Source: Branchiostoma floridae
Taxonomy: Eukaryota > Chordata > Leptocardii > Amphioxiformes > Branchiostomatidae
Direction: 5' to 3'
Assembly (NCBI RefSeq): GCF_000003815.2
Contig: NC_049980.1
Span: 23,595,932 to 23,659,931, forward strand
DNA length: 64,000 nt
The position numbers and the translations under genes were made by a program. The notes under the pieces are model-generated. The model saw nothing but the letters and a program-made list of their open reading frames with translations. It searched no databases and was not told where the DNA came from. Within the stretch, counting starts at the first letter, position 1. Every line of letters starts with the position of its first letter. Of the stretch, positions 1-64,000 are shown piece after piece.

Positions 1-120
1 CTCATTTTACTCACATGCCACTACGCCTTAGAATGTAATGTTATATTTTTATACATCCCAATTCCAGAAAGATAACTTTACAAACTGTACCAATTTCTGT
101 ACGATAAAAATCTCACTTCC

Positions 121-372
121 TCCGCACCGTCAACGCCCGTGAGGGTATTTACCGGAATAACCCGAAATGACCCGGAATAACCCGGAATAACCGTATATTT
201 TCTTGTTCCCATGGCCATATATACATTATTTTATGCCAAAATATTGCATTCTGCGATCTTAACTTATCAAAGCACACTGTATTTCGGTAGCTTTCATCCT
301 TTATTAAGGTTATTCCGGGTTATTCCGGGTTATTCCGGGTTATTCCGCTAAATACCCGGACCCGTCAACGCT
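121..372. mobile_element. Small inverted-repeat element built from 9-bp repeats
   Basis: Positions 143-200 carry tandem copies of a CCGGAATAA-type 9-mer, and positions 305-356 carry the reverse-complement series (TTATTCCGG). The outermost arms, GGGTATTTACCGGAATAACC and its near complement, face each other. A direct repeat CCGTCAACGC lies just outside both ends (127-136 and 362-371). The arrangement is like a MITE whose terminal repeats have become a minisatellite. No coding capacity is seen. The direct repeat may be a target-site duplication, but it is separated from the arms by a few bases, so this is inference. Confidence 0.55.
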
Positions 373-533
373 ATCGCAAAATGAACCGTGCGATTTAACG
401 ACAACTCCTCAAATGTTACATGACCAGTGTTTTACTGCAAATCAAGAAACATTTTCCTTTCCTAGACTTTGCTAATGAGCGCTGCAATGTTTTCTGTACG
501 AGTAGAGGTCATGGATAAACAGTATTCTTACAA

Positions 534-649
534 CGTTTATTTGAAGGGCTAAGAAGGGCTGAGAATTGTCGTAAAAACGCACGGTACATTGCGTTTATTT
601 GAAGGGCTGAGAAGGGCTGAGAATTGTCGTAAAAACGCACGGTACATTT
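534..649. repeat. Two-copy 58-bp tandem direct repeat
   Basis: Units 534-591 and 592-649 are nearly identical. Each contains TTTATTTGAAGGGCT followed by a second GAAGGGCTGAG and ends ACGCACGGTACATT. No protein-like reading frame was recognised. The rest of 1-875 shows nothing else that I can assign. Later exons of gene D are expected upstream of coordinate 1. Confidence 0.8.
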
Positions 650-875
650 TGCGACCATAGCAGACCCATCCAAGGACGAACCATTAAACCGGGGACAAAG
701 CCGGGCGCCTGCGGCGCCCCGGCAAAAATGCATGTTTTAACAGGTATAGAAATGTTTGGCATGAATTGAACAGGTCCGTTCATCTCAACATCACTCCATC
801 ACCCATCACAACGGCGACTACTATGGATAGAAGGCATTTTGCGACTGCAAGTCGCAAAATGCAAAAAACACTCAC

Positions 876-3836
876 AGGCGAATGTCAAGTTGGCTCCAAC
901 GCTGACAACCCTGCCGTACTCGTTGTAAGCCTGGCACCAGTACCTTCCCTGGTCCGCAGCTGTGGGTGTAGGGATGGTCAGGGTTCCACCTGAAGTCTGG
1001 TAAGGAGGCTGACGCGTGATCTGCAAATGATATCAACGTGTTTTATCATTCTCGCTTTACTTGACGTATACCTGACATTGAAGTTCCCAAGTCAGTACAG
1101 GCCAATGATGACGGGATGCTCATGTTTGGTAGTGGGCCTTCGTTACAAAATACTAATCGCTTGCGGCTACAGAAAGTAACAGTAAAATGTAAAACATATT
1201 TTAGGATTCCAATGCGAAGACATGCATATAGAATAAATATAGTGTTGATCATGATGATGACAAAGAATCTATGCCATACTTACCGAATCAAGGTCGACAT
1301 ATTGTTTGAACCAGAGATATTGTGGTGCGGGGTCGCCTGTCGCTGTACATTGGAAGGACACGGTGGTCGTAGTGCCAGCTGGGTTGAACACCACGTCTTT
1401 TGGTTCGACAGTAAACTTCGGAGCTATCACTTGGGCTGGATCGAATGGCGCTGCAGATTGGATGAAATGTACACTTATTCAATATTCCCCTATAGCTAGT
1501 GCTTCCTGATATCTGTCCAGTGTCTTTTTGTTGCCATGGCACGTTCTTAGTAACGGAAACGTCTGACCTTTTACAAAACTTACCCAATTACTTGAGCAAC
1601 TGTTGTATCGGTTGCTGGTTGATGTATTGCTTCACATTCCGTTATATTTCATGGTAAGGTCTGACCTTTTAATGACAAACAACCCTTTCTGTCTGTATCA
1701 GAAAAACAGGATCAACAGCAATCATTACAATCTTTTCTTCAAACATTTTCCTGATGTAAGGCCTGTCTTATATCCAAAGAGTTGTAAGAGGGCAAAAAAA
1801 TATTACGTTTTTCTCCCCGTTTCTGTTACTAACGGAAGGTCGCTAGCAATTCTGCTTTCCAACATCTGCTCGGAGATTAAGCTCTGTGATCGTGTCATTG
1901 AAAAGTTGTTGTGGGCACCCTACCCATGTTTTCTATTGATCGAGGTTTTGTTGTCTGGTGCTCGCCGTCTGACAAACCGGTTCTGCAGAATAGACGCCCT
2001 GTCCCAAAACTCCAATTTCGTGCTTCAGCGCCCAGACAAGCCTACTGTCCTTTAATTGGGGTCATTTAAAGCGTCTGGGAAGATCCTAGTAGACGCCTAA
2101 CAGTTGAAAGGATGCTATACCACCTTAGTCATTGTATGATTGTTATCATGGGTTCACAACAGACAACAGAGGACATGACTCTTATTTTTCTCGTGTCTCC
2201 AGTTATGCGTCACCTTGATCTGAAGGTGATAATTATCATGACAGTTGGCTTTCCAAAGCTTTTCAATGGACTAGCGACTTTACACCAGTGGTAATATTGG
2301 TCTTAGTGTGTAATCATTTCAAGGGTGCCTGTCCTAATAGTATCAGCATTATGTGGTGAGAGTCAAAGTTGTCGTTAAATATCGTCAAGGTTGTCGCTTA
2401 ATGTTTAGGAAATCACTTGCTGATCATGTATATGGTTCTCCCTGATGCGCATACATGTAACATGTCACATATATGTGACCCTGGGAAGCCGGACGGATAA
2501 GCTCGCCACTGCCCTAGGTCTTATGTTTTCGATGGGTAAGGCGAATGTAATGAAAACTTCTAAACAATCGTTCAGTTAACTAATGACTCATACATGCATA
2601 CATACAGACATTGAAAGCTTTCTTTGTTCAATTATTAGTCACTGATACGACATCGATTGCAATGACTAATATTCAGTCACAGTCTGGTCCGGACATTATT
2701 AGCTTGGTATGCTGTTTGTATGATTCGCCATTCACTTATTTTACCACTGCTATCACAATGGAATGAACATATACTCTTATTGGTTACACTCATCGGCACT
2801 ACTACTGTTACTGTTCAAGAGCAACCTTCGAAATCTCCCAGCACAACCCCATATTTCTACAGCGCAGCTGGCTTCATTGGCCTCCGGACAACTATTAGCA
2901 ACTCACTGGAAAACAGCGTCTACCTTAAGCCTCCAGCATTTAACATTTATCTCTTCATCATTTTATAACAAAACGCGTTGAAAGTTAGAGGGGATACAAA
3001 TACCATACCGGTACCCCAAACTGAGATTTCACTCATTTTTGCCCATAAATCACAGAAAAATTGTGCAGCGAGGCAAGAGGTACCCTTATGTCAAATACCT
3101 CGCTACTTATATAATAGCTTTGAAATGACACTGGCTGCCCTTCTGGTTCAATATTTTCGTCTCTTGTAGGAGACAGAAGAAATCAGAACAAGCCGCAACA
3201 GTCAGAAATCTAAAATGATGTATTTTCCTCTCCCTGTTGTAGAATCCGCCAGCTCTAATTGGAGCCTAAGTATGTAAGTTGGTGGGGAATATTGAAAGTC
3301 TTGTTGTATGTTGTTAGATGCTTGGTGATTTTCACACTCAATGATGGTTCCATGTTAATAGCTGGTTGGTTTATTTTCTGTAAGCGAGCAAAGCATCTAG
3401 AGTTTTATGCGTCAGCTTAGTACTAGTTGTAGTAGAGACATACGGTGTATCACAGCACCGTTGTGTTAGCTTGAACAAACTTAAGCCTCTGCAATACACA
3501 GTACCAGCAAAGCTGTATCACCACCAACAACAGTTACACGCATTCCGTCATCACAACTCACCAGTTGGTAGAGTGGTTTGTAGACACGTTCATCAGAAGG
3601 GATGGGGACAAACCAGGGACATAACCAGGGGTGTTGGGTAGGTATGGGGATAAAAGATAAATTCGTTAATTATACTTTTATCAACTAAAAGTAATAGATC
3701 ATCAGAATAGAATAGATTTATGACAATAAAAAGAAAATCATGCAAGTGGAAGGAAATAAACAGTCACATGAGTTGACTTACCTCCTGTCGTGCCAATCCC
3801 TATGCACGTTATCGCCAGAATCACCGATACCCACAT
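876..3836 (-). CDS. Gene D, 5' part: Ig-superfamily receptor, contactin-like Ig1 (runs off left edge)
   Basis: Three exons are visible: 3782-3836 (55 nt), 1284-1450 (167 nt) and 876-1020 (145 nt). Exon 1 starts at an ATG and encodes a signal peptide (MWVSVILAITCIGIGTTG), with a GTAAGT donor in phase 1. Exons 2-3 encode a first Ig domain with both cysteines (FQCTATGDP, YWCQAYNEYG) and the core Trp (YLWFK), ending TFA in phase 1. Exons 1 and 2 have exactly the lengths and phases of gene C exons 1 and 2; exon 3 is three codons shorter. The domain resembles contactin/L1-family Ig1. The rest of the gene lies beyond position 1, so whether it has a membrane helix or CARD cannot be seen. The signal exon was assigned by phase and homologous position. 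Sure of the Ig exons, fairly sure of exon 1. Confidence 0.85.
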
Positions 3837-6800
3837 GTTGGTGACCTGTGAACAGGGTAGCAGAAAAATGTATCCCAAACGTTATAATGCAACATGGGCA
3901 TGGGTATTTATGGCTATTGGTACATGTGCATTATTAGTAAACTTGTACGGAATCATTACCGAGGTAATCAAAGCAGTATGATCGGCTGATTGTCGATGCC
4001 TCACAAGACACAACACATAGTGACATACAGGACACACTGACACACGCACAAAAAATGTATCAAAATGTTATCAAAAATATTGTGATTACTAGTATACAAT
4101 TGGTCATTTCTAAAGAAAAATAGTCATAATTGTCAATAGAGAAAAGAGGCAGATAGAGGAGGCAACGATGATCATTTTGATGTTGAAATAAAAATACATT
4201 GTACATTGTACATTGTACATGGATGTAGTCAGTTACTATCAATGGCGTGCAAATAAAGGGATTGTAAAGCATATGTAAAGCATACACCATATTTTCGACA
4301 TGAAATAAAATGACACCTGCAAAATTTGATAATGTGCTTACAGTTGACCCAACATGGAGAGCACCACACTAAGACTGTAATTTATGATACAGAAATTGAA
4401 AAAGACATGATATAACCTTGACATAAGTACTGTAGTTACAAACACATGCACATTAAAAGGATGACCTTGGGACTTAAAGTGCCTATACGATCATGTATTT
4501 TGAGCCACTCAAAATTAGCATCTGCACACTGAAGTGACTTAAGTTCTCACAATCGATAAGAAGCCCAAACGTAGGACCTGGTACTTCCTTCGCTGGTAAA
4601 ACATAGCTATTCAATCACAATGACATCTATTGTTGTCATTGGAGACATGTTTTGATTACCATTTTCCTCAAGGGGTGCTGCCTAAGGGGTTATCACCACA
4701 AAAACGAGTAACACCAGTCTTGACAGGAAATCTCTTTTCACAACTAAGGTGTTAATGTAAGTCTGTTTTTGTTGCTCAAAAGTCTAGAAACAACAATGTT
4801 TCCAAATTTGCCCTGAAGGTATTTTGATGAGTAGATGCAGGCGATAGAAAATTTAAAAATGGCCGACACAAGAGTCGTTATTACCCATAGAGCATTGCAG
4901 GCTTTGTAACTCCCACCCGCCCCTTCATTCATGAACGCGATCTTGTCTTGCAAATGAATGGCTTGTGGTGTTATGAAAACAGGGGTTTGTATGGCAAAAT
5001 ATACCATGATTAAAGCAGAAAAGGAGCCGGGAGCGGTGTCCTTAACCCGACATTAATGTGCCCAAAAAGCACGACCTCTGTGCCGGCAACTGATACTACT
5101 ATTTTAAAAGCCATGTGTTCCTTGAGGTATTAGCTCAGACCTATCCTCTTGTTTTTTGTGCAGTAGCTACTTTAAGCCAATATAAACCATAAACATAAAT
5201 TTCAATCGGCAAACAATTTGCTATCAAAGGCGTGAATCGACTTCATGTACAAACCAACTTTATCAAGGCCAGTGCTTCGGTGTCTGATTGTAAGCTGTGT
5301 ACCTATCATCTCAGTACCCTTCGTCTCTGGAAATTTTGAATGATTTCGATCTCATACCAAAGATATGCTAACGGTGTTGATTGAGCAACTGAACAGCATT
5401 CAAAATCATGAATTTTGAAATTATAACCACTTCCCGGTACGACAAGATATATTTCAACTTACCAGTGTTGCTACAGAACGTCGTAATATCCAAGCAGTAT
5501 CGACCGCTCACATGTGGTACATACAGTGTAAGTTTATCTAAATGTGTTCATTTTTTGCAGGATCTCGATGATTAAACATTGGCGTTCAAATTAAATATCT
5601 ATGTTCTCACGTAACCATTCTGGTATGCACAAAACCCATTGACATTTGTCATGGAAGAGTTGTCCCAATATCTAGGTCTTTACGAGATTTCGTACAACCA
5701 GATTAAAAAGGGGAAATGGAGAGATCCATGTTGTAAATATTTACAAGCGGTAACGGGAGGGATGTTATCTTACCTTTTAGGTACGTCAGTGGTGTTAACC
5801 GCCTTCCTTGAAGACGCCAAGACGTTAAGAACGCCGCCCCTACTGTACGGACCGTCTTAGACGCCCCCTTCAAATGCGGGATGATCTTTGAACCGTCCTA
5901 TTGTAATGATGGCCTTCCAACACCGCGCCCAGAAGCAATTATCCCACACGCAACTTGATTCGTCAAGACTTGTCTAACAACTATGCCGCGAGGTCATTCC
6001 GTTCTGATCAAACTGTTTACTAGTATGTTTTGCATTTTTATTTCATATTGTTCTGAACGACAGTAAACATGCGTCTTCTTTTAAAAAGCTTGTTTCTTTA
6101 GCATACATGTTTAAGACGCCGTGGTTCGCGTGGAATCCTTATGCTCTCCACAGGCAAATCTTCCGAGACGTTGAAGCGTATTGTCATCACAAATCGTTAA
6201 CGCCTGAAGTTATAACGTTTTCTCATTTTAAAGCAAAGGTCAAAACCGTTGGCTCATGTCCCTACGAAGGCCAACAATCCGTTAACCTTGCAGCGGGAAG
6301 GAGTGTCTGAAAACGGCCGTCCTAATTGCTAACAAGACTGCCTTTCTTCGTCCACCCGTCGTTCGCTCGAGGCTACAGCAAAGGGAACAATTGACATGGC
6401 ATAAACATGTACGGCGCTCCTTCGTTAGCATACCAGGTGTTCAGGGGTCACAGATGTGTCATGTGAGCCGCCTAGACGTCCTTGCTGTTTTTTATATACA
6501 CTGTAGCGTTCGCTCTTGTGTAAAAGAATGTGAGAGGACTCCTGGAGTGTGTCAAGTTCAGATTTGTAGTGGTCCTGGATGATCAGGACTTAATACAATA
6601 TTGTTGACAACCTAACTTACATGTTAGTATAGTAAGTTCGTAATATGCATCTTGATAAACTACCTAATCTTTGTTTGTGCTATTGTAATGAAGTGCTCCC
6701 TGCGAGTATAGGTGTATGCACGGTCGCATCAGGTTCCCCATGGGTCACAGCGCAGGGTACCGCGGTCCAGTGGAGCTCACACCCCGGACCAGTTTTGGGC

Positions 6801-7004
6801 CCTACCGGTAGAGGTCGCAGTCCTTCGGAGATGACGTTAATCCTTCGGTCCCGTCATAGTGAGAAGTACACGGTCCCGTACTCAAGGACAGCCACACCTC
6901 GATCAGGCAATACATTACGTCATTACGTGTGGGTTTGCTAGGATCAAATACAATATCGAGTCCGAACTAACAAATTAGCCCCTCATAACCAAATCAAATA
7001 AAAC
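3837..7004. other. Intergenic: 5' flank of gene D to 3' end of gene A
   Basis: No exon, RNA gene or recognisable protein homology was found on either strand. A short TACATTG-type tandem repeat lies at 4197-4220. Any 5' UTR exons and promoter of gene D should be in this stretch, but nothing pinpoints them. Confidence 0.6.
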
Positions 7005-7010
7005 TTTATT
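7005..7010 (-). terminator. Candidate polyadenylation signal of gene A
   Basis: TTTATT on the plus strand reads AATAAA on the minus strand, about 670 nt downstream of the gene A stop. The surrounding 15-mer AAATAAAACTTTATT recurs at 14884-14898, downstream of gene B, which supports a shared 3' UTR end. Confidence 0.5.
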
Positions 7011-7676
7011 ATAGTTAGCGAGACAAAGATTCCAGCCTCTGCATGTCAGGTGGTGTAATACGTAGATACATTGAAAATGCTCATCATCATTTAGTTTTTG
7101 GATTGACATATCTTGAATAAAATGCTTCTTAACAGGTAAACTATTTGTCATTAAAGTGATACTTGACATTCAACGAATCCCTTGCCAGTAGTCCTGTGTA
7201 AATATAAAATGTATACCCTAGATTTCACATAGAGCACCTGATATATAGACAAATTGCAGACAAGTGTGATACAGTGTGGGACAATATTCTAGATGAACAG
7301 TAAATTAATCACCTAAACATACAATTCCTCATCACCTTAAATCTTCTAACTTAGCATTACTCCGACCAGACCGTTGTTCTCCGATACATGCACAGCCCCA
7401 CGCTTCTTAGGCCCCCATATATGCATTCCACTGGACTGTTACCTCACTGCGACCTGAATAAGATTTATGTAAACTTTGATTTTATAATTTCAATAGCATC
7501 CAAAATGCAAAGGTATGACTGACTACAAAACACACAAAGCGAGACAAGATTTGGCTTACGACAAAACACACAAAGTGTAAAAAGATTTAGTTATTTCATC
7601 TATGACACGAGCGATCTGTCAAACTAAAGGTCTCAGCGATGTCGTCCTTGCTGGAGAAGAAAGGGCGCGTAATGCG

Positions 7677-10600
7677 CTACTGCACTGTTGTGACTTTGAT
7701 CTCGCACGACACGGTCCCGCCGTCAGGTGCACGTCCCTGACAGGTGTAGGCCCCGTCCAGGTCAGGGGTCATCTGATCGATGTGCAGCTCGTGTAGGAAG
7801 CCGTCTGACGTCGCCCGGAACCCGGGGCGTTTGGCGAGGCTCTCTCCGTTATAAAACCAGTGTGCACCGTCAACTATGAACAAAGATATGAAACAGCTTA
7901 AGCATTTAACGCATTGTGCCCGACGATGACCGATCGTCGCCCTCAATGTTTGTCTAACGTTTATACTTGTTTATTGATATAATCAACGCTAGTTCACCTT
8001 TATCCGCGGGGTAACCTATATCCGTTGTGTTGCTAAATAGGGTATCCAGAGATATCAAGTCGGTGGAAGGTAGTTTCAAATCGTACTTTTTTCACAATAC
8101 AGTTTGAAACCATCATCTGTCGACTTGATTTCCCTAAATACATTGTTCTTTAAAAGAACGGATAATGGTTATCCTACGGATAAAGATGAACTAGCGTTAC
8201 ATTTGGACGTCCAGGATTTTAAGCGATTTGGTTTCTAGTTCGAAATGCAATATCCTGTCAATCTATCTTAATGCCTGATGATCTCAATATATGACCTAAT
8301 GTATGTCATCTATGCTGTGCACTATAATGGTGCAAAAACCGTGCAATCATGACTACTGGTACTATTCTATGATGTCCTTGACCAAAGGAACAAAACCTAA
8401 AAGAATATGCGACAATTCGGAACTAGCATATAAAACCTTAACTTATTCGTACCTCTACCGTACTTGAACTTTTAAACATGGAGTGATTCAACCCTACCTT
8501 CTCCGCTCACTTCCAAGATGACAGGCATGTTGATTGGCACCACGGCAGACGACAACGCGGACATGAGTCCTCCCGTCTGTCCCACAGAGCTCATCTCCTG
8601 TGCCTCGTCTACTTTCACGTTCGGACCTAGAAGAATGGGGGTTGTATATCACAGTCCAGGGTACGTTTGCACATCAAATGGAATCGATGATTATGCAAGG
8701 TCACATTGATGACAAAATGCCTGCTCACGCATGTCTGCGTTTGTGAAATCAAAGTGATGCTAACACAAATAACACCGTTACCATACAAAGACACATAAGA
8801 ACATGTGCGATATGCTTTGAAGTTTCGGTATGATGTAGGCTGTCAAAAATATTCAACATTTGATGAGAAAAAAAAACTTTTGAAAGTTGGCGACATTATC
8901 AAGAAAGTGTCTACAACCTATTACATTCACAGCTTGTACAAGGTGCCGAGACTCCTATACAACCCACTGTAACTTCGCCAACTTTACCACAGCTATATAC
9001 AATGGATTTGTAGGTGACAAATAAACATGTTCAAACTAATCTTTTCCTTACCTATCTGGATTCCCGACATCATCCCTTCTCCGTTTGACACAGTGGTGCC
9101 GTTGGCCTTCATGGTACTCTGCATCTGTACGTTACTGTTCATCATCACAGCTTCCTCCTCCATGATCCGCGTGTTCAAGTTCACACCCTCGCCTGGGGTT
9201 TACACAAATAGAGTCTCAGACAATCGTCTTCATCATAGGCTATTATCAAAGCGCTTCATCTTAGACATTAGCCTGCTGTGATCTCTACCGCAAGTCATGA
9301 TCATGAAGTCTCTGGATACATGTTACAGCAAGATTTGCCAGCAAAGACATAATATTCATTTTTACGTGGTCTAATCTAACAAATTACCGTTTATTCTTAC
9401 TTTCATATATGTGGTGACCAGCCCCTCCAACTCTGGCCTGCCACTTGCTACATTATGTAATCGAACGCCGCAGTGTGTCTGCTACACCTCCAGTAACCAT
9501 GGTAGCAGCGGTTTAGTCCAGGTCATCGACCTTATTGTTTGGAACGGAAGAAGAGGAAGAGGAAGAAACGGAGTAAAACTACATGCTTCCTTTCCGCAAA
9601 CGTGAATATGGATATATCTTTAGTACCTAAGAATCTTACCTTCCAGAAGGTCTGCAAGGTAGGCCGACTGGTCGTCTGTCCTCAGGGCAGCACAGAAGAC
9701 ACCGAAGTCTCGATCACTCCGGGAGGGCAGCAGGTGAAGAATCCGCTTGTTCTTGTCCTCGCGTGACTTCGCACCGAGGCAGCAGTTCGCCATGTGTCTG
9801 GTGAAAACCTACAGAAAGGTAGTTATGAAGGTAAATGATAAATATGACATTGAAGCCTTCACGTTTCAGATAGTTTTCACCGAACAATTTTCTGAAATGC
9901 TTAGCTTCGGACAATCATTCTTGGTCCAAGGACGCAGTTGTTGTTATGTTGTTGTGAAAAGTAGGAGACGTCACCCATATTTATCTGTAATGAATGCTTT
10001 TCTGACAGTTCAAAGGCAACTAGAACAGATGATGATCATTTTCTTATTTCTTGAGAAAATGGACTCATGTGTGTTATCCCATTGGAACAACACCTGTCAC
10101 GTCTGACTAAATGTCAAAAAAGACGTCACTTAAACAAAAGGAATCATTTGCAATATCTGGCTCGCACGGTCTTGCCTTAAACATTAAAGTTTCAGCTACG
10201 CGACAGAAAAATGTATCACTTACTTTATTGTCAGAGAAATGGGCGATGATGTCATCAGGGTTCATCTTGTTAACCAGCAGGTTTCTATGACTAGCTATCC
10301 GCCTCTTCTTGTCGACTGACAGTCCTGTCCGAAAAAATGAAATTGAAAAAGGTGAATACTGGGACAATATAAGAAAATTTATTGAGAATTGCTTAAGTCA
10401 AAGGAATATCCTTTCTTAGTCTATGTAAAATCCCTTTCTCATATCCAAGATGACACGATTTAAAGTTGCCAGGACCGATCGGGTACGTATAGGCTTAGGT
10501 GCCAATCGCATGTAACAAATTTGTCCCAGGTTCATTTAAAGTCCGACTTCAACCAGGTGCCCGACCGGGACCCAAAATACCTCGGGAGCCGCAAGGTGTC

Positions 10601-12526
10601 CCACAGGGCTATAGGGGGCCACAGTCCGTGAACTGCCCGGCAGGGACACCTTTTTCCAATTGTGACCTGAGCCTTACAGAAGATCTTTAGTTAGTGTGCT
10701 GTGCGACGTACCCTCTCCTTCCAATGTGTCCGCCAGCCAGTGGAGCTGCTCCTGTTCCCTGAGACTCGCACACAGGCAGCCGTATGACTCGTCCTGGTAC
10801 GAGGGCAGAGCGTCCAACAGCTTCTTAGACTTGCTCTCTGGTGTCGGCTGGCTGAAGGGCATCAAATGATGATTGAATTACGATATTTAGATTATTGGTT
10901 TAATGGTTCTTTCCCTTTTCCATTTTAGACTAGAGCTATGTCTATATTCACAGAAAAGATTCACAAAAAAGACGGATAGTAGCTTCAGGTAGGTTTTGAC
11001 GGCTCATAGGTGTTCTCACGTTTAGGTCAACATAGTAACATACACACAAAGTGAGATGCGTTTTATCTAAATGTCGAAGGCGTAAGCTTATGGTACAGTA
11101 GGATCAGGAATATGGGAAGCAGGAAAAGTAGACAGGATATCTGGTGAAAGATTAGGAATATTATAGTAAAAACGTCACCTTATTATATCGTTAAGTGTAG
11201 TTTCAGGAATAACACCCTCCTGGGCCAGGTAAGACGCCACTGTGGTCGGAGACTTCATGTTGTCGATGATTGTATTCCTGTATGTCCTTAGCATGGCCTG
11301 ACGGTCTGGACTCATGGTGGAGAATACTACAGAGTTTGGGGAGGGGGATCATGACAGCTTATCAATATAAGAAATCTTTATTGACACAACAAAAGTACAG
11401 CGACTTTCGTAATGTCTATAGCAACTGCTTACAGTACATATAAATAGACATATATGAATAAATGTATCTATAGAAATGGATAAGTCAACATGTTGAGTCT
11501 AGCGTTACATCAAATGTGATCTGTTGTGCTCTCATGAAAGTCATCCTCACAAATCTTATTTATCACAACCGAAACTCCCATTATAAAAAGTCCGTTGTTT
11601 ATCCAAATATTCACATACAACAGATTTAGATTTAGACACAAAGTCTTCTAATTGTCTTATCTTTAGACTAATTGGATTTAAGTCGACACACCCCACACTT
11701 GTATTAGCAATGTTTTGCGGTAAACTTATCATTAATCAAACCCGGAGCAGTAGGATGTAGTTTACGTGTTTTGTCAGTGGCATTTACACCACACGTTATT
11801 TAATTTAGTTCCATTTCAAATAAGTTAATGATACATACATCTAGAGCGTGTTGACATCCTAGCTTCAGAGGCAGAAAAGCTTATCGCCGTGTCGTCCATT
11901 TTGTTCTTCTTCCCCATTAACTCACGAAACTTTCTCTCCAGTCCTATCTTATCTCGTACAGGCTTGCATCGTTCTTCACAGAAACAACAGCACACCATCT
12001 GGGGAGGGAGGGCGTAATCAGTCTTGTGAAGATTTCAAATACTGCATGTAGCCTTTAGTTACTTCGCCGATAGAAGATCGTTGCTATATGGTTTTGACAG
12101 AGGAATTTGAGTATTGAACGGGTTCAGAATTTCACCTTACTATAGTTCTTCAAAAACTAAATAAATCAGCGTTCTAGCTAGAAAGAATTTTTCTGTTATC
12201 TCGAGTTTGTCTAACGGAAAACAATCACCCGGAAATAATTCGTCTCGTCCCACGGCACTGAATGGCAGTAAGATCGATGTTGCACACATGTCGATATTAT
12301 TGTCACAATTTACAACTATCGAGAATTATAATAAAATCATAAATTTCCCACTAACACTGATGTCTTTTGTGGCATTATATTGAGACCATGCCCGTTGAAG
12401 CCTTACCAGGACAATCCACAGCACGAGGAAGAAGAGAAATGGTATGACCCAGGCAAGTGCTATCGCGCCAAACTCTCCAGTGATTCCCGGAGTTGCACCC
12501 CCTGTGGGTGGTGACGTTGAATCCAT
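7677..12526 (-). CDS. Gene A: membrane-anchored tandem-CARD plus Ig protein, 434 aa
   Basis: Nine exons in transcription order: 12407-12526, 11839-11998, 11179-11326, 10712-10851, 10224-10324, 9640-9808, 9052-9192, 8498-8626, 7677-7873 (1305 nt, in frame). Residues 1-22 are Thr/Pro/Gly-rich. Residues 23-41 form one hydrophobic helix, followed at once by MVCCCFCEERC, a likely palmitoylation cluster. CARD1 spans about 97-190 (MSPDRQAMLRTYR to LADTLEGEG), CARD2 about 191-279 (RRIASHRNLL to LADLLEG). A linker (280-335) leads into a C-terminal I-set-like Ig domain (about 335-432) with W (HWFYNG), YTCQG and the stop after VTTVQ. No cleavable signal peptide is seen, so N-out, C-in topology is inferred. 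CARDs form homotypic helical assemblies in innate signalling; the role here is inference. The intracellular exons are nearly identical to gene B. Confidence 0.9.
7985..8198. mobile_element. MITE with 22-bp terminal inverted repeats, in the last intron of gene A
   Basis: Left end AACGCTAGTTCACCTTTATC and right end reading GATAAAGATGAACTAGCGTT are inverted repeats with one mismatch. The interior also folds back (ATATCAAGTCGGTGGAAGG against ATCATCTGTCGACTTGAT). A related copy with a degraded left end lies at 60889-61066. It is non-coding and non-autonomous; the superfamily is not determined. Confidence 0.75.
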
Positions 12527-14892
12527 GGCAACTCCTCAGTCTTACTGAAGGGACTGTTCACCTGCTCGGAGTCTCCGCTCACAGCTATGCAGTTTGGTAA
12601 AGGAGATCGTCAGAAAGTAGGTTATTCTGGTAAAGACAAAGGCAAGGCAGTTACAAAATGCCTTCAGGGTTGTCTCTCTCTGTCTCTTGATGAGTAATCA
12701 CCTCTCGCGGGACTCATTCCCCAATGTTAAGACAAGTTGACTATTGATTTGTAACGACAAGGAAGTTGAAACCTCCTTGGTATTTTTTAAGAGAGGAAGT
12801 TGCATCTTTGAAAAAGTTAAACCCACGAAATGCCGTTTAAACTCTTACATGCAGCTACGTTCGTACATGTTTACACATACTATCACAGGTGAATATACTC
12901 CTTGAACCAAGGTTCGGACGTTATAACGTCATTGGTTATAGTAACTAGTAAGATTACATTTCTACCTTCTGGATCGCTGATAGGGCCTGGTCACAGTCAT
13001 GCTCATATTAGTACGAGTCGTGCGATTATGTTAACTGAGGACATAGTCATGCATGTCTCGAACAAAATTGTCTTGTAACCGAAAAGGTCGTCGGTGGTTG
13101 ACTCTGTCTAATTGAAAATCCTACGATTTCAAACCGTACGACGAATCTAAGACCGCGCCTATAAAGGCCTCAATCACGACAAAGCTTCCCAATTTATCTA
13201 TGTTGATAACTGTCTTGACTTTTAAGTGACAGAATGGTTGGAGCTGACACGTACCGTATTCAAAGGCGCGAGTGACTGCAACAAGTTCTATTCTCGGGTG
13301 TCCTTTCTTTGACCTTTAAACCAAGTCAGCAGAGGTCCATCCACCTGACATCCCCAGCCGTTAACGAATTTTCGTCACTTACGACAACAGCCAATCACTG
13401 AGTGCTCCTGGGAACGAGAATGGCAACAAGGCCTGTCACGTACCAGGGGATTGAAGAATTTGTCACTACAAGTTCCAACCTTCCAGATAATCCTACGTTC
13501 CCAACCACAGATGTTTTCCTTGGTAGCGATGAACCAAAATGCAGTTCGAACAAAAGAGGTCGGACAGGTTTGGCAGGCATTCCACTTGTCTGTCAGCGCT
13601 TGACCCTTAAAGGCGTGAAGTTGTCATGACAACGTGACGGAGGTCACCTGTATGGGCGCTATCTAACACCTATAGTGGTGCCTCAGGGCCTCCCACATTG
13701 TGCAAATTGAACTGTCCTGACAATACATTTGTCACATTGGGGCACATTCATGCTTTGCGATATCTTTCAATCTCTCACTAAAGATTTAATAGCCCAAGAA
13801 AGGGAGTTGCATTGTTACTACAGGCGTCTAAGAATGTTTTACATAGTATGGACGGAGGATCGAGTGTCTTACACAGGCGCAGCCCTTTCCTGCTGATAGA
13901 TTGGGAGAGCTTGTTTACACCTGTAGTTTCTCTGTGACCCGTGGCAGGTGTTGCATGCACAAGTTGCATTTTTCAGGCCCCACGTTGTTTCTGCAAGTCA
14001 TGCCTGGTACCATGCAATGGCATGTGTGCGCCCGAGGGTATAAACCGTGTCTTCACTGGACAGCGGGGTCATGCACTCCAATCTTGTGTCTTACAGAAGT
14101 GGGCAGATGTGTTCTTTAATATTGGGGCTATCTATGTCCCATCAATGGTGTTTCTACTGTCGGATGTGACTAACCAGTAGGAAACAAAACGATCTTTTTA
14201 GAAAAAGTTTATTCTGAAACTTGCAAAAATCTTAAGCAGCACTATACAGCACTATACAGCACATTAGGATACCGTAGGTAGATTCAGTTCTTAACAGGAA
14301 ATACTTTAAATGCCCCACCTAGGCCTTCTGAAAAGTTAAGTCACAGTATGTTAATGCTATTCAAGCTATTCAGATATTCCCTTATCATAATTTATAAAGT
14401 GTTGTGACCCGGGTGCTTTTGTAATATCCCACATGCCAGAAGTCATAGAGATGACAGTGTGTTAAGTCACCTACTGTATATCTATTGTCAAAACACGGCA
14501 TGAATACCTACAATACACTTACGCATACATTCTAGAAACCGATAAACTTGCAAGCAAAATGCACTAACTCTACTGTTAGAAGATAATTCTCTGCAGAACG
14601 TATCGAACTCAAAACTCTGCAGACAGCAAACGTATGTATTTACTAAGTTCATAACGACATACTGAACGTCATTTTGCTCTATCAATCAGATTAACAAGCA
14701 TTAATGCAAAAACATGTTGAAAGCTAACAAAAAAAATCAAACTGACATCTACCGTACTCGACGACAGCCACGACTTAAATGTGTCCACCAATAGGTCGAC
14801 TCGGAAAATAAGAATCAGGGCACGTTGGATAAAATAAAAGCCTATCGACTTCGAACTCACACTGACAGACTCAGGACCAAACCAAATAAAAC
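12527..14892. other. Intergenic: 5' flank of gene A to 3' end of gene B
   Basis: No coding exon recognised. It should contain the promoter of gene A. The part from 13.5 to 14.25 kb is a duplicated block, described separately. Confidence 0.6.
13509..14250. repeat. Segmental duplication block, copy 1 (paralogous to about 20.89-21.72 kb)
   Basis: Matching, colinear landmarks are GGTAGCGATGAACCAAAA at about 13530, TTTACACCTGTAGTTTC at about 13915, AGTTGCATTTTTCAGG at about 13960 and AGTTTATTCTGAAACTTGCA at about 14205. All recur in order between 20.89 and 21.72 kb. Each block lies between two genes of the CARD-Ig cluster, so they mark the tandem-duplication unit. No coding potential is recognised. 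Confidence 0.75.
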
Positions 14893-14898
14893 TTTATT
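14893..14898 (-). terminator. Candidate polyadenylation signal of gene B
   Basis: Minus-strand AATAAA about 520 nt after the gene B stop, within the same 15-mer as at the gene A 3' end. Confidence 0.5.
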
Positions 14899-15413
14899 GA
14901 CGCGATTAAATGGTAACCGCGTGTTCATGTCAGTATAAATGATACGCAAATATAATAGAGACACATGTCATAGTTTAATCATTGGTGACGAATTGTTGCA
15001 TCTTGATTATAGGGTTTAGGAACAGGTAGACTATGACGTCACCGAAACGTTGGTCTAGTGTAAATAAAGAAGGGTTGTGAAAAAAGTATCTTATTCACTA
15101 TATGTTACTGGGATAGTCTGCGAAATCCGTCGTAGTCTTCGGGTAGTCTTTTGTAAAGTTGTACTATTACACTTGCATTATACTGTATATCTTAGAATCT
15201 ATATCATGTACAACATCTAATATATCAATATGATATAGATACAGATACTCTATACTAGATTTGATCATTCTTTAAAATTGAAGATCTCCTGATTAGTAGC
15301 AGCATAATTACCTAAACTTACATCGCCCTATGGAGTATCACTCTAGAATTACTATAACGGCGTTACTCAGTCCTGACCTCTATTCTCCAAATCATTTCCT
15401 GACTCTTCAAGCC

Positions 15414-18400
15414 CTACTTTACTGTTGTGACTGAGATCTCGCACGACACGGTCCCGCCGTCAGGTGCACGTCCCTGACAGGTGTAGGCGCCGTCCAGGTC
15501 AGGGGTCATCTGATCGATGTGCAGCTCGTGTAGGAAGCCGTCTGACGTCGACCGGAACCCGGGGCGCTTGGTGAGGCTCTCTCCGTTATAAAACCACTGT
15601 GCACCGTCAACTATGAACAGAAACAAATAGTTAATTGCTAGATGCTGACAGTCCGTCGTCGTTGATATTTGTTTATGATTATTGGTATGCTAATTATGCC
15701 TGGACTTAAAGATAGTATCTATCCTTTGTGTCTGATAATGGTAAGAGAATGCTGCCTTTCTTTCTAATAAAAACGACCCTACCTTCTCCGCTCACTTCCA
15801 AGATGACAGGCATGTTGATTGGCACCACGGCAGACGACACCGCGGACATGAGTCCTCCCGTCTGTCCCACAGAGCTCATCTCCTGTGACTCGTCTACTTT
15901 CACGTTCGGACCTACATGTAGAGGGATGAGCGAAGTACATCATTGTGCATGCTACATTTGCATATGAAATAAAATCAATGATTCTGATGCTTGTTCAAGT
16001 CATTTATCTTTATTTTTTTTGTTAGTAACAGTGATGTTTGCATTGTCTGCTCATGAAAGTTCAACAACATTGGTTATCACATATCATAACTGATGTTTAC
16101 ATAAGTACCAGTCAAAGGAACTTAATATATGCTTACATATACTTCGAAGTAGTATGATGTAAGCTGTCTATGATACTTTTAAAGAAGGGAACTGATGTTG
16201 TAAAAGGGGAGCGCAAGTCCCTATTGAGAGTGCCTCCATCTTGCATGAAACATTAGCATAAGTTATATGCGGTACAGAGCGTCTTGTTTTGAGAACTGTG
16301 GATATACTACAATAATGACGAATCTGTAGGTGCGAAGTAAACATGTAAAAACTAAAGTCTTTCTTACTCAGCTCTATGCCCGAGTTCATCCCTTCTCCAA
16401 CTGAACCAGCAGTGTCGTTGGCCCTCAGGGTTCTCTGCATCTGTACGTTACTCTTCACTATGGCAGTTTCCTCGTCCATGATCCTCGTGTTCAGGTCGAC
16501 ACCCTCGCCTAGAGTTTATACATAAGCACAAAGTCTTTGGCATAGGCTTGTACTGAATCTGAAGTCACAGCTAAAGATGTACCATAAAGTTACTTGTCAA
16601 TCCTAAAGCCTAGATGAAATGTCACAGCGTTTAATCCTTATGAAAGTGTTTCATCCCACTTTTACTTTTTTGTTGATGTCGCCCTGCCGTGAACTCAACC
16701 TCACCTCATCCAACATGTCTCCTGAGCGCGCAGGTTATAGAAAGATTGGTAGTGAAATATGCCATTAGCTCCCGTCTTACCCTCCAGAAGGTCTGCAAGG
16801 TAGGCCGACTGGTCGTCTGTCCTCAGGGCAGTACAGAAAACACCGAAGTCTCGATCACTCCGGGAGGGCAGCAGGTGAAGAATCCGCTTGTTCTTGTCTT
16901 CTCGTGACTTCGCACTGAGGCAGCAGTTCGCCATGTGTCTGGTGAAAACCTACAGAAAGGCAGCTATGTTATGAAATTGGAGCCTTGGAAAGTTTTAATT
17001 AGACGAAGTTAGCTTAATTTCGAAAGAGCAAATTCCTGAAATGCTTTACTGTTGATGATGCAATGGGTAGCAGAAGATGCCTTATACATCAGTACATTAT
17101 ACATTATCATCAGTAATGAATGCATTTTTGATATCAAAAGTCAGATCAATACGGTGTGATGATGTCTTTCCGCTGATGTTTGTTCTAAAAGGCAGAGATT
17201 CCATGAAAACTGGACGCGTGAATGTTCTTCCATTGGCAGAAAAACGCCTGATCGCCCGGTCTTGGATTGAATTAGCTTAAATGTGGTCACGTAATAGTTA
17301 CTTTATTGTGAGATAAATGGGCGACGATGACGTCAGGATTCATCTTGTTCACCAGCAGGTGTCTATGGCTGGCTATCCGCCTCTTCTTGTCGACTGACAG
17401 TCCTATCGGAAAGGAAATATGAAAGGTTATAGCTGGGACAATACAAGAAATCAACTTAAAATTGTGAAACAGAAGAAAATATTCTTGTTTTGTCCCATGT
17501 AAGACCTCCATCCTGCTGGACTAAATACAATATCAAATCTGTCACGTTTTCCTCGGTTACATAAGATCTAGTGCGACGTACCCTCTCCTTCCAATGTGTC
17601 CGCCAGCCAGTGGAGCTGCTCCTGTTCTCTGAGACTCGCACACAGGCAGCCGTATGACTCGTCCTGGTACGAGGGCAGGGCGTCCAACAGCTTCTTAGAC
17701 TTGTCCTCTGGTGTCGGCTGGCTGAAGGGCATCAAATGATGATGAAACTAGTTCAAGGCCATGTCAGTACCTTAGGAATGATGATGATGATTGGTATTCC
17801 GTATACAGTATTTACAGACAGACTTGCAGGCAATTGTATACAGTAGTTTGCATCTGAATGGTTCGTGTATTTATCACCGAGAATAGATATAAGAAGACTC
17901 ACCGTTGGCTTTTCTTCAGCTTAAATTATGAAAAATTGGAGAAAATAACAAAACAGTGACGCAGTGAACGAACCCCGTAGTGACGCAAGCTTGATGCATC
18001 TTGGGTGCAGTGATATACCACCTTTGGTCACTGGAAGCCACTAGGGGCCCATTATCGTGAACTTTGTTTCCCGGGATCCCGTCCCCTACTCACCTACCAA
18101 ATATCATTAGGATCCACCGATAGCTTCTCAAGTTATGCTGTCCACAAAAACAGGAAATACGGACAATAGCTATAGGCATCTTTTAGGTGTTCCCAGTTCA
18201 AGTCAACGTGATGTGTAATTATTCTTTGTAAATTTCGCAAATCAAGATTTCAATTTATCGTACGATAAACACATTTCGAAGGTTTCGATACAATGGGATT
18301 GGGAATATGGAAGTAGAAAAGGTCACCTTTCCATTGTGTCAAGCATGGTTTCAGGAATAACACCTTCCTGGGCCAGGTAAGACGCCACTGTGGTCGGGGA

Positions 18401-19320
18401 CTTCATGTTGTCGATGATTGTATTCCTGTATGTCCTTAGCATGGCCTGACGGTCTGGACTCATGGTGGAGAATACTACAGGGGTTTGGGGGAAGATTAAG
18501 AGAACTTATCACTTACAATACCTGTGATTTGTAGTACTTATAGCAAAAGGCATTTTCATAGATCCCCTTCATCACAATCGAAGCCTGTAGTTTAATTAAG
18601 ACAAACATGTAAAATAATCCTAAATTCTCGACATTTGCGAAGAAAAGAAAACTACACTTACAAAATCCACATAACATTATAACAGACAAGTCGGGCTTTC
18701 GTCTTCAACTGTTTCAAAAGAATTCGAAGTCGTAAATATCGATTAAAGCAACATTTGATTATTGACATGTGTAAGAAATAACGTGTATAACTTTTAGTAA
18801 GTATACCTTTAGGGTGTGTAGACATCCTAGCACTAGAAGCTTTAAAGCTCACTGCCGTGTTTTCAATTTTGGTCTTCTTCTTCATCATTATTTCACGATA
18901 CTTTCTTTCCAGTCCTATTTTCTCTCGCACAGGCTTGCATTGTTCTGCACAGAAAAAACAGCCAACAACCTGGGGAGGGAGGGCAACACAAACAAAGTGG
19001 TCACTTAATCAGCCCGAACATTCTCCACTACTGTATGCAGTTGTTATTTACTACACCAGTAGATTATCGTTATTAGAGATTTTGGCAGGAAGTTAATCAT
19101 TGTACCAACGACATTGAGAACCTCTTCAGAATTACGAATTAACATAATATACCACGGCATCATTCTAACATTCTCGCATAAGGGTCCAAAGAAGCCTTAC
19201 CAGGATTATCCATGGCATAAGGAAGAGGAAAAATGGCAACATCCAGGAAATTGTTGGTACTTCGGTCTCGCCGGTAGTTCCTGGAGTTGTGCCTGCGGTA
19301 GATGGCGAGGTTAAGTCCAT
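15414..19320 (-). CDS. Gene B: membrane-anchored tandem-CARD plus Ig protein, 435 aa
   Basis: Nine exons: 19201-19320, 18807-18969, 18327-18474, 17582-17721, 17302-17402, 16781-16949, 16368-16508, 15783-15911, 15414-15610 (1308 nt, in frame). The layout is that of gene A: Thr/Ser/Pro/Gly-rich N-terminus (MDLTSPSTAGTTPG), one membrane helix, a Cys-containing juxtamembrane stretch (VVGCFFCAEQC), CARD1, CARD2, linker and terminal Ig domain (AQWFYNG, YTCQG, stop after VTTVK). The start is set by alignment with gene A exon 1 (21 of 40 residues identical). The second CARD2 exon differs from gene A at 2 of 57 residues and exon 8 at 2 of 129 bases, while exons 1, 2 and 7 have diverged strongly. It lies head to tail between C and A. 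Function inferred as for A: a membrane-tethered CARD scaffold. Confidence 0.9.
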
Positions 19321-19789
19321 GGTCGCTCCTCAGGCTTGCTGAAGTCTCCCTGGAGGGACTATACACAAACTCGGGGTCTTCGATCACAGCTTTGCGGTCT
19401 AGTAAAGGAGGTCGACGACTGTTGTAGGTTATTCTGGCAAAGACAGAGGCAATGCAGTTACAAAAGTTCTCTCTCGAAATGTGTCAAGTCCCATCCCTAT
19501 CTTTGAGTAAAACTATCCGACGATTTGCGGCGATTCACCCTCATCAACCACGCCACGAGCAAAGCCGGTAGGGTCTTAGGGGTCGTTCAGCGCAATTTGA
19601 CCCATTGCCCATCTAGGGCCTAGGTCACTTATCTAACAAAGCGCTGATGAGGTCCCAATTAGAATGTATTAATAGCGCTTTCATCTGGGATCCAAATATC
19701 AACAAAGGATACACGCAAATTTCTTACCGCTGACCCAATTTTTCAGCACGTGGAGCGGAAAGGCGCGACGGAGACGCTACAATCCATTG

Positions 19790-20325
19790 GGGGTCCGGGG
19801 GCATGTTACCCGACAATATTTCGAAATCTTGACCCTCTGATACACTATCTCCTGAATTTTGGAGGGCGCTAGATTTGCTGGCAGACTAAGATAAGTTCAA
19901 TGGCATTTCTATTGAAAATGCACATGGTTTTTAATCATGTTATTGAGAGCGTCGCCCCCAACATATTTTCACCATTTCGAGCTGCGAAGGCACGAGCCGT
20001 CGCAAAGTAGGTCCGGGAAAGTTGAAATCTGGACCCTCTGAAACACCATTTCCTGTATTTTGAGGAACAAATTCTGCTGACATTTCGGAAGAAAAAATTT
20101 AGGGCGACGACCCACGCCCCAAACATATTTTCACTATGTCTCGTGAAAGAAGCAGGCGAAAGCAGTTCCAAGGCAGGTCCCTTGTGACTATCTGAAACGT
20201 CGTTTCCTTCATTTTCAGGCTCAAATTTTGCCCGTAGGCTAGCTAGGTTTGATGACATTTCTATTAGTGAAAACGTACACAGGGATTTCGAATCCCCCAA
20301 CATGTTTTTCGGTCCCTGAACGTAG
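19790..20325. repeat. Repeat of three diverged modules of about 160-200 bp
   Basis: Each module contains GAAATCTTGACCCTCTGA-like sequence, then a TTTCCTGAATTTTGAGG-like motif, then TTTGCTGGCA and GATGGCATTTCTATTGA-like text (starts near 19831, 20031 and 20190). The same modules recur inside the 1.5-kb inverted-repeat element at 42.4-43.0 kb, so this is a fragment of the same transposon family. Confidence 0.65.
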
Positions 20326-20630
20326 TGCCGCTCAAGTGACCCTGAGTGACCGGCGAACTAGCAGAGTAGCACAAATGCTCAACGACCTGGAGTGGCCCCT
20401 TCTCTCAGTGAATGGAAGAGAGGCACCCGCCTCATTACCTTTTACCTCGTACATAAGTAAATCCATATCTAAACAAACAGTATACTTAAGCCATCCCAGA
20501 GGCGCCCCATGGGGAATCACAAAGCAACCCATTGACACCCGCACCGACCGTCAAATACTCATTCTTTCCCACACAACCCCTCAGTGGAATGCCCTACCTG
20601 GCTCAGCCCCCCTCCCCTGCTTTTGCACCT
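20325..20630 (+). pseudogene. Remnant of a LINE (non-LTR retrotransposon) reverse transcriptase C-terminus
   Basis: The plus-strand reading contains RTSRVAQMLNDLEWPLLS and further on QWNALPGSAPLP. These match the pattern seen near the C-terminal end of the reverse transcriptase ORF in CR1/L2-like LINEs, where a TSSVTQMLNDLEWP-type motif is followed by a block ending in W-NALP. No catalytic RT motifs and no 5' part are present, and the middle looks degraded. Clade assignment is from memory of the motif only. Confidence 0.6.
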
Positions 20631-20887
20631 TAAGAATGTTAGAATGTAAGTGTGGCAATTGCAAACTAGTTCATGAAGTTCGTGTAGGAACGATTCCACG
20701 TAGAGAGGGTGCCTGTGAATATTGAAATGGCAAAACACTCTTACGATACTAGTATACAGATTAATAATACTACAGAGGAACTATCAGGGAAGTATTTAAG
20801 AACATTTTTACCTCCAGGCTGTGTCGCTACCTTTGGAGACCCTTACCGCCAGACCCAATATTTAATCCCACACTTCTTACAGTAGAT

Positions 20888-21720
20888 GTTATCTTTGGTA
20901 GCGATGAACCAAAAGGCAGTCGAAGCAAAAGTGGTCGGACAGGTTTGACAGCGTCCACCTGTCTGTCAGCGCTTCAACGCCCCTTAAATGCGTGAAGTTG
21001 TCATGACAACGTGACGCAGGATATAGGCGCTATTTACATGTAACACCTATACCCGGTGTCTCCGTATCATACTCAGAGCCTTTGTGCTGTTTGACCTGGC
21101 CCATTGGATTGCATTTTTTTGCGATATCTTCACAACAATATGGTATAATAATGCATGATATGGACTGATTGAGTGTTGTCTTACACAGAAGCAACCCCTT
21201 TTGCTGTTTGTTTACACCTGTAGTTTCCCTGTGAGCCTTGACATGTGTGCATGTATACACACAAGTTGCATTTTTCAGGACCAAGGTTGTTTCTGCAAGT
21301 CATGCCTGATACGAGACAATTGCATGTACACACGTACGATGTTTCGTCACTGACGACAAGAGGCAATCACTGTAGGCTTCTGGGTACGAGAATGGTAGTA
21401 AGGCCTGCCATGTACCCAGGATCCCGGATAGAAGAGTGTTTTTCCCACCCGATATAATGACATACGTTTCTAATCATAGATGTTGTCCATGGTAGCGATG
21501 TACCAAAAGGCAGTTGGAACAAAAAAGGTCACTGTCAGACAGGGTTGGCACTGGTTTTCAGAGAAGGGACAGAAGTGTTCATATTGGGGCTATCTATGCC
21601 CCATAAATGGCGTTTCTACTGACGGATATGCCTTACAAGTAGGAAACAAGACGATCTTCGTATAAAAAGTTTATTCTCAAACTTGCAACAATCTTAAGCA
21701 GCACTTTGCCAGTACACTTT
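20888..21720. repeat. Segmental duplication block, copy 2
   Basis: Colinear with 13.51-14.25 kb. Shared landmarks are GGTAGCGATGAACCAAAA at about 20900 (and again, diverged, at about 21490), TTTACACCTGTAGTTTC at about 21210 and AGTTTATTCTCAAACTTGCA at about 21668. The internal second copy of the first landmark shows a further local duplication of about 590 bp. Confidence 0.75.
21670..21675 (-). terminator. Candidate polyadenylation signal of gene C
   Basis: Minus-strand AATAAA about 770 nt beyond the gene C stop. The same local sequence occurs at about 14205 in the duplicated block. Confidence 0.4.
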
Positions 21721-22443
21721 AGACAGATCTAGTCCCTAACAAGAAAGGCGTAATGCCCCACCTAGGCAATCTGAATCTGAACACTATCCAGCTGTTTAGT
21801 CATCCTACTGTATCAAGTTGTGGCCGGAGTGCTTTTGTAGCATCCGAGAAGTAATACAAACCATATCTAAAACAATTGCCTGTGCCTGTGTGCTTGGTCA
21901 TCTACTGTTCCGCGTAGGTCTATTGTCAAAACACGGCGAGAGTACATAACATACATGCTAGCTGTACTAAACATTAATCATGCTATGTCAAACGATAAGA
22001 TTGAAAACGAACAAACGAAATTCTCTAAACTGCAGGCAGTATGAAATTCAAACCTTTGTAAACAATTGCAATATGCAAAATAAAGTCTTCTAAGTTTATC
22101 ACGACATACCGAGCATCATTTTGCTCTACAAATAGGGTAACAAACATAAGAATTAACGTAAAAATTAGCTGCTTTGTTTGAAGGCAAGAAAATTATGTCT
22201 GGCATCTAAATGCTGGTATTTACAGTGACAGTCTGGTCTATGTAAGACCAACTTCGTTGGTAGTGATGCAATCTAGATCTGCTCTTACATTCTATTGACC
22301 CATTGAAATGTGGACACTAGATCTTTGCGGCACCCAGAAAGGGCGAACGTCTAATAGAACTGCGCTCTTCTATATAATATTCGATGGTCATCAAATGACT
22401 TCTATGCAACATACTGTTGGAATGAGCCGTGTCAATAGATAGC

Positions 22444-25400
22444 CTATTCCATCAATGTGTTGACTTTGATATCGCACGACACCGTGCCTCCGTCAGGCGT
22501 GTTGCCCTTACAGGTGTAGGTCCCGTCCCGGTCAGGGGTCATCCTGTCGATGAAAAGCTCGTGGGTGAACCCGTCTGATGTAGCACGGACGCTGGAGGAC
22601 TGCCGGATGTTTTTGTTATTGTACAACCACTCAACGTTGTCAACTGAAAAATAAAACATTCATTACATTAATTAAACTATTGTCTCAGTCTGTACGATAA
22701 TAATTTTTCCTTTTTGAACATCCATTGTTACATGTCGGCAGAGAACGAAAGAATACGGTCGTTTTTTGAGTTCTGGACAATATGCCTCTCGACTAAAATG
22801 TACGAGGACCGATTGTTTTTTTTTTATAACTCATGAGCGTTGTAGGTTCGAAGAGCAAGGTTAGGAATCTATCTTCACATCAAAAAGGATAAAAACATTC
22901 GATATTGTGCAGCAATCACGTGCAGACGATACTCATGTGACAATGTCAAGAAATCACCGACTAGGACTTGTGAGAACGATTTTTCAACCACCTTACACAG
23001 AACAGATAAATATACTTCCATGTATGGAGAAATGGTATTACTTCTTGTGAAAGAAGGTAATAAGAACTCGCATCCGTACCTTCTCCCCGTACCTCCAGGA
23101 TGACTGGGTGGTTGTTTGGCACCGTGGCGGAGGACGCGGACATCAGCGCCCCCTGCTGGCCCACATTACCCACCACCTTCACCTCGTCCATGTGCACACT
23201 GGGAACTGGGAAAACACATGAGGAGTGAAATGTTAATTACTTGCACTTTAAAGAAATCCAAATTTGCCATCAAGTTAGTGCCTTAATATTTAAGTTACAT
23301 GGATACACATAAGAATGAACTTTATTGCTCGACAATCGAACATACTACAACGTATCGCAACACAATACTACAAGGCTAGTCTATCCTATAGATTGGAGCT
23401 ACAAAATATCACAGTCAGTAGTATATTAGTTACAATGTAGTCACGTATGGATGATATGTTTTCACTTTTGGAATGAAGTACAAAGAGATTGACTTAAGTA
23501 TATGTAGATGGATATAGGAGTTGGAGATGGCAAAAGTAAGTGATCGTTGCGAGGCAGGAAGGAAGGGATGACTGTACATTGTACTCCATTATGGAATGCA
23601 TATCGACATATCCCATATAACGTTAGGTACGATGCTTTCAACACAGAGAATGCATGTCACAGCCCTTCTAACACACCTGAAAGACTCATCTGCTGCCACT
23701 GGGGGTTACCGGATCTCTGTAGGCTCTGAGCTCCCGCCATTCCCAGGCCTGCCCCGGCCACGCCGAGTCCTGCCCCGGCCACGCCGAGTCCTGCTCCCCC
23801 TCTGTTCTGACCCTGTACCATCCTCTCCTCCTCACGCAGCACCTGCTGGTTCAGGTCCACTCCTTCTCCTGAAACGGTCAACATTGCTTATCTGTCAATC
23901 ATCTATCTAGGGATGCTTGTGTGGTGAGTGACAGTTCTTTTCATCTCTTTCTTATTATTATTATTTTCACTTCATATCATGAGCTTGTCATGAATAAACA
24001 AAGGGTGAAAAATATGTACATTCAATCGCAGACACGTTTTTATTTTTCCTAGTCTCAGGCAGCTGCAGGTGCTCAATGTAGTATCAGATACACCAAGGGG
24101 TTCTAATGAGTGCTGCACCCGCCAATCAAACTGCTTCCCTAATATCAGCGGAGCAACGGGTAGTATGATTATTACTTTACCTTTATCCCGATTGCCATTG
24201 GTGAAGTGCAGCTGTCACTAATATAACGTTACGACTCATAAATCTAGGCCTTTTGATACTTGCGTGTGCTGTTGCTTGCTTGCCTCTACATACTAGTAAA
24301 GGATGTGAGAGTAAAATGTTTATATTCTCTGCCGCTGGAACATAGAATACCTATAGCTGTCTCAGATACTCAGAGACAATCACTGCTTTTTACTAACTAC
24401 CGGTGCACACTGAATGATGTGGATATCCATGCAGCCCAGACAGATGAATGGCGCCTCACCATTGCTGTTCCCTATTGGTCAGACGACCGCGTACTATCAT
24501 CTATAAAGTACAAGTGCACACTGAACGACTATGAAAACTTCTTTCTCACTTTTGGTACCCTCACCCTGAAGGAGGTCACCGAGATACGCCGTCCGTCCGT
24601 CAGCCCTCAGCCCGTTGCAGAAGACGTCGAAGTCGGCGTCGCTGCGATCGCGGGCCTGCATCAGCTCCAGGATCCGCCTGTTCCTCTCCTCGTGTGAGCT
24701 CCCACTCATGCAGTACTGCGCCATGTCGTTAGTGAACACCTGGGTCACGGTGCCGTGTACGTATTTAGTGATTCCTTTGTGTAGCAGAAATGCGACAGTA
24801 TGCCTAGACCTTTGTTTTATCATGTAATTGATAACCAATATACACCAACTCTATGTAACTGTACTGACACAATAAATGTGTGAGCTAATCTAAACCGTGT
24901 TCAGCTCATTTTTAAGTTAGCCTTAATAAACGATAAATTCACACGGTTTTTCCTTAATTTTACACTTGTAACGTCTATTCACTGTACCAATAGAAAGCAA
25001 TTCATTAAATACTTAAGCGCTATACATCAATTGTTCATATTCCACAGCCTTTTTCAGCAATGGTGAGAAGGGAATCTGGGCAACGACGTCTGTCGGGTAA
25101 ACAACTATGCTTTTTCAGTACCTTATTCTGCACCAGGTGTTCAAGAGTTGTCTGGGAGTTCATCTTCTGCACCAGGAGCGAACTGTGTTGGCGCAGACGC
25201 TGAAGTTTCACCAACGACATTCCTGAAATGGAGAACACCGTGAAATACGTTCCAACATTCGTGTAACAGGTAAAAGACGTTCAAAATAAGTCAAACTTTG
25301 TACGTACGCACTGTCGATCAACATATACGGAAATTTGAGCAGCACATTGATGATAGAACAAGGCGAATTATATTCTTTGCTAAAACACTTTGGGTGTCGT

Positions 25401-28400
25401 TGGTGATGGACAGGTCAGGTGTGTGTAAAGCTGTCCACACTCACCCGCCTTTCTTGCGGACATCCCAGCGTTCATTGCCGCGGCTCCAGTCTTCTTCAAG
25501 GCGGCTCCGCCCAGGGCCGCTCCGCCCAAGGCCGCTCCACCGGCCAGGGCGGCCCCACCCGCCGCCAGAGCACCGCCCTTCATCCCCATGGATCCAGACG
25601 GTAGTCCACCCGCCAAGCCCTGATTCATGAACCCCATGGATCCACCCTTTATCCCAGGGGCTCCACTGTTTATATCCAGGTCTGGGGCGACGATCTCCTT
25701 GCTTGGCCACTTCTTCTCGATGTCACCTCCGCCGACGCCACCGCCACAGCAAGGGGCGCACATGCTTTCACAGCGGGCTCCACACGCTCCGCAGTACGTC
25801 CCACAGAGCCCGGCTTGGCAGCAACAACAGCAACAACAGCAGCACTGGAATAGCAAAACAAAATGTTATTCATCATAATGTGCGCTAGAGAGAGCAAGTG
25901 GTTGTGAATGAATGATAGAGTGAGCGAGAGTGAGTAAGTAATGATCAGTAATGGAGTAAATTGATCGATTGCATGAGTGGGTAAGTCAATGAGTGAGTGA
26001 TACTGTATATATCTAAGTCAATGCAGTTTATCTACTTCATCTGCATTTCAATCCCAAAACTTATGCTGTTTTACCTGCCACTGTCATTAGGTCCCTTCCT
26101 GAAATAAAGTGTGTATTTTTCGTACGCTCATTTGTGGCTATTGTTGTGTGCATAGTTTGGGGTAATGATTTTGAAGTGAACAGGCCAGAATATGATAGAC
26201 ATTACAGCTATCTTTCTCTGTGAAGCTGTATATGTAGGAGATGCAATGTAAGAAGGCCATGCTCGTTAAATCCAGCTTTCCTATATCACATGAACACACT
26301 TCTCCCAGATTGGGATGTCTCGAAAATGGTGTATGCGTTCTTCTAATGGTATATGTCATTGTTGCAGTTGACACCTTACCAGCATGAAAAGCAAAGGTAT
26401 CAGTAGCAAAGGCAGCAGCCAGGCGAGCAAGGGTACGCCGCTGCCGCCTGTTCGAACAACGCCGCCGCCTCCAGCACCGCCGCCGCCTCCGGGTACTACC
26501 GGGGGGTTCACACCACCTACGATAGGCGCGCTGTAAGGGCCGTACACGCCCTCGTCTGTTGTGGCTCGCACCTGCGTATAGAGGCAAGTGTTGATTCAGG
26601 TAAGTCGTTGCAACAGAAATTTGAATATTAATATGCATGCCACATACCTTACCATTAGTAGGGCAAACTTGATAGGACAAACTTTATTCTCCATGTCAAT
26701 GATTATTCACGCCGCTCACTCACTCAATCATTCACTCACTACTCACTCACTCACTACAAACTCACAACTCACTCACTCACTCACTCACTCACTTCTCACT
26801 CACTTATATACTCACTACTCACTCACTATCACTCACTCACTCACTCACTCACTCACTCACTCACTCACTCACTCACTCACTCACTTCTCACTCACTTATA
26901 TACTCACTACTGACTCACTACACACTCACAACACACTCACTCACTCATTGACTGCTCACTCACTCACTCACACTCACTTTCACTCACTCGATTAATCGAT
27001 CAATTGCTAACTAATTCGATAGATTGCTTAATTGACCAATCAAACAATATTCTGTATAATTTGCACATCGTATTACAATGTGACCACTGCATGGCACCTA
27101 CAATGCACGTTGAGTACCTGATACGTGTAGTCCTCTACATTTCCCAGATTCGAGATAGTCGTGGGCAAACCGTCTGGGCCCGGCACGTTGACCAACTGCT
27201 TGTTCGGCCCGTTGGGTCCCTCGGCTGTGGGAAAGTACGCGACCTGGTACCCGTTCACTGTGCCGAAACTGTCCGGCTTCGATCCATCTATCGTCACCCA
27301 GTCGGCTCCTTTGTTGATCACCCTGGCGTCGGTCATCTTCTTTGGTGCTAAGGACAGGGCAGAAGAAATGCCAATATGTCAGTAACGGATGCGAAGTGTC
27401 TTGCACATACCATATAAACCTCTCGTTCTGAAAATACCATTTCAACTTAGTGAACTTACCTCCGATTCTTGCTTCTGCAAAGCTCGTTGTGTCTCCGTAC
27501 ATGTTGGTCGCGATGCACTGGAACGAACCGCTGTCCTGTGGCTGCGCGTCCGCAATCCTGAGTGTCGTTCCTGTGGGCGTATTGTTGATGGAGTACCTCC
27601 CTCCGTGCTGTACTGGCTGGTGACAGAACGACAAAAAGCAGTCAAGCACAGATCATTGCAAGATGATCGATCATTACGGTCGGTAATTGATCTTAATGCG
27701 GAAACCTTCAGCTTTCTTGAAGACTTTAGTTGCTCTTGCCTGGGCACTAGGGTGTGCAGCGTAACAGCCTAGTGTAGTCATTGACTTAAACATTCAGCTA
27801 TAGATCACCATTGATAACACTTTTATCAAAAATGTTTTTTTTAGGATAGAGAAAGCAGAGGATTGAACAACTGCAACACGCCGGTGGTCAGGGTTGGGGA
27901 GTTGGAATCTCTGGCAGGTACCGATGCTGCACCTTTGGGACTTAGAGCGATTTCCTCAATCAACTCAGGTGTAGATAAATGTACAGCTTCTCATGAGGAC
28001 GTCCTTCATCGGATAGAACGTTGAATGGAGGTCTCGTGTTTCGAGGAAAGCCCAAAAGGATGGTACCAATAGCTCCATGGAGCTACATGGAAAGCCACAC
28101 CTGGAGGACCCACAACACTTATCGAAAAGTGTAAAGAACCTTCTCGGTGTCAGTGGATCAAATAAATCTGTCCGATTGCCCTTTTCAGTACAGGCTTACC
28201 AGGTATGCAATACAGACAAATCATCACATGTGAATTATTAGAAAAGACCTTACCTGTCCATTGTGATACCACTGTGGAGTCACAGGCGTCCTGCTAGCCT
28301 CCCATCCCATACTCAGGTCCACAGCTTCTCCCACCCCGTCGTCGTGGTTTTGGCCGGCAAGGCTTTGCGTCAGTTTTGGTCTATCTTTATGAGAAACAAA

Positions 28401-31400
28401 GAGCAAAAATGATGGTGGTGATGTTGTTTTTCTTATCAGCACCAACACCACACTCTATGGGTTTTAACATTAGATACTCGTTAGAAATGTATGTACATTA
28501 TTGAGTGGAACAGTTAATGCGAAGTAGAAATACGAAGTCGAAAATATCAACTACCTTTCTTATCATTCGAAAGAGTCTATATACACGTAAAGAGCTCAAT
28601 CTCACTTTCCACCTCGAGCTGAGTAACAGCGGTGTCTGAGCCTTGCGAGTTGGTGGCTGTCACCTCGTAGAATCCCTCGTCTGCTATGGCCGCATCACCG
28701 ATGGCGAGGCTCCTCTTGTACCTTTCCATGACACCTTTCGCTGGTATGGGTAGCTCGGTGCCACCTTGGGTTTTTAACCGACGCCAACTGTATTTGGGCG
28801 TCGGGCTTAAACAAGGTCAGACATTAAAACAGAATTATTACTTGTTCTACCTGGTAAAATACCTTGAAACTCAAAGCAAGAATTGTCTCTTTGTAACCAA
28901 TATTAAAAGAGCATCGGACCGTCGTACAGTCACCGTGAGATAGTTGGAGTCACCGTGTGCTTTTTTTTGTAAATCATATTTACTATTAGAATTACTGTAA
29001 AATTCAATTACATATGCATTCAAACAATTAATAATGCTGTTGTAAATCATACGTATAGAGCCTGCTCGAGACTAAGAGCACACCAATATATTTTGCGTAA
29101 AACATGTCTAGTACAAGGTCTTATCATTTTGGAGTCAAACTGAAAGCAACAGAGATACCTTTAGAAGGCTAAACTATTGACCCAGGCCAGTTGCTTCACT
29201 GTTGAGACTAGTTATGTACAGCGTTAGGTGGGACCGTGGAGGTAGTATGCTGTATCGGTACTTACTTCCCATAGGCGAAGAACTCTATCAGGGCGTCACT
29301 ACCTTCCTCCGCGTAGATGACATTCTCGCTCAGGGCTATCTGAGGAGAGCTCAGAGGGGTAGGACCTAGAAAACATATTATGTATGTGTTCTATCTGTTA
29401 GAAAACATATTATGTATGTGTTCTGTTTCTATAGAAAAAGTCATCATTTTACCATGCTAATCTAAATCTGCTTACGAAATCTCATCCTGACTGACAATCT
29501 GCTCCGGTCTCCACCTAATGCCATTTCAATGATCAACGTTATTATGGTATTCATGAATAGCAGACTCACACAAAATTGAAACGCATAGTAAATGGTTTAT
29601 TTCACTGGGAACTGAAATACTTGAACAGAAATTACCTTTGGTCAACAGTCAATACTCTTTCAAATTTGGAGCCGTTAATGCACAATACGTTCGACATCAA
29701 ATATCCTTTCTACTAAACGTTTACTGATACATTTTGGACTTCAATCATACTTTATCTGGTTATCTGGCTCTCACTCATCCTTCGTGACCCCACTAATTAA
29801 AAACGGCCTGCAGGCTCTAGATAGCCTCTCAAGAATAAACGTAACAGCGTAAAAAAATTGGAGTTCAAAGTTTCAAACAAACAAAGAATCGTGTACTGTT
29901 TGTACAACATTGGCTTACTTCTTGCCGCTACGTCCAGCCTAGTAGACCCGCTCACGCGACTGAAAGCGGCGTCCTGTCTTGTCTTCAGTCTCACCGCACA
30001 CTGGTAGCCTCCGGTATCCGTGTCACTGATAACGTTAGAAAAGAACAGGTCGCCCTTTTTCCTGGACACGTAGGCTCGCTCGAAGAGGTTCGTGGTGTCG
30101 TCACTGTTTGGGTCGGGAATGAACTCGTTCGATTCGTGATCTATCCACTCGTAGGCGAGTCCTGAAGGGAAGGAATAGGAAACAAATAACAACCTGTCAT
30201 GTCTGCTTCGCGAAGATCACGTTTGTTTCATGCTTGTATGTAATGTAGAAGTTTGGCGCCAAAACTGCGAATGTACCAAATCTAAAATTGCGATTCCGGA
30301 AACTCCCTAGCCGAGCAAAATGGCTAATGACTCAAGCGGCGGTGGGAAGTAAGTGTGCATATTTGAAGACGTTCCTAATCTCCAAGCAGATTCCTCCGGT
30401 GGCTTACAACAGTAACATAAGCTGGGGAAGGATTTCAGCCGGAAGAGGGAAAGATTTGCCACGGCTGAAGTCCTTCCCCAGCTTATGTTTCTGTTTTAAG
30501 CCACCGGAGGAATCTGCTTGGAGATTAGACGTTCCCACAACTCGATGAAATCACATCCATGTGCTGTGAATATCTCTGTACAGTGTGATTATGTAGATTC
30601 AACTTATGATGAAAAAAAAAATGATCCGAAACAGCAATTTTGTTTTGATCTTTTGATCGGTCATATTCTGCAATACGTTTAATGACATCCACTAGAACAT
30701 ATACAAGGAAAGCTAGCAGAATCATATACACAGCTCGTCGTTGTATTGCATATTCAAGCATTGAAAACAAGACCATAGCATGTTCAGGACAAAAAATACA
30801 AAAAAAAAAAGTTCTTCTGTAGTACCAAGATCCACCAAACACACACTTCCACGAAGGAAAAATGACGGGCATCAATATAGAGCTGCATTTTCTTGTCCTT
30901 AAATATTCTCCATGAGGACAACTCTCACCTGGGAGCGAGTCTGGCGGGTCGCACACCAGTCTGGCCCCGTCCCCCTGCGACGAGGAGACGCTAGCTCTGT
31001 CAGCGTCCGAAAACTTGTCCGCAACTGGGAAAAGGCAGACGGCAACATGTTACGCATATGAATCCAAACCACCAGATATGTTGTCTGGGTTTGAAACTTG
31101 GACTTGTCTCCAAACCAACCGGCATTCTTGTACCACAGTCATTCCTCTGGAACAACATTCGGGACGCATATTGTGAAACTTTGGGCCCTTTACTTTATAG
31201 GTAGTTTGAGTAATACTGAGCATAATGCAACGATTCACTAGTTTACTGGCTTAGCACATAGAACTATGCTTGTTCCGACTCTTGTAGTACGAGTTCCTAG
31301 TGGCATGTAGGGCAACGAGACTCCTTGCTTTTCAGTATTGTGGTATTTTTTGTTTGTTCAACATGCTCGAGGCACCTCCCCGAACACGGATCCCCATTCT

Positions 31401-34400
31401 ACGTCTCCGCGGCAAGACGAGTGCGGCCGACTGAGATGCCCTTCATAGAATAGGGTTGAACCGGGGTCTCATCTATTAGGCCATGTTGATTTGATTATAT
31501 GGATGACATCCTCCGGGAACTCCAAAACTGATGCGAGCGAGCGAATAAAAAAAAACTTTGGCCCCCCCAAAAAGTTGCCTTCAGTATGAAATCAAAGTGG
31601 CCAGGAAGGTTGAACATAGGACTAAACACACATAGTATGGTATACCATGATCCTCTGGACCTGAATTTTCTGTACTGGTACCTCCCCCAACCAACAATAG
31701 ATTTTTTTTCTTTCCGTCCTTTCACTTCTTATTCTTTGACTTTAGATTCATTTTGGCATTCTAGATATGGCATTAGTTATCTGTTTTCTGAGCTTAGTGC
31801 TCATTTTACAGCTGCTTTGCACAATTTATTGTGGTCGAAAACTTTTTGGAAATGGCCGAAAATTGGTGCGAGCGCGGATGTCATCCATATAATCAAATCA
31901 ACGTGGCCTTAGCGAATGATCGGAACCACACCGGAGCTCAACTGTGATGCTGCTACCAAATGAGCCACAGTGACGTCCCCAAGAAACCATGTTGAAATAC
32001 TTTTCCTCTTTATCGTCGGCAGGACTAACTGTTTCGTCACATAATGGGCTTAGTTACTGTTGGTTGATGATGACGATGGTAATGAAGTGGATGACGCTCG
32101 TGTAAGGAAGGGATTTGGAAACACGACTCACAAGCGAACTGCAGACTGCCGCGAACACTTCTTACACGGCCGTACTCGTTGAAAGCCTCGCACTGGTAGA
32201 CTCCGCCGTCGGTGTCGGCGTTCGGCTGGGGAATCGTCAGATTATCGCCGCCTGCGCTGAACTGGTAGGGGGGCTGCCGGGAATTCTGTGAAAGAATATT
32301 CCAGTACCGCTTACCGTAAGAGGACTTATCCCAGTGGTATAACATTACAGTACATTGTAGATTCATCGTTGCAGGTCTCATCACTACCGAAAGTCCTCAT
32401 TGCTAGATTCAAAAAGCATGGAAAAAGGTGTTTGTCACTACCCGGTGGACCACAGCAAATACGTGAACACTGCGACGAGAAAAGTTTATGAAATCATAAT
32501 GTAGTTTGTTAATGGATTGCTGAGGGCAGCTCGATTTGATTCTGGGAAAGCATATTTCAATACTTCGGGATAACTATGATGTGAGAGAAAAGCAGTTGCA
32601 AAAGCCTTCGTTCAATCTAGATAAAGATTACAATATTAGTATCGGAAAGATGAATGTAGATTTAACGTTTATACGCCATGGCATTGGAGGCTTTCTTTTC
32701 CCTCTAATAATCAGATAGTGAGAATTCACTGTGATTTTTTGGGCACCTGGTCTATTTGGGCTCCATCCTTAAGCCAGATGTACTGTGGTGTCGGATCCCC
32801 TGTCGCCTGGCATTGGAACTGCAGCGTATCTGAACCTAGTTGGGGATCGAAGATGACCTTGCCGGGCTGTAGGACCAGACGAGGAGCGGCCAGTTGGTCG
32901 TCGGGTAACTCTGCTGCATGAATAAAGAAAATAGAAATCTTGATGAGAATTACCTTTGCAACATCTGTGGCATCTACTAGTATATAAAATATTCAATCTA
33001 TATGGTTGTGTTCTCAGTTTCATGTACTGCTTCCCTGATCCAACACCTCAAATTCATTCTGTGCTTGACCTACACATGCACATCCTTGAGCAAATCATCA
33101 AATCTATACATACCTGGTAAATTGTATTGAGAATTTGTCAATTGAGAAGTCACCACTCTGATATGTTTTCAATGCATGAATCAGTGAATGGAATATGCCT
33201 GCTTTGACCCAATCCTTCAAATAATCCACATCATGTGATATTCTAAATTTGAACCTGCCTTTTTTGATGGAGGAAATCATGCAATGTTGAACTGATAACA
33301 TTTCCATAGTAGGTTAATTGGCCTGTTATAAATTTAAACGCGTTGATAAAAAACTTAATATCTTTATATTAAGATCTTTCATTGTATTCTGGCAACCCGG
33401 ATGTCACGAAATCGCTGTCAAAAACACTTGTAGTACCGTTGCACAAATATTTATGATCTGTTTTCAAACCGTGTCAAGTTGACATTTCTGAGTTCAAAAC
33501 AAGTTTTCGTGGCCCGCCCATGTTTTAGTGTAACCCGACAGTGCTCAGAATGTGCCAGACGTTGCCATAGCGTCCAGACCGTTGCCGGACCGGTTTGGGT
33601 GTGTGAGGCGCAGTTTTAGCGTCTCTTGGCTGATGCGATTCCGTTCGTCCGATTAAAGCTCGCAGCTGTGGAAAGGTCAAAAGGCATTACGTTTCCTTCC
33701 GCCCATTTCAATCGTATCCTATCATATTCGGGATCATCTGAGTCATCAACACTTTTAAACATAACCGTCGTAACTGTCATGAGGATGCAAAGTCAAAGAC
33801 AATGGGGTCTGTTCCTCGTACACAAAAGCCAATTTAAGAGCAGTCATTGGAAAAATGATTCATGTTTTCAAACAGTTAACCACAGAACACGTGGTATAGT
33901 ACAAACTTTGTGATCTGTCTAATCTTTACTAGTGTTGGTACGGTTTGCTTACAGGGATATAATCGGAAAAATTCTGTTTAATGATGTCTATGATATATTT
34001 TTCATGTTTTCGAGCAATCATCTACACCATATATCGTCAGACTAGTCCTTAAAAGTCTAAAGCGAGCTTTAAAGGTCGATGATAAACGCAATGATAAAGA
34101 AACTCTAAGTAATGGGCACCTTCCGGAGGCTAGGTTTAGCACGACATACGTATTGAATCATTTGTGATCGAGTCAGCCTAGGAACGTAACAACAATCAAG
34201 TCTCGGATGAGTCGATGCAATGTCTGCATAAGAAGTCTACATGAGTGAATATGGGAAGGGGCGGAATCATCGGATCCACCATAACCCACACATTGTCATG
34301 ACAACAATGGCAGATAAGCCCTGTAAGCTGTACATTTCATCTCGCGTATATAGCCCTGCCACAACGATAAAAGCGGCCGTGGCTTTGTAGCCATATAATG

Positions 34401-36292
34401 TCAAGATACACACAGTTAACGTTATCATTAAAGTCCAATCTCTGTTTTTTGTTCAGACTCGTTTCCAAGTGTAGCCAAATACCCAATAACCTAACGGACA
34501 ACAAAGGAAGCAGCAAGGTTTGAAAAAAAAAAGAAACATCTTAATTTTTTGTTTGACTGAAGACAACCATTTAGCCGTAGAATACAGTACTAATTACGCT
34601 GTTGTACCTATTCCACTAAGTCACCGACAAAAATATGATGTATAAAATGTAAAGCAACTATTGGACGTCTCGGTAAAAGTCAAAGAAACGAAGTAACCAG
34701 ACTCTGAAACGCTAGTACGTTAAACCGGACAGAGCAAGACAAACATGCAAAACTAAACACACAACATGAAAAGGAAGGGGAGACAGTAGTAGTTCTCAAT
34801 GCAGTAACTCCAAGATTGATGAGTTGATTAGATATAAGATACTACCACGGACAGGTGGTTAACGTTAGAGACCTTTAGGCTAACACTGTCCTCGACCTTA
34901 CATTGGTTTATGTTCTTGCACCCCTGGGATTTCAGGTGACCCTGATGAAGGCATCACTTTACACCGTTATCAAGTCGTCTGTGATGAGATCTTATCCATG
35001 TCTGTGATGAATATTTCGGGGACTACAGATTTTGTCACAGGACATCTGGTTTGTAGATAACTAAAATAACTAGGCCCAGTCTGCAAAAAAAATGTCACAA
35101 ATGACAGCAATGTCTCTGTTTTCTGGCCCAAGGAAAAAGGTTTGCTGGCTCGAACTGACCGCCCTACATCTGGGCAACAACAGGATAACTCGGTATCCAC
35201 CACCTGTGTACAGACACACAGGAGGGGCTTTGGTGACGTGATAGATTTATAGCTTTTCAGATGAGGCACAAGGAGACCATCTTTAGAAATCTAGCATAAG
35301 TCTCCTTCCGTTGTTTAATCCAGAGGATTATGGAGAAGCATCTTCCTTTGGATATTTCAAGGTCATACATCCACGGCAATCTTGGCCTTTGTTTTGCCGG
35401 ATGTTCGGAAAGTGTTATATCTAATCTTATTCCTATTGACGCAGTGAGAACTCTTTCAATTTCTGGTCGTTGCGAGGAGGTATAAAGCCAAAGTTTGTCA
35501 GAAAACCACGTACTTGAAGAAACGGTTTGAAACAAGCAATCTGGTAAACCGCGAATTCGAGATCAGCATACAATGGGGAGGGGGAAGTAGCATTTTGAAT
35601 AAACGAATATGTTTGCAGTATACAGTCTGGTGCACGTGATCCGGGGGATTTTTAGTCAATACCAGCATACCCGAGGGTACACCAGACAAACAAAGATCAC
35701 AAAGGAACCAATCACAGTAGATCCATGTTCTCAGACAGGAGAACCCAAGCCAGAGTCCTTACGTTGGAGAAGGGGGTTAATGAACGGTAAATTATTTGTC
35801 AGCACGACGGTTGGTCGTTTACTATACAACTACTTAATTTGAAACTTCAGTTGAATTGGGAAATTCGTTAGACACTTACAATGCAGTATATATGTATGAA
35901 ACACAAAGGTACATAAATAACATAATCCCAATGTACAATAAATGTACGCACATGTAAAGGTAGAATAATGCAAATTGGTAAAAACACAGCAGAGCAATCA
36001 AATCGGAATTCTAGGCATTTAGTTTCTTGAAACATTCTATTTTTTTTCATTCGTACAAAAAAGAATAAATCTACAATACAATACAATATTTTCCAGATGA
36101 AACAGTAGGACTTTAAGACAATAAGACTACTCTATCTTCAGCAAGAGTCTGTTTGGATCGTTGAAAAAAATAACGTAAAATCACATTTCCACACGACGTG
36201 TTGATGACCAAGGTAAACGTCAAACGGATCTACTTACTTCCACCCGCCACTGCCAGGCACACAGCCAGTGGGACGAGACACAGCCAACTCAT
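22444..36292 (-). CDS. Gene C: receptor with Ig4-FN3 ectodomain, TM, poly-Cys, CARD and intracellular Ig, 972 aa
   Basis: Seventeen exons: 36238-36292, 32747-32913, 32132-32285, 30929-31024, 29919-30161, 29266-29365, 28606-28805, 28254-28384, 27460-27616, 27118-27347, 26380-26571, 25445-25844, 25122-25222, 24565-24739, 23677-23868, 23080-23205, 22444-22643 (2919 nt, in frame). Signal peptide 1-18 (MSWLCLVPLAVCLAVAGG). Ig1 about 26-125, Ig2 126-238, Ig3 239-338, Ig4 339-434, FN3 435-530, Gly-rich stalk, TM 557-575, nine Cys 576-584, Gly/Ala-rich to 708, CARD 710-800, linker to 865, Ig 875-970. Ig1-Ig2 resemble contactin (QATGDPTPQYIW, CDPPDSLPG). The CARD (VKLQRLRQHSSLL, YLGDLLQG) aligns with CARD2 of genes A and B; CARD1 is absent. 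Ligand binding outside and CARD-driven assembly inside are inferred. An acceptor-like CATTAG just upstream of the ATG suggests a 5' UTR exon. Confidence 0.9.
25818..25844 (-). other. Nine consecutive Cys codons abutting the transmembrane helix of gene C
   Basis: The first nine codons of exon 12 are all TGC or TGT, directly after a TM helix ending IPLLFML. Seven more cysteines follow within about 24 residues. Juxtamembrane cysteines on the cytosolic side are typical S-palmitoylation sites. The plus strand reads as a GCA/ACA triplet run, so length variation is possible. Confidence 0.9.
26710..26990. repeat. (ACTC)n microsatellite in intron 10 of gene C
   Basis: Long interrupted ACTC tetranucleotide array. 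A second, diverged region rich in the complementary GAGT motif lies in the next intron at 25.90-26.01 kb. Confidence 0.95.
27940..28200. mobile_element. SINE-like repeat in intron 8 of gene C
   Basis: Text such as GAATGGAGGTCTCGTGTTTCG and AAAGCCACACCTGGAGG resembles the 3' body of the SINE at 43.18-43.49 kb (ATGGAGGTCCTGTATTCGTG, ATAGCCACACCTCAAAC). No clear tRNA-like head was found here. Confidence 0.45.
30375..30528. mobile_element. Near-perfect hairpin MITE with 6-bp target duplication, intron 4 of gene C
   Basis: The two arms, about 67 bp each, start CTAATCTCCAAGCAGATTCC and are complementary with about three mismatches. The flanks show ACGTTC on both sides (30369-30374 and 30529-30534), a likely target-site duplication. 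Non-coding. Confidence 0.85.
31479..31908. mobile_element. 430-bp TIR element with TTA duplication, intron 3 of gene C
   Basis: The termini GGCCATGTTGATTTGATTAT (left) and the complement of the right end agree over 33 bp with one mismatch. TTA flanks both sides (31476-31478 and 31909-31911). A TTA duplication and GG-starting TIR fit PIF/Harbinger-type non-autonomous elements; the superfamily is inferred from the target site only. Confidence 0.8.
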
Positions 36293-39200
36293 CAGGACAA
36301 TCTAATGGGAAAAATACAAAGCGTAAAAAAGTGTACATTTTAGCGTCCTGCCTAAGTACTCACTGCCAGTTTCATGTCATCATGAATGTTGTCAACCTCC
36401 AGTTTGTAGTTTTAAGAATGTACATATACGTTTTGTACATTATGCTAAGTTGATGCTGCCTGTCATCCTTAAGACTGTTGGTAATATGTCAAAAGAAATA
36501 TAGTAAAGGGCCAATATTGGAATACCTCGTGCTGTAGAAGCTGACAACATGTAGATCAGTTGGAAACATGCCGTCACGTACACGACCCCCCACCCCCTCC
36601 CATCATGAAAACGTTCCCATCACAAAGTGTGTTGTTAATGGCTTAAACACAAGCTTTAGGCTGTGTCAGAACAGACCAACAAAGAACAGACCGACCTGCT
36701 TAGGTATTTGAACATTCACAAAAGAATCCGCACTATATCCATTTGTTTACGTTTGATATTTGATAGTTATCTACCTTGACCTTTGTATATTCGATCACTC
36801 CTCAAGCGACTGTTTATTTCTCAGCGCACAGCGCCGTCTCGGTCACGATCAAGTATTACCTTGATACGACATTATTGTAATGTCCTAGCCGTGTGCTACT
36901 TGCATCACTTTGTACCCTCATGATCAGACAAAGCCCGACCTTCTTCAGACTGAGGCTAAACCTGCATGCACCCCGTGGTCTTATCTTGTTTTACAGTGCA
37001 CCGATCATGGCAGTGAGCCACCGTAGGACATGATCATTTGTCCGGTATCAGATCTAGAGCTTCACCTCCCTAAACAACTAATCGATATGATATTATAAAC
37101 CGAGAGGCACATCATGCTGGCCCTCAAGGTCTGTCTTACCTCACGCGGGTTCCTCCCAGAAGAACGCTCCAATTTTCCGCCGGTCTGCGGGAACAGACGC
37201 GAATTATTTCACCTGTAAACTGTCGCGGTGTCTCTACTTACCAGGTGTGCAGTCATCGGCGGTGACCTTACTCAAAAAGAGTCTACCACACCCACCGATG
37301 ACTGGTGTACACCAACGCGTAAGGCCTAACCGTTTTCTTATAACCTACGTGTTAACCGATGCCCACAGCTTTCTTATAGAGGAACAAACAAACGAAATTG
37401 TGCTCGTTTTCCGATATCAGTTGCATTCAATTACCTACAGGCTAAAATATGTCTGTGACGATCGCCCATTTGGTCATGTTCCTCGTGTCCCCTACAGTCA
37501 CTAGCCTGAGGGGAGTAGACACCTATTGTCGTTCACCCAAATTAGTCTTCGTCGAAAAAACTTTAAAATTATGAATAAGCCTCTCGGCAACGTGACAACT
37601 GATAACAGACGTACAAAAATCAATCAACCGCATTTGGCAATATTCTTCTGTCTGTGAATGACAATGAACTACATGCACACATTCTTGTTCTATCTAATTG
37701 ATCGATGCAGCAACTATGTTTCAAAGGGTTGGGTAATCCTCTGTGTTGTTACCCCAGCACGGTTCTGGTGTGATAATATTTGAGTCCTCCAATGACTACA
37801 GTCTTAAGAACAAAGACATCACAAATTGAAGTCATACAACTTACATCCTACAGTAAGACAGACACAACAGTGCCCATGAACTGATCATAATACAGTAATA
37901 GCTGATATGACCTCACTCATTTTTCTTAGGTCAAGCGCTTCGCACGTCATAGGGCATTGTCATGAATATTGATGAACGTCGGCAGGTAGAGAAGGCTGGA
38001 TTTGACTTGTACGTTCGATAACTAACCTAGAGGAAATGGAAACATCCTAATGAAGAACTAGTGAAGTGTCTAAGTATGATTCCAAAAACAAAGGGTAGAT
38101 GTGCTTGTACATATTGGGATCTAAAACAGCCGCACAAAAACTGATTTTTTTTAGTTCGTGCGCTAGTCTATGCCCTTGTTTTTCCTTTACAAATCAAACC
38201 ATAATTTACGCACGAACTGCTACATATTAATGCGTGGGCAACAGTAGGCAGATAATCTACTGTTGGAGTGCCATCACGCGATTACTCATGTCCATCGATA
38301 TCCACCTACATCCACCTCCTTGGAGAATGGCTTGAATTATTCATTCTGTTACGTCTCACAAAAAGCGATTCCAGGCAGCCCACCTGTCTCTACCAGACCC
38401 AGTGGGCTTCAGGTACTCGCGTTAAAATACCTTAGCTGTTGAAGTAAATATGTGGGTACATTTACAAGATTTGTGAACACTTAAGATGGGTAATAGGTGG
38501 TCTTCACTCACGCCTCGAAATCAGGACTACTTTTTTCTTAACTCAAAGGACACGCCCTTAAGATTGTGCTGAGCTGCTCAAATGTTGAGTCTTTCCGCCG
38601 ACCGGACTCACCCCGCCCCCTTTCTTGTGTGCACCGCTGTCGCTGTGAGTCATGTCTATCTAGTTGAGTCCCGAAATTAGAGGGTAGCTTCAACCGAAGC
38701 GTTTAACGAGTTCCTAAGTATGTGTCTCCAGTGTGTGTGAAGAAATGACAGTGATCAATCAGTTAAGGCGCTGAGGTACAGCCACACAAGATGGAGCTCT
38801 CGTGATGGCCGAGGACGAACCTGTTTGTTGTTAGGAATGTCAGAGACTACACCTTGTAAGTCAAAACAGCGCAAGAACGAAGACATGTTTGTACAAAAAA
38901 TTGTTGCCTTGGCACTCCTCAGTTCCACAGAAGGGACAAATAAAACAAATCTCCTAATTGAGGGTGTGCGCGTTGCAATAGTTCAAAGGTGCCGTGGAGC
39001 ATTACGTGCATAATAGGCTGTTCCTATGCATCTGTCAAAACATCACGTGACCACAATATTTCAAATTTCACTCAAGTTCACTGGATACACTGCCTCCAGT
39101 TGTGTCAATCATCAAACACTGTGCACAGTCACACAGCTGTCATTCGGGTGGGGTTCAAACACTTGTCAAACTGAACGGAAAGGAACATAAATCATTCAAG

Positions 39201-40756
39201 GACCATCAGACCATCTACATGTAGGCTCCAGATATTGCCAAACACTAGTACCTAGTAATGTACTATCATTTGTAGATCCTTGATAATACATGAATACGTA
39301 TGGTATATATATTTTTTAGGAATAAAGACCTTTGAAATAGTATCCTGTAAAACCATAATATATTTATGTAATGAATCTACAATACATACATGTAATTGTT
39401 CTTAAAGTGGAGCAAATACATATGGCTTCATAGACTACAATCAATAAGTAAGGCACAACTTTGTTATCAAAACTTAGAAGTACAAACTGTGCAGCAAAAA
39501 GAAACTAATTTTGAAATATCAGATATTTTCAGCTCTGACAAACACTTACATGACTTGTATCATCCTTGTTTCTCTGTAATATGGCCACATTTCTCAGATT
39601 AAAGACTAGTACAGGAATACACATAGGAATGGGTAATATACTCCACCTCAGTCACAACACATTTGGTCACTAGAAAGTGCATACATACCTGTGCACATAT
39701 TTCAATATCTTACTGCATCATTCTGAATGGAATATTTTCCTGCTATTCATTAAAGTACTGCAAATTGTTAGACACCACATAATTCATATCAAAATTCCAG
39801 GTCTTGTTTACAGTATAATTCAACAGTCCCTTCACAACGACGAGCCTGTACAGCTCATGGTACAGATGTACACGTGTACCTACTAGACATTGGCACCTTA
39901 ATAGTACAATGGATAAAATACTGCATTCATTTTAATAATGGCACAGATTGACATTAAGTATTCACCTCATGAACAAGCCATTGCCACATTGCCTTGATTT
40001 TATGAAAACTGATATGCATGAATACTAATTTTGCCTCAATAAGAAAAAATAACATGTCCACTACAGGCAAAGATTTGCAACAATACTATTAAAGGTGGGG
40101 TCATTACCGACTGGTGTGCCATTGATGGGCATGGTTAGGCTCTGTAAGGGTAGGGTAGGTCAGGGTTTGGATTAATCTTAGATATTTCAATTTTCAAGCT
40201 TTTTTTTGTATGTTTGCATCATTTTAAGGGTCCTCCATAAAATCTTATCAGTATAGGTGTATGGCTATAAAAAGCAGTGGGCAGTCTTAATCATTATTTG
40301 GTCACTGCAAATGCATTTTCAGAAAATACAACATATGAATTGCTTTAAAAGGTACCTGAGTCTTAAATTAGCTACCACATTTGAGTCTTTCTAAGTTCAG
40401 AAAGTGAAGGGGAAAATTATTCATAAAACTATTAAATATTACAAACACTTCCATTACTGTCTTGTTGCTACTACTAAATATACAAATATACACTCTAAAT
40501 ATACATAAACGTATCATGTCTAAACAGGTTATTACAATGTCTATTTCATACAAAGCAATTACCATCAACATATCAGGATTTCAGTGTAAAATCAATGCTC
40601 TATATCCTCTATCATTGCCTGTAATTTCCTTATAAAGCAAGTTACAATCTTATGAAGGCAAGAGTGAAATGTGTCATCATGTGCAAACTGCAGAATGATA
40701 GAAGGTACATTTACAGTCATGCACAGAACAAATTTTTACACAAAGCAAGTCACAAA
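36293..40756. other. Intergenic: 5' flank of gene C to 3' end of the SLC5 gene
   Basis: No exon with supported splice sites or homology was found on either strand. The promoter and any 5' UTR exon of gene C should lie near 36.3-37.3 kb. The AT-rich 39-40.7 kb stretch probably includes the 3' UTR of the solute carrier, but no single polyadenylation site stands out. Confidence 0.55.
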
Positions 40757-43700
40757 CTACAGTGCAGTTTCCACTTCTACAAAAGATGACACCTCTTTGG
40801 GGACACCGTTTGTAAGTTCCTGGTTTTCGTCACCATTGTGCAACTGCTGACGGTCCTCCGTCCTGCGTTCTGTTTCCATGACAACCTGCTCGGGCAGACC
40901 CCGGCACATCCACCGGCACACGGGTGAGATCGTCCTGGGGTCCAGCCTCCGTCCCCGCGAGCATCCCGTCAGCACGCTGACCAGGAGGCCGATGAGGATG
41001 ACCACAGCTGCCCCCACCAGACTGTACCACAGGTAGGACAGGCTGTAGATGCTGCTGACCGAGACAGCTGCCGTGCCGGCCGTCACGTTCGACGGTGCGC
41101 CAGTTGTTCCAATGGACACCGAAGACTGCATGGTCACATTGTCCAGACCCCAAAGGACTGTAGAGTTTGATGCAAAGCCATAGCAGAATGTGGGGACTTC
41201 CGGTGCGGGGGGCGCAGGAGCGGTGTAGCGGGAGACAAATGCACCGATGCCGATCCAGAGCGACACAGTTAGGCCACTGAGAAGGCCGACGAATGCACCA
41301 ATGGCATTGGCACAGGGACAGAACATCCCCAGGGAGAAGAGTCCGAGCAGGGGGCCACCCACCAGACCAAATATACTCAGGGCAGCCTGGAGGAGAGAAG
41401 GAAGACGATGTTGTAATAATGCATTATACAGAAAACAATGCATTAGCATTAGCCTGGATGTCAGACCCAGTGTGGGATGATGCTGATCTTGTCATGTTCC
41501 TGGAGTTGGTAACCTATCTCTAACTCTAGGTGCCAACTTTGGGAACAGGACATATGATGCTTCCACAAAAAGGGACTGGTATCACCTTGTGTGCTACAGG
41601 ATTGGTATTCCAGGCTATATAAGTAGGGACTGTACGGCGTTTAGTGAGGGGGGAGGGCCGGTCGCCAGAGGGTCGGGTCAAAAAATTTTTGCTAGGCCCT
41701 CCCCCCAGGTCAAAATTTTTTTGCTAGGCCCTCCCCCCAAGACAAAATTTTTTTGCTAGGCCCTCCCCCCTCCTATCAACTTCGAAAAAATATTCAAGAC
41801 GCCAATAAAACACTGCGCTCCCATTTGGAAATGTGCTTTGCGTCATACTTTTTCATGATTTTCATCGCGAAGCAGATCTCTCACCAGGCTTGTAAAAAGG
41901 AAAACATAATGGCTCAAAATATCTGCTTTATAATAATAGAGGGATAAATATCTGCTTCATAGAGGCATAAATATTTTCTTTATAGAAGCTATTTTATCGT
42001 TTTGATATCAAAACAAAAAGCACACCTAAAAAGCATTAAATTTTGTACCTGGTTTTTCTAGTAGATTTGCGGCATGAAGCGGCGCACGCCCCGCCCCCTT
42101 ACTTTACGCATTGCAAGCTCGAGCGGCTTGACGGAAACTATTTTCAATTTACATATATTTTGGACTTTTTCTTGGTTCTGTGGTGGTAATAACTTAAAAT
42201 CGGGAAAAAATGACTACAGAAACAACAGCACGATTCGACTAATCAAAACTAGTGGTGGGGAGGGGGGCGCCGATGCGTGGCGCTGATTTTCCCCACAGCG
42301 GTCGCCTCTCTCTAGCCGCCGGCGGGTGTGAGAACGTAGACTTGCCTGAGGAGATCTTTTAAAAATGCCACGCTTTTTTGCCACAATTTCCTGCATTGCA
42401 TTTTGATGGGCAAATTTGCTGGTTAAATGACATTTCTATGGAAAAAAAAACGAGGATTTCAAGTTTTTGAGAACGACGTTCCGAACACCATGTCTGGCCC
42501 GGCTGGTGCCAAAGCCAAGGCACGAAAAATTGCAAGGTAAAAGTTAGGTCCGGGGAAATTTTGAAATCTTGACCCTCTTAAAAGCTATTTTCTACAATTT
42601 TAGGGAAATGTTTTGCTGGCAAACAAAGCTAACTTTGATGGCATTTCAATTTAGAAATACAAAATTAAATCCCTCGAACACATTATCACGATGTCGGTCA
42701 CTAAAGGCGCGAGGCCGGTCACGTCAAAAGGGATCCAGGAAAGTTTGCAAATCTTTACCCTCGAGCTCTGAAACGCAATTTCTTACATTTTGAGGGCAAT
42801 AGACCAGGGGTAAATTTTCCTGACTAATCTAGAGTTGGATAATCTTTGTTGTAAGTGAAAAATGTTTTCGAGGTCGATGCAAAAGCCCCGCCCCTCCCCT
42901 TTCGCATTTTCACTGTGTCCCGAGCGCCAACCTTGGGCGATCTGTTGCGGAGGTGCAGAAAATTTTTGAAATCTTGACCATCTGAAACGCCGTTTCTTGA
43001 ATTTTAAGGGACAAATTTTGCTTGTAGATCAAGCTAATTTTTCTTTGCTTGGCCCTCCCCCCAAGTCAAAATATTTTTGCTAGGCCCTCCCCCTGGCTCA
43101 ATATTTTTTTGCTTGGCCCTCCCCCCTCTGGCGACCGGCCCTCCCCCCTCGCTAAATGCCGTACGGTCCCTAAGTAGGGTTGTGTGGCATAATGGCAGGG
43201 TGTTTGACCCAGAACTCAGAAGTCCTGGGTTCAAATCTACTGATATACCATTGATGTTGTGCCCTTAGGTAAGATACTTAACATGACTTTTCTCACTTCA
43301 CTCACGTGGAAATACGTATCTAGCTTCTGTTAGGACCAACCCTTGGAAAGGAATTTTAATGGAGGTCCTGTATTCGTGGATAGCCACACCTCAAACACAT
43401 AAAAAATGGTAGAGGTCCTTCCAGGTGTGAGTGGTTTAAAGCCTACGTTCTCACTGCACCGGGGGCAATTACTGAGGTCACCTGAATGCTGAATAATAGC
43501 AACTCTAAACCCTACAATGCTGAAACAGAGCCATCTAGCAGAAACATGTATAACTGCATGCTACTTTCATTGTTTTGTCAAACTTTAACAACAAAGATGA
43601 CTACGCTGGAAGAAACGTTAAGTAAAATTAAGGTTTGATGATAATCCAAGTCTGTTTCTAACCTGCAGCACTCCTCCCATCTGAGAGGCTACCCATGCCA

Positions 43701-46700
43701 TGCCGATGCAGATAACTCCATAGGCAAGAGCCAGACCTTTACTGATCCATGTGATCTGCGAACAAAGAAGGGCATGTGTGATGTTCACAAAAGGTTTACA
43801 ATAATCATAGTTCATTATATTGTCACATGGATGCACAAGTACATGATATTAATATGCAAGAACCAGCAAAAAAACTACCTTAAGTAATCCTTTACTTCTT
43901 ACTCTAGGCAGGTGCCTTACAGCAGTTTTATATTGCACTTATCAGAGATTATAATTTAGTAATGACTGAATGTTGGCAAACTAACATGACAATTGACTTC
44001 TCTACCTTAGCCTCAGGCATGTTCTTGGTGAATGGTCTGATGACATCTTCCAGAGTGACAGCAGCCAGGGAGTTGAGCGAAGAAGATATGGTGCTGAGGG
44101 CACCGCTGCGAAGACAAGAGGAAAACATCTTAAGGTTCTAGCACCATGACATTTAGTGTTCTTCAACTGTGATTGGTATAACCTTACAGACATGCTAAAC
44201 TACAGCAATATAGAGCAGTATTCCAAGATAATCTGTTAGAAGATGGCTATGTCGGTCATTTGGTACCTCTAACAAAGTCCTCCATGAATCAAATAAGATA
44301 AAAGTTCCACGGCCTTCAGTATTTGTATAGACAGTATATACAACGTAGCCTGGATACCATCCTATTTCTACCGGGGCTCCTTACACTCACTTCCCTAAAA
44401 AAATAGCCTGGGTACCATCCTATTTCTACCGGGGCTCCTAACACTCACTTCCCTAAAAAATTTTTAGGGGTAGCGAGTGTAAGGAGCCCCGGTAGAATAC
44501 GGATGATACTCAGGCTATATACAACGAGCCCAGCAGTTGAAACTATCTGAATATATAACTGAGCCGAATGTAATTACCTGAAGATGCAGGCCACAAATAA
44601 GCCGGGCATGCCAGGCAAATATCTCATGATCTCCATCACAAACAGCGGCAGCAGCTGGTCATAACTGTTGATCTTACCCATGGCCTGGAGGTGACGGACA
44701 GAAAATGTATGGCGACATTTGTAATCATCATATATATACCAGAAGTTCTAGTCTAAGAGTGATCAGACCCCTGGAGACTATCTCTAGGGAATTTGAAATA
44801 ATTTCTTCATCACAATCATCACTGCAATCAGTGATGATGCACTGATGGAAGAGATTTTAGTAGATTTAGTCTTGTAACTTAAGGTGAAAAAGCCCTGTAA
44901 TGATAGATTCTATTTCATGCATAAGATTAAGAAGCTGCTAACTTCTGGGAAAAAGACATAGCTATCACACTATATACCAAAACTCAATGCATGTAATTAA
45001 TTTTCATACTGAAGAAAGAAATGAATCAAACAGTACAGTGGTAGTGGTGAATTGTCTGTCTAGTATGAGACACAGTGAGAAGTGAGCCCTACCTTTGGGT
45101 CACAGTCTGCATATCGTGCGTACATGACCAGACCAATCAGACAGCTGAGCACCAGGGTGAACAGCAGGGTTGGTGCTGTCACCATCAAGGTCACCTTGGC
45201 AGCTCGCTCAGACTTTACACTTAGATACCTCTGCACCTGTGATGGGTCATTATGACAATATCAGGGTGAGAAATGGCCCCCAAAATGGATTCATCCACCA
45301 AAATATCATGACTATGTAAAATGACCAAAACGTTATCTTTATTAAAAAAAACAGAAAAGGAAAAAAGAAAAGGCAATCTTTCTGTACATATTATGTACCT
45401 ATCAAGAAATGAATCGAAATTCAACACATTCTACCTCTTTTTCCTTTGCATCAGATAACAACTTATATGTAATAAGGCTGGCTGGCACAGATCATCTTTG
45501 CACCCCCATCTTTTACAAATTTTACAAATTTAGTTGTAGTCAAGTGAGTGTTGAGCACTTACTGTAGCCTGATTTGCTGCATACAGGGCCATCATCATCA
45601 CAGTCCCACCGACTGCCAGAGTCCAGAACGTGTGTCGGGTCAGCGGGTTGGGGTCAAGGTCAAAGAATTCCACCTTCTTGGCACTAGTTGCAATATCCCA
45701 CACCTTGGAGAAAATAGAAAACTTCCATGTGATAAGAGTCAACAAAGTGATTCTTATCTCAACAGCTCAACAGCTTTAATTGCTGGCTGAACACCCTCAA
45801 GTCCAGTGACCCTTTCTTCCAAGTTATCTTTCTGAATTTGGTATCTTAGTGTATGATGAAAACGAAAAAAAAAATCACTTTTGATGCCAGATGGCGCAAG
45901 CAATGCCATTCCTTTGTATATTGGTTTCTTTACTCTTCGAACCCCATTACTACAGTGGAAGCCAGTTAATTGCACGTCGGATAAACGCACACTTCGGTCA
46001 ACTGCACGGAATCCTAAAATCAAGTGGCGGTGCGGTCCAACTGGGTAACTTGCATTATCACACACGCCGGATAATTACACGGGATTCGCTGGCAAATTGG
46101 GGTGCAATTAAGCGGCTTCCACTGTACTATAATTATTATACAGTTTGCACTCAAGTTGGATTCTTTCTACCATAACCTCTGGAGACGGTGTATATGAGAG
46201 TGAAATGTTTTCATGAGTCTAAGTTGTTATAAGTTATAGTCTGTTTTACTACGGACAGTTAGTGCCTGAAATAAAGAAATTAAGTAGAAACTGTAAGTAA
46301 ATAGTAGCCATAGATAGAGATACTTTGTGATTTGCCTCACCTTGTGAAAGCCGCCAACGTCTATACTGCCCTGGATCAGTACAGCTAACTGTCCTGCCAG
46401 AATGATGACTGTCTGAAATGTGTCTGTCCAGATGACAGCCTTCATGCCTCCCACAGTGGTGTAAAAAGTACAGATGACACCCAGGGTTAGCACTGTGCCC
46501 CACAAGTCAACCTGGGAGATGAAATCACACATCATTGTGTGCATACAACTGTGCTTCTACCATGGGCTGCACTTATAAGAACAGGTTATATAGAATAATA
46601 CAACAATTTCAATTTCTTTCCTTGATTGATTGAATGGATAAATGATATGTAAGGGTAATGATACACAGTGCTCAGTCATAAACTGAATTGTGCATTCTCA

Positions 46701-48458
46701 ACAATTGTTGAAAGTTAAAGTTATAAGGTTCATAGTTGGGTTTATTTCATCCGGGGCTGAGCAGTGAAGGAAGAAGAAGAAAAATCAGAAAAACGTCTTA
46801 GCTGTCTATTCTATTTTAAATTCTCATCTGTTCACCAGGTATACCCAACCTATAGTGTTTGTCAATGAGAAAATATCGTGGTTACAGGAAGCTCACCCCA
46901 GTTACAGCATTGAGAGCCAGAGCAGGTGCATACAGCACAATGCCCATGTACAACACCATCTGTATGTTGTACACAACTGTGGCAACCAGGCGCACAGGTT
47001 TGGAGAAGCGTAGCTCCAGGTACTCGTAACAGCTAGTCAGCTTGAGCTGGTAGAACACAGGGAGGTAGAGGAGGGCCACGGGGGGCAGCATCAGGAAGTA
47101 CGCAAACCCCAGCATCCAGTATTCTGAGCCATTCCTATACACCTATGAACAGGAATTAACAACACACTAAATGACTACAACAGGAGATGTAAACCTCAGA
47201 CATCAATATTCACCTGAAGATTCCACTCCTTTGTTAGCCTGGGTGCCATGGTATCTCATTTAGCGGAGGTTCAATACTTGTTCTGTCATTTGAATATTTG
47301 ACCAGAAAACTATCAAGGAGGGCACCCAGCCTGCTCTCTTGTAGGAGTGGTTTTTGCTGCTTCTTCTTGTCCTTATGGTATTTTGATTGAACTAAAATCA
47401 GAAAAAATTATGTGAAATCTGGTATGGAAGAAGTGTACGGAAAGACAAAAGTTACACTCAGACATCCCTTTCTTTACTATATCCTTGCACCTTTGACCTG
47501 AACTGACCTCTGCAGGCTGTCCCAGCAGTGCGATGGCTGAACAGAAGCTGGCCATGAGTGACATCGCCACGGGAACAGCTGACATCTTCCTGTCAGCCAT
47601 CAGGAACTCCTAAAGGCAATGAAATGAAAGGATGAATCAAACTGTACAATTAAGTGAATACCGAACACTTCAGTCCTTTACTAACTCAAAAATGGCTTAT
47701 TAGACTAGCTCGGTCCAACACCCTAATCAACTTGGCCTAACACCCTAAGCCCTAAACCCTGGCTGAGTTGATCAGGGTGTTACTACCAGACAAAGTCAAC
47801 CAGGGTGTTAGACTGAGTTGATTGGGGGAATTGGTAAATGCTCCTGATCCCCATTTGATACCTTACAAATGTAGCAGATGATCAGCGTAATAATGAAACA
47901 GGACTAAATGGCAGCTAAATTGGCAGCCCTTGGGAAAGGCACTTTACACGGCTTTCCTCACTATACTCAGGTGAAAATGAGTACCTAGCTTCGACTCACG
48001 GTGATTCACATCATTCACCCGGACGGGAGACCTGGCGCATATGAAAGGGTATGTCATCCCGTAAGGGGCGGTATAACCCGTCGTGTGTAAACATGTGCGA
48101 ACATGTGCGATCACGTCGACCGATGATGTATGTTCGTCTGTATCTCTGTGGATCTGCCGCTACCAGCCCAAAGCTGCCTAGGCAGATCCGTGTAATGAGT
48201 TGTATCATCATTTGGCAATAAATAAATAAATGTTGATCTAACATAATGGCTAACGACAGCATCTACCAATTCTTACAGTATATATGACCTAACGGAAACT
48301 CACAGTCCTGCAGCCAATACTGTATGTTCCCTACACACCTGAGTGGTACGCTGTTTGCCACCAGTTAGTGCGTAGTACAAGCCGATACCAGCTGAGATGA
48401 GGAGCGACACGGCGAAGACGGCGTAGTCTGCCACTGAAAACTGCGGCGTGACGGCCAT
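40757..48458 (-). CDS. SLC5A8-like: Sodium-coupled monocarboxylate-type solute carrier, SLC5A8/A12-like, 617 aa
   Basis: Ten exons: 48339-48458, 47508-47609, 46897-47142, 46341-46511, 45563-45703, 45093-45236, 44578-44684, 44006-44105, 43663-43755, 40757-41386 (1854 nt, in frame). The product has the multi-helix sodium:solute symporter fold at plasma-membrane length; human SLC5A8 and SLC5A12 are about 610-618 aa. Recognisable stretches are [15 protein letters not shown] near the N-terminus, [46 protein letters not shown] and [20 protein letters not shown]. The last loop carries sequons NST, NVT and NVT. The C-terminus VETAL fits a class I PDZ ligand, as does the TRL end of human SLC5A8. The start codon matches the start of TM1 in the family. 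Sodium-driven uptake of short-chain monocarboxylates is the family role; the exact substrate is not determinable. Confidence 0.92.
41625..43171. mobile_element. 1.5-kb non-autonomous inverted-repeat transposon in intron 9 of the SLC5 gene
   Basis: Left end AGGGACTGTACGGCGTTTAG and right end (complement) AGGGACCGTACGGCATTTAG extend as about 46-bp inverted repeats into GGCCGGTCGCCAGAG. AAGT flanks both ends (41621-41624 and 43172-43175). Inside each end lie tandem copies of a GCTAGGCCCTCCCCCC-plus-poly-T unit. The centre (42.4-43.03 kb) holds the same 160-200-bp modules as 19.79-20.33 kb. No transposase recognised. Confidence 0.8.
43176..43490 (+). mobile_element. tRNA-derived SINE
   Basis: A pol III A box (TGGCATAATGG, 43185-43195) and B box (GGTTCAAATCT, 43228-43238) are spaced as in a tRNA, followed by a non-tRNA body. 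The acceptor stem does not close, so it is not a functional tRNA gene. It abuts the 3' end of the preceding transposon. Confidence 0.65.
44346..44517. repeat. Direct plus inverted repeat of about 55 bp in intron 7 of the SLC5 gene
   Basis: TAGCCTGG-TACCATCCTATTTC... occurs twice in direct orientation (44346-44400, 44404-44460) and once inverted (44462-44517), so 44404-44517 is a long palindrome. A shorter related pair (AGCCTGGGTGCC and GGCACCCAGCCT-like) lies at about 47237 and 47322. Confidence 0.8.
45953..46124. mobile_element. 172-bp MITE with TA target duplication (Tc1/mariner-pogo-like)
   Basis: The termini CAGTGGAAGCCAGTTAATTG and (complement) CAGTGGAAGCCGCTTAATTG are inverted repeats of about 24 bp, flanked by TA on both sides. 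CAGT-starting ends plus TA fit the pogo/Tigger branch of Tc1/mariner. It lies in intron 4 of the SLC5 gene. Non-coding. Confidence 0.85.
47900..48130. mobile_element. SINE-like tail in intron 1 of the SLC5 gene
   Basis: CCTTGGGAAAGGCACTTTAC, TTTCCTCACTATACTCAGGT and GAGTACCTAGCTTCGACTC parallel the SINE body after 43.26 kb (GTAAGATACTTAACATGACT, CTCACTTCACTCACGTGG, GTATCTAGCTTCTGTTAGG). The head is not clear. Confidence 0.5.
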
Positions 48459-51208
48459 GTTGGAATTTTTTCAGCTGACCCCTGTCAATGTGGTTGACAG
48501 TCTATCTCACTATCAATCTGTAGATAATGACAAAAAACAAAAGAAAGATGTCATAAATACATAATAATTCATGGTGAATATCCTGTTGTATTGCAGATGT
48601 CATAAAAGAGTTCTTAACATGGCTAGCAAAGGAAGGAAAATTGTACCCTTGTGAAGTTAGCAGTGCTAGTGTTAACGTTACATACAACAAAGATAAGAAA
48701 TCAAGTCCTGATGGAATTGGGAATGCTACTGAATCCCACTTCACACTTCACAGTAATTATGGCATAATGTCATTAGTGTTGGAATCTGGGGCATGGGGCC
48801 CTTCCTGAGGGCAATTCATCTTGGCTCGTGTACTGTTCAACGGGAAGCTTCGTGTTAGAGGAGTACAAGGCCAAGGATGATTCAACTGACACGGACTTAC
48901 AAAAACATTATAATTTTCAAATTTGAATAATCAAAAAAGAAATTCGAATTAAAACTAGAGTTCCACGAAACACATACCTTCGCCAAACAATCAAGGGTTG
49001 TTATGGAGAATGCCTTTATCAATGACTAAAAGGTTTTAAAGCTTCTCAAGTTATGTTATCAGCACACACATACACTCACACACTGAGCCCGCTGCAGTAC
49101 CGACGGAAGATACCGGGCGAACCATTTTCAAACTCAACCTTTGTTTCTGCGACCGCTACTCAATACCAAGTATCACCACAAACCACCAAGCTTCCACTTT
49201 TCCCTGCCACATAAGCATCACCAAAATAAGGGGGAAAACACCCCTTGACATCAAAATGGAGAAACCCCTTCCCACAGTGCACAAACAAACAACATGGCAC
49301 TTGCAAAGTGAGAACTAATAAACAATGTGTTAGCAACAATAACATCTATGTTTTGCTGACACAAATATGTCATGAACTACACAAGTTTGCAGCACAGATG
49401 TAGTTAGGCACTGAGCACTGACTGTCCAGAAAAGAGGTCGATTGAAGGATTTACACATTCTTCTAATTATCATGATTTGCATACAATACATTTCAGGATT
49501 TTAATCATTACCTAAGGTATGTACATACCAAAAATAATGCAAATCCACCAACCCCTGCTTGATTTACTCTCTTTCAAAGATAACGACAAAATCGCCCACT
49601 GCAGTTCAAAACAAGCCGCCAGGGGGCCCAACTTACACAACTTACTCCCTACCCAAAGGCGTATCCACAAGCCAAAAATTCTCAACCTACCACTTCAGGA
49701 TAACTTTAACGCCAACTTCGACGTTCCGCTGCAGTACCGCAACTTGTCGCCAGGACGCCCATAATCGAACTTGACCGTCGTTTTTCAAACCCCTAAATAA
49801 TTACCAAATATAATGCAAAACGATCCACAGCATCAAAAGTTATCTTGTACGCAAATACACACACACACTCACCCCGCTGCACTCACGACAGAAAGTGCCA
49901 GAAGTACCATTTTCGTACAAAACCTTGGTATACGCCAACGCAACTCAAATACCAAAATATCGTGACATTTCATCCACATCTGCTCGAGTTATATGACATT
50001 GACCTACATATTGGGACACCCGAAAGTTTTCTGACCAAAATATAACCTTCTTGGTGAAGGTCAGTTACGTTAAATGATCTTGTGATTTTAATCCAAGGTC
50101 TTCCAGTTGACATGAAATATAAACACTCGCAATACACGAATAATTCGTACACCTGTAAAAACCACTATAACATCTGAACGCAGCATGACAACCCATCACA
50201 CCACGTACCACATGGTCCGACTCTGAGTCTGACAGATGTTGTTCACACTTCCGTCGTCTGCTAACATCCGCCAGGGCGAACTTGAACGAGTCGAAAGCGC
50301 ACGAAGAGGAACATTTCCAAAGTCAGTCAAACAAAGACGTTTTAAGTAAGTATATACAACGTTCATGCACTATCTCAATGCATTCTGATATGGTCTGATG
50401 ACTTTTGGACCCACCGACTGTTTGCAAACAACAGCCTTCGCGGGACCTTTCACTGATGACTGGTGCTGACCTCACGGACGAGCTGACTATATACTACACC
50501 GCATCCAAATGTAAAACAACAGCTTATGAACTTATCTCATCAACTGCCTTTAGAAGGTACAAAATCTTTTGAAAAGTGTTTTTAGAGAATGTTTAAAATA
50601 TATGTCAATTTTTATTGTCCAACAGTTATATTGTGTGTTCAAACCCGCGAGAAATAGCGGACCTTCTGCTATGCTTGTTGCATAACATCATGCAAGTTAA
50701 TTGGTTACATATGCATGTTAACATTAAAACTTAAAGTATGAAATTTAATGCTGATAATTCACGAATACTTTTGCTTTGGTCTACTTATTTTAGTTGTCGT
50801 TATTGTTGGTATCAACAGATCCGTGAAAAAAAAATCTACAGTAACAGAAAGATTGGAGGTCAAAGTTGAGAGTTTAGGAACGTGACGTCACCAATAAGAG
50901 TTGTGTACTTCCACCTTGCGGAGCCATCCAGTTACTGGGACTTAGATATATCCACCCAAAATTTAGCAGCCAGGGGGGAAGTTATGGCAAATTTCCGGAC
51001 ACAGAACTTTTTCTTCATTACTTCAAGACATACCATTCACAGAAAGAGGACTTCTTAAGATCGCAGCGATGATTTTTTGATAGGGGAAGTCCCCCCCTCA
51101 CCGGAGAGGTGTGCTGCAGTTTCATTATTCCAAAGTTTCCGTTCAAATTTCTTGCCGAACATTTTACGTTATTTTTGTGGCGTTCGTTTCCCAACTTCAC
51201 TCTGCGGA
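48459..51208. other. Head-to-head intergenic region between the SLC5 gene and C6orf62
   Basis: The two start codons point away from each other across 2.75 kb. No coding exon recognised. A diverged direct duplication (about 49066-49175 against 49850-49965, both containing CACTCA, CCGCTGCA, ACCATTTTC and CTCAA-TACCAA) with a partial third copy near 49725 is the only structure noticed. Promoters of both genes should lie here. Confidence 0.55.
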
Positions 51209-54200
51209 ATGGGAGATCCCCAGGCTAGGAAGAGTGCGACTCTGAACCGGCTCCGGACGCAGCTTCGGAGGAAACGAGAGGCTCTCGCCGATCAGTTCGA
51301 CTACAAGATGTTCATAGCCTTCGTTTTCAAAGAACAGGTGGGTACATGGATCTCACTTTTAATATGGGGCGTGATGAAGTCATCAACAGCAACAATTAGC
51401 TAATCAGTCTCGCACACATTGTACGTATTCTTTGGAAGTTCATAGAGTGTTCTGTGTTCAAGAAATAAAACACACAGTATTGTTCACTATAATGTCTTTG
51501 TTTCCACACGTCCCGCCCCTCCCCTCATGTTTGTACATTCCATCAGAACTTTCCTAGATTATTTCCTTGGTTTTCATAGGCAAATGATCACGTATGAAGA
51601 CATTTGATTCATACATTTTTTATACGATTTGTATTTGTTTTGTTTGGATGTAGTAAATTAAAATATTGGAGTTTTTTTAATGATCGTTCAATCAGTCACG
51701 GACTGAGTCAGTCATTCTCGCAACCTCTTTCTCAAAACATGACAGGATAGCAAATTGGCATGCACCAGGTTGGTTATCTTTATGGTTACATGTACAAATG
51801 TATATAAGCCTACCTGTCATTGACAACCATTACCTTACTGTCAGGAAAGAAGTTTGCTTTTCAGTTAACCACAATGTATATTAAGTTTGAGTTTAACTGA
51901 CCAGACTGGAATTCTTGTGCAGCAGGGCCAAGTGTACATTAACGTCAAGCATTTCATTTGTGTGATCTGTGTACTTGTCAAATTAGACACTAGATTCACG
52001 TGTTTTCACCCACAGAAAAAGAAGCCAGCTTTGTTTGAAGCAGCAGAGGTGGTGCCGGTCATGACAAACAACTACGAAGAGAGCATCATGAGAGGGGTCA
52101 AGGTCTGATCTTATTTGTGTTCAGTTATGCACAAGTTGATATTCTATATTCTGTAAATTGTTATGTAGTAATTGTAGCCAAACACGTTTTGATGCCCAAC
52201 CATAATACAAATAGATTTCAAAAGATGTTACCAAATTTCAAACCCATATTGTTTACTGAAAAAAAGCAGCTAATAAAGAGAGTAAAAACTGTACAGGTAA
52301 ACCAAGCATGCTAGGTGATGCTGCATTCATTGTTTTTTTCTTATATTATTAGTCAATGATTACCAGGTGTTGAGTACAGCTGAGCATGGATGTCGTATAT
52401 GCAGCAGGTCCTTGTTTTGAGAGCACATTTACCTGGGGGCATAGGTCACCAGGATTCAATTGTTTTGTTACTAAGCTGTGAAAAGTGGTTGTTTGAGTTG
52501 TCTCTAAATATAATCCGGATGTGGGTTTTGGAATCAAGAAGGCTGACCAATACTGTAATTCCTGCTTTTTTCACCATACGGTTTTCACTGTGATGCCTGT
52601 AAAGTGAACTTATCATTACAGATAACAAATAATTCATTGACCTTTTTTACGTGCACCTGCTGTCACTGTGAACATTTAGTTTCGAGAACAAGTTCAAGTT
52701 TCTCAGACCGAGGAGACAAAGTGAATTGCAGTATTCTATACCTTATTACTGTCAGTCAGTCTATACATACTAGTCCTTACATACGCATGAGAACAATTGT
52801 TGTGTATTTAAAGTTATTGCTTCATTATCAAGGTTTCAAATTTACAATGCTATGCTTGGACATGCTGTTGCAGATGTATTTGTATTGATGTTGTTTATCT
52901 CTCAAAGAAGTAGAGTACAATGTTTTATATATTCTTGTTGAGGGTGTTGTGCAAATGAGTTCATAGTACCACACATTTTTCATAGTACCACACTTTTCTG
53001 CACTATGGGGATATAAACACAGTAATTGAAGGGCTCTGATTTGCTGAGGGGTAGTGGCCATGTCCTAATAAGTACAGTACATTGTATTATATATTCTTGT
53101 TGACAGGAGGAGGCATACTCATTAGAGAGCTCTCTAGAGCTGCTAGAGAAGGATGTGGTACAACTACATGCACCGAGATATCAATCTATGAGAAAGGTAG
53201 GAAAATCATACAAACACCTATCAGAATTTTATACTGATTGTGACATCAGCTTCATATACGTTCCCGATGACACTGTCCATTGCTAACTACTGCAACCATT
53301 TATAACTTTACTCACTGACTTTGAGAAGATAACTGTTGTAATGAGGTAATGCACTATTCTGTTTTGTTCCTGCAGGATGTGATAGGGGCAACAGAAGCCA
53401 TGGACTTCTTCCTGTGGCCCAGAAATGACATTGAGAAAATCGTGTGCCTGCTGTTCTCCAGATGGAAGGGAGATGAGGAGTCAGCCTACAAACCCATGGA
53501 TGTATGAACAGCTTAATTTGACATTGTTGTTTTTGTGTGTGATGCAAACAAGCTTGTTTATCTCCAAGCATAATTTCCCCCCTTTTTTTGGCAACAAAAA
53601 AAAAACACTATTTACAATTTTGCAAGCTGGCCTTTGACTTAAGTTGCCGCCTGGGCAACTTTAGCTGAAAGAAGTATTTTGAGCAATGCAAGGCAATGCA
53701 TTTTGCACTGTACCCTACTGGAAGCCTCTTTTTATTATAACCATAATTTAAGTGAGATTGCTTTATGAAAGGCTTTGATTACCAGAACTGATTTCTGCTA
53801 AAATATGTAGACTCCTTCATACATGTGCATGTACCACTATCCCATTCAACAGCAAGTATTAGCACCTTTGTAGTTCATGTACATTTACAAGTTTTGCCAG
53901 GACTTCATTCAAGAAGTAAACAATACACCTTTAAAAGCTTGGGCTGTTTCTCCGTGCAGGCTCAGTTTGTGTTCCACCATAGTGACTATGAGAAGCAGCT
54001 GATGCGGCTCCTAGCGAGAAAGGACAAGGCAGGGCTGATCATCAACAACCCCGCTCAGTCCATGTTCCTCTTTGTAGACAGACAAAACACAGAGGTGAGG
54101 GCTCTGCTCACTGATCATGATTACAACAAGGACATGATGTATACATGAGTTCATTACAGCTATGTCTATGTCTTCAGATAACTTTAGAAAATGTCCTGAA

Positions 54201-55034
54201 TTTGAAGTGAATTCTACCAAGAGTATAGTATGCTTTTTACTGACAATTAGATTCTTCTTGATATGGTGATTCCTCATTGTTGTGCATTGTACTCTACTGT
54301 ATTTTTCAGCATTTCTCTTCATGTAGGTTGATTGTTTTGTTTTCTCAAATGTTCACCAGACACCAAAGAGCAAGCATATAGTGTTCAAGCTTTCCAGCAT
54401 ATGTCTGTACCTGCCTCAGGTAAGCATGGCTAATTATGTTAGCCTACAATAGTGTTCAGGTGTTCACTTGTAGATGTGGAAGTAGTTACATACATATACA
54501 TATATAGCAACAGGTGGCATAAGGAAAATCAAATTAGACTAGAAGAGGGTATGACAGCATTGTGACCAGTTCATTACTCCCTGGGATAATTTCTTAGTAC
54601 TTGATATTTGTTTATACAGGAATGTTAAATTGAATGGGTCATAGGGATGTTATTCTGTAGTGTAGAGGACGTGAAACTCAGAAAGCATCAGATTCTGTAT
54701 AATACATGTAAAGACTAGATAGAGTAGACATAGTTTTAAACATCTTTGTTCCTTTTGATTTTAAAGCACAGATAAAAAAGCTTGTTGCCATTGCAGATCT
54801 TACTTCCAAGCCTCCAAGCCCTGGGAAACACTGCAAACCAGTGTACATAAGTTGTACTTTCACATGAGAGACCAATTAGAAAAGTAAGCATTGACATCTG
54901 TACCACACAGATGATAATGTACAATTGTCAAATTGTTGTGGTTCAATGACACCCTTTTTTCCTTCCAGGACCAACTAACACATTGGGCACCAGGGACCAT
55001 TGATGAAGTACTGCAGCCATACTTACCATACTGA
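51209..55034 (+). CDS. C6orf62: C6orf62 orthologue, 230 aa
   Basis: Seven exons: 51209-51337, 52016-52102, 53107-53196, 53376-53501, 53960-54094, 54360-54419, 54969-55034 (693 nt, in frame, every junction GT/AG). The protein starts [20 protein letters not shown] and contains [88 protein letters not shown] and [10 protein letters not shown]. It matches the human protein almost end to end (human 229 aa). Its biochemical function is not known. The start is fixed by the conserved MGDP beginning. The first 25 residues are basic and probably alpha-helical. All introns except one fall at phase 0 positions between conserved blocks, and nothing is missing. Confidence 0.97.
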
Positions 55035-58000
55035 CAGGACGTCAGGGTGGCACCAGAGGTGTGAGGCATTGAACTATAAAACTCTGCTATAGAGTGAACC
55101 AAATGTTTCACATGCGGGATGCCACCGTCTCCTGGAGTAGGACATGTACAGCCTACAGTAGAAGTCCCAAAGTTGTCCTTCCACAATCAGGAGGGTTTGC
55201 CAGTACAGGATGATGCTTTCTCACATCAGTGGCCATATGGGAATTCACCAGTGCACAGCAGCAGCAAAACTACAGCTGATTTTTCTAAAATCATGACTTA
55301 GGAGACCTCAATTTCTAGAGATATTTTTGTGGTTTAAGATGGGGGACATGGCAGAGCCATGTTGCTGATATCTAGCACAGCCAGCATCAGAAGAAATCAT
55401 CGCACTTAGGGCCAAAGGATGGGCAAAAAAAGCCACTGTATGTCCATAATCTAGAAAAATTGGTTCAGCATGATACTGGTCCAAACATATCCGGTTAGCA
55501 CAGTGCCACAATGTGTATATATTTGACTCCGTCAAGCAATACAACTGGAGTCAACACTTACTATTATGCTGCTCTACAGCAAAGTTTCTTGGAGAAGAAA
55601 GAAGAGGGAAATTTCCAGGTTTCTGGGCCAAGAAAGCAATCTATTGGGGTTCTTCTTTAGGATAATGAGTGTTGACCAACATTCCACAAGATGGGAAAGG
55701 ATCAGAGGTTCATTGTCATGTCATAGTTGCCATGGTGATGTCTTATGCAACCTTTTTTGCATGAGATATCTTGTTACAGGATGTCATTTTTCTAGCACAA
55801 CCATATTCAGGTACAGCACAACGTCACAGGGCAACACAACTTCACTGACTGAACACGTTTCTGAAGTAGTAACAGTTGCAAAGAAATGACTACTTGGTAC
55901 ATTATCATGAACAACAAACTTTGTGTCATTGTGACATTGTCATTCTTCATAATCATTCTTCATGATTAAGAATGATGTACACTGAAGTATATTGAAAATG
56001 TGATCTAAAAATGCCATCACAATTTTACAACAGCCTCAAATTCAATTTCTTACATTCCATAGGTCATAGTTTCTGGCTCTTTAAAGAAATGCAGCCTTAA
56101 GCTTCTTGTTAAAAAACAGCCATGTTTTTGGCTATGGGGGAATAAACAATGAACAGTGAACAATGTTGAGACCAAGTTTGTCTCTTGGGAATCACAAAAA
56201 TTCTTTGTAAGTAAAGTATCTGACTGCATGGCATTGTCCAAATTATGATTTCCTGCTGACTGCATGTTCAGTGTACATGTAATATACGAGCCACCTTGTG
56301 CGTGGAATGCTGGTGTGTTACACTGAGGACAGTCATTTTGGTTAAACATTACAGTTACAGTTATTACTGTACTGATATTACATGTAGTATTGTCCAAGTT
56401 GGGATTGAAGAAGGTAGTTACATTCTGATTGTTGCTTTCTGACAGGTGAAGGAGTCATCTGTCAGAAAATAGGCAAGTGCCAATCAGAAGGTAAAACTCT
56501 CCCCTTCAACCACTGCTTGGAGAGTATGGTACAAGCGTACAAGTACAAGCACCTTCATGTCAAAAATCACCCCAGTCCAAACATTGCCATAATGCCATGT
56601 AGCACCACCTGTATAAACCTTTTTGTCGTGAATCGTTTGGCCCTATGGGCTGATTGGAAGTCGAGGTGGCATGGCAAGTAGTGTAGAGTTGTAGAAGGAA
56701 CCTGGTGATCCAAAGCATGTTGTCATCAGCACTTTGTGATTTGTGTACTTAATTTGAGTTGACAAATCTAAAGGGGCAAAAACGTAAGGCTGGCAAAATG
56801 ATGACACCTTCAGGTATAAAATGTCTGTACATATTGAGAAGAGCTTTTACATGTTGAATGGTGACACCAGAAATTCAAATGGGTGAATATTTTTACCATA
56901 TGTGGTGTATTTTATATGCTATTTTTTGGTGGATGTTGAAGTAGTGGAGAGATGTATGAAAGAAATGACAGCCCAGATGAACATAAGTGGTTTATGTTTA
57001 GGCTAGTTGAACAGCTGATACTCGTCTTCAATACTTCTTGTACTGTAGTTAGAAATAAAATGCATTTTTGTCATGAAAAAATTATACATGTCACATCCGA
57101 CTACCAGTGTATTTGGCAAGATAGATTTCGTTGCAGGTAGAATTGTTCTGTCTGTCAATTGACCAACAATCTTTAGTCAAAAGTCAATATTTCTCTATTC
57201 TTGAATTCAAATGAATATTTATTACAATTGTATTTTCTTTGCATCAATACAAATTACTTGGGTGTAATTTTTTTTTACATTTTGTGTATAAAGTAGTATT
57301 ATTTGACATTGTTCCACGGCAATAATGCAAAGGTTTTATTTCAAAAGATATCTAACTACCCTGTAGGAATAGATCTAGATTTAAAAAAATGAAAACCCAT
57401 AAATTCTTTAGATCCCTCTTATCCAATGATTGTATGGGGAAAGGAAAAGAAAACCTGATTTTTTGCAGATTAAGTTTATAAATGAAGTGAATATTTTCTG
57501 TCCTAAATGATAAAAATTATTAGATTACCTCTTGTATTATTGGTCATGTCAATCTGATTGTCTTATCTCATGCATTGGGAGTACAGACGTATTTTATGTA
57601 ATTTGTTTGCAAGAGACGGCTTCTAATGTCAGACTGAGAGTTTGATGATAAACTATGCTGCTTTTTTCTATGCCAAGTTTCTTTGTTACTGCATCTTTAT
57701 TACATTTTCTTAGCCAATTCCATTCACTCATAAGATAGACTTCTGACCATGAGAATACATATGTTAGAAGGTAGTTCTTTGCAAGATGTGGAGGTGAAAC
57801 AATTTACAGTATCTGTTCATCCATGTGCCAAGGCCCCCAAATGGTGTTTAATGTACCACTGAGAGAGACCAGTACCAATGCCATTTGGTTATGTGTACAA
57901 TGAAGCTTCTCACAGAGGCTTGCTGTCCTACATCAAAATAATTATACTTTCTTCGGACAGACAAAAGAATCTGTGATCCCTCTCTGTGGTACAAAAGTCC

Positions 58001-58771
58001 ATATTTGGCCCTTGGAATACGTTTGATACGCTTCTGTAAGCCTCATAATGGACCAAAATCTCTGTTGCACCATTCTCACCAGAAATGTGTTCAGTTTTGG
58101 ATGATACACAAGGATGATATTTTTGGGGACACTATCATGTCTTGGGGATCACAATTTATTTCAACAGTGGGATGATTGTTGGCACAGCTAGCCAAGACAA
58201 TAAACATGGGTTGTGATTGATAGATGTTCCTCCTGTGTGGTGATTTCTGCATGTGTGTTGCTCTAGTTATATAACAGCCAGGTAATCAATCTCACTGACT
58301 TTCACCTCATTGATATAATTTAACAATCAAAACCAGAAAGAAAACTTTTGACAAATCCTAAAATGTCAAAATTCTCAATTAGGCACACGTGACCTGTACA
58401 ACCATTCTTGGTATGATCAAGAATTCTTGTATCCAGGTAAATGATATCAGTGTAAATGTTTGTTACCAGTGATACTGTATGAAGATGTGAAACTGTTGCT
58501 GGAACTTCAATGTATCTGAAGGTCAAATGATAATTGCTGCAAATAGTGCTGTGAAAACTTTTCTGGCTAAGTTAAGAATTGCAGACAGTCATTGCATATC
58601 AATATGTAAGGAGGGATAATTTCTAACATAAAAATAATGTACAGTCTGTCATAAATACTAGGTCACATTGGAAAAATTATATAATTTATATAACTTTCCA
58701 CAGATTATGATGGACATTATCATTCTGTGGTATATGCATTTTTTTCAACAAACACTATTCAGCTCCCTGTG
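55035..58771. other. Convergent 3' region between C6orf62 and ACOT13
   Basis: No coding exon recognised on either strand. Part is likely 3' UTR of C6orf62; AATAAA occurs at about 56141 and 57053 on the plus strand, but neither can be preferred from sequence alone. Confidence 0.5.
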
Positions 58772-61712
58772 TCAGTTCCCTACATGTTTTGTGTGTAGGC
58801 CTTGTGCAACCATGTCTCCCTGTTCATTCTTGATGTCAGCTCTGGTGTAGGCGAGAGTTCTTCCCCTCTTTAACACTTCTGCAGTGATGGTGATGGTTTC
58901 CCCTGGCTTGGCCGCCTTCATGTAGCTGGAGGGAATAAAAAATTGTCCTAAAGCTTCAAAGAGCTTAATTCAGATACATGTATAAAGTAAATGGTTGTAC
59001 AATGCCAAAACTTCTTGTTTAATGGAAAGGAGCAAGGGGCCAGTCCCTGGCCAAAGCACTTAGGCTGCTGAGGCAGGCAAAGATATACACATGGATAAAA
59101 CTTAAAAGTTTCAACGGTAAGACTGTCGCCTTCTTCAGGATCAGTAATGACTGTACTATGATTACTACTGATAACGTTACTATTACTAACACAGATGGGT
59201 TTCCATGATAAACTAAATGTGTTTACCTGACATGGAGATCCGTGCTCACACCTGGCTTCCCCCCTCCATGGACAGGAGGGCATATGTTGTCAACCCATCC
59301 ACCAGGGTCGCTGTAAGGCCTCCATGAAGTGTGCCCGGTATGTTCAGATGTTCCTCTGCAACTTTCATCTCAAACACACACTTCCCTGGTGCAGCTGAGA
59401 CCACCTGGACCTACAACAGGGGAACAGATGATAATGTGTTTGGCCAATTCATATAATCTATTATAAGTAGAGTAGACGTCTTCGGTTTGGTAGGAGTCTG
59501 TACTCCCTGGAACCGCTCCTCATAAACCGCTCCTATGAAAGTTTAAATGTGATTTATAGCTGACTGTGATGGTTGGTTTGTGAGGGTTGTCCAAGGCTAT
59601 ACATGTGTATATCAAGGTTGCTACAATAGTACATGTAGTATCTATGTAGTACATGACATTGTATTAGCAAGGAGGCTCTTTAACTTTCTTGGTACTAGTA
59701 TTTGCCCTTGTATATACATTGTGTAAGTCTACCTTTTCTTGCATAGGACCTGGAGGTTATGGGAGTAAAGTAAGTTAACGATAGATCACCTTTTTTCGCG
59801 GTGTAGCCTATAACGGGAGGGGGCCATACTTCGACACCCGTTATAAGTGGATGCGCATGGCTTTTGTCAATGTACATTTTACAGTGAACTCATCAAAAAC
59901 AAGTTAAGATCTTGTATACATCCATATAACTGTTATTGAAGCTGTACAGATATATATTTCATTTAACAGCAGCGTTCCGCACTGTACTTTGACAGCGCAC
60001 GAAACTTACGGCAGGTTTTCGGCTTGCGTCCTAGCAGAACGTTCCAACACAAAAAAGGGGTCCAAACTCCGACATAGTAACAACCAGACCATCGCCGTGC
60101 ATTTTTAAACAACTTATGCAAATAGAATAGGACTAAAAGTCTTCATTATAATTTTTTTGTACCAAATATGGGTCATATTTTGTATTACGCGACTTATTCA
60201 AATACGGTGTGTTAAAACGTTTACCTCTCACGGTGAGACCAACTTGCCGCAAAACGGCAGCGCATTGTTACGTTAGACTGTGATGGCATTTTCGCTTTTC
60301 GGCTTCCTTGATTGCCTTTTCATCCTGTCTTTTGGCAGCAGCAATGGCTACAGGATTTTTTAGTCGGTAGGGATCGATTTTTCTTGAATGTTTGTCGCTC
60401 GACGGACGGGTTGACTGAGTTCAACGTGTTGAGCATCGCTCGCCCGCCTTCGTGCGTGATAGTAAAATGGCGGGGCCCCGACTGCGTGAACATTGTGGCA
60501 TCATTTTAGCTCCGTTTATCCAACCCAGTTAAAGGCAGAACAGAACACAGGTATTATTTTTAGGAAGGCTAATAAACATCATTTCTATGTGTGGTGGTAT
60601 TTTTTCACATGTCGTATTTTGCGAAGAATAATTCAAGAGTTTCCCGGGCCATGGTCTCGATACGTTCGCTCGTCAACTTGCACGGAAGGCGTCAAACTTG
60701 AGCAAGTTTTTCAATCGTTATCTGTGGGACTGGCTAACTTCGACACATACCCCGTATTTGTAGTTATTTACAACAAGGTTTAGTCTGCAGCTAGTGTACT
60801 TCTCATGTGCAGGCATCTATGCATTTCTCCGCAACAATGATTTTTAAAACCTGTCGAAATTTGGACCCGTCGAAGTATGGCCCCCTCCCGTTATCCGTTG
60901 TACCTACATGTAAAAACAGGATATTTAGGGATATCACGTTAATGGACGGTGGTTTCAATTTGCATTTTTTTAAATATAATGCAGCTTGAGACCACCATCC
61001 ATCGACTTGATATCCCTCAATACAACGGACAAAGGTAACGCCGCGAATAAAGGTGAACTAGCGTTACATGTAACGTTAACATTAACATGTTAACAAGAAA
61101 ACACCAAGTATGAATTAACGTTATACTATGTTTAATACATGTAAAATTGAGGATTGAAACCAGCACCAAATTGACCCAAAGTGAACTTGGAAGATGGTCC
61201 ACTTGGATTTAGACTTGTGACTCTGTGGCAGGACCCATCTGGGTAGGGACACTGGCTGACGAGACCTGCACCCCCAGCCCCCCCTAGCTAAACTTTTTGG
61301 AACAGCCCGAGGGCCAGGAGTCTGGGGGTACCGGGTATTGGCATTGGAAAACGGTTTAGTGCTGAGTGCGACGTACGCAGGATGCAGTTAACGGATATAA
61401 CGCTATAATCGACAACTTGGGAGGACAAGCACATAGACCTGCAAGGAGAAAGAGGCCCAACGAGAAACCATGATGAGGTGATGGATAATCTGTGGAGGTC
61501 AGTAACGTAACCCCAGTTTTCATTCGCCATGCACGGAAACTAGAGTCACCACAATAATCAAACAGATCATGAAATATGCCGTATATCTTGTCAAGATATG
61601 CTCATCCACAAACCTTTTCCATAACCCTGTCGAACCCCTTTGTTTTTGAAATATTTTGCATGACCTGCCGCATGACCTGTAATGTTGGACGCCCGTTTGA
61701 GGCACTTGACAT
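58772..61712 (-). CDS. ACOT13: Acyl-CoA thioesterase 13 (hotdog fold), frame broken by one base in exon 2
   Basis: Three exons: 61614-61712, 59227-59410, 58772-58925 (437 nt, one base short of a multiple of three). Exon 1 reads MSSASNGRPTLQVMRQVMQN to RVMEK; exon 2 carries VVSAAPGKC, EEHLNIPGTLHGG and ATLVD; exon 3 carries YMKAAKPGETITITAEVLK and ends LHTKHVGN. Human residues N50 and D65, essential for catalysis, correspond to N56 and D71 here. The frame fails after MEGG: the plus strand has a run of six C (59259-59264) where seven would keep the frame, giving a TGA at 59246-59248. The rest of exon 2 and all of exon 3 match the family in the shifted frame. This looks like a sequencing or assembly slip, less likely a real allele. 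The family hydrolyses long-chain acyl-CoA in mitochondria and cytosol. Confidence 0.92.
59811..60893. mobile_element. Perfect 25-bp inverted repeat pair 1 kb apart in ACOT13 intron 1
   Basis: Positions 59811-59835 (TAACGGGAGGGGGCCATACT plus TCGAC) and 60869-60893 are exact reverse complements. The interval could be a non-autonomous DNA element, but no target duplication was found. A short Lys/Ala-rich minus-strand frame inside (about 60278-60352) is not supported as an exon. Confidence 0.6.
60889..61066. mobile_element. MITE related to the one at 7985-8198, left end degraded
   Basis: The right end AATAAAGGTGAACTAGCGTT matches the other copy's terminus, and the interior palindrome (TTAGGGATATCACGTTAATG against CATCGACTTGATATCCCTCA) has the same design. 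The matching left terminal repeat is missing or replaced. Confidence 0.6.
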
Positions 61713-62261
61713 GGTCACGTAAAAAAAAGATTAAAAAATTGCGGTGGGCTAAATCAGGCTGTGAAAGGTGTCCTCGTAATCCCCACGAGTTGTTCTATCT
61801 GCCTTGTGAATCTCAAGCGATGGACTTTTACGAGAAAGTATATCTTTGATGTCAAAGTTGACCGATTTTCGACAGCTTTTTCCTATGGTTTCGCCATTGT
61901 TTTCAAGCCGAAATACGCACCGTATGGGGGTTTCGGGGTGTCCGCTTAGTAAGCGATGTTCAACTGTTTCCGGGTCACGCTATACCGTTGCGGCAGTCAC
62001 TCGGGACCTCACTCGGTAGTGTACACAAGTACTTTTGATGGTGCTGTCAGCGTTTTATCATGTTACGAAGTAATATTGAAATGTCTTTGAAGTATAAGAC
62101 AGCACTATGATCTGTAAGGTGTTATTCCAATAGGTTGCGTCGTGGGTAAAGTGAACTGTAGGAAACGTTACCCGACGAAGGCTTTTTGCATCTGACTGTT
62201 AACTGTTGAAGATATTAGATACATTGCTCGCGCCTGACTGAGGGATTAACTAAGATTAGAA
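61713..62261. other. 5' flank of ACOT13
   Basis: Start-proximal region of ACOT13. No further exon or element recognised. Confidence 0.5.
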
Positions 62262-63866
62262 CAGTATATAGCTAATTGATAGCGAAAAACATGTTCAGAA
62301 GAGAAACTGTGCCAATTTGAATGACACAAAAAATAGCGCCGTAAGAATTTTATACGTTATATAGCTAACTTGTAGCGGAAAACGTGTTCAGAAGACAAAC
62401 TGTCAATTTGAATGACACATCTAAAGGACCGTTGTGCGCTGCATTAAGTGTATATAGCTAACTAAGAGCGAAAAACGTGTTCAGAAGAGAAACTGTGTCA
62501 ATTTGAATGACACACTTACAGGTAGCGCAATAAGAAATGTATATAGCAAACTAATAGCGGAAAAAGTGTTCAGAAGACAAACTGTGTCAATTTGAATGAC
62601 ACACTTGCAGATAGCGCAATAAGAACTGTATATAGCAAACTAATAGCGGAAAAAGTGTTCAGGAGACAAACTGTGTCAATTTGAATGACACACTTGCAGA
62701 TAGCGCAATAAGAACTGTATATAGCAAACTAATAGCGGAAAAAGTGTTCAGGAGACAAACTGTGTCAATTTGAATGACACACTTACAGGTAGCGCAATAA
62801 GAAATGTATATAGCAAACTAATAGCGGAAAAAGTGTTCAGAAGACAAACTGTGTCAATTTGAATGACACACTTGCAGATAGCGCAATAAGAACTGGATAA
62901 AGCAAACTAAGAGCGGAAAAAGTGTTCAGAAGACAAACTGTGTCAATTTGAATGACACACTTGCAGATAGCGCAATAAGAAATGTACATAGCTAACTCAT
63001 AGCGAAGTGTAACGTGTTCAGAAGACAACTGTGCCAATTTGAATGACACACTTGCAGATAGCGCAATAAGAACTGTATATAGCAAACTAATAGCGGAAAA
63101 AGTGTTCAGGAGACAAACTGTGTCAATTTGAATGACACACTTGCAGATAGCGCAACAAGAACTGTATATAGCAAACTAATAGCGGAAAAAGTGTTCAGAA
63201 GACAAACTGTGTCAATTTGAATGACACACTTGCAGATAGCGCAATAAGAACTGTATATAGCAAACTAATAGCGGAAAAAGTGTTCAGGAGACAAACTGTG
63301 TCAATTTGAATGACACACTTACAGGTAGCGCAAAAAGAACTGTATATAGCAAACTATTAAATAGCGGAAAAAGTGTTCAGAAGACAAACTGTGTCAATTT
63401 GGATGACACACTTGCAGATAGCGCAATAAGAAATGTACATAGCTAACTCATAGCGGAAAAAGTGTTCAGGAGACAAACTGTGTCAATTTGAATGACACAC
63501 TTACAGGTAGCGCAAAAAGAACTGTATATAGCAAACTATTAAATAGCGGAAAAAGTGTTCAGAAGACAAACTGTGTCAATTTGAATGACACACTTGCAGA
63601 TAGCGCAATAAGAAATGTACATAGCTAACTCATAGCGAAGTGTAACGTGTTCAGAAGACAAACTGTGTCAATTTGAATGACACACTTGCAGATAGCGCAA
63701 TAAGAACTGTATATAGCAAACTAATAGCGGAAAAAGTGTTCAGGAGACAAACTGTGTCAATTTGAATGACACACTTACAGGTAGCGCAATAAGAAATGTA
63801 CATACCTAACTCATAGCGAAGTGTAACGTGATCAGAAGACAAACTGTGTCAATTGAAGACACACTG
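62262..63866. repeat. Satellite array, 89-bp unit, about 18 copies
   Basis: The core TGTGTCAATTTGAATGACAC recurs at 89-bp steps (for example 62583, 62672, 62761, 62850). Each unit also carries AGCGGAAAAAGTGTTCAG, CAGATAGCGCAATAAGAA and TATATAGCAAACTAATAG. The core is a 7-bp-arm inverted repeat (TGTGTCA, seven-base spacer, TGACACA). The first units are more diverged and there are a few higher-order variants (AGCGAAGTGTAACGTG). Confidence 0.97.
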
Positions 63867-63966
63867 NNNNNNNNNNNNNNNNNNNNNNNNNNNNNNNNNN
63901 NNNNNNNNNNNNNNNNNNNNNNNNNNNNNNNNNNNNNNNNNNNNNNNNNNNNNNNNNNNNNNNNNN
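63867..63966. other. Assembly gap, 100 N
   Basis: Exactly 100 N, the usual placeholder for a gap of unknown size, inside the satellite. Confidence 0.98.
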
Positions 63967-64000
63967 GCTACCTGTAGTGTGTCATTCAAATTGACACAGT
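63967..64000. repeat. Satellite unit in inverted orientation after the gap
   Basis: The last 34 bases contain GTGTCATTCAAATTGACACA and GCTACCTGTA, the reverse complement of the unit left of the gap. Confidence 0.9.

Follow-up and report, generated by a model that had tools for sequence, protein, structure and literature searches.

Putative receptors with a contactin-like ectodomain and a cytosolic CARD-Ig tail in Branchiostoma floridae

Several described systems share part of their architecture with the genes analysed here. Contactins are nerve adhesion proteins with six Ig domains, four FN3 domains and a GPI anchor, and they lack a cytosolic tail. UNC5 combines an Ig ectodomain with TSP1, ZU5, UPA and a death domain. 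MAVS is a membrane-bound, signal-nucleating CARD protein with one N-terminal CARD and a C-terminal mitochondrial anchor, and RIG-I, MDA5 and NOD2 are cytosolic sensors in which tandem CARDs serve as the signalling platform. Directly wired shortcuts, for instance TNFR-caspase proteins, are described for amphioxus in sections of PMC2575513, and Ig-TIR receptors for sponges in passages of PMC12909245. In lophotrochozoan RIG-I-like receptors, CARD, CARD-CARD and Ig occur as alternative N-terminal domains (passages of PMC8998645), and MALT1 is composed of a death domain, Ig domains and a paracaspase (passages of PMC5978004). The sections of PMC2575513 on direct wiring make no mention of Ig-CARD, and the passages of PMC8998645 describe no receptor with a contactin-like ectodomain. 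Among titles, abstract openings and selected passages of the literature, no Ig-TM-CARD or contactin-CARD protein was found; an earlier description is possible.

The window, that is the whole stretch of 64,000 nt of B. floridae DNA that was analysed (NC_049980.1, 23,595,932-23,659,931; assembly GCF_000003815.2), contains the feature under study at 7677..36292. As the preliminary description had stated, this region holds three minus-strand genes with full in-frame models (A, B and C). Gene models and Pfam matches confirmed that each of them places CARD(s), a linker and a terminal Ig domain behind a membrane helix and a Cys cluster. A and B were likewise upheld as short forms, and C as a receptor form, which carries a full contactin-like ectodomain. 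The order TM-CARD-CARD-Ig given for the family in the preliminary description did not hold: judged from sequence, the prototype is the receptor, with contactin-like Ig1-4 and FN3 outside and CARD(s) and Ig inside, and the number of CARDs varies, being one in C, two in A, B, D and E, probably three in F and probably five in I. The family has at least seven receptor places in the genome besides the short genes A and B, and these seven places rule out A and B as the prototype. Two flanking window stretches scanned with Pfam had no match at E <= 0.001. Taken as a whole, the earlier interpretation was partly supported.

Gene C is predicted to encode a signal peptide, four Ig domains, FN3, a membrane helix, a run of nine Cys, one CARD, a linker and an Ig domain, in this order. 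Thirteen exons (30161-22444, minus strand, as are all features below) form one open frame, and a version begun at Ig1 has 16 exons. The candidate signal-peptide exon (36238..36292, with a phase 1 donor) was the only candidate that passed the filter, and it matches the outer coordinate of the preliminary description. Ig1 (32132..32914) is encoded by exons ~32747-32914, of which the 5' edge is approximate, and 32132-32285; Ig2 (29919..31024) by 30929-31024 and 29919-30161; Ig3 (28606..29365), which is without either canonical cysteine, by 29266-29365 and 28606-28805; and Ig4 (27460..28384) by 28254-28384 and 27460-27616. FN3 and the membrane helix (26380..27347) follow, with FN3 on 27118-27347 and its end together with the helix on 26380-26571; the Pfam fn3 match reached 24.9 bits, at a cut-off of 25. 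The gene model then places the nine-Cys run in a Cys/Gly-rich juxtamembrane region (25445..25844). The single CARD, of the CARD2 type (24565..25222, exons 25122-25222 and 24565-24739), was assigned by the model, Pfam and identity to A. The linker (23677-23868) and terminal Ig (23080-23205 and 22444-22643) complete the tail (22444..23868). Two CARDs in the tail of C were ruled out, CARD2-type exons alone being found.

When Ig1-4 of C were compared with the PDB, the ten best of 56 matches (E <= 1e-12) were all contactins. The top match was contactin-2 (8a0y), of which residues 16-388 aligned in one stretch with residues 14-415 of the 509 in the query (E 8.7e-49). Ig1-4 of the contactins are homologous to those of gene C, whereas the family described here has four Ig domains and one FN3, and a membrane helix followed by a CARD and Ig tail. 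With UNC5 it shares an Ig ectodomain and a death-fold tail in one chain. TSP1, ZU5, UPA and the death domain were not among the eight families matched in the Pfam scan of gene C (E <= 1). The Ig-TIR receptors and the amphioxus TNFR-caspase proteins are similar in that an ectodomain is wired straight to an intracellular signalling domain, but the family here has a CARD instead of a TIR or caspase domain, plus a cytosolic Ig domain.

The short genes A (12526-7677, 434 aa) and B (19320-15414, 435 aa) each have nine coding exons in a stop-free frame, with the domain order membrane helix, Cys cluster, CARD, CARD, linker and Ig. All 16 introns of the two genes are bounded by GT..AG, and the phases are 0,1,2,1,0,1,1,1 in each. 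Exon 1 of A (12407..12526) contains the start codon, a short N-terminus and the membrane helix, with in-frame stops immediately 5' of the ATG, and exon 2 (11839..11998) the Cys cluster and a basic juxtamembrane stretch. By gene model and Pfam, exons 3 (11179..11326) and 4 (10712..10851) hold the first and second half of CARD1; by gene model and a PF00619 match, exons 5 (10224..10324) and 6 (9640..9808) hold those of CARD2. Exons 7-8 (8498..9192) encode the linker (exon 7, 9052-9192) and its remainder with the first Ig strands (exon 8, 8498-8626), and exon 9 (7677..7873) the rest of the terminal Ig and the stop codon (gene model and Pfam). In B, the start, N-terminus and membrane helix lie on exon 1 (19201..19320), and the Cys cluster and basic stretch on exon 2 (18807..18969), both by gene model and alignment with A. 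Gene model, Pfam and alignment with A placed CARD1 on exons 3-4 (17582..18474; 18327-18474 and 17582-17721) and CARD2 on exons 5-6 (16781..17402; 17302-17402 and 16781-16949). The linker and terminal Ig occupy exons 7-9 (15414..16508; 16368-16508, 15783-15911 and 15414-15610).

Spliced alignment of A with B scored 1782, whereas nine controls with A as query, either wrong-strand or unrelated, scored 32-57; by this measure the likeness is not chance. The two genes are near-identical in their CARD and Ig exons but have diverged in the introns, in the membrane helices and in the linkers. Comparison of A with B gave dN 0.10, dS 0.21 and, as a bare estimate, a ratio of 0.47. With regard to topology, ten Lys and Arg residues occur in both proteins in the 40 residues after the helix, against none in the 22 N-terminal residues. 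A and B resemble receptors from which the ectodomain has been lost. A search for an ectodomain remnant 5' of A gave a spliced alignment score of 32.0, against 34.0 on the opposite strand, and 5' of B 48.1 against 37.3; both were read as background, although the score for B lies above its own control. Controls with the receptor as query scored 50-68 (n=4).

A genome search with the ectodomain of C gave at least 15 exon matches at E <= 1e-5 (100 of 152 candidates scored), of which 14 lie in seven places and one, C18:17312135, falls outside them. The Ig3 exon was matched at each of the seven places, and in every case matches to the CARD and the terminal Ig follow it in the same orientation; at the C9 2.64 Mb place, the sequence matching the terminal Ig contains one stop. 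A fourth family gene, D, starts inside the window at 3836 (minus strand) and runs leftwards beyond it to -13922. This gene was absent from the finding in the preliminary description. It has a sole candidate signal-peptide exon past the filter (3782..3836) and Ig1 at 876..1433 (exons 1284-1433 and 876-1020). The model of D contains two GC donors and one extra linker exon, and at two borders its phases depart from those of C and E; runs of N lie within the gene at -9340..-9239 and -1158..0. For F, the exon ends and the third CARD are modelled with less certainty than the rest, and no candidate signal-peptide exon passed the filter.

The CARDs, domains that serve immune and cell-death signalling, were borne out by profile searches: PF00619 matched 11 of the 12 CARDs from six genes at E <= 0.01 (CARD1 4/5, CARD2 7/7). 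The one miss was CARD1 of F (E 0.11), which matched CARD_2 at 0.0068, and CARD1 of E stayed below the PF00619 cut-off (18.0 bits). As whole proteins, A, B and C scored 60.7, 67.4 and 26.8 bits for the Pfam CARD (cut-off 23.9). Against the PDB, the CARD2 profile matched CED-3 (8e-6), NOD1 (5e-5), BCL10 (0.0017) and caspase-9 (0.0026), and the CARD1 profile RAIDD (1e-5). The second-half exon of a CARD, folded alone with the other half absent, was predicted as four helices (pLDDT 76.5). Foldseek returned nothing for it at E <= 0.001, and 14 of 36 weak matches were, going largely by title, CARD-bearing entries or designs based on a CARD template. The sequence profiles support a CARD fold. The CARD of C is 51% identical to CARD2 of A and, being related to CARD2 of the short forms, makes it possible that A or B and C co-assemble. 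The family resembles MAVS in having a membrane-bound CARD, but here the anchor precedes the CARDs. It has tandem CARDs in common with RIG-I, MDA5 and NOD2, whereas its sensor part is the outer Ig/FN3 array. The lophotrochozoan RIG-I-like receptors differ in being helicase sensors in which Ig substitutes for the N-terminal CARD (passages of PMC8998645).

The terminal Ig matched I-set at E <= 0.1 in all six cases. Whole proteins A and B passed the cut-off of 23.7 bits narrowly (23.9 each), and the terminal Ig of C alone scored 38.1. In the alignment, 30 of 89 columns are invariant. Cys is absent from the B-strand region in 6/6, so the canonical B-F disulphide pair is lacking; one Cys on the F strand and one on the G strand (strands named by eye) are invariant. 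The Ig exon alone, with the other half absent, folded poorly (pLDDT 56). The best single-stretch PDB chains for the terminal-Ig profile were myosin light chain kinase (4e-6) and myosin-binding protein C (6e-6). MALT1 is similar in having a death-fold domain followed by Ig, and the preliminary description had drawn this link. However, the family has a CARD where MALT1 of the BCL10-MALT1 pair has a death domain, and a MALT1-like terminal Ig was rejected by sequence comparison, no MALT1-named entry being present among 51 PDB matches at E <= 0.01 or among 14 at E <= 0.1. As to a paracaspase, no caspase-like Pfam family was found in A, B or C at E <= 1.

Prediction errors inflate domain combinations in lancelets, according to passages of PMC4967905 (2016), and neighbouring adhesion, CARD and Ig genes might have been wrongly joined in our models. 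Such an artefact is very improbable, because adhesion, CARD and Ig matches co-occur at all seven places and E agrees in phase with C at all 15 introns of C. Frame and phases are moreover kept across nine exons in A and B, and an intron splits every CARD and terminal Ig in A-E, so that the half-domains could not stand alone. A different function is suggested by the contactin-like ectodomain and by the myosin-associated best matches of the terminal Ig: the proteins might primarily be neural or epithelial adhesion molecules, with the CARD-Ig tail as a cytoskeletal link and not an immune or death signal. We consider this unlikely. The cytoskeletal link is weak, since outer Ig domains, for example those of CEA and NCAM2, are matched by the Ig profile as well; the number of CARDs varies among copies, as expected for an assembly platform; and in the families matched the CARD has a signalling role.

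Somewhat less doubtful, yet still a tentative reading, is a dependence or death receptor like UNC5, whose death-fold tail would trigger a caspase without ligand and for which A and B would be brakes or amplifiers of death. An IgSF ectodomain, the best match of the CARD2 profile to CED-3, its match to caspase-9 and that of CARD1 to RAIDD fit such a receptor, and B. floridae is listed with 53 caspases (in a passage of PMC2246300). On CARD2, however, NOD1 is within tenfold of CED-3 and BCL10 is slightly ahead of caspase-9, and the effector is therefore not distinguishable by sequence.

We favour, with a probability of roughly 60%, a family of single-pass receptors whose clustered ectodomain seeds assembly of cytosolic CARDs, with A and B as modulators. 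The order would be signal peptide, four Ig domains, FN3, membrane helix, Cys-rich region, one to about five CARDs, linker and I-set Ig. The ectodomain would bind a ligand or a like receptor, and its clustering would, by analogy, draw the cytosolic CARDs together. The gathered CARDs could then seed an assembly that recruits CARD-bearing effectors directly to the membrane and needs no separate adaptor. Palmitoylation of the Cys cluster is probable and would place the tail in membrane domains, and the terminal Ig probably serves for docking or capping. A and B may act on the same CARD platform as membrane-bound modulators, either amplifier or decoy. It is a more speculative suggestion that this is an adaptor-free, membrane-seeded CARD system in which each paralog has its threshold set by its number of CARDs (1, 2, 3 or 5), with A and B as matched tethered amplifiers or brakes.

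Vertebrate CARDs belong to caspases, adaptors and cytosolic sensors or are located at mitochondria, and are not known from cell-surface receptors. If conserved, the placement of CARDs right after an adhesion-type ectodomain would form a distinct route by which the cell surface reaches inflammasome-like or caspase signalling. With CARD numbers ranging naturally from one to five, their influence on nucleation could be tested inside one family, and the odd pairing of CARDs with a cytosolic Ig behind them may inform how the MALT1-type pairing of death fold and Ig works.

The short minus-strand genes A (12526-7677) and B (19320-15414) belong to the three adjacent genes at 7677..36292 that the preliminary description had presented as a tandem family of membrane-anchored CARD-Ig proteins. 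DNA comparison showed that similarity between A and B was confined to short blocks; nine of these were exons and the remaining blocks lay upstream of both genes. All introns were of the GT..AG type, with phases 0,1,2,1,0,1,1,1 identical in both genes, and the open frames were 434 aa (A) and 435 aa (B), with in-frame stops directly 5' of each start codon. Using protein A as a query, a purpose-written spliced aligner recovered all nine B exons unaided with a score of 1782 (background on wrong-strand or unrelated DNA: 32-57 in nine runs for the A query, 50-68 in four runs for the receptor query). Both proteins consist of a short N-terminus, a membrane helix, a Cys-rich and basic stretch, two CARDs, a linker and an Ig domain; no basic residues occur in the first 22 positions. 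The blocks upstream of A and B (13364-14332 and 20884-21775) are shared repeats, not family exons, and are possibly a mobile element.

Gene C, the receptor gene on the minus strand, has 13 exons from 30161 to 22444 in a single open frame, and 16 aligned exons once Ig1 and the first half of Ig2 are included. One candidate signal-peptide exon (36292-36238) completes the gene model. The order is Ig1 to Ig4, FN3, membrane helix, a run of nine cysteines, one CARD of the CARD2 type (the second in A and B), linker and Ig. The FN3 domain scored 24.9, just short of the cut-off of 25 bits. Compared with PDB sequences, the region from Ig1 to FN3 gave 56 matches at E <= 1e-12, the best ten all being contactins (contactin-2 first, 8.7e-49); beyond the contactins, DSCAM (4e-27) and neurofascin (6e-25) followed. 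Both canonical cysteines are absent from Ig3 (28606-29365 in C), alike in C, D, E and F, despite its expected position outside the cell. The nine cysteines following the membrane helix (25445-25844) precede Gly/Ala-rich near-repeats, in contrast to A, B, D and E, whose Cys exons are short. Elsewhere in the window, an open frame of 244 aa on the minus strand (40757-41491) had no Pfam match at E <= 0.001; it appears to resemble the C-terminus of an SLC5-like, sodium-coupled solute transporter.

Scanned singly, 11 of the 12 CARDs from six genes matched PF00619 at E <= 0.01 (CARD1 4/5, CARD2 7/7). CARD1 of gene F was missed at E 0.11 and matched CARD_2 at 0.0068; CARD1 of gene E was under the Pfam cut-off. 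Against PDB, the CARD2 profile gave 22 matches at E <= 0.1, including CED-3 (8e-6), NOD1 (5e-5), BCL10 (0.0017) and caspase-9 (0.0026), and RAIDD (1e-5) was one of 5 matches to the CARD1 profile. In the terminal Ig alignment of the six genes 30 of 89 columns were invariant; the F-strand and G-strand cysteines were kept in all six, and none had a cysteine in the B-strand region. Myosin-binding protein C, carcinoembryonic antigen and titin ranked highest with the terminal-Ig profile, their scores being sums of many weak Ig stretches. One titin pair aside, the best chains with a stretch passing alone were myosin light chain kinase (4e-6) and fast myosin-binding protein C (6e-6), and MALT1 was not found by name among the 51 PDB matches. 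Structure prediction covered single window exons, i.e. half-domains: the second-half exon of CARD2 folded as four helices (pLDDT 76.5, no significant Foldseek match) and the Ig exon alone reached pLDDT 56.

The flanking DNA contained D at the left and, on the opposite strand, E and F at the right. The start of D, a fourth member, lies on the minus strand at 876-3836 (signal-peptide candidate 3836-3782, Ig1 1433-876); the gene leaves the left edge, and an N run stops just before base 1. E repeats every one of the 15 intron phases of C and adds two for its CARD1 exons. D and E agree at 15 of 17 shared borders, the mismatches being the FN3 end (beside an N run) and the Cys exon; the D linker has one additional exon in the aligner's model. 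F has CARD1 and two tandem CARD2 copies (plus strand, window coordinates 159535-162309, past the right edge), which share 80% DNA identity over 694 columns, intron included. A relative, I (C9:9089500-9097000, minus strand), has CARDs followed by Ig. Four of these scored above the Pfam cut-off, the single-exon CARDs at 28.9 and 37.2 bits and the spliced ones at 39.1 and 45.6 bits; with a first half at 17.5 bits, under the cut-off, and a second half read by eye, I probably carries five CARDs ahead of Ig. A long repetitive Pro/Ser-rich stretch in open frame follows one CARD half.

The window corresponds to C2:23595932-23659931. Genome-wide (513 Mb), 149 CARD matches were scored; a published table for Branchiostoma floridae has 84 CARD entries (PMC2246300). 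The CARD2-to-Ig region of A had 47 matches at E <= 0.01 (90/90 candidates scored), which added copies at about 23.796 Mb on C2 and at about 2.636 Mb and 9.09 Mb on C9 (the last of these being I). The C ectodomain, searched independently, had 15 matches at E <= 1e-5 (100/152 candidates scored): seven were C's own exons, seven lay in D, E, F (two exons), the 23.79 Mb place and both C9 places, and one was elsewhere, on C18. The Ig3 exon was found at seven places, each of which has CARD and terminal-Ig matches following that exon on its own strand, no more than about 13 kb away. Full gene models cover six genes; the places at 23.79 Mb and at 2.63 Mb on C9 are represented by single exon matches, and at the second of these the match to the terminal Ig was reported with one internal stop. 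The best argument for a genuine fusion of ectodomain with CARD-Ig is this co-occurrence, which also meets the caution in the literature that prediction errors account for many lancelet domain architectures (PMC4967905).

Exons 1-2 of A and B occupy the position of the receptor's membrane-helix and Cys exons and share phases 0 and 1 with C and E. The ectodomain query scored 32.0 upstream of A (34.0 on the other strand) and 48.1 upstream of B (37.3), which was taken as background. The simplest reading would be that the ectodomain was lost first and that A and B duplicated afterwards. Their divergence is uneven: dS was 1.05 for the N-terminus and membrane helix, 0.40 for the Cys exon, 0.24 for the linker, 0.10 and 0.16 for the CARDs and 0.05 for the terminal Ig. 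Between A and B, dN/dS was 0.47. Identity was 90-98% in CARD and Ig exons, 67-79% in the diverged exons 1, 2 and 7, and 24-56% in the eight introns, every one of which scored above its ten shuffles. This pattern could reflect exon-limited homogenisation, e.g. cDNA-templated conversion, or constrained synonymous sites.

Direct-wired shortcuts published for amphioxus involve TIR, NACHT, TNFR-caspase and others (PMC2575513). No Ig-CARD receptor is described in the consulted passages of PMC2575513 and PMC4284660, and CARD as a term has zero occurrences in the main text of the latter. Among the papers listed by literature searches, no title or abstract opening names such a protein; a table entry in the 2008 Genome Research amphioxus immune-gene survey is possible. 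The family falls, as a variant, within the known class of IgSF receptors with a death-fold tail.

The analysis demonstrates, at sequence level, architecture, family, signals of topology and the A/B dN/dS. An adhesion receptor with a cytoskeletal tail and an UNC5-like dependence receptor are both possible alternatives to a CARD-signalling receptor. For the CARD-signalling receptor, the ectodomain would cluster via ligand or homophilic contact and draw the tails together, whereupon the clustered CARDs would nucleate an assembly that CARD-bearing effectors could enter; with CED-3 and NOD1 the nearest matches for CARD2 and RAIDD for CARD1, sequence does not allow a choice of effector. The Cys cluster may carry palmitoylation and the terminal Ig may act in docking or capping, and A and B would adjust the CARD platform.
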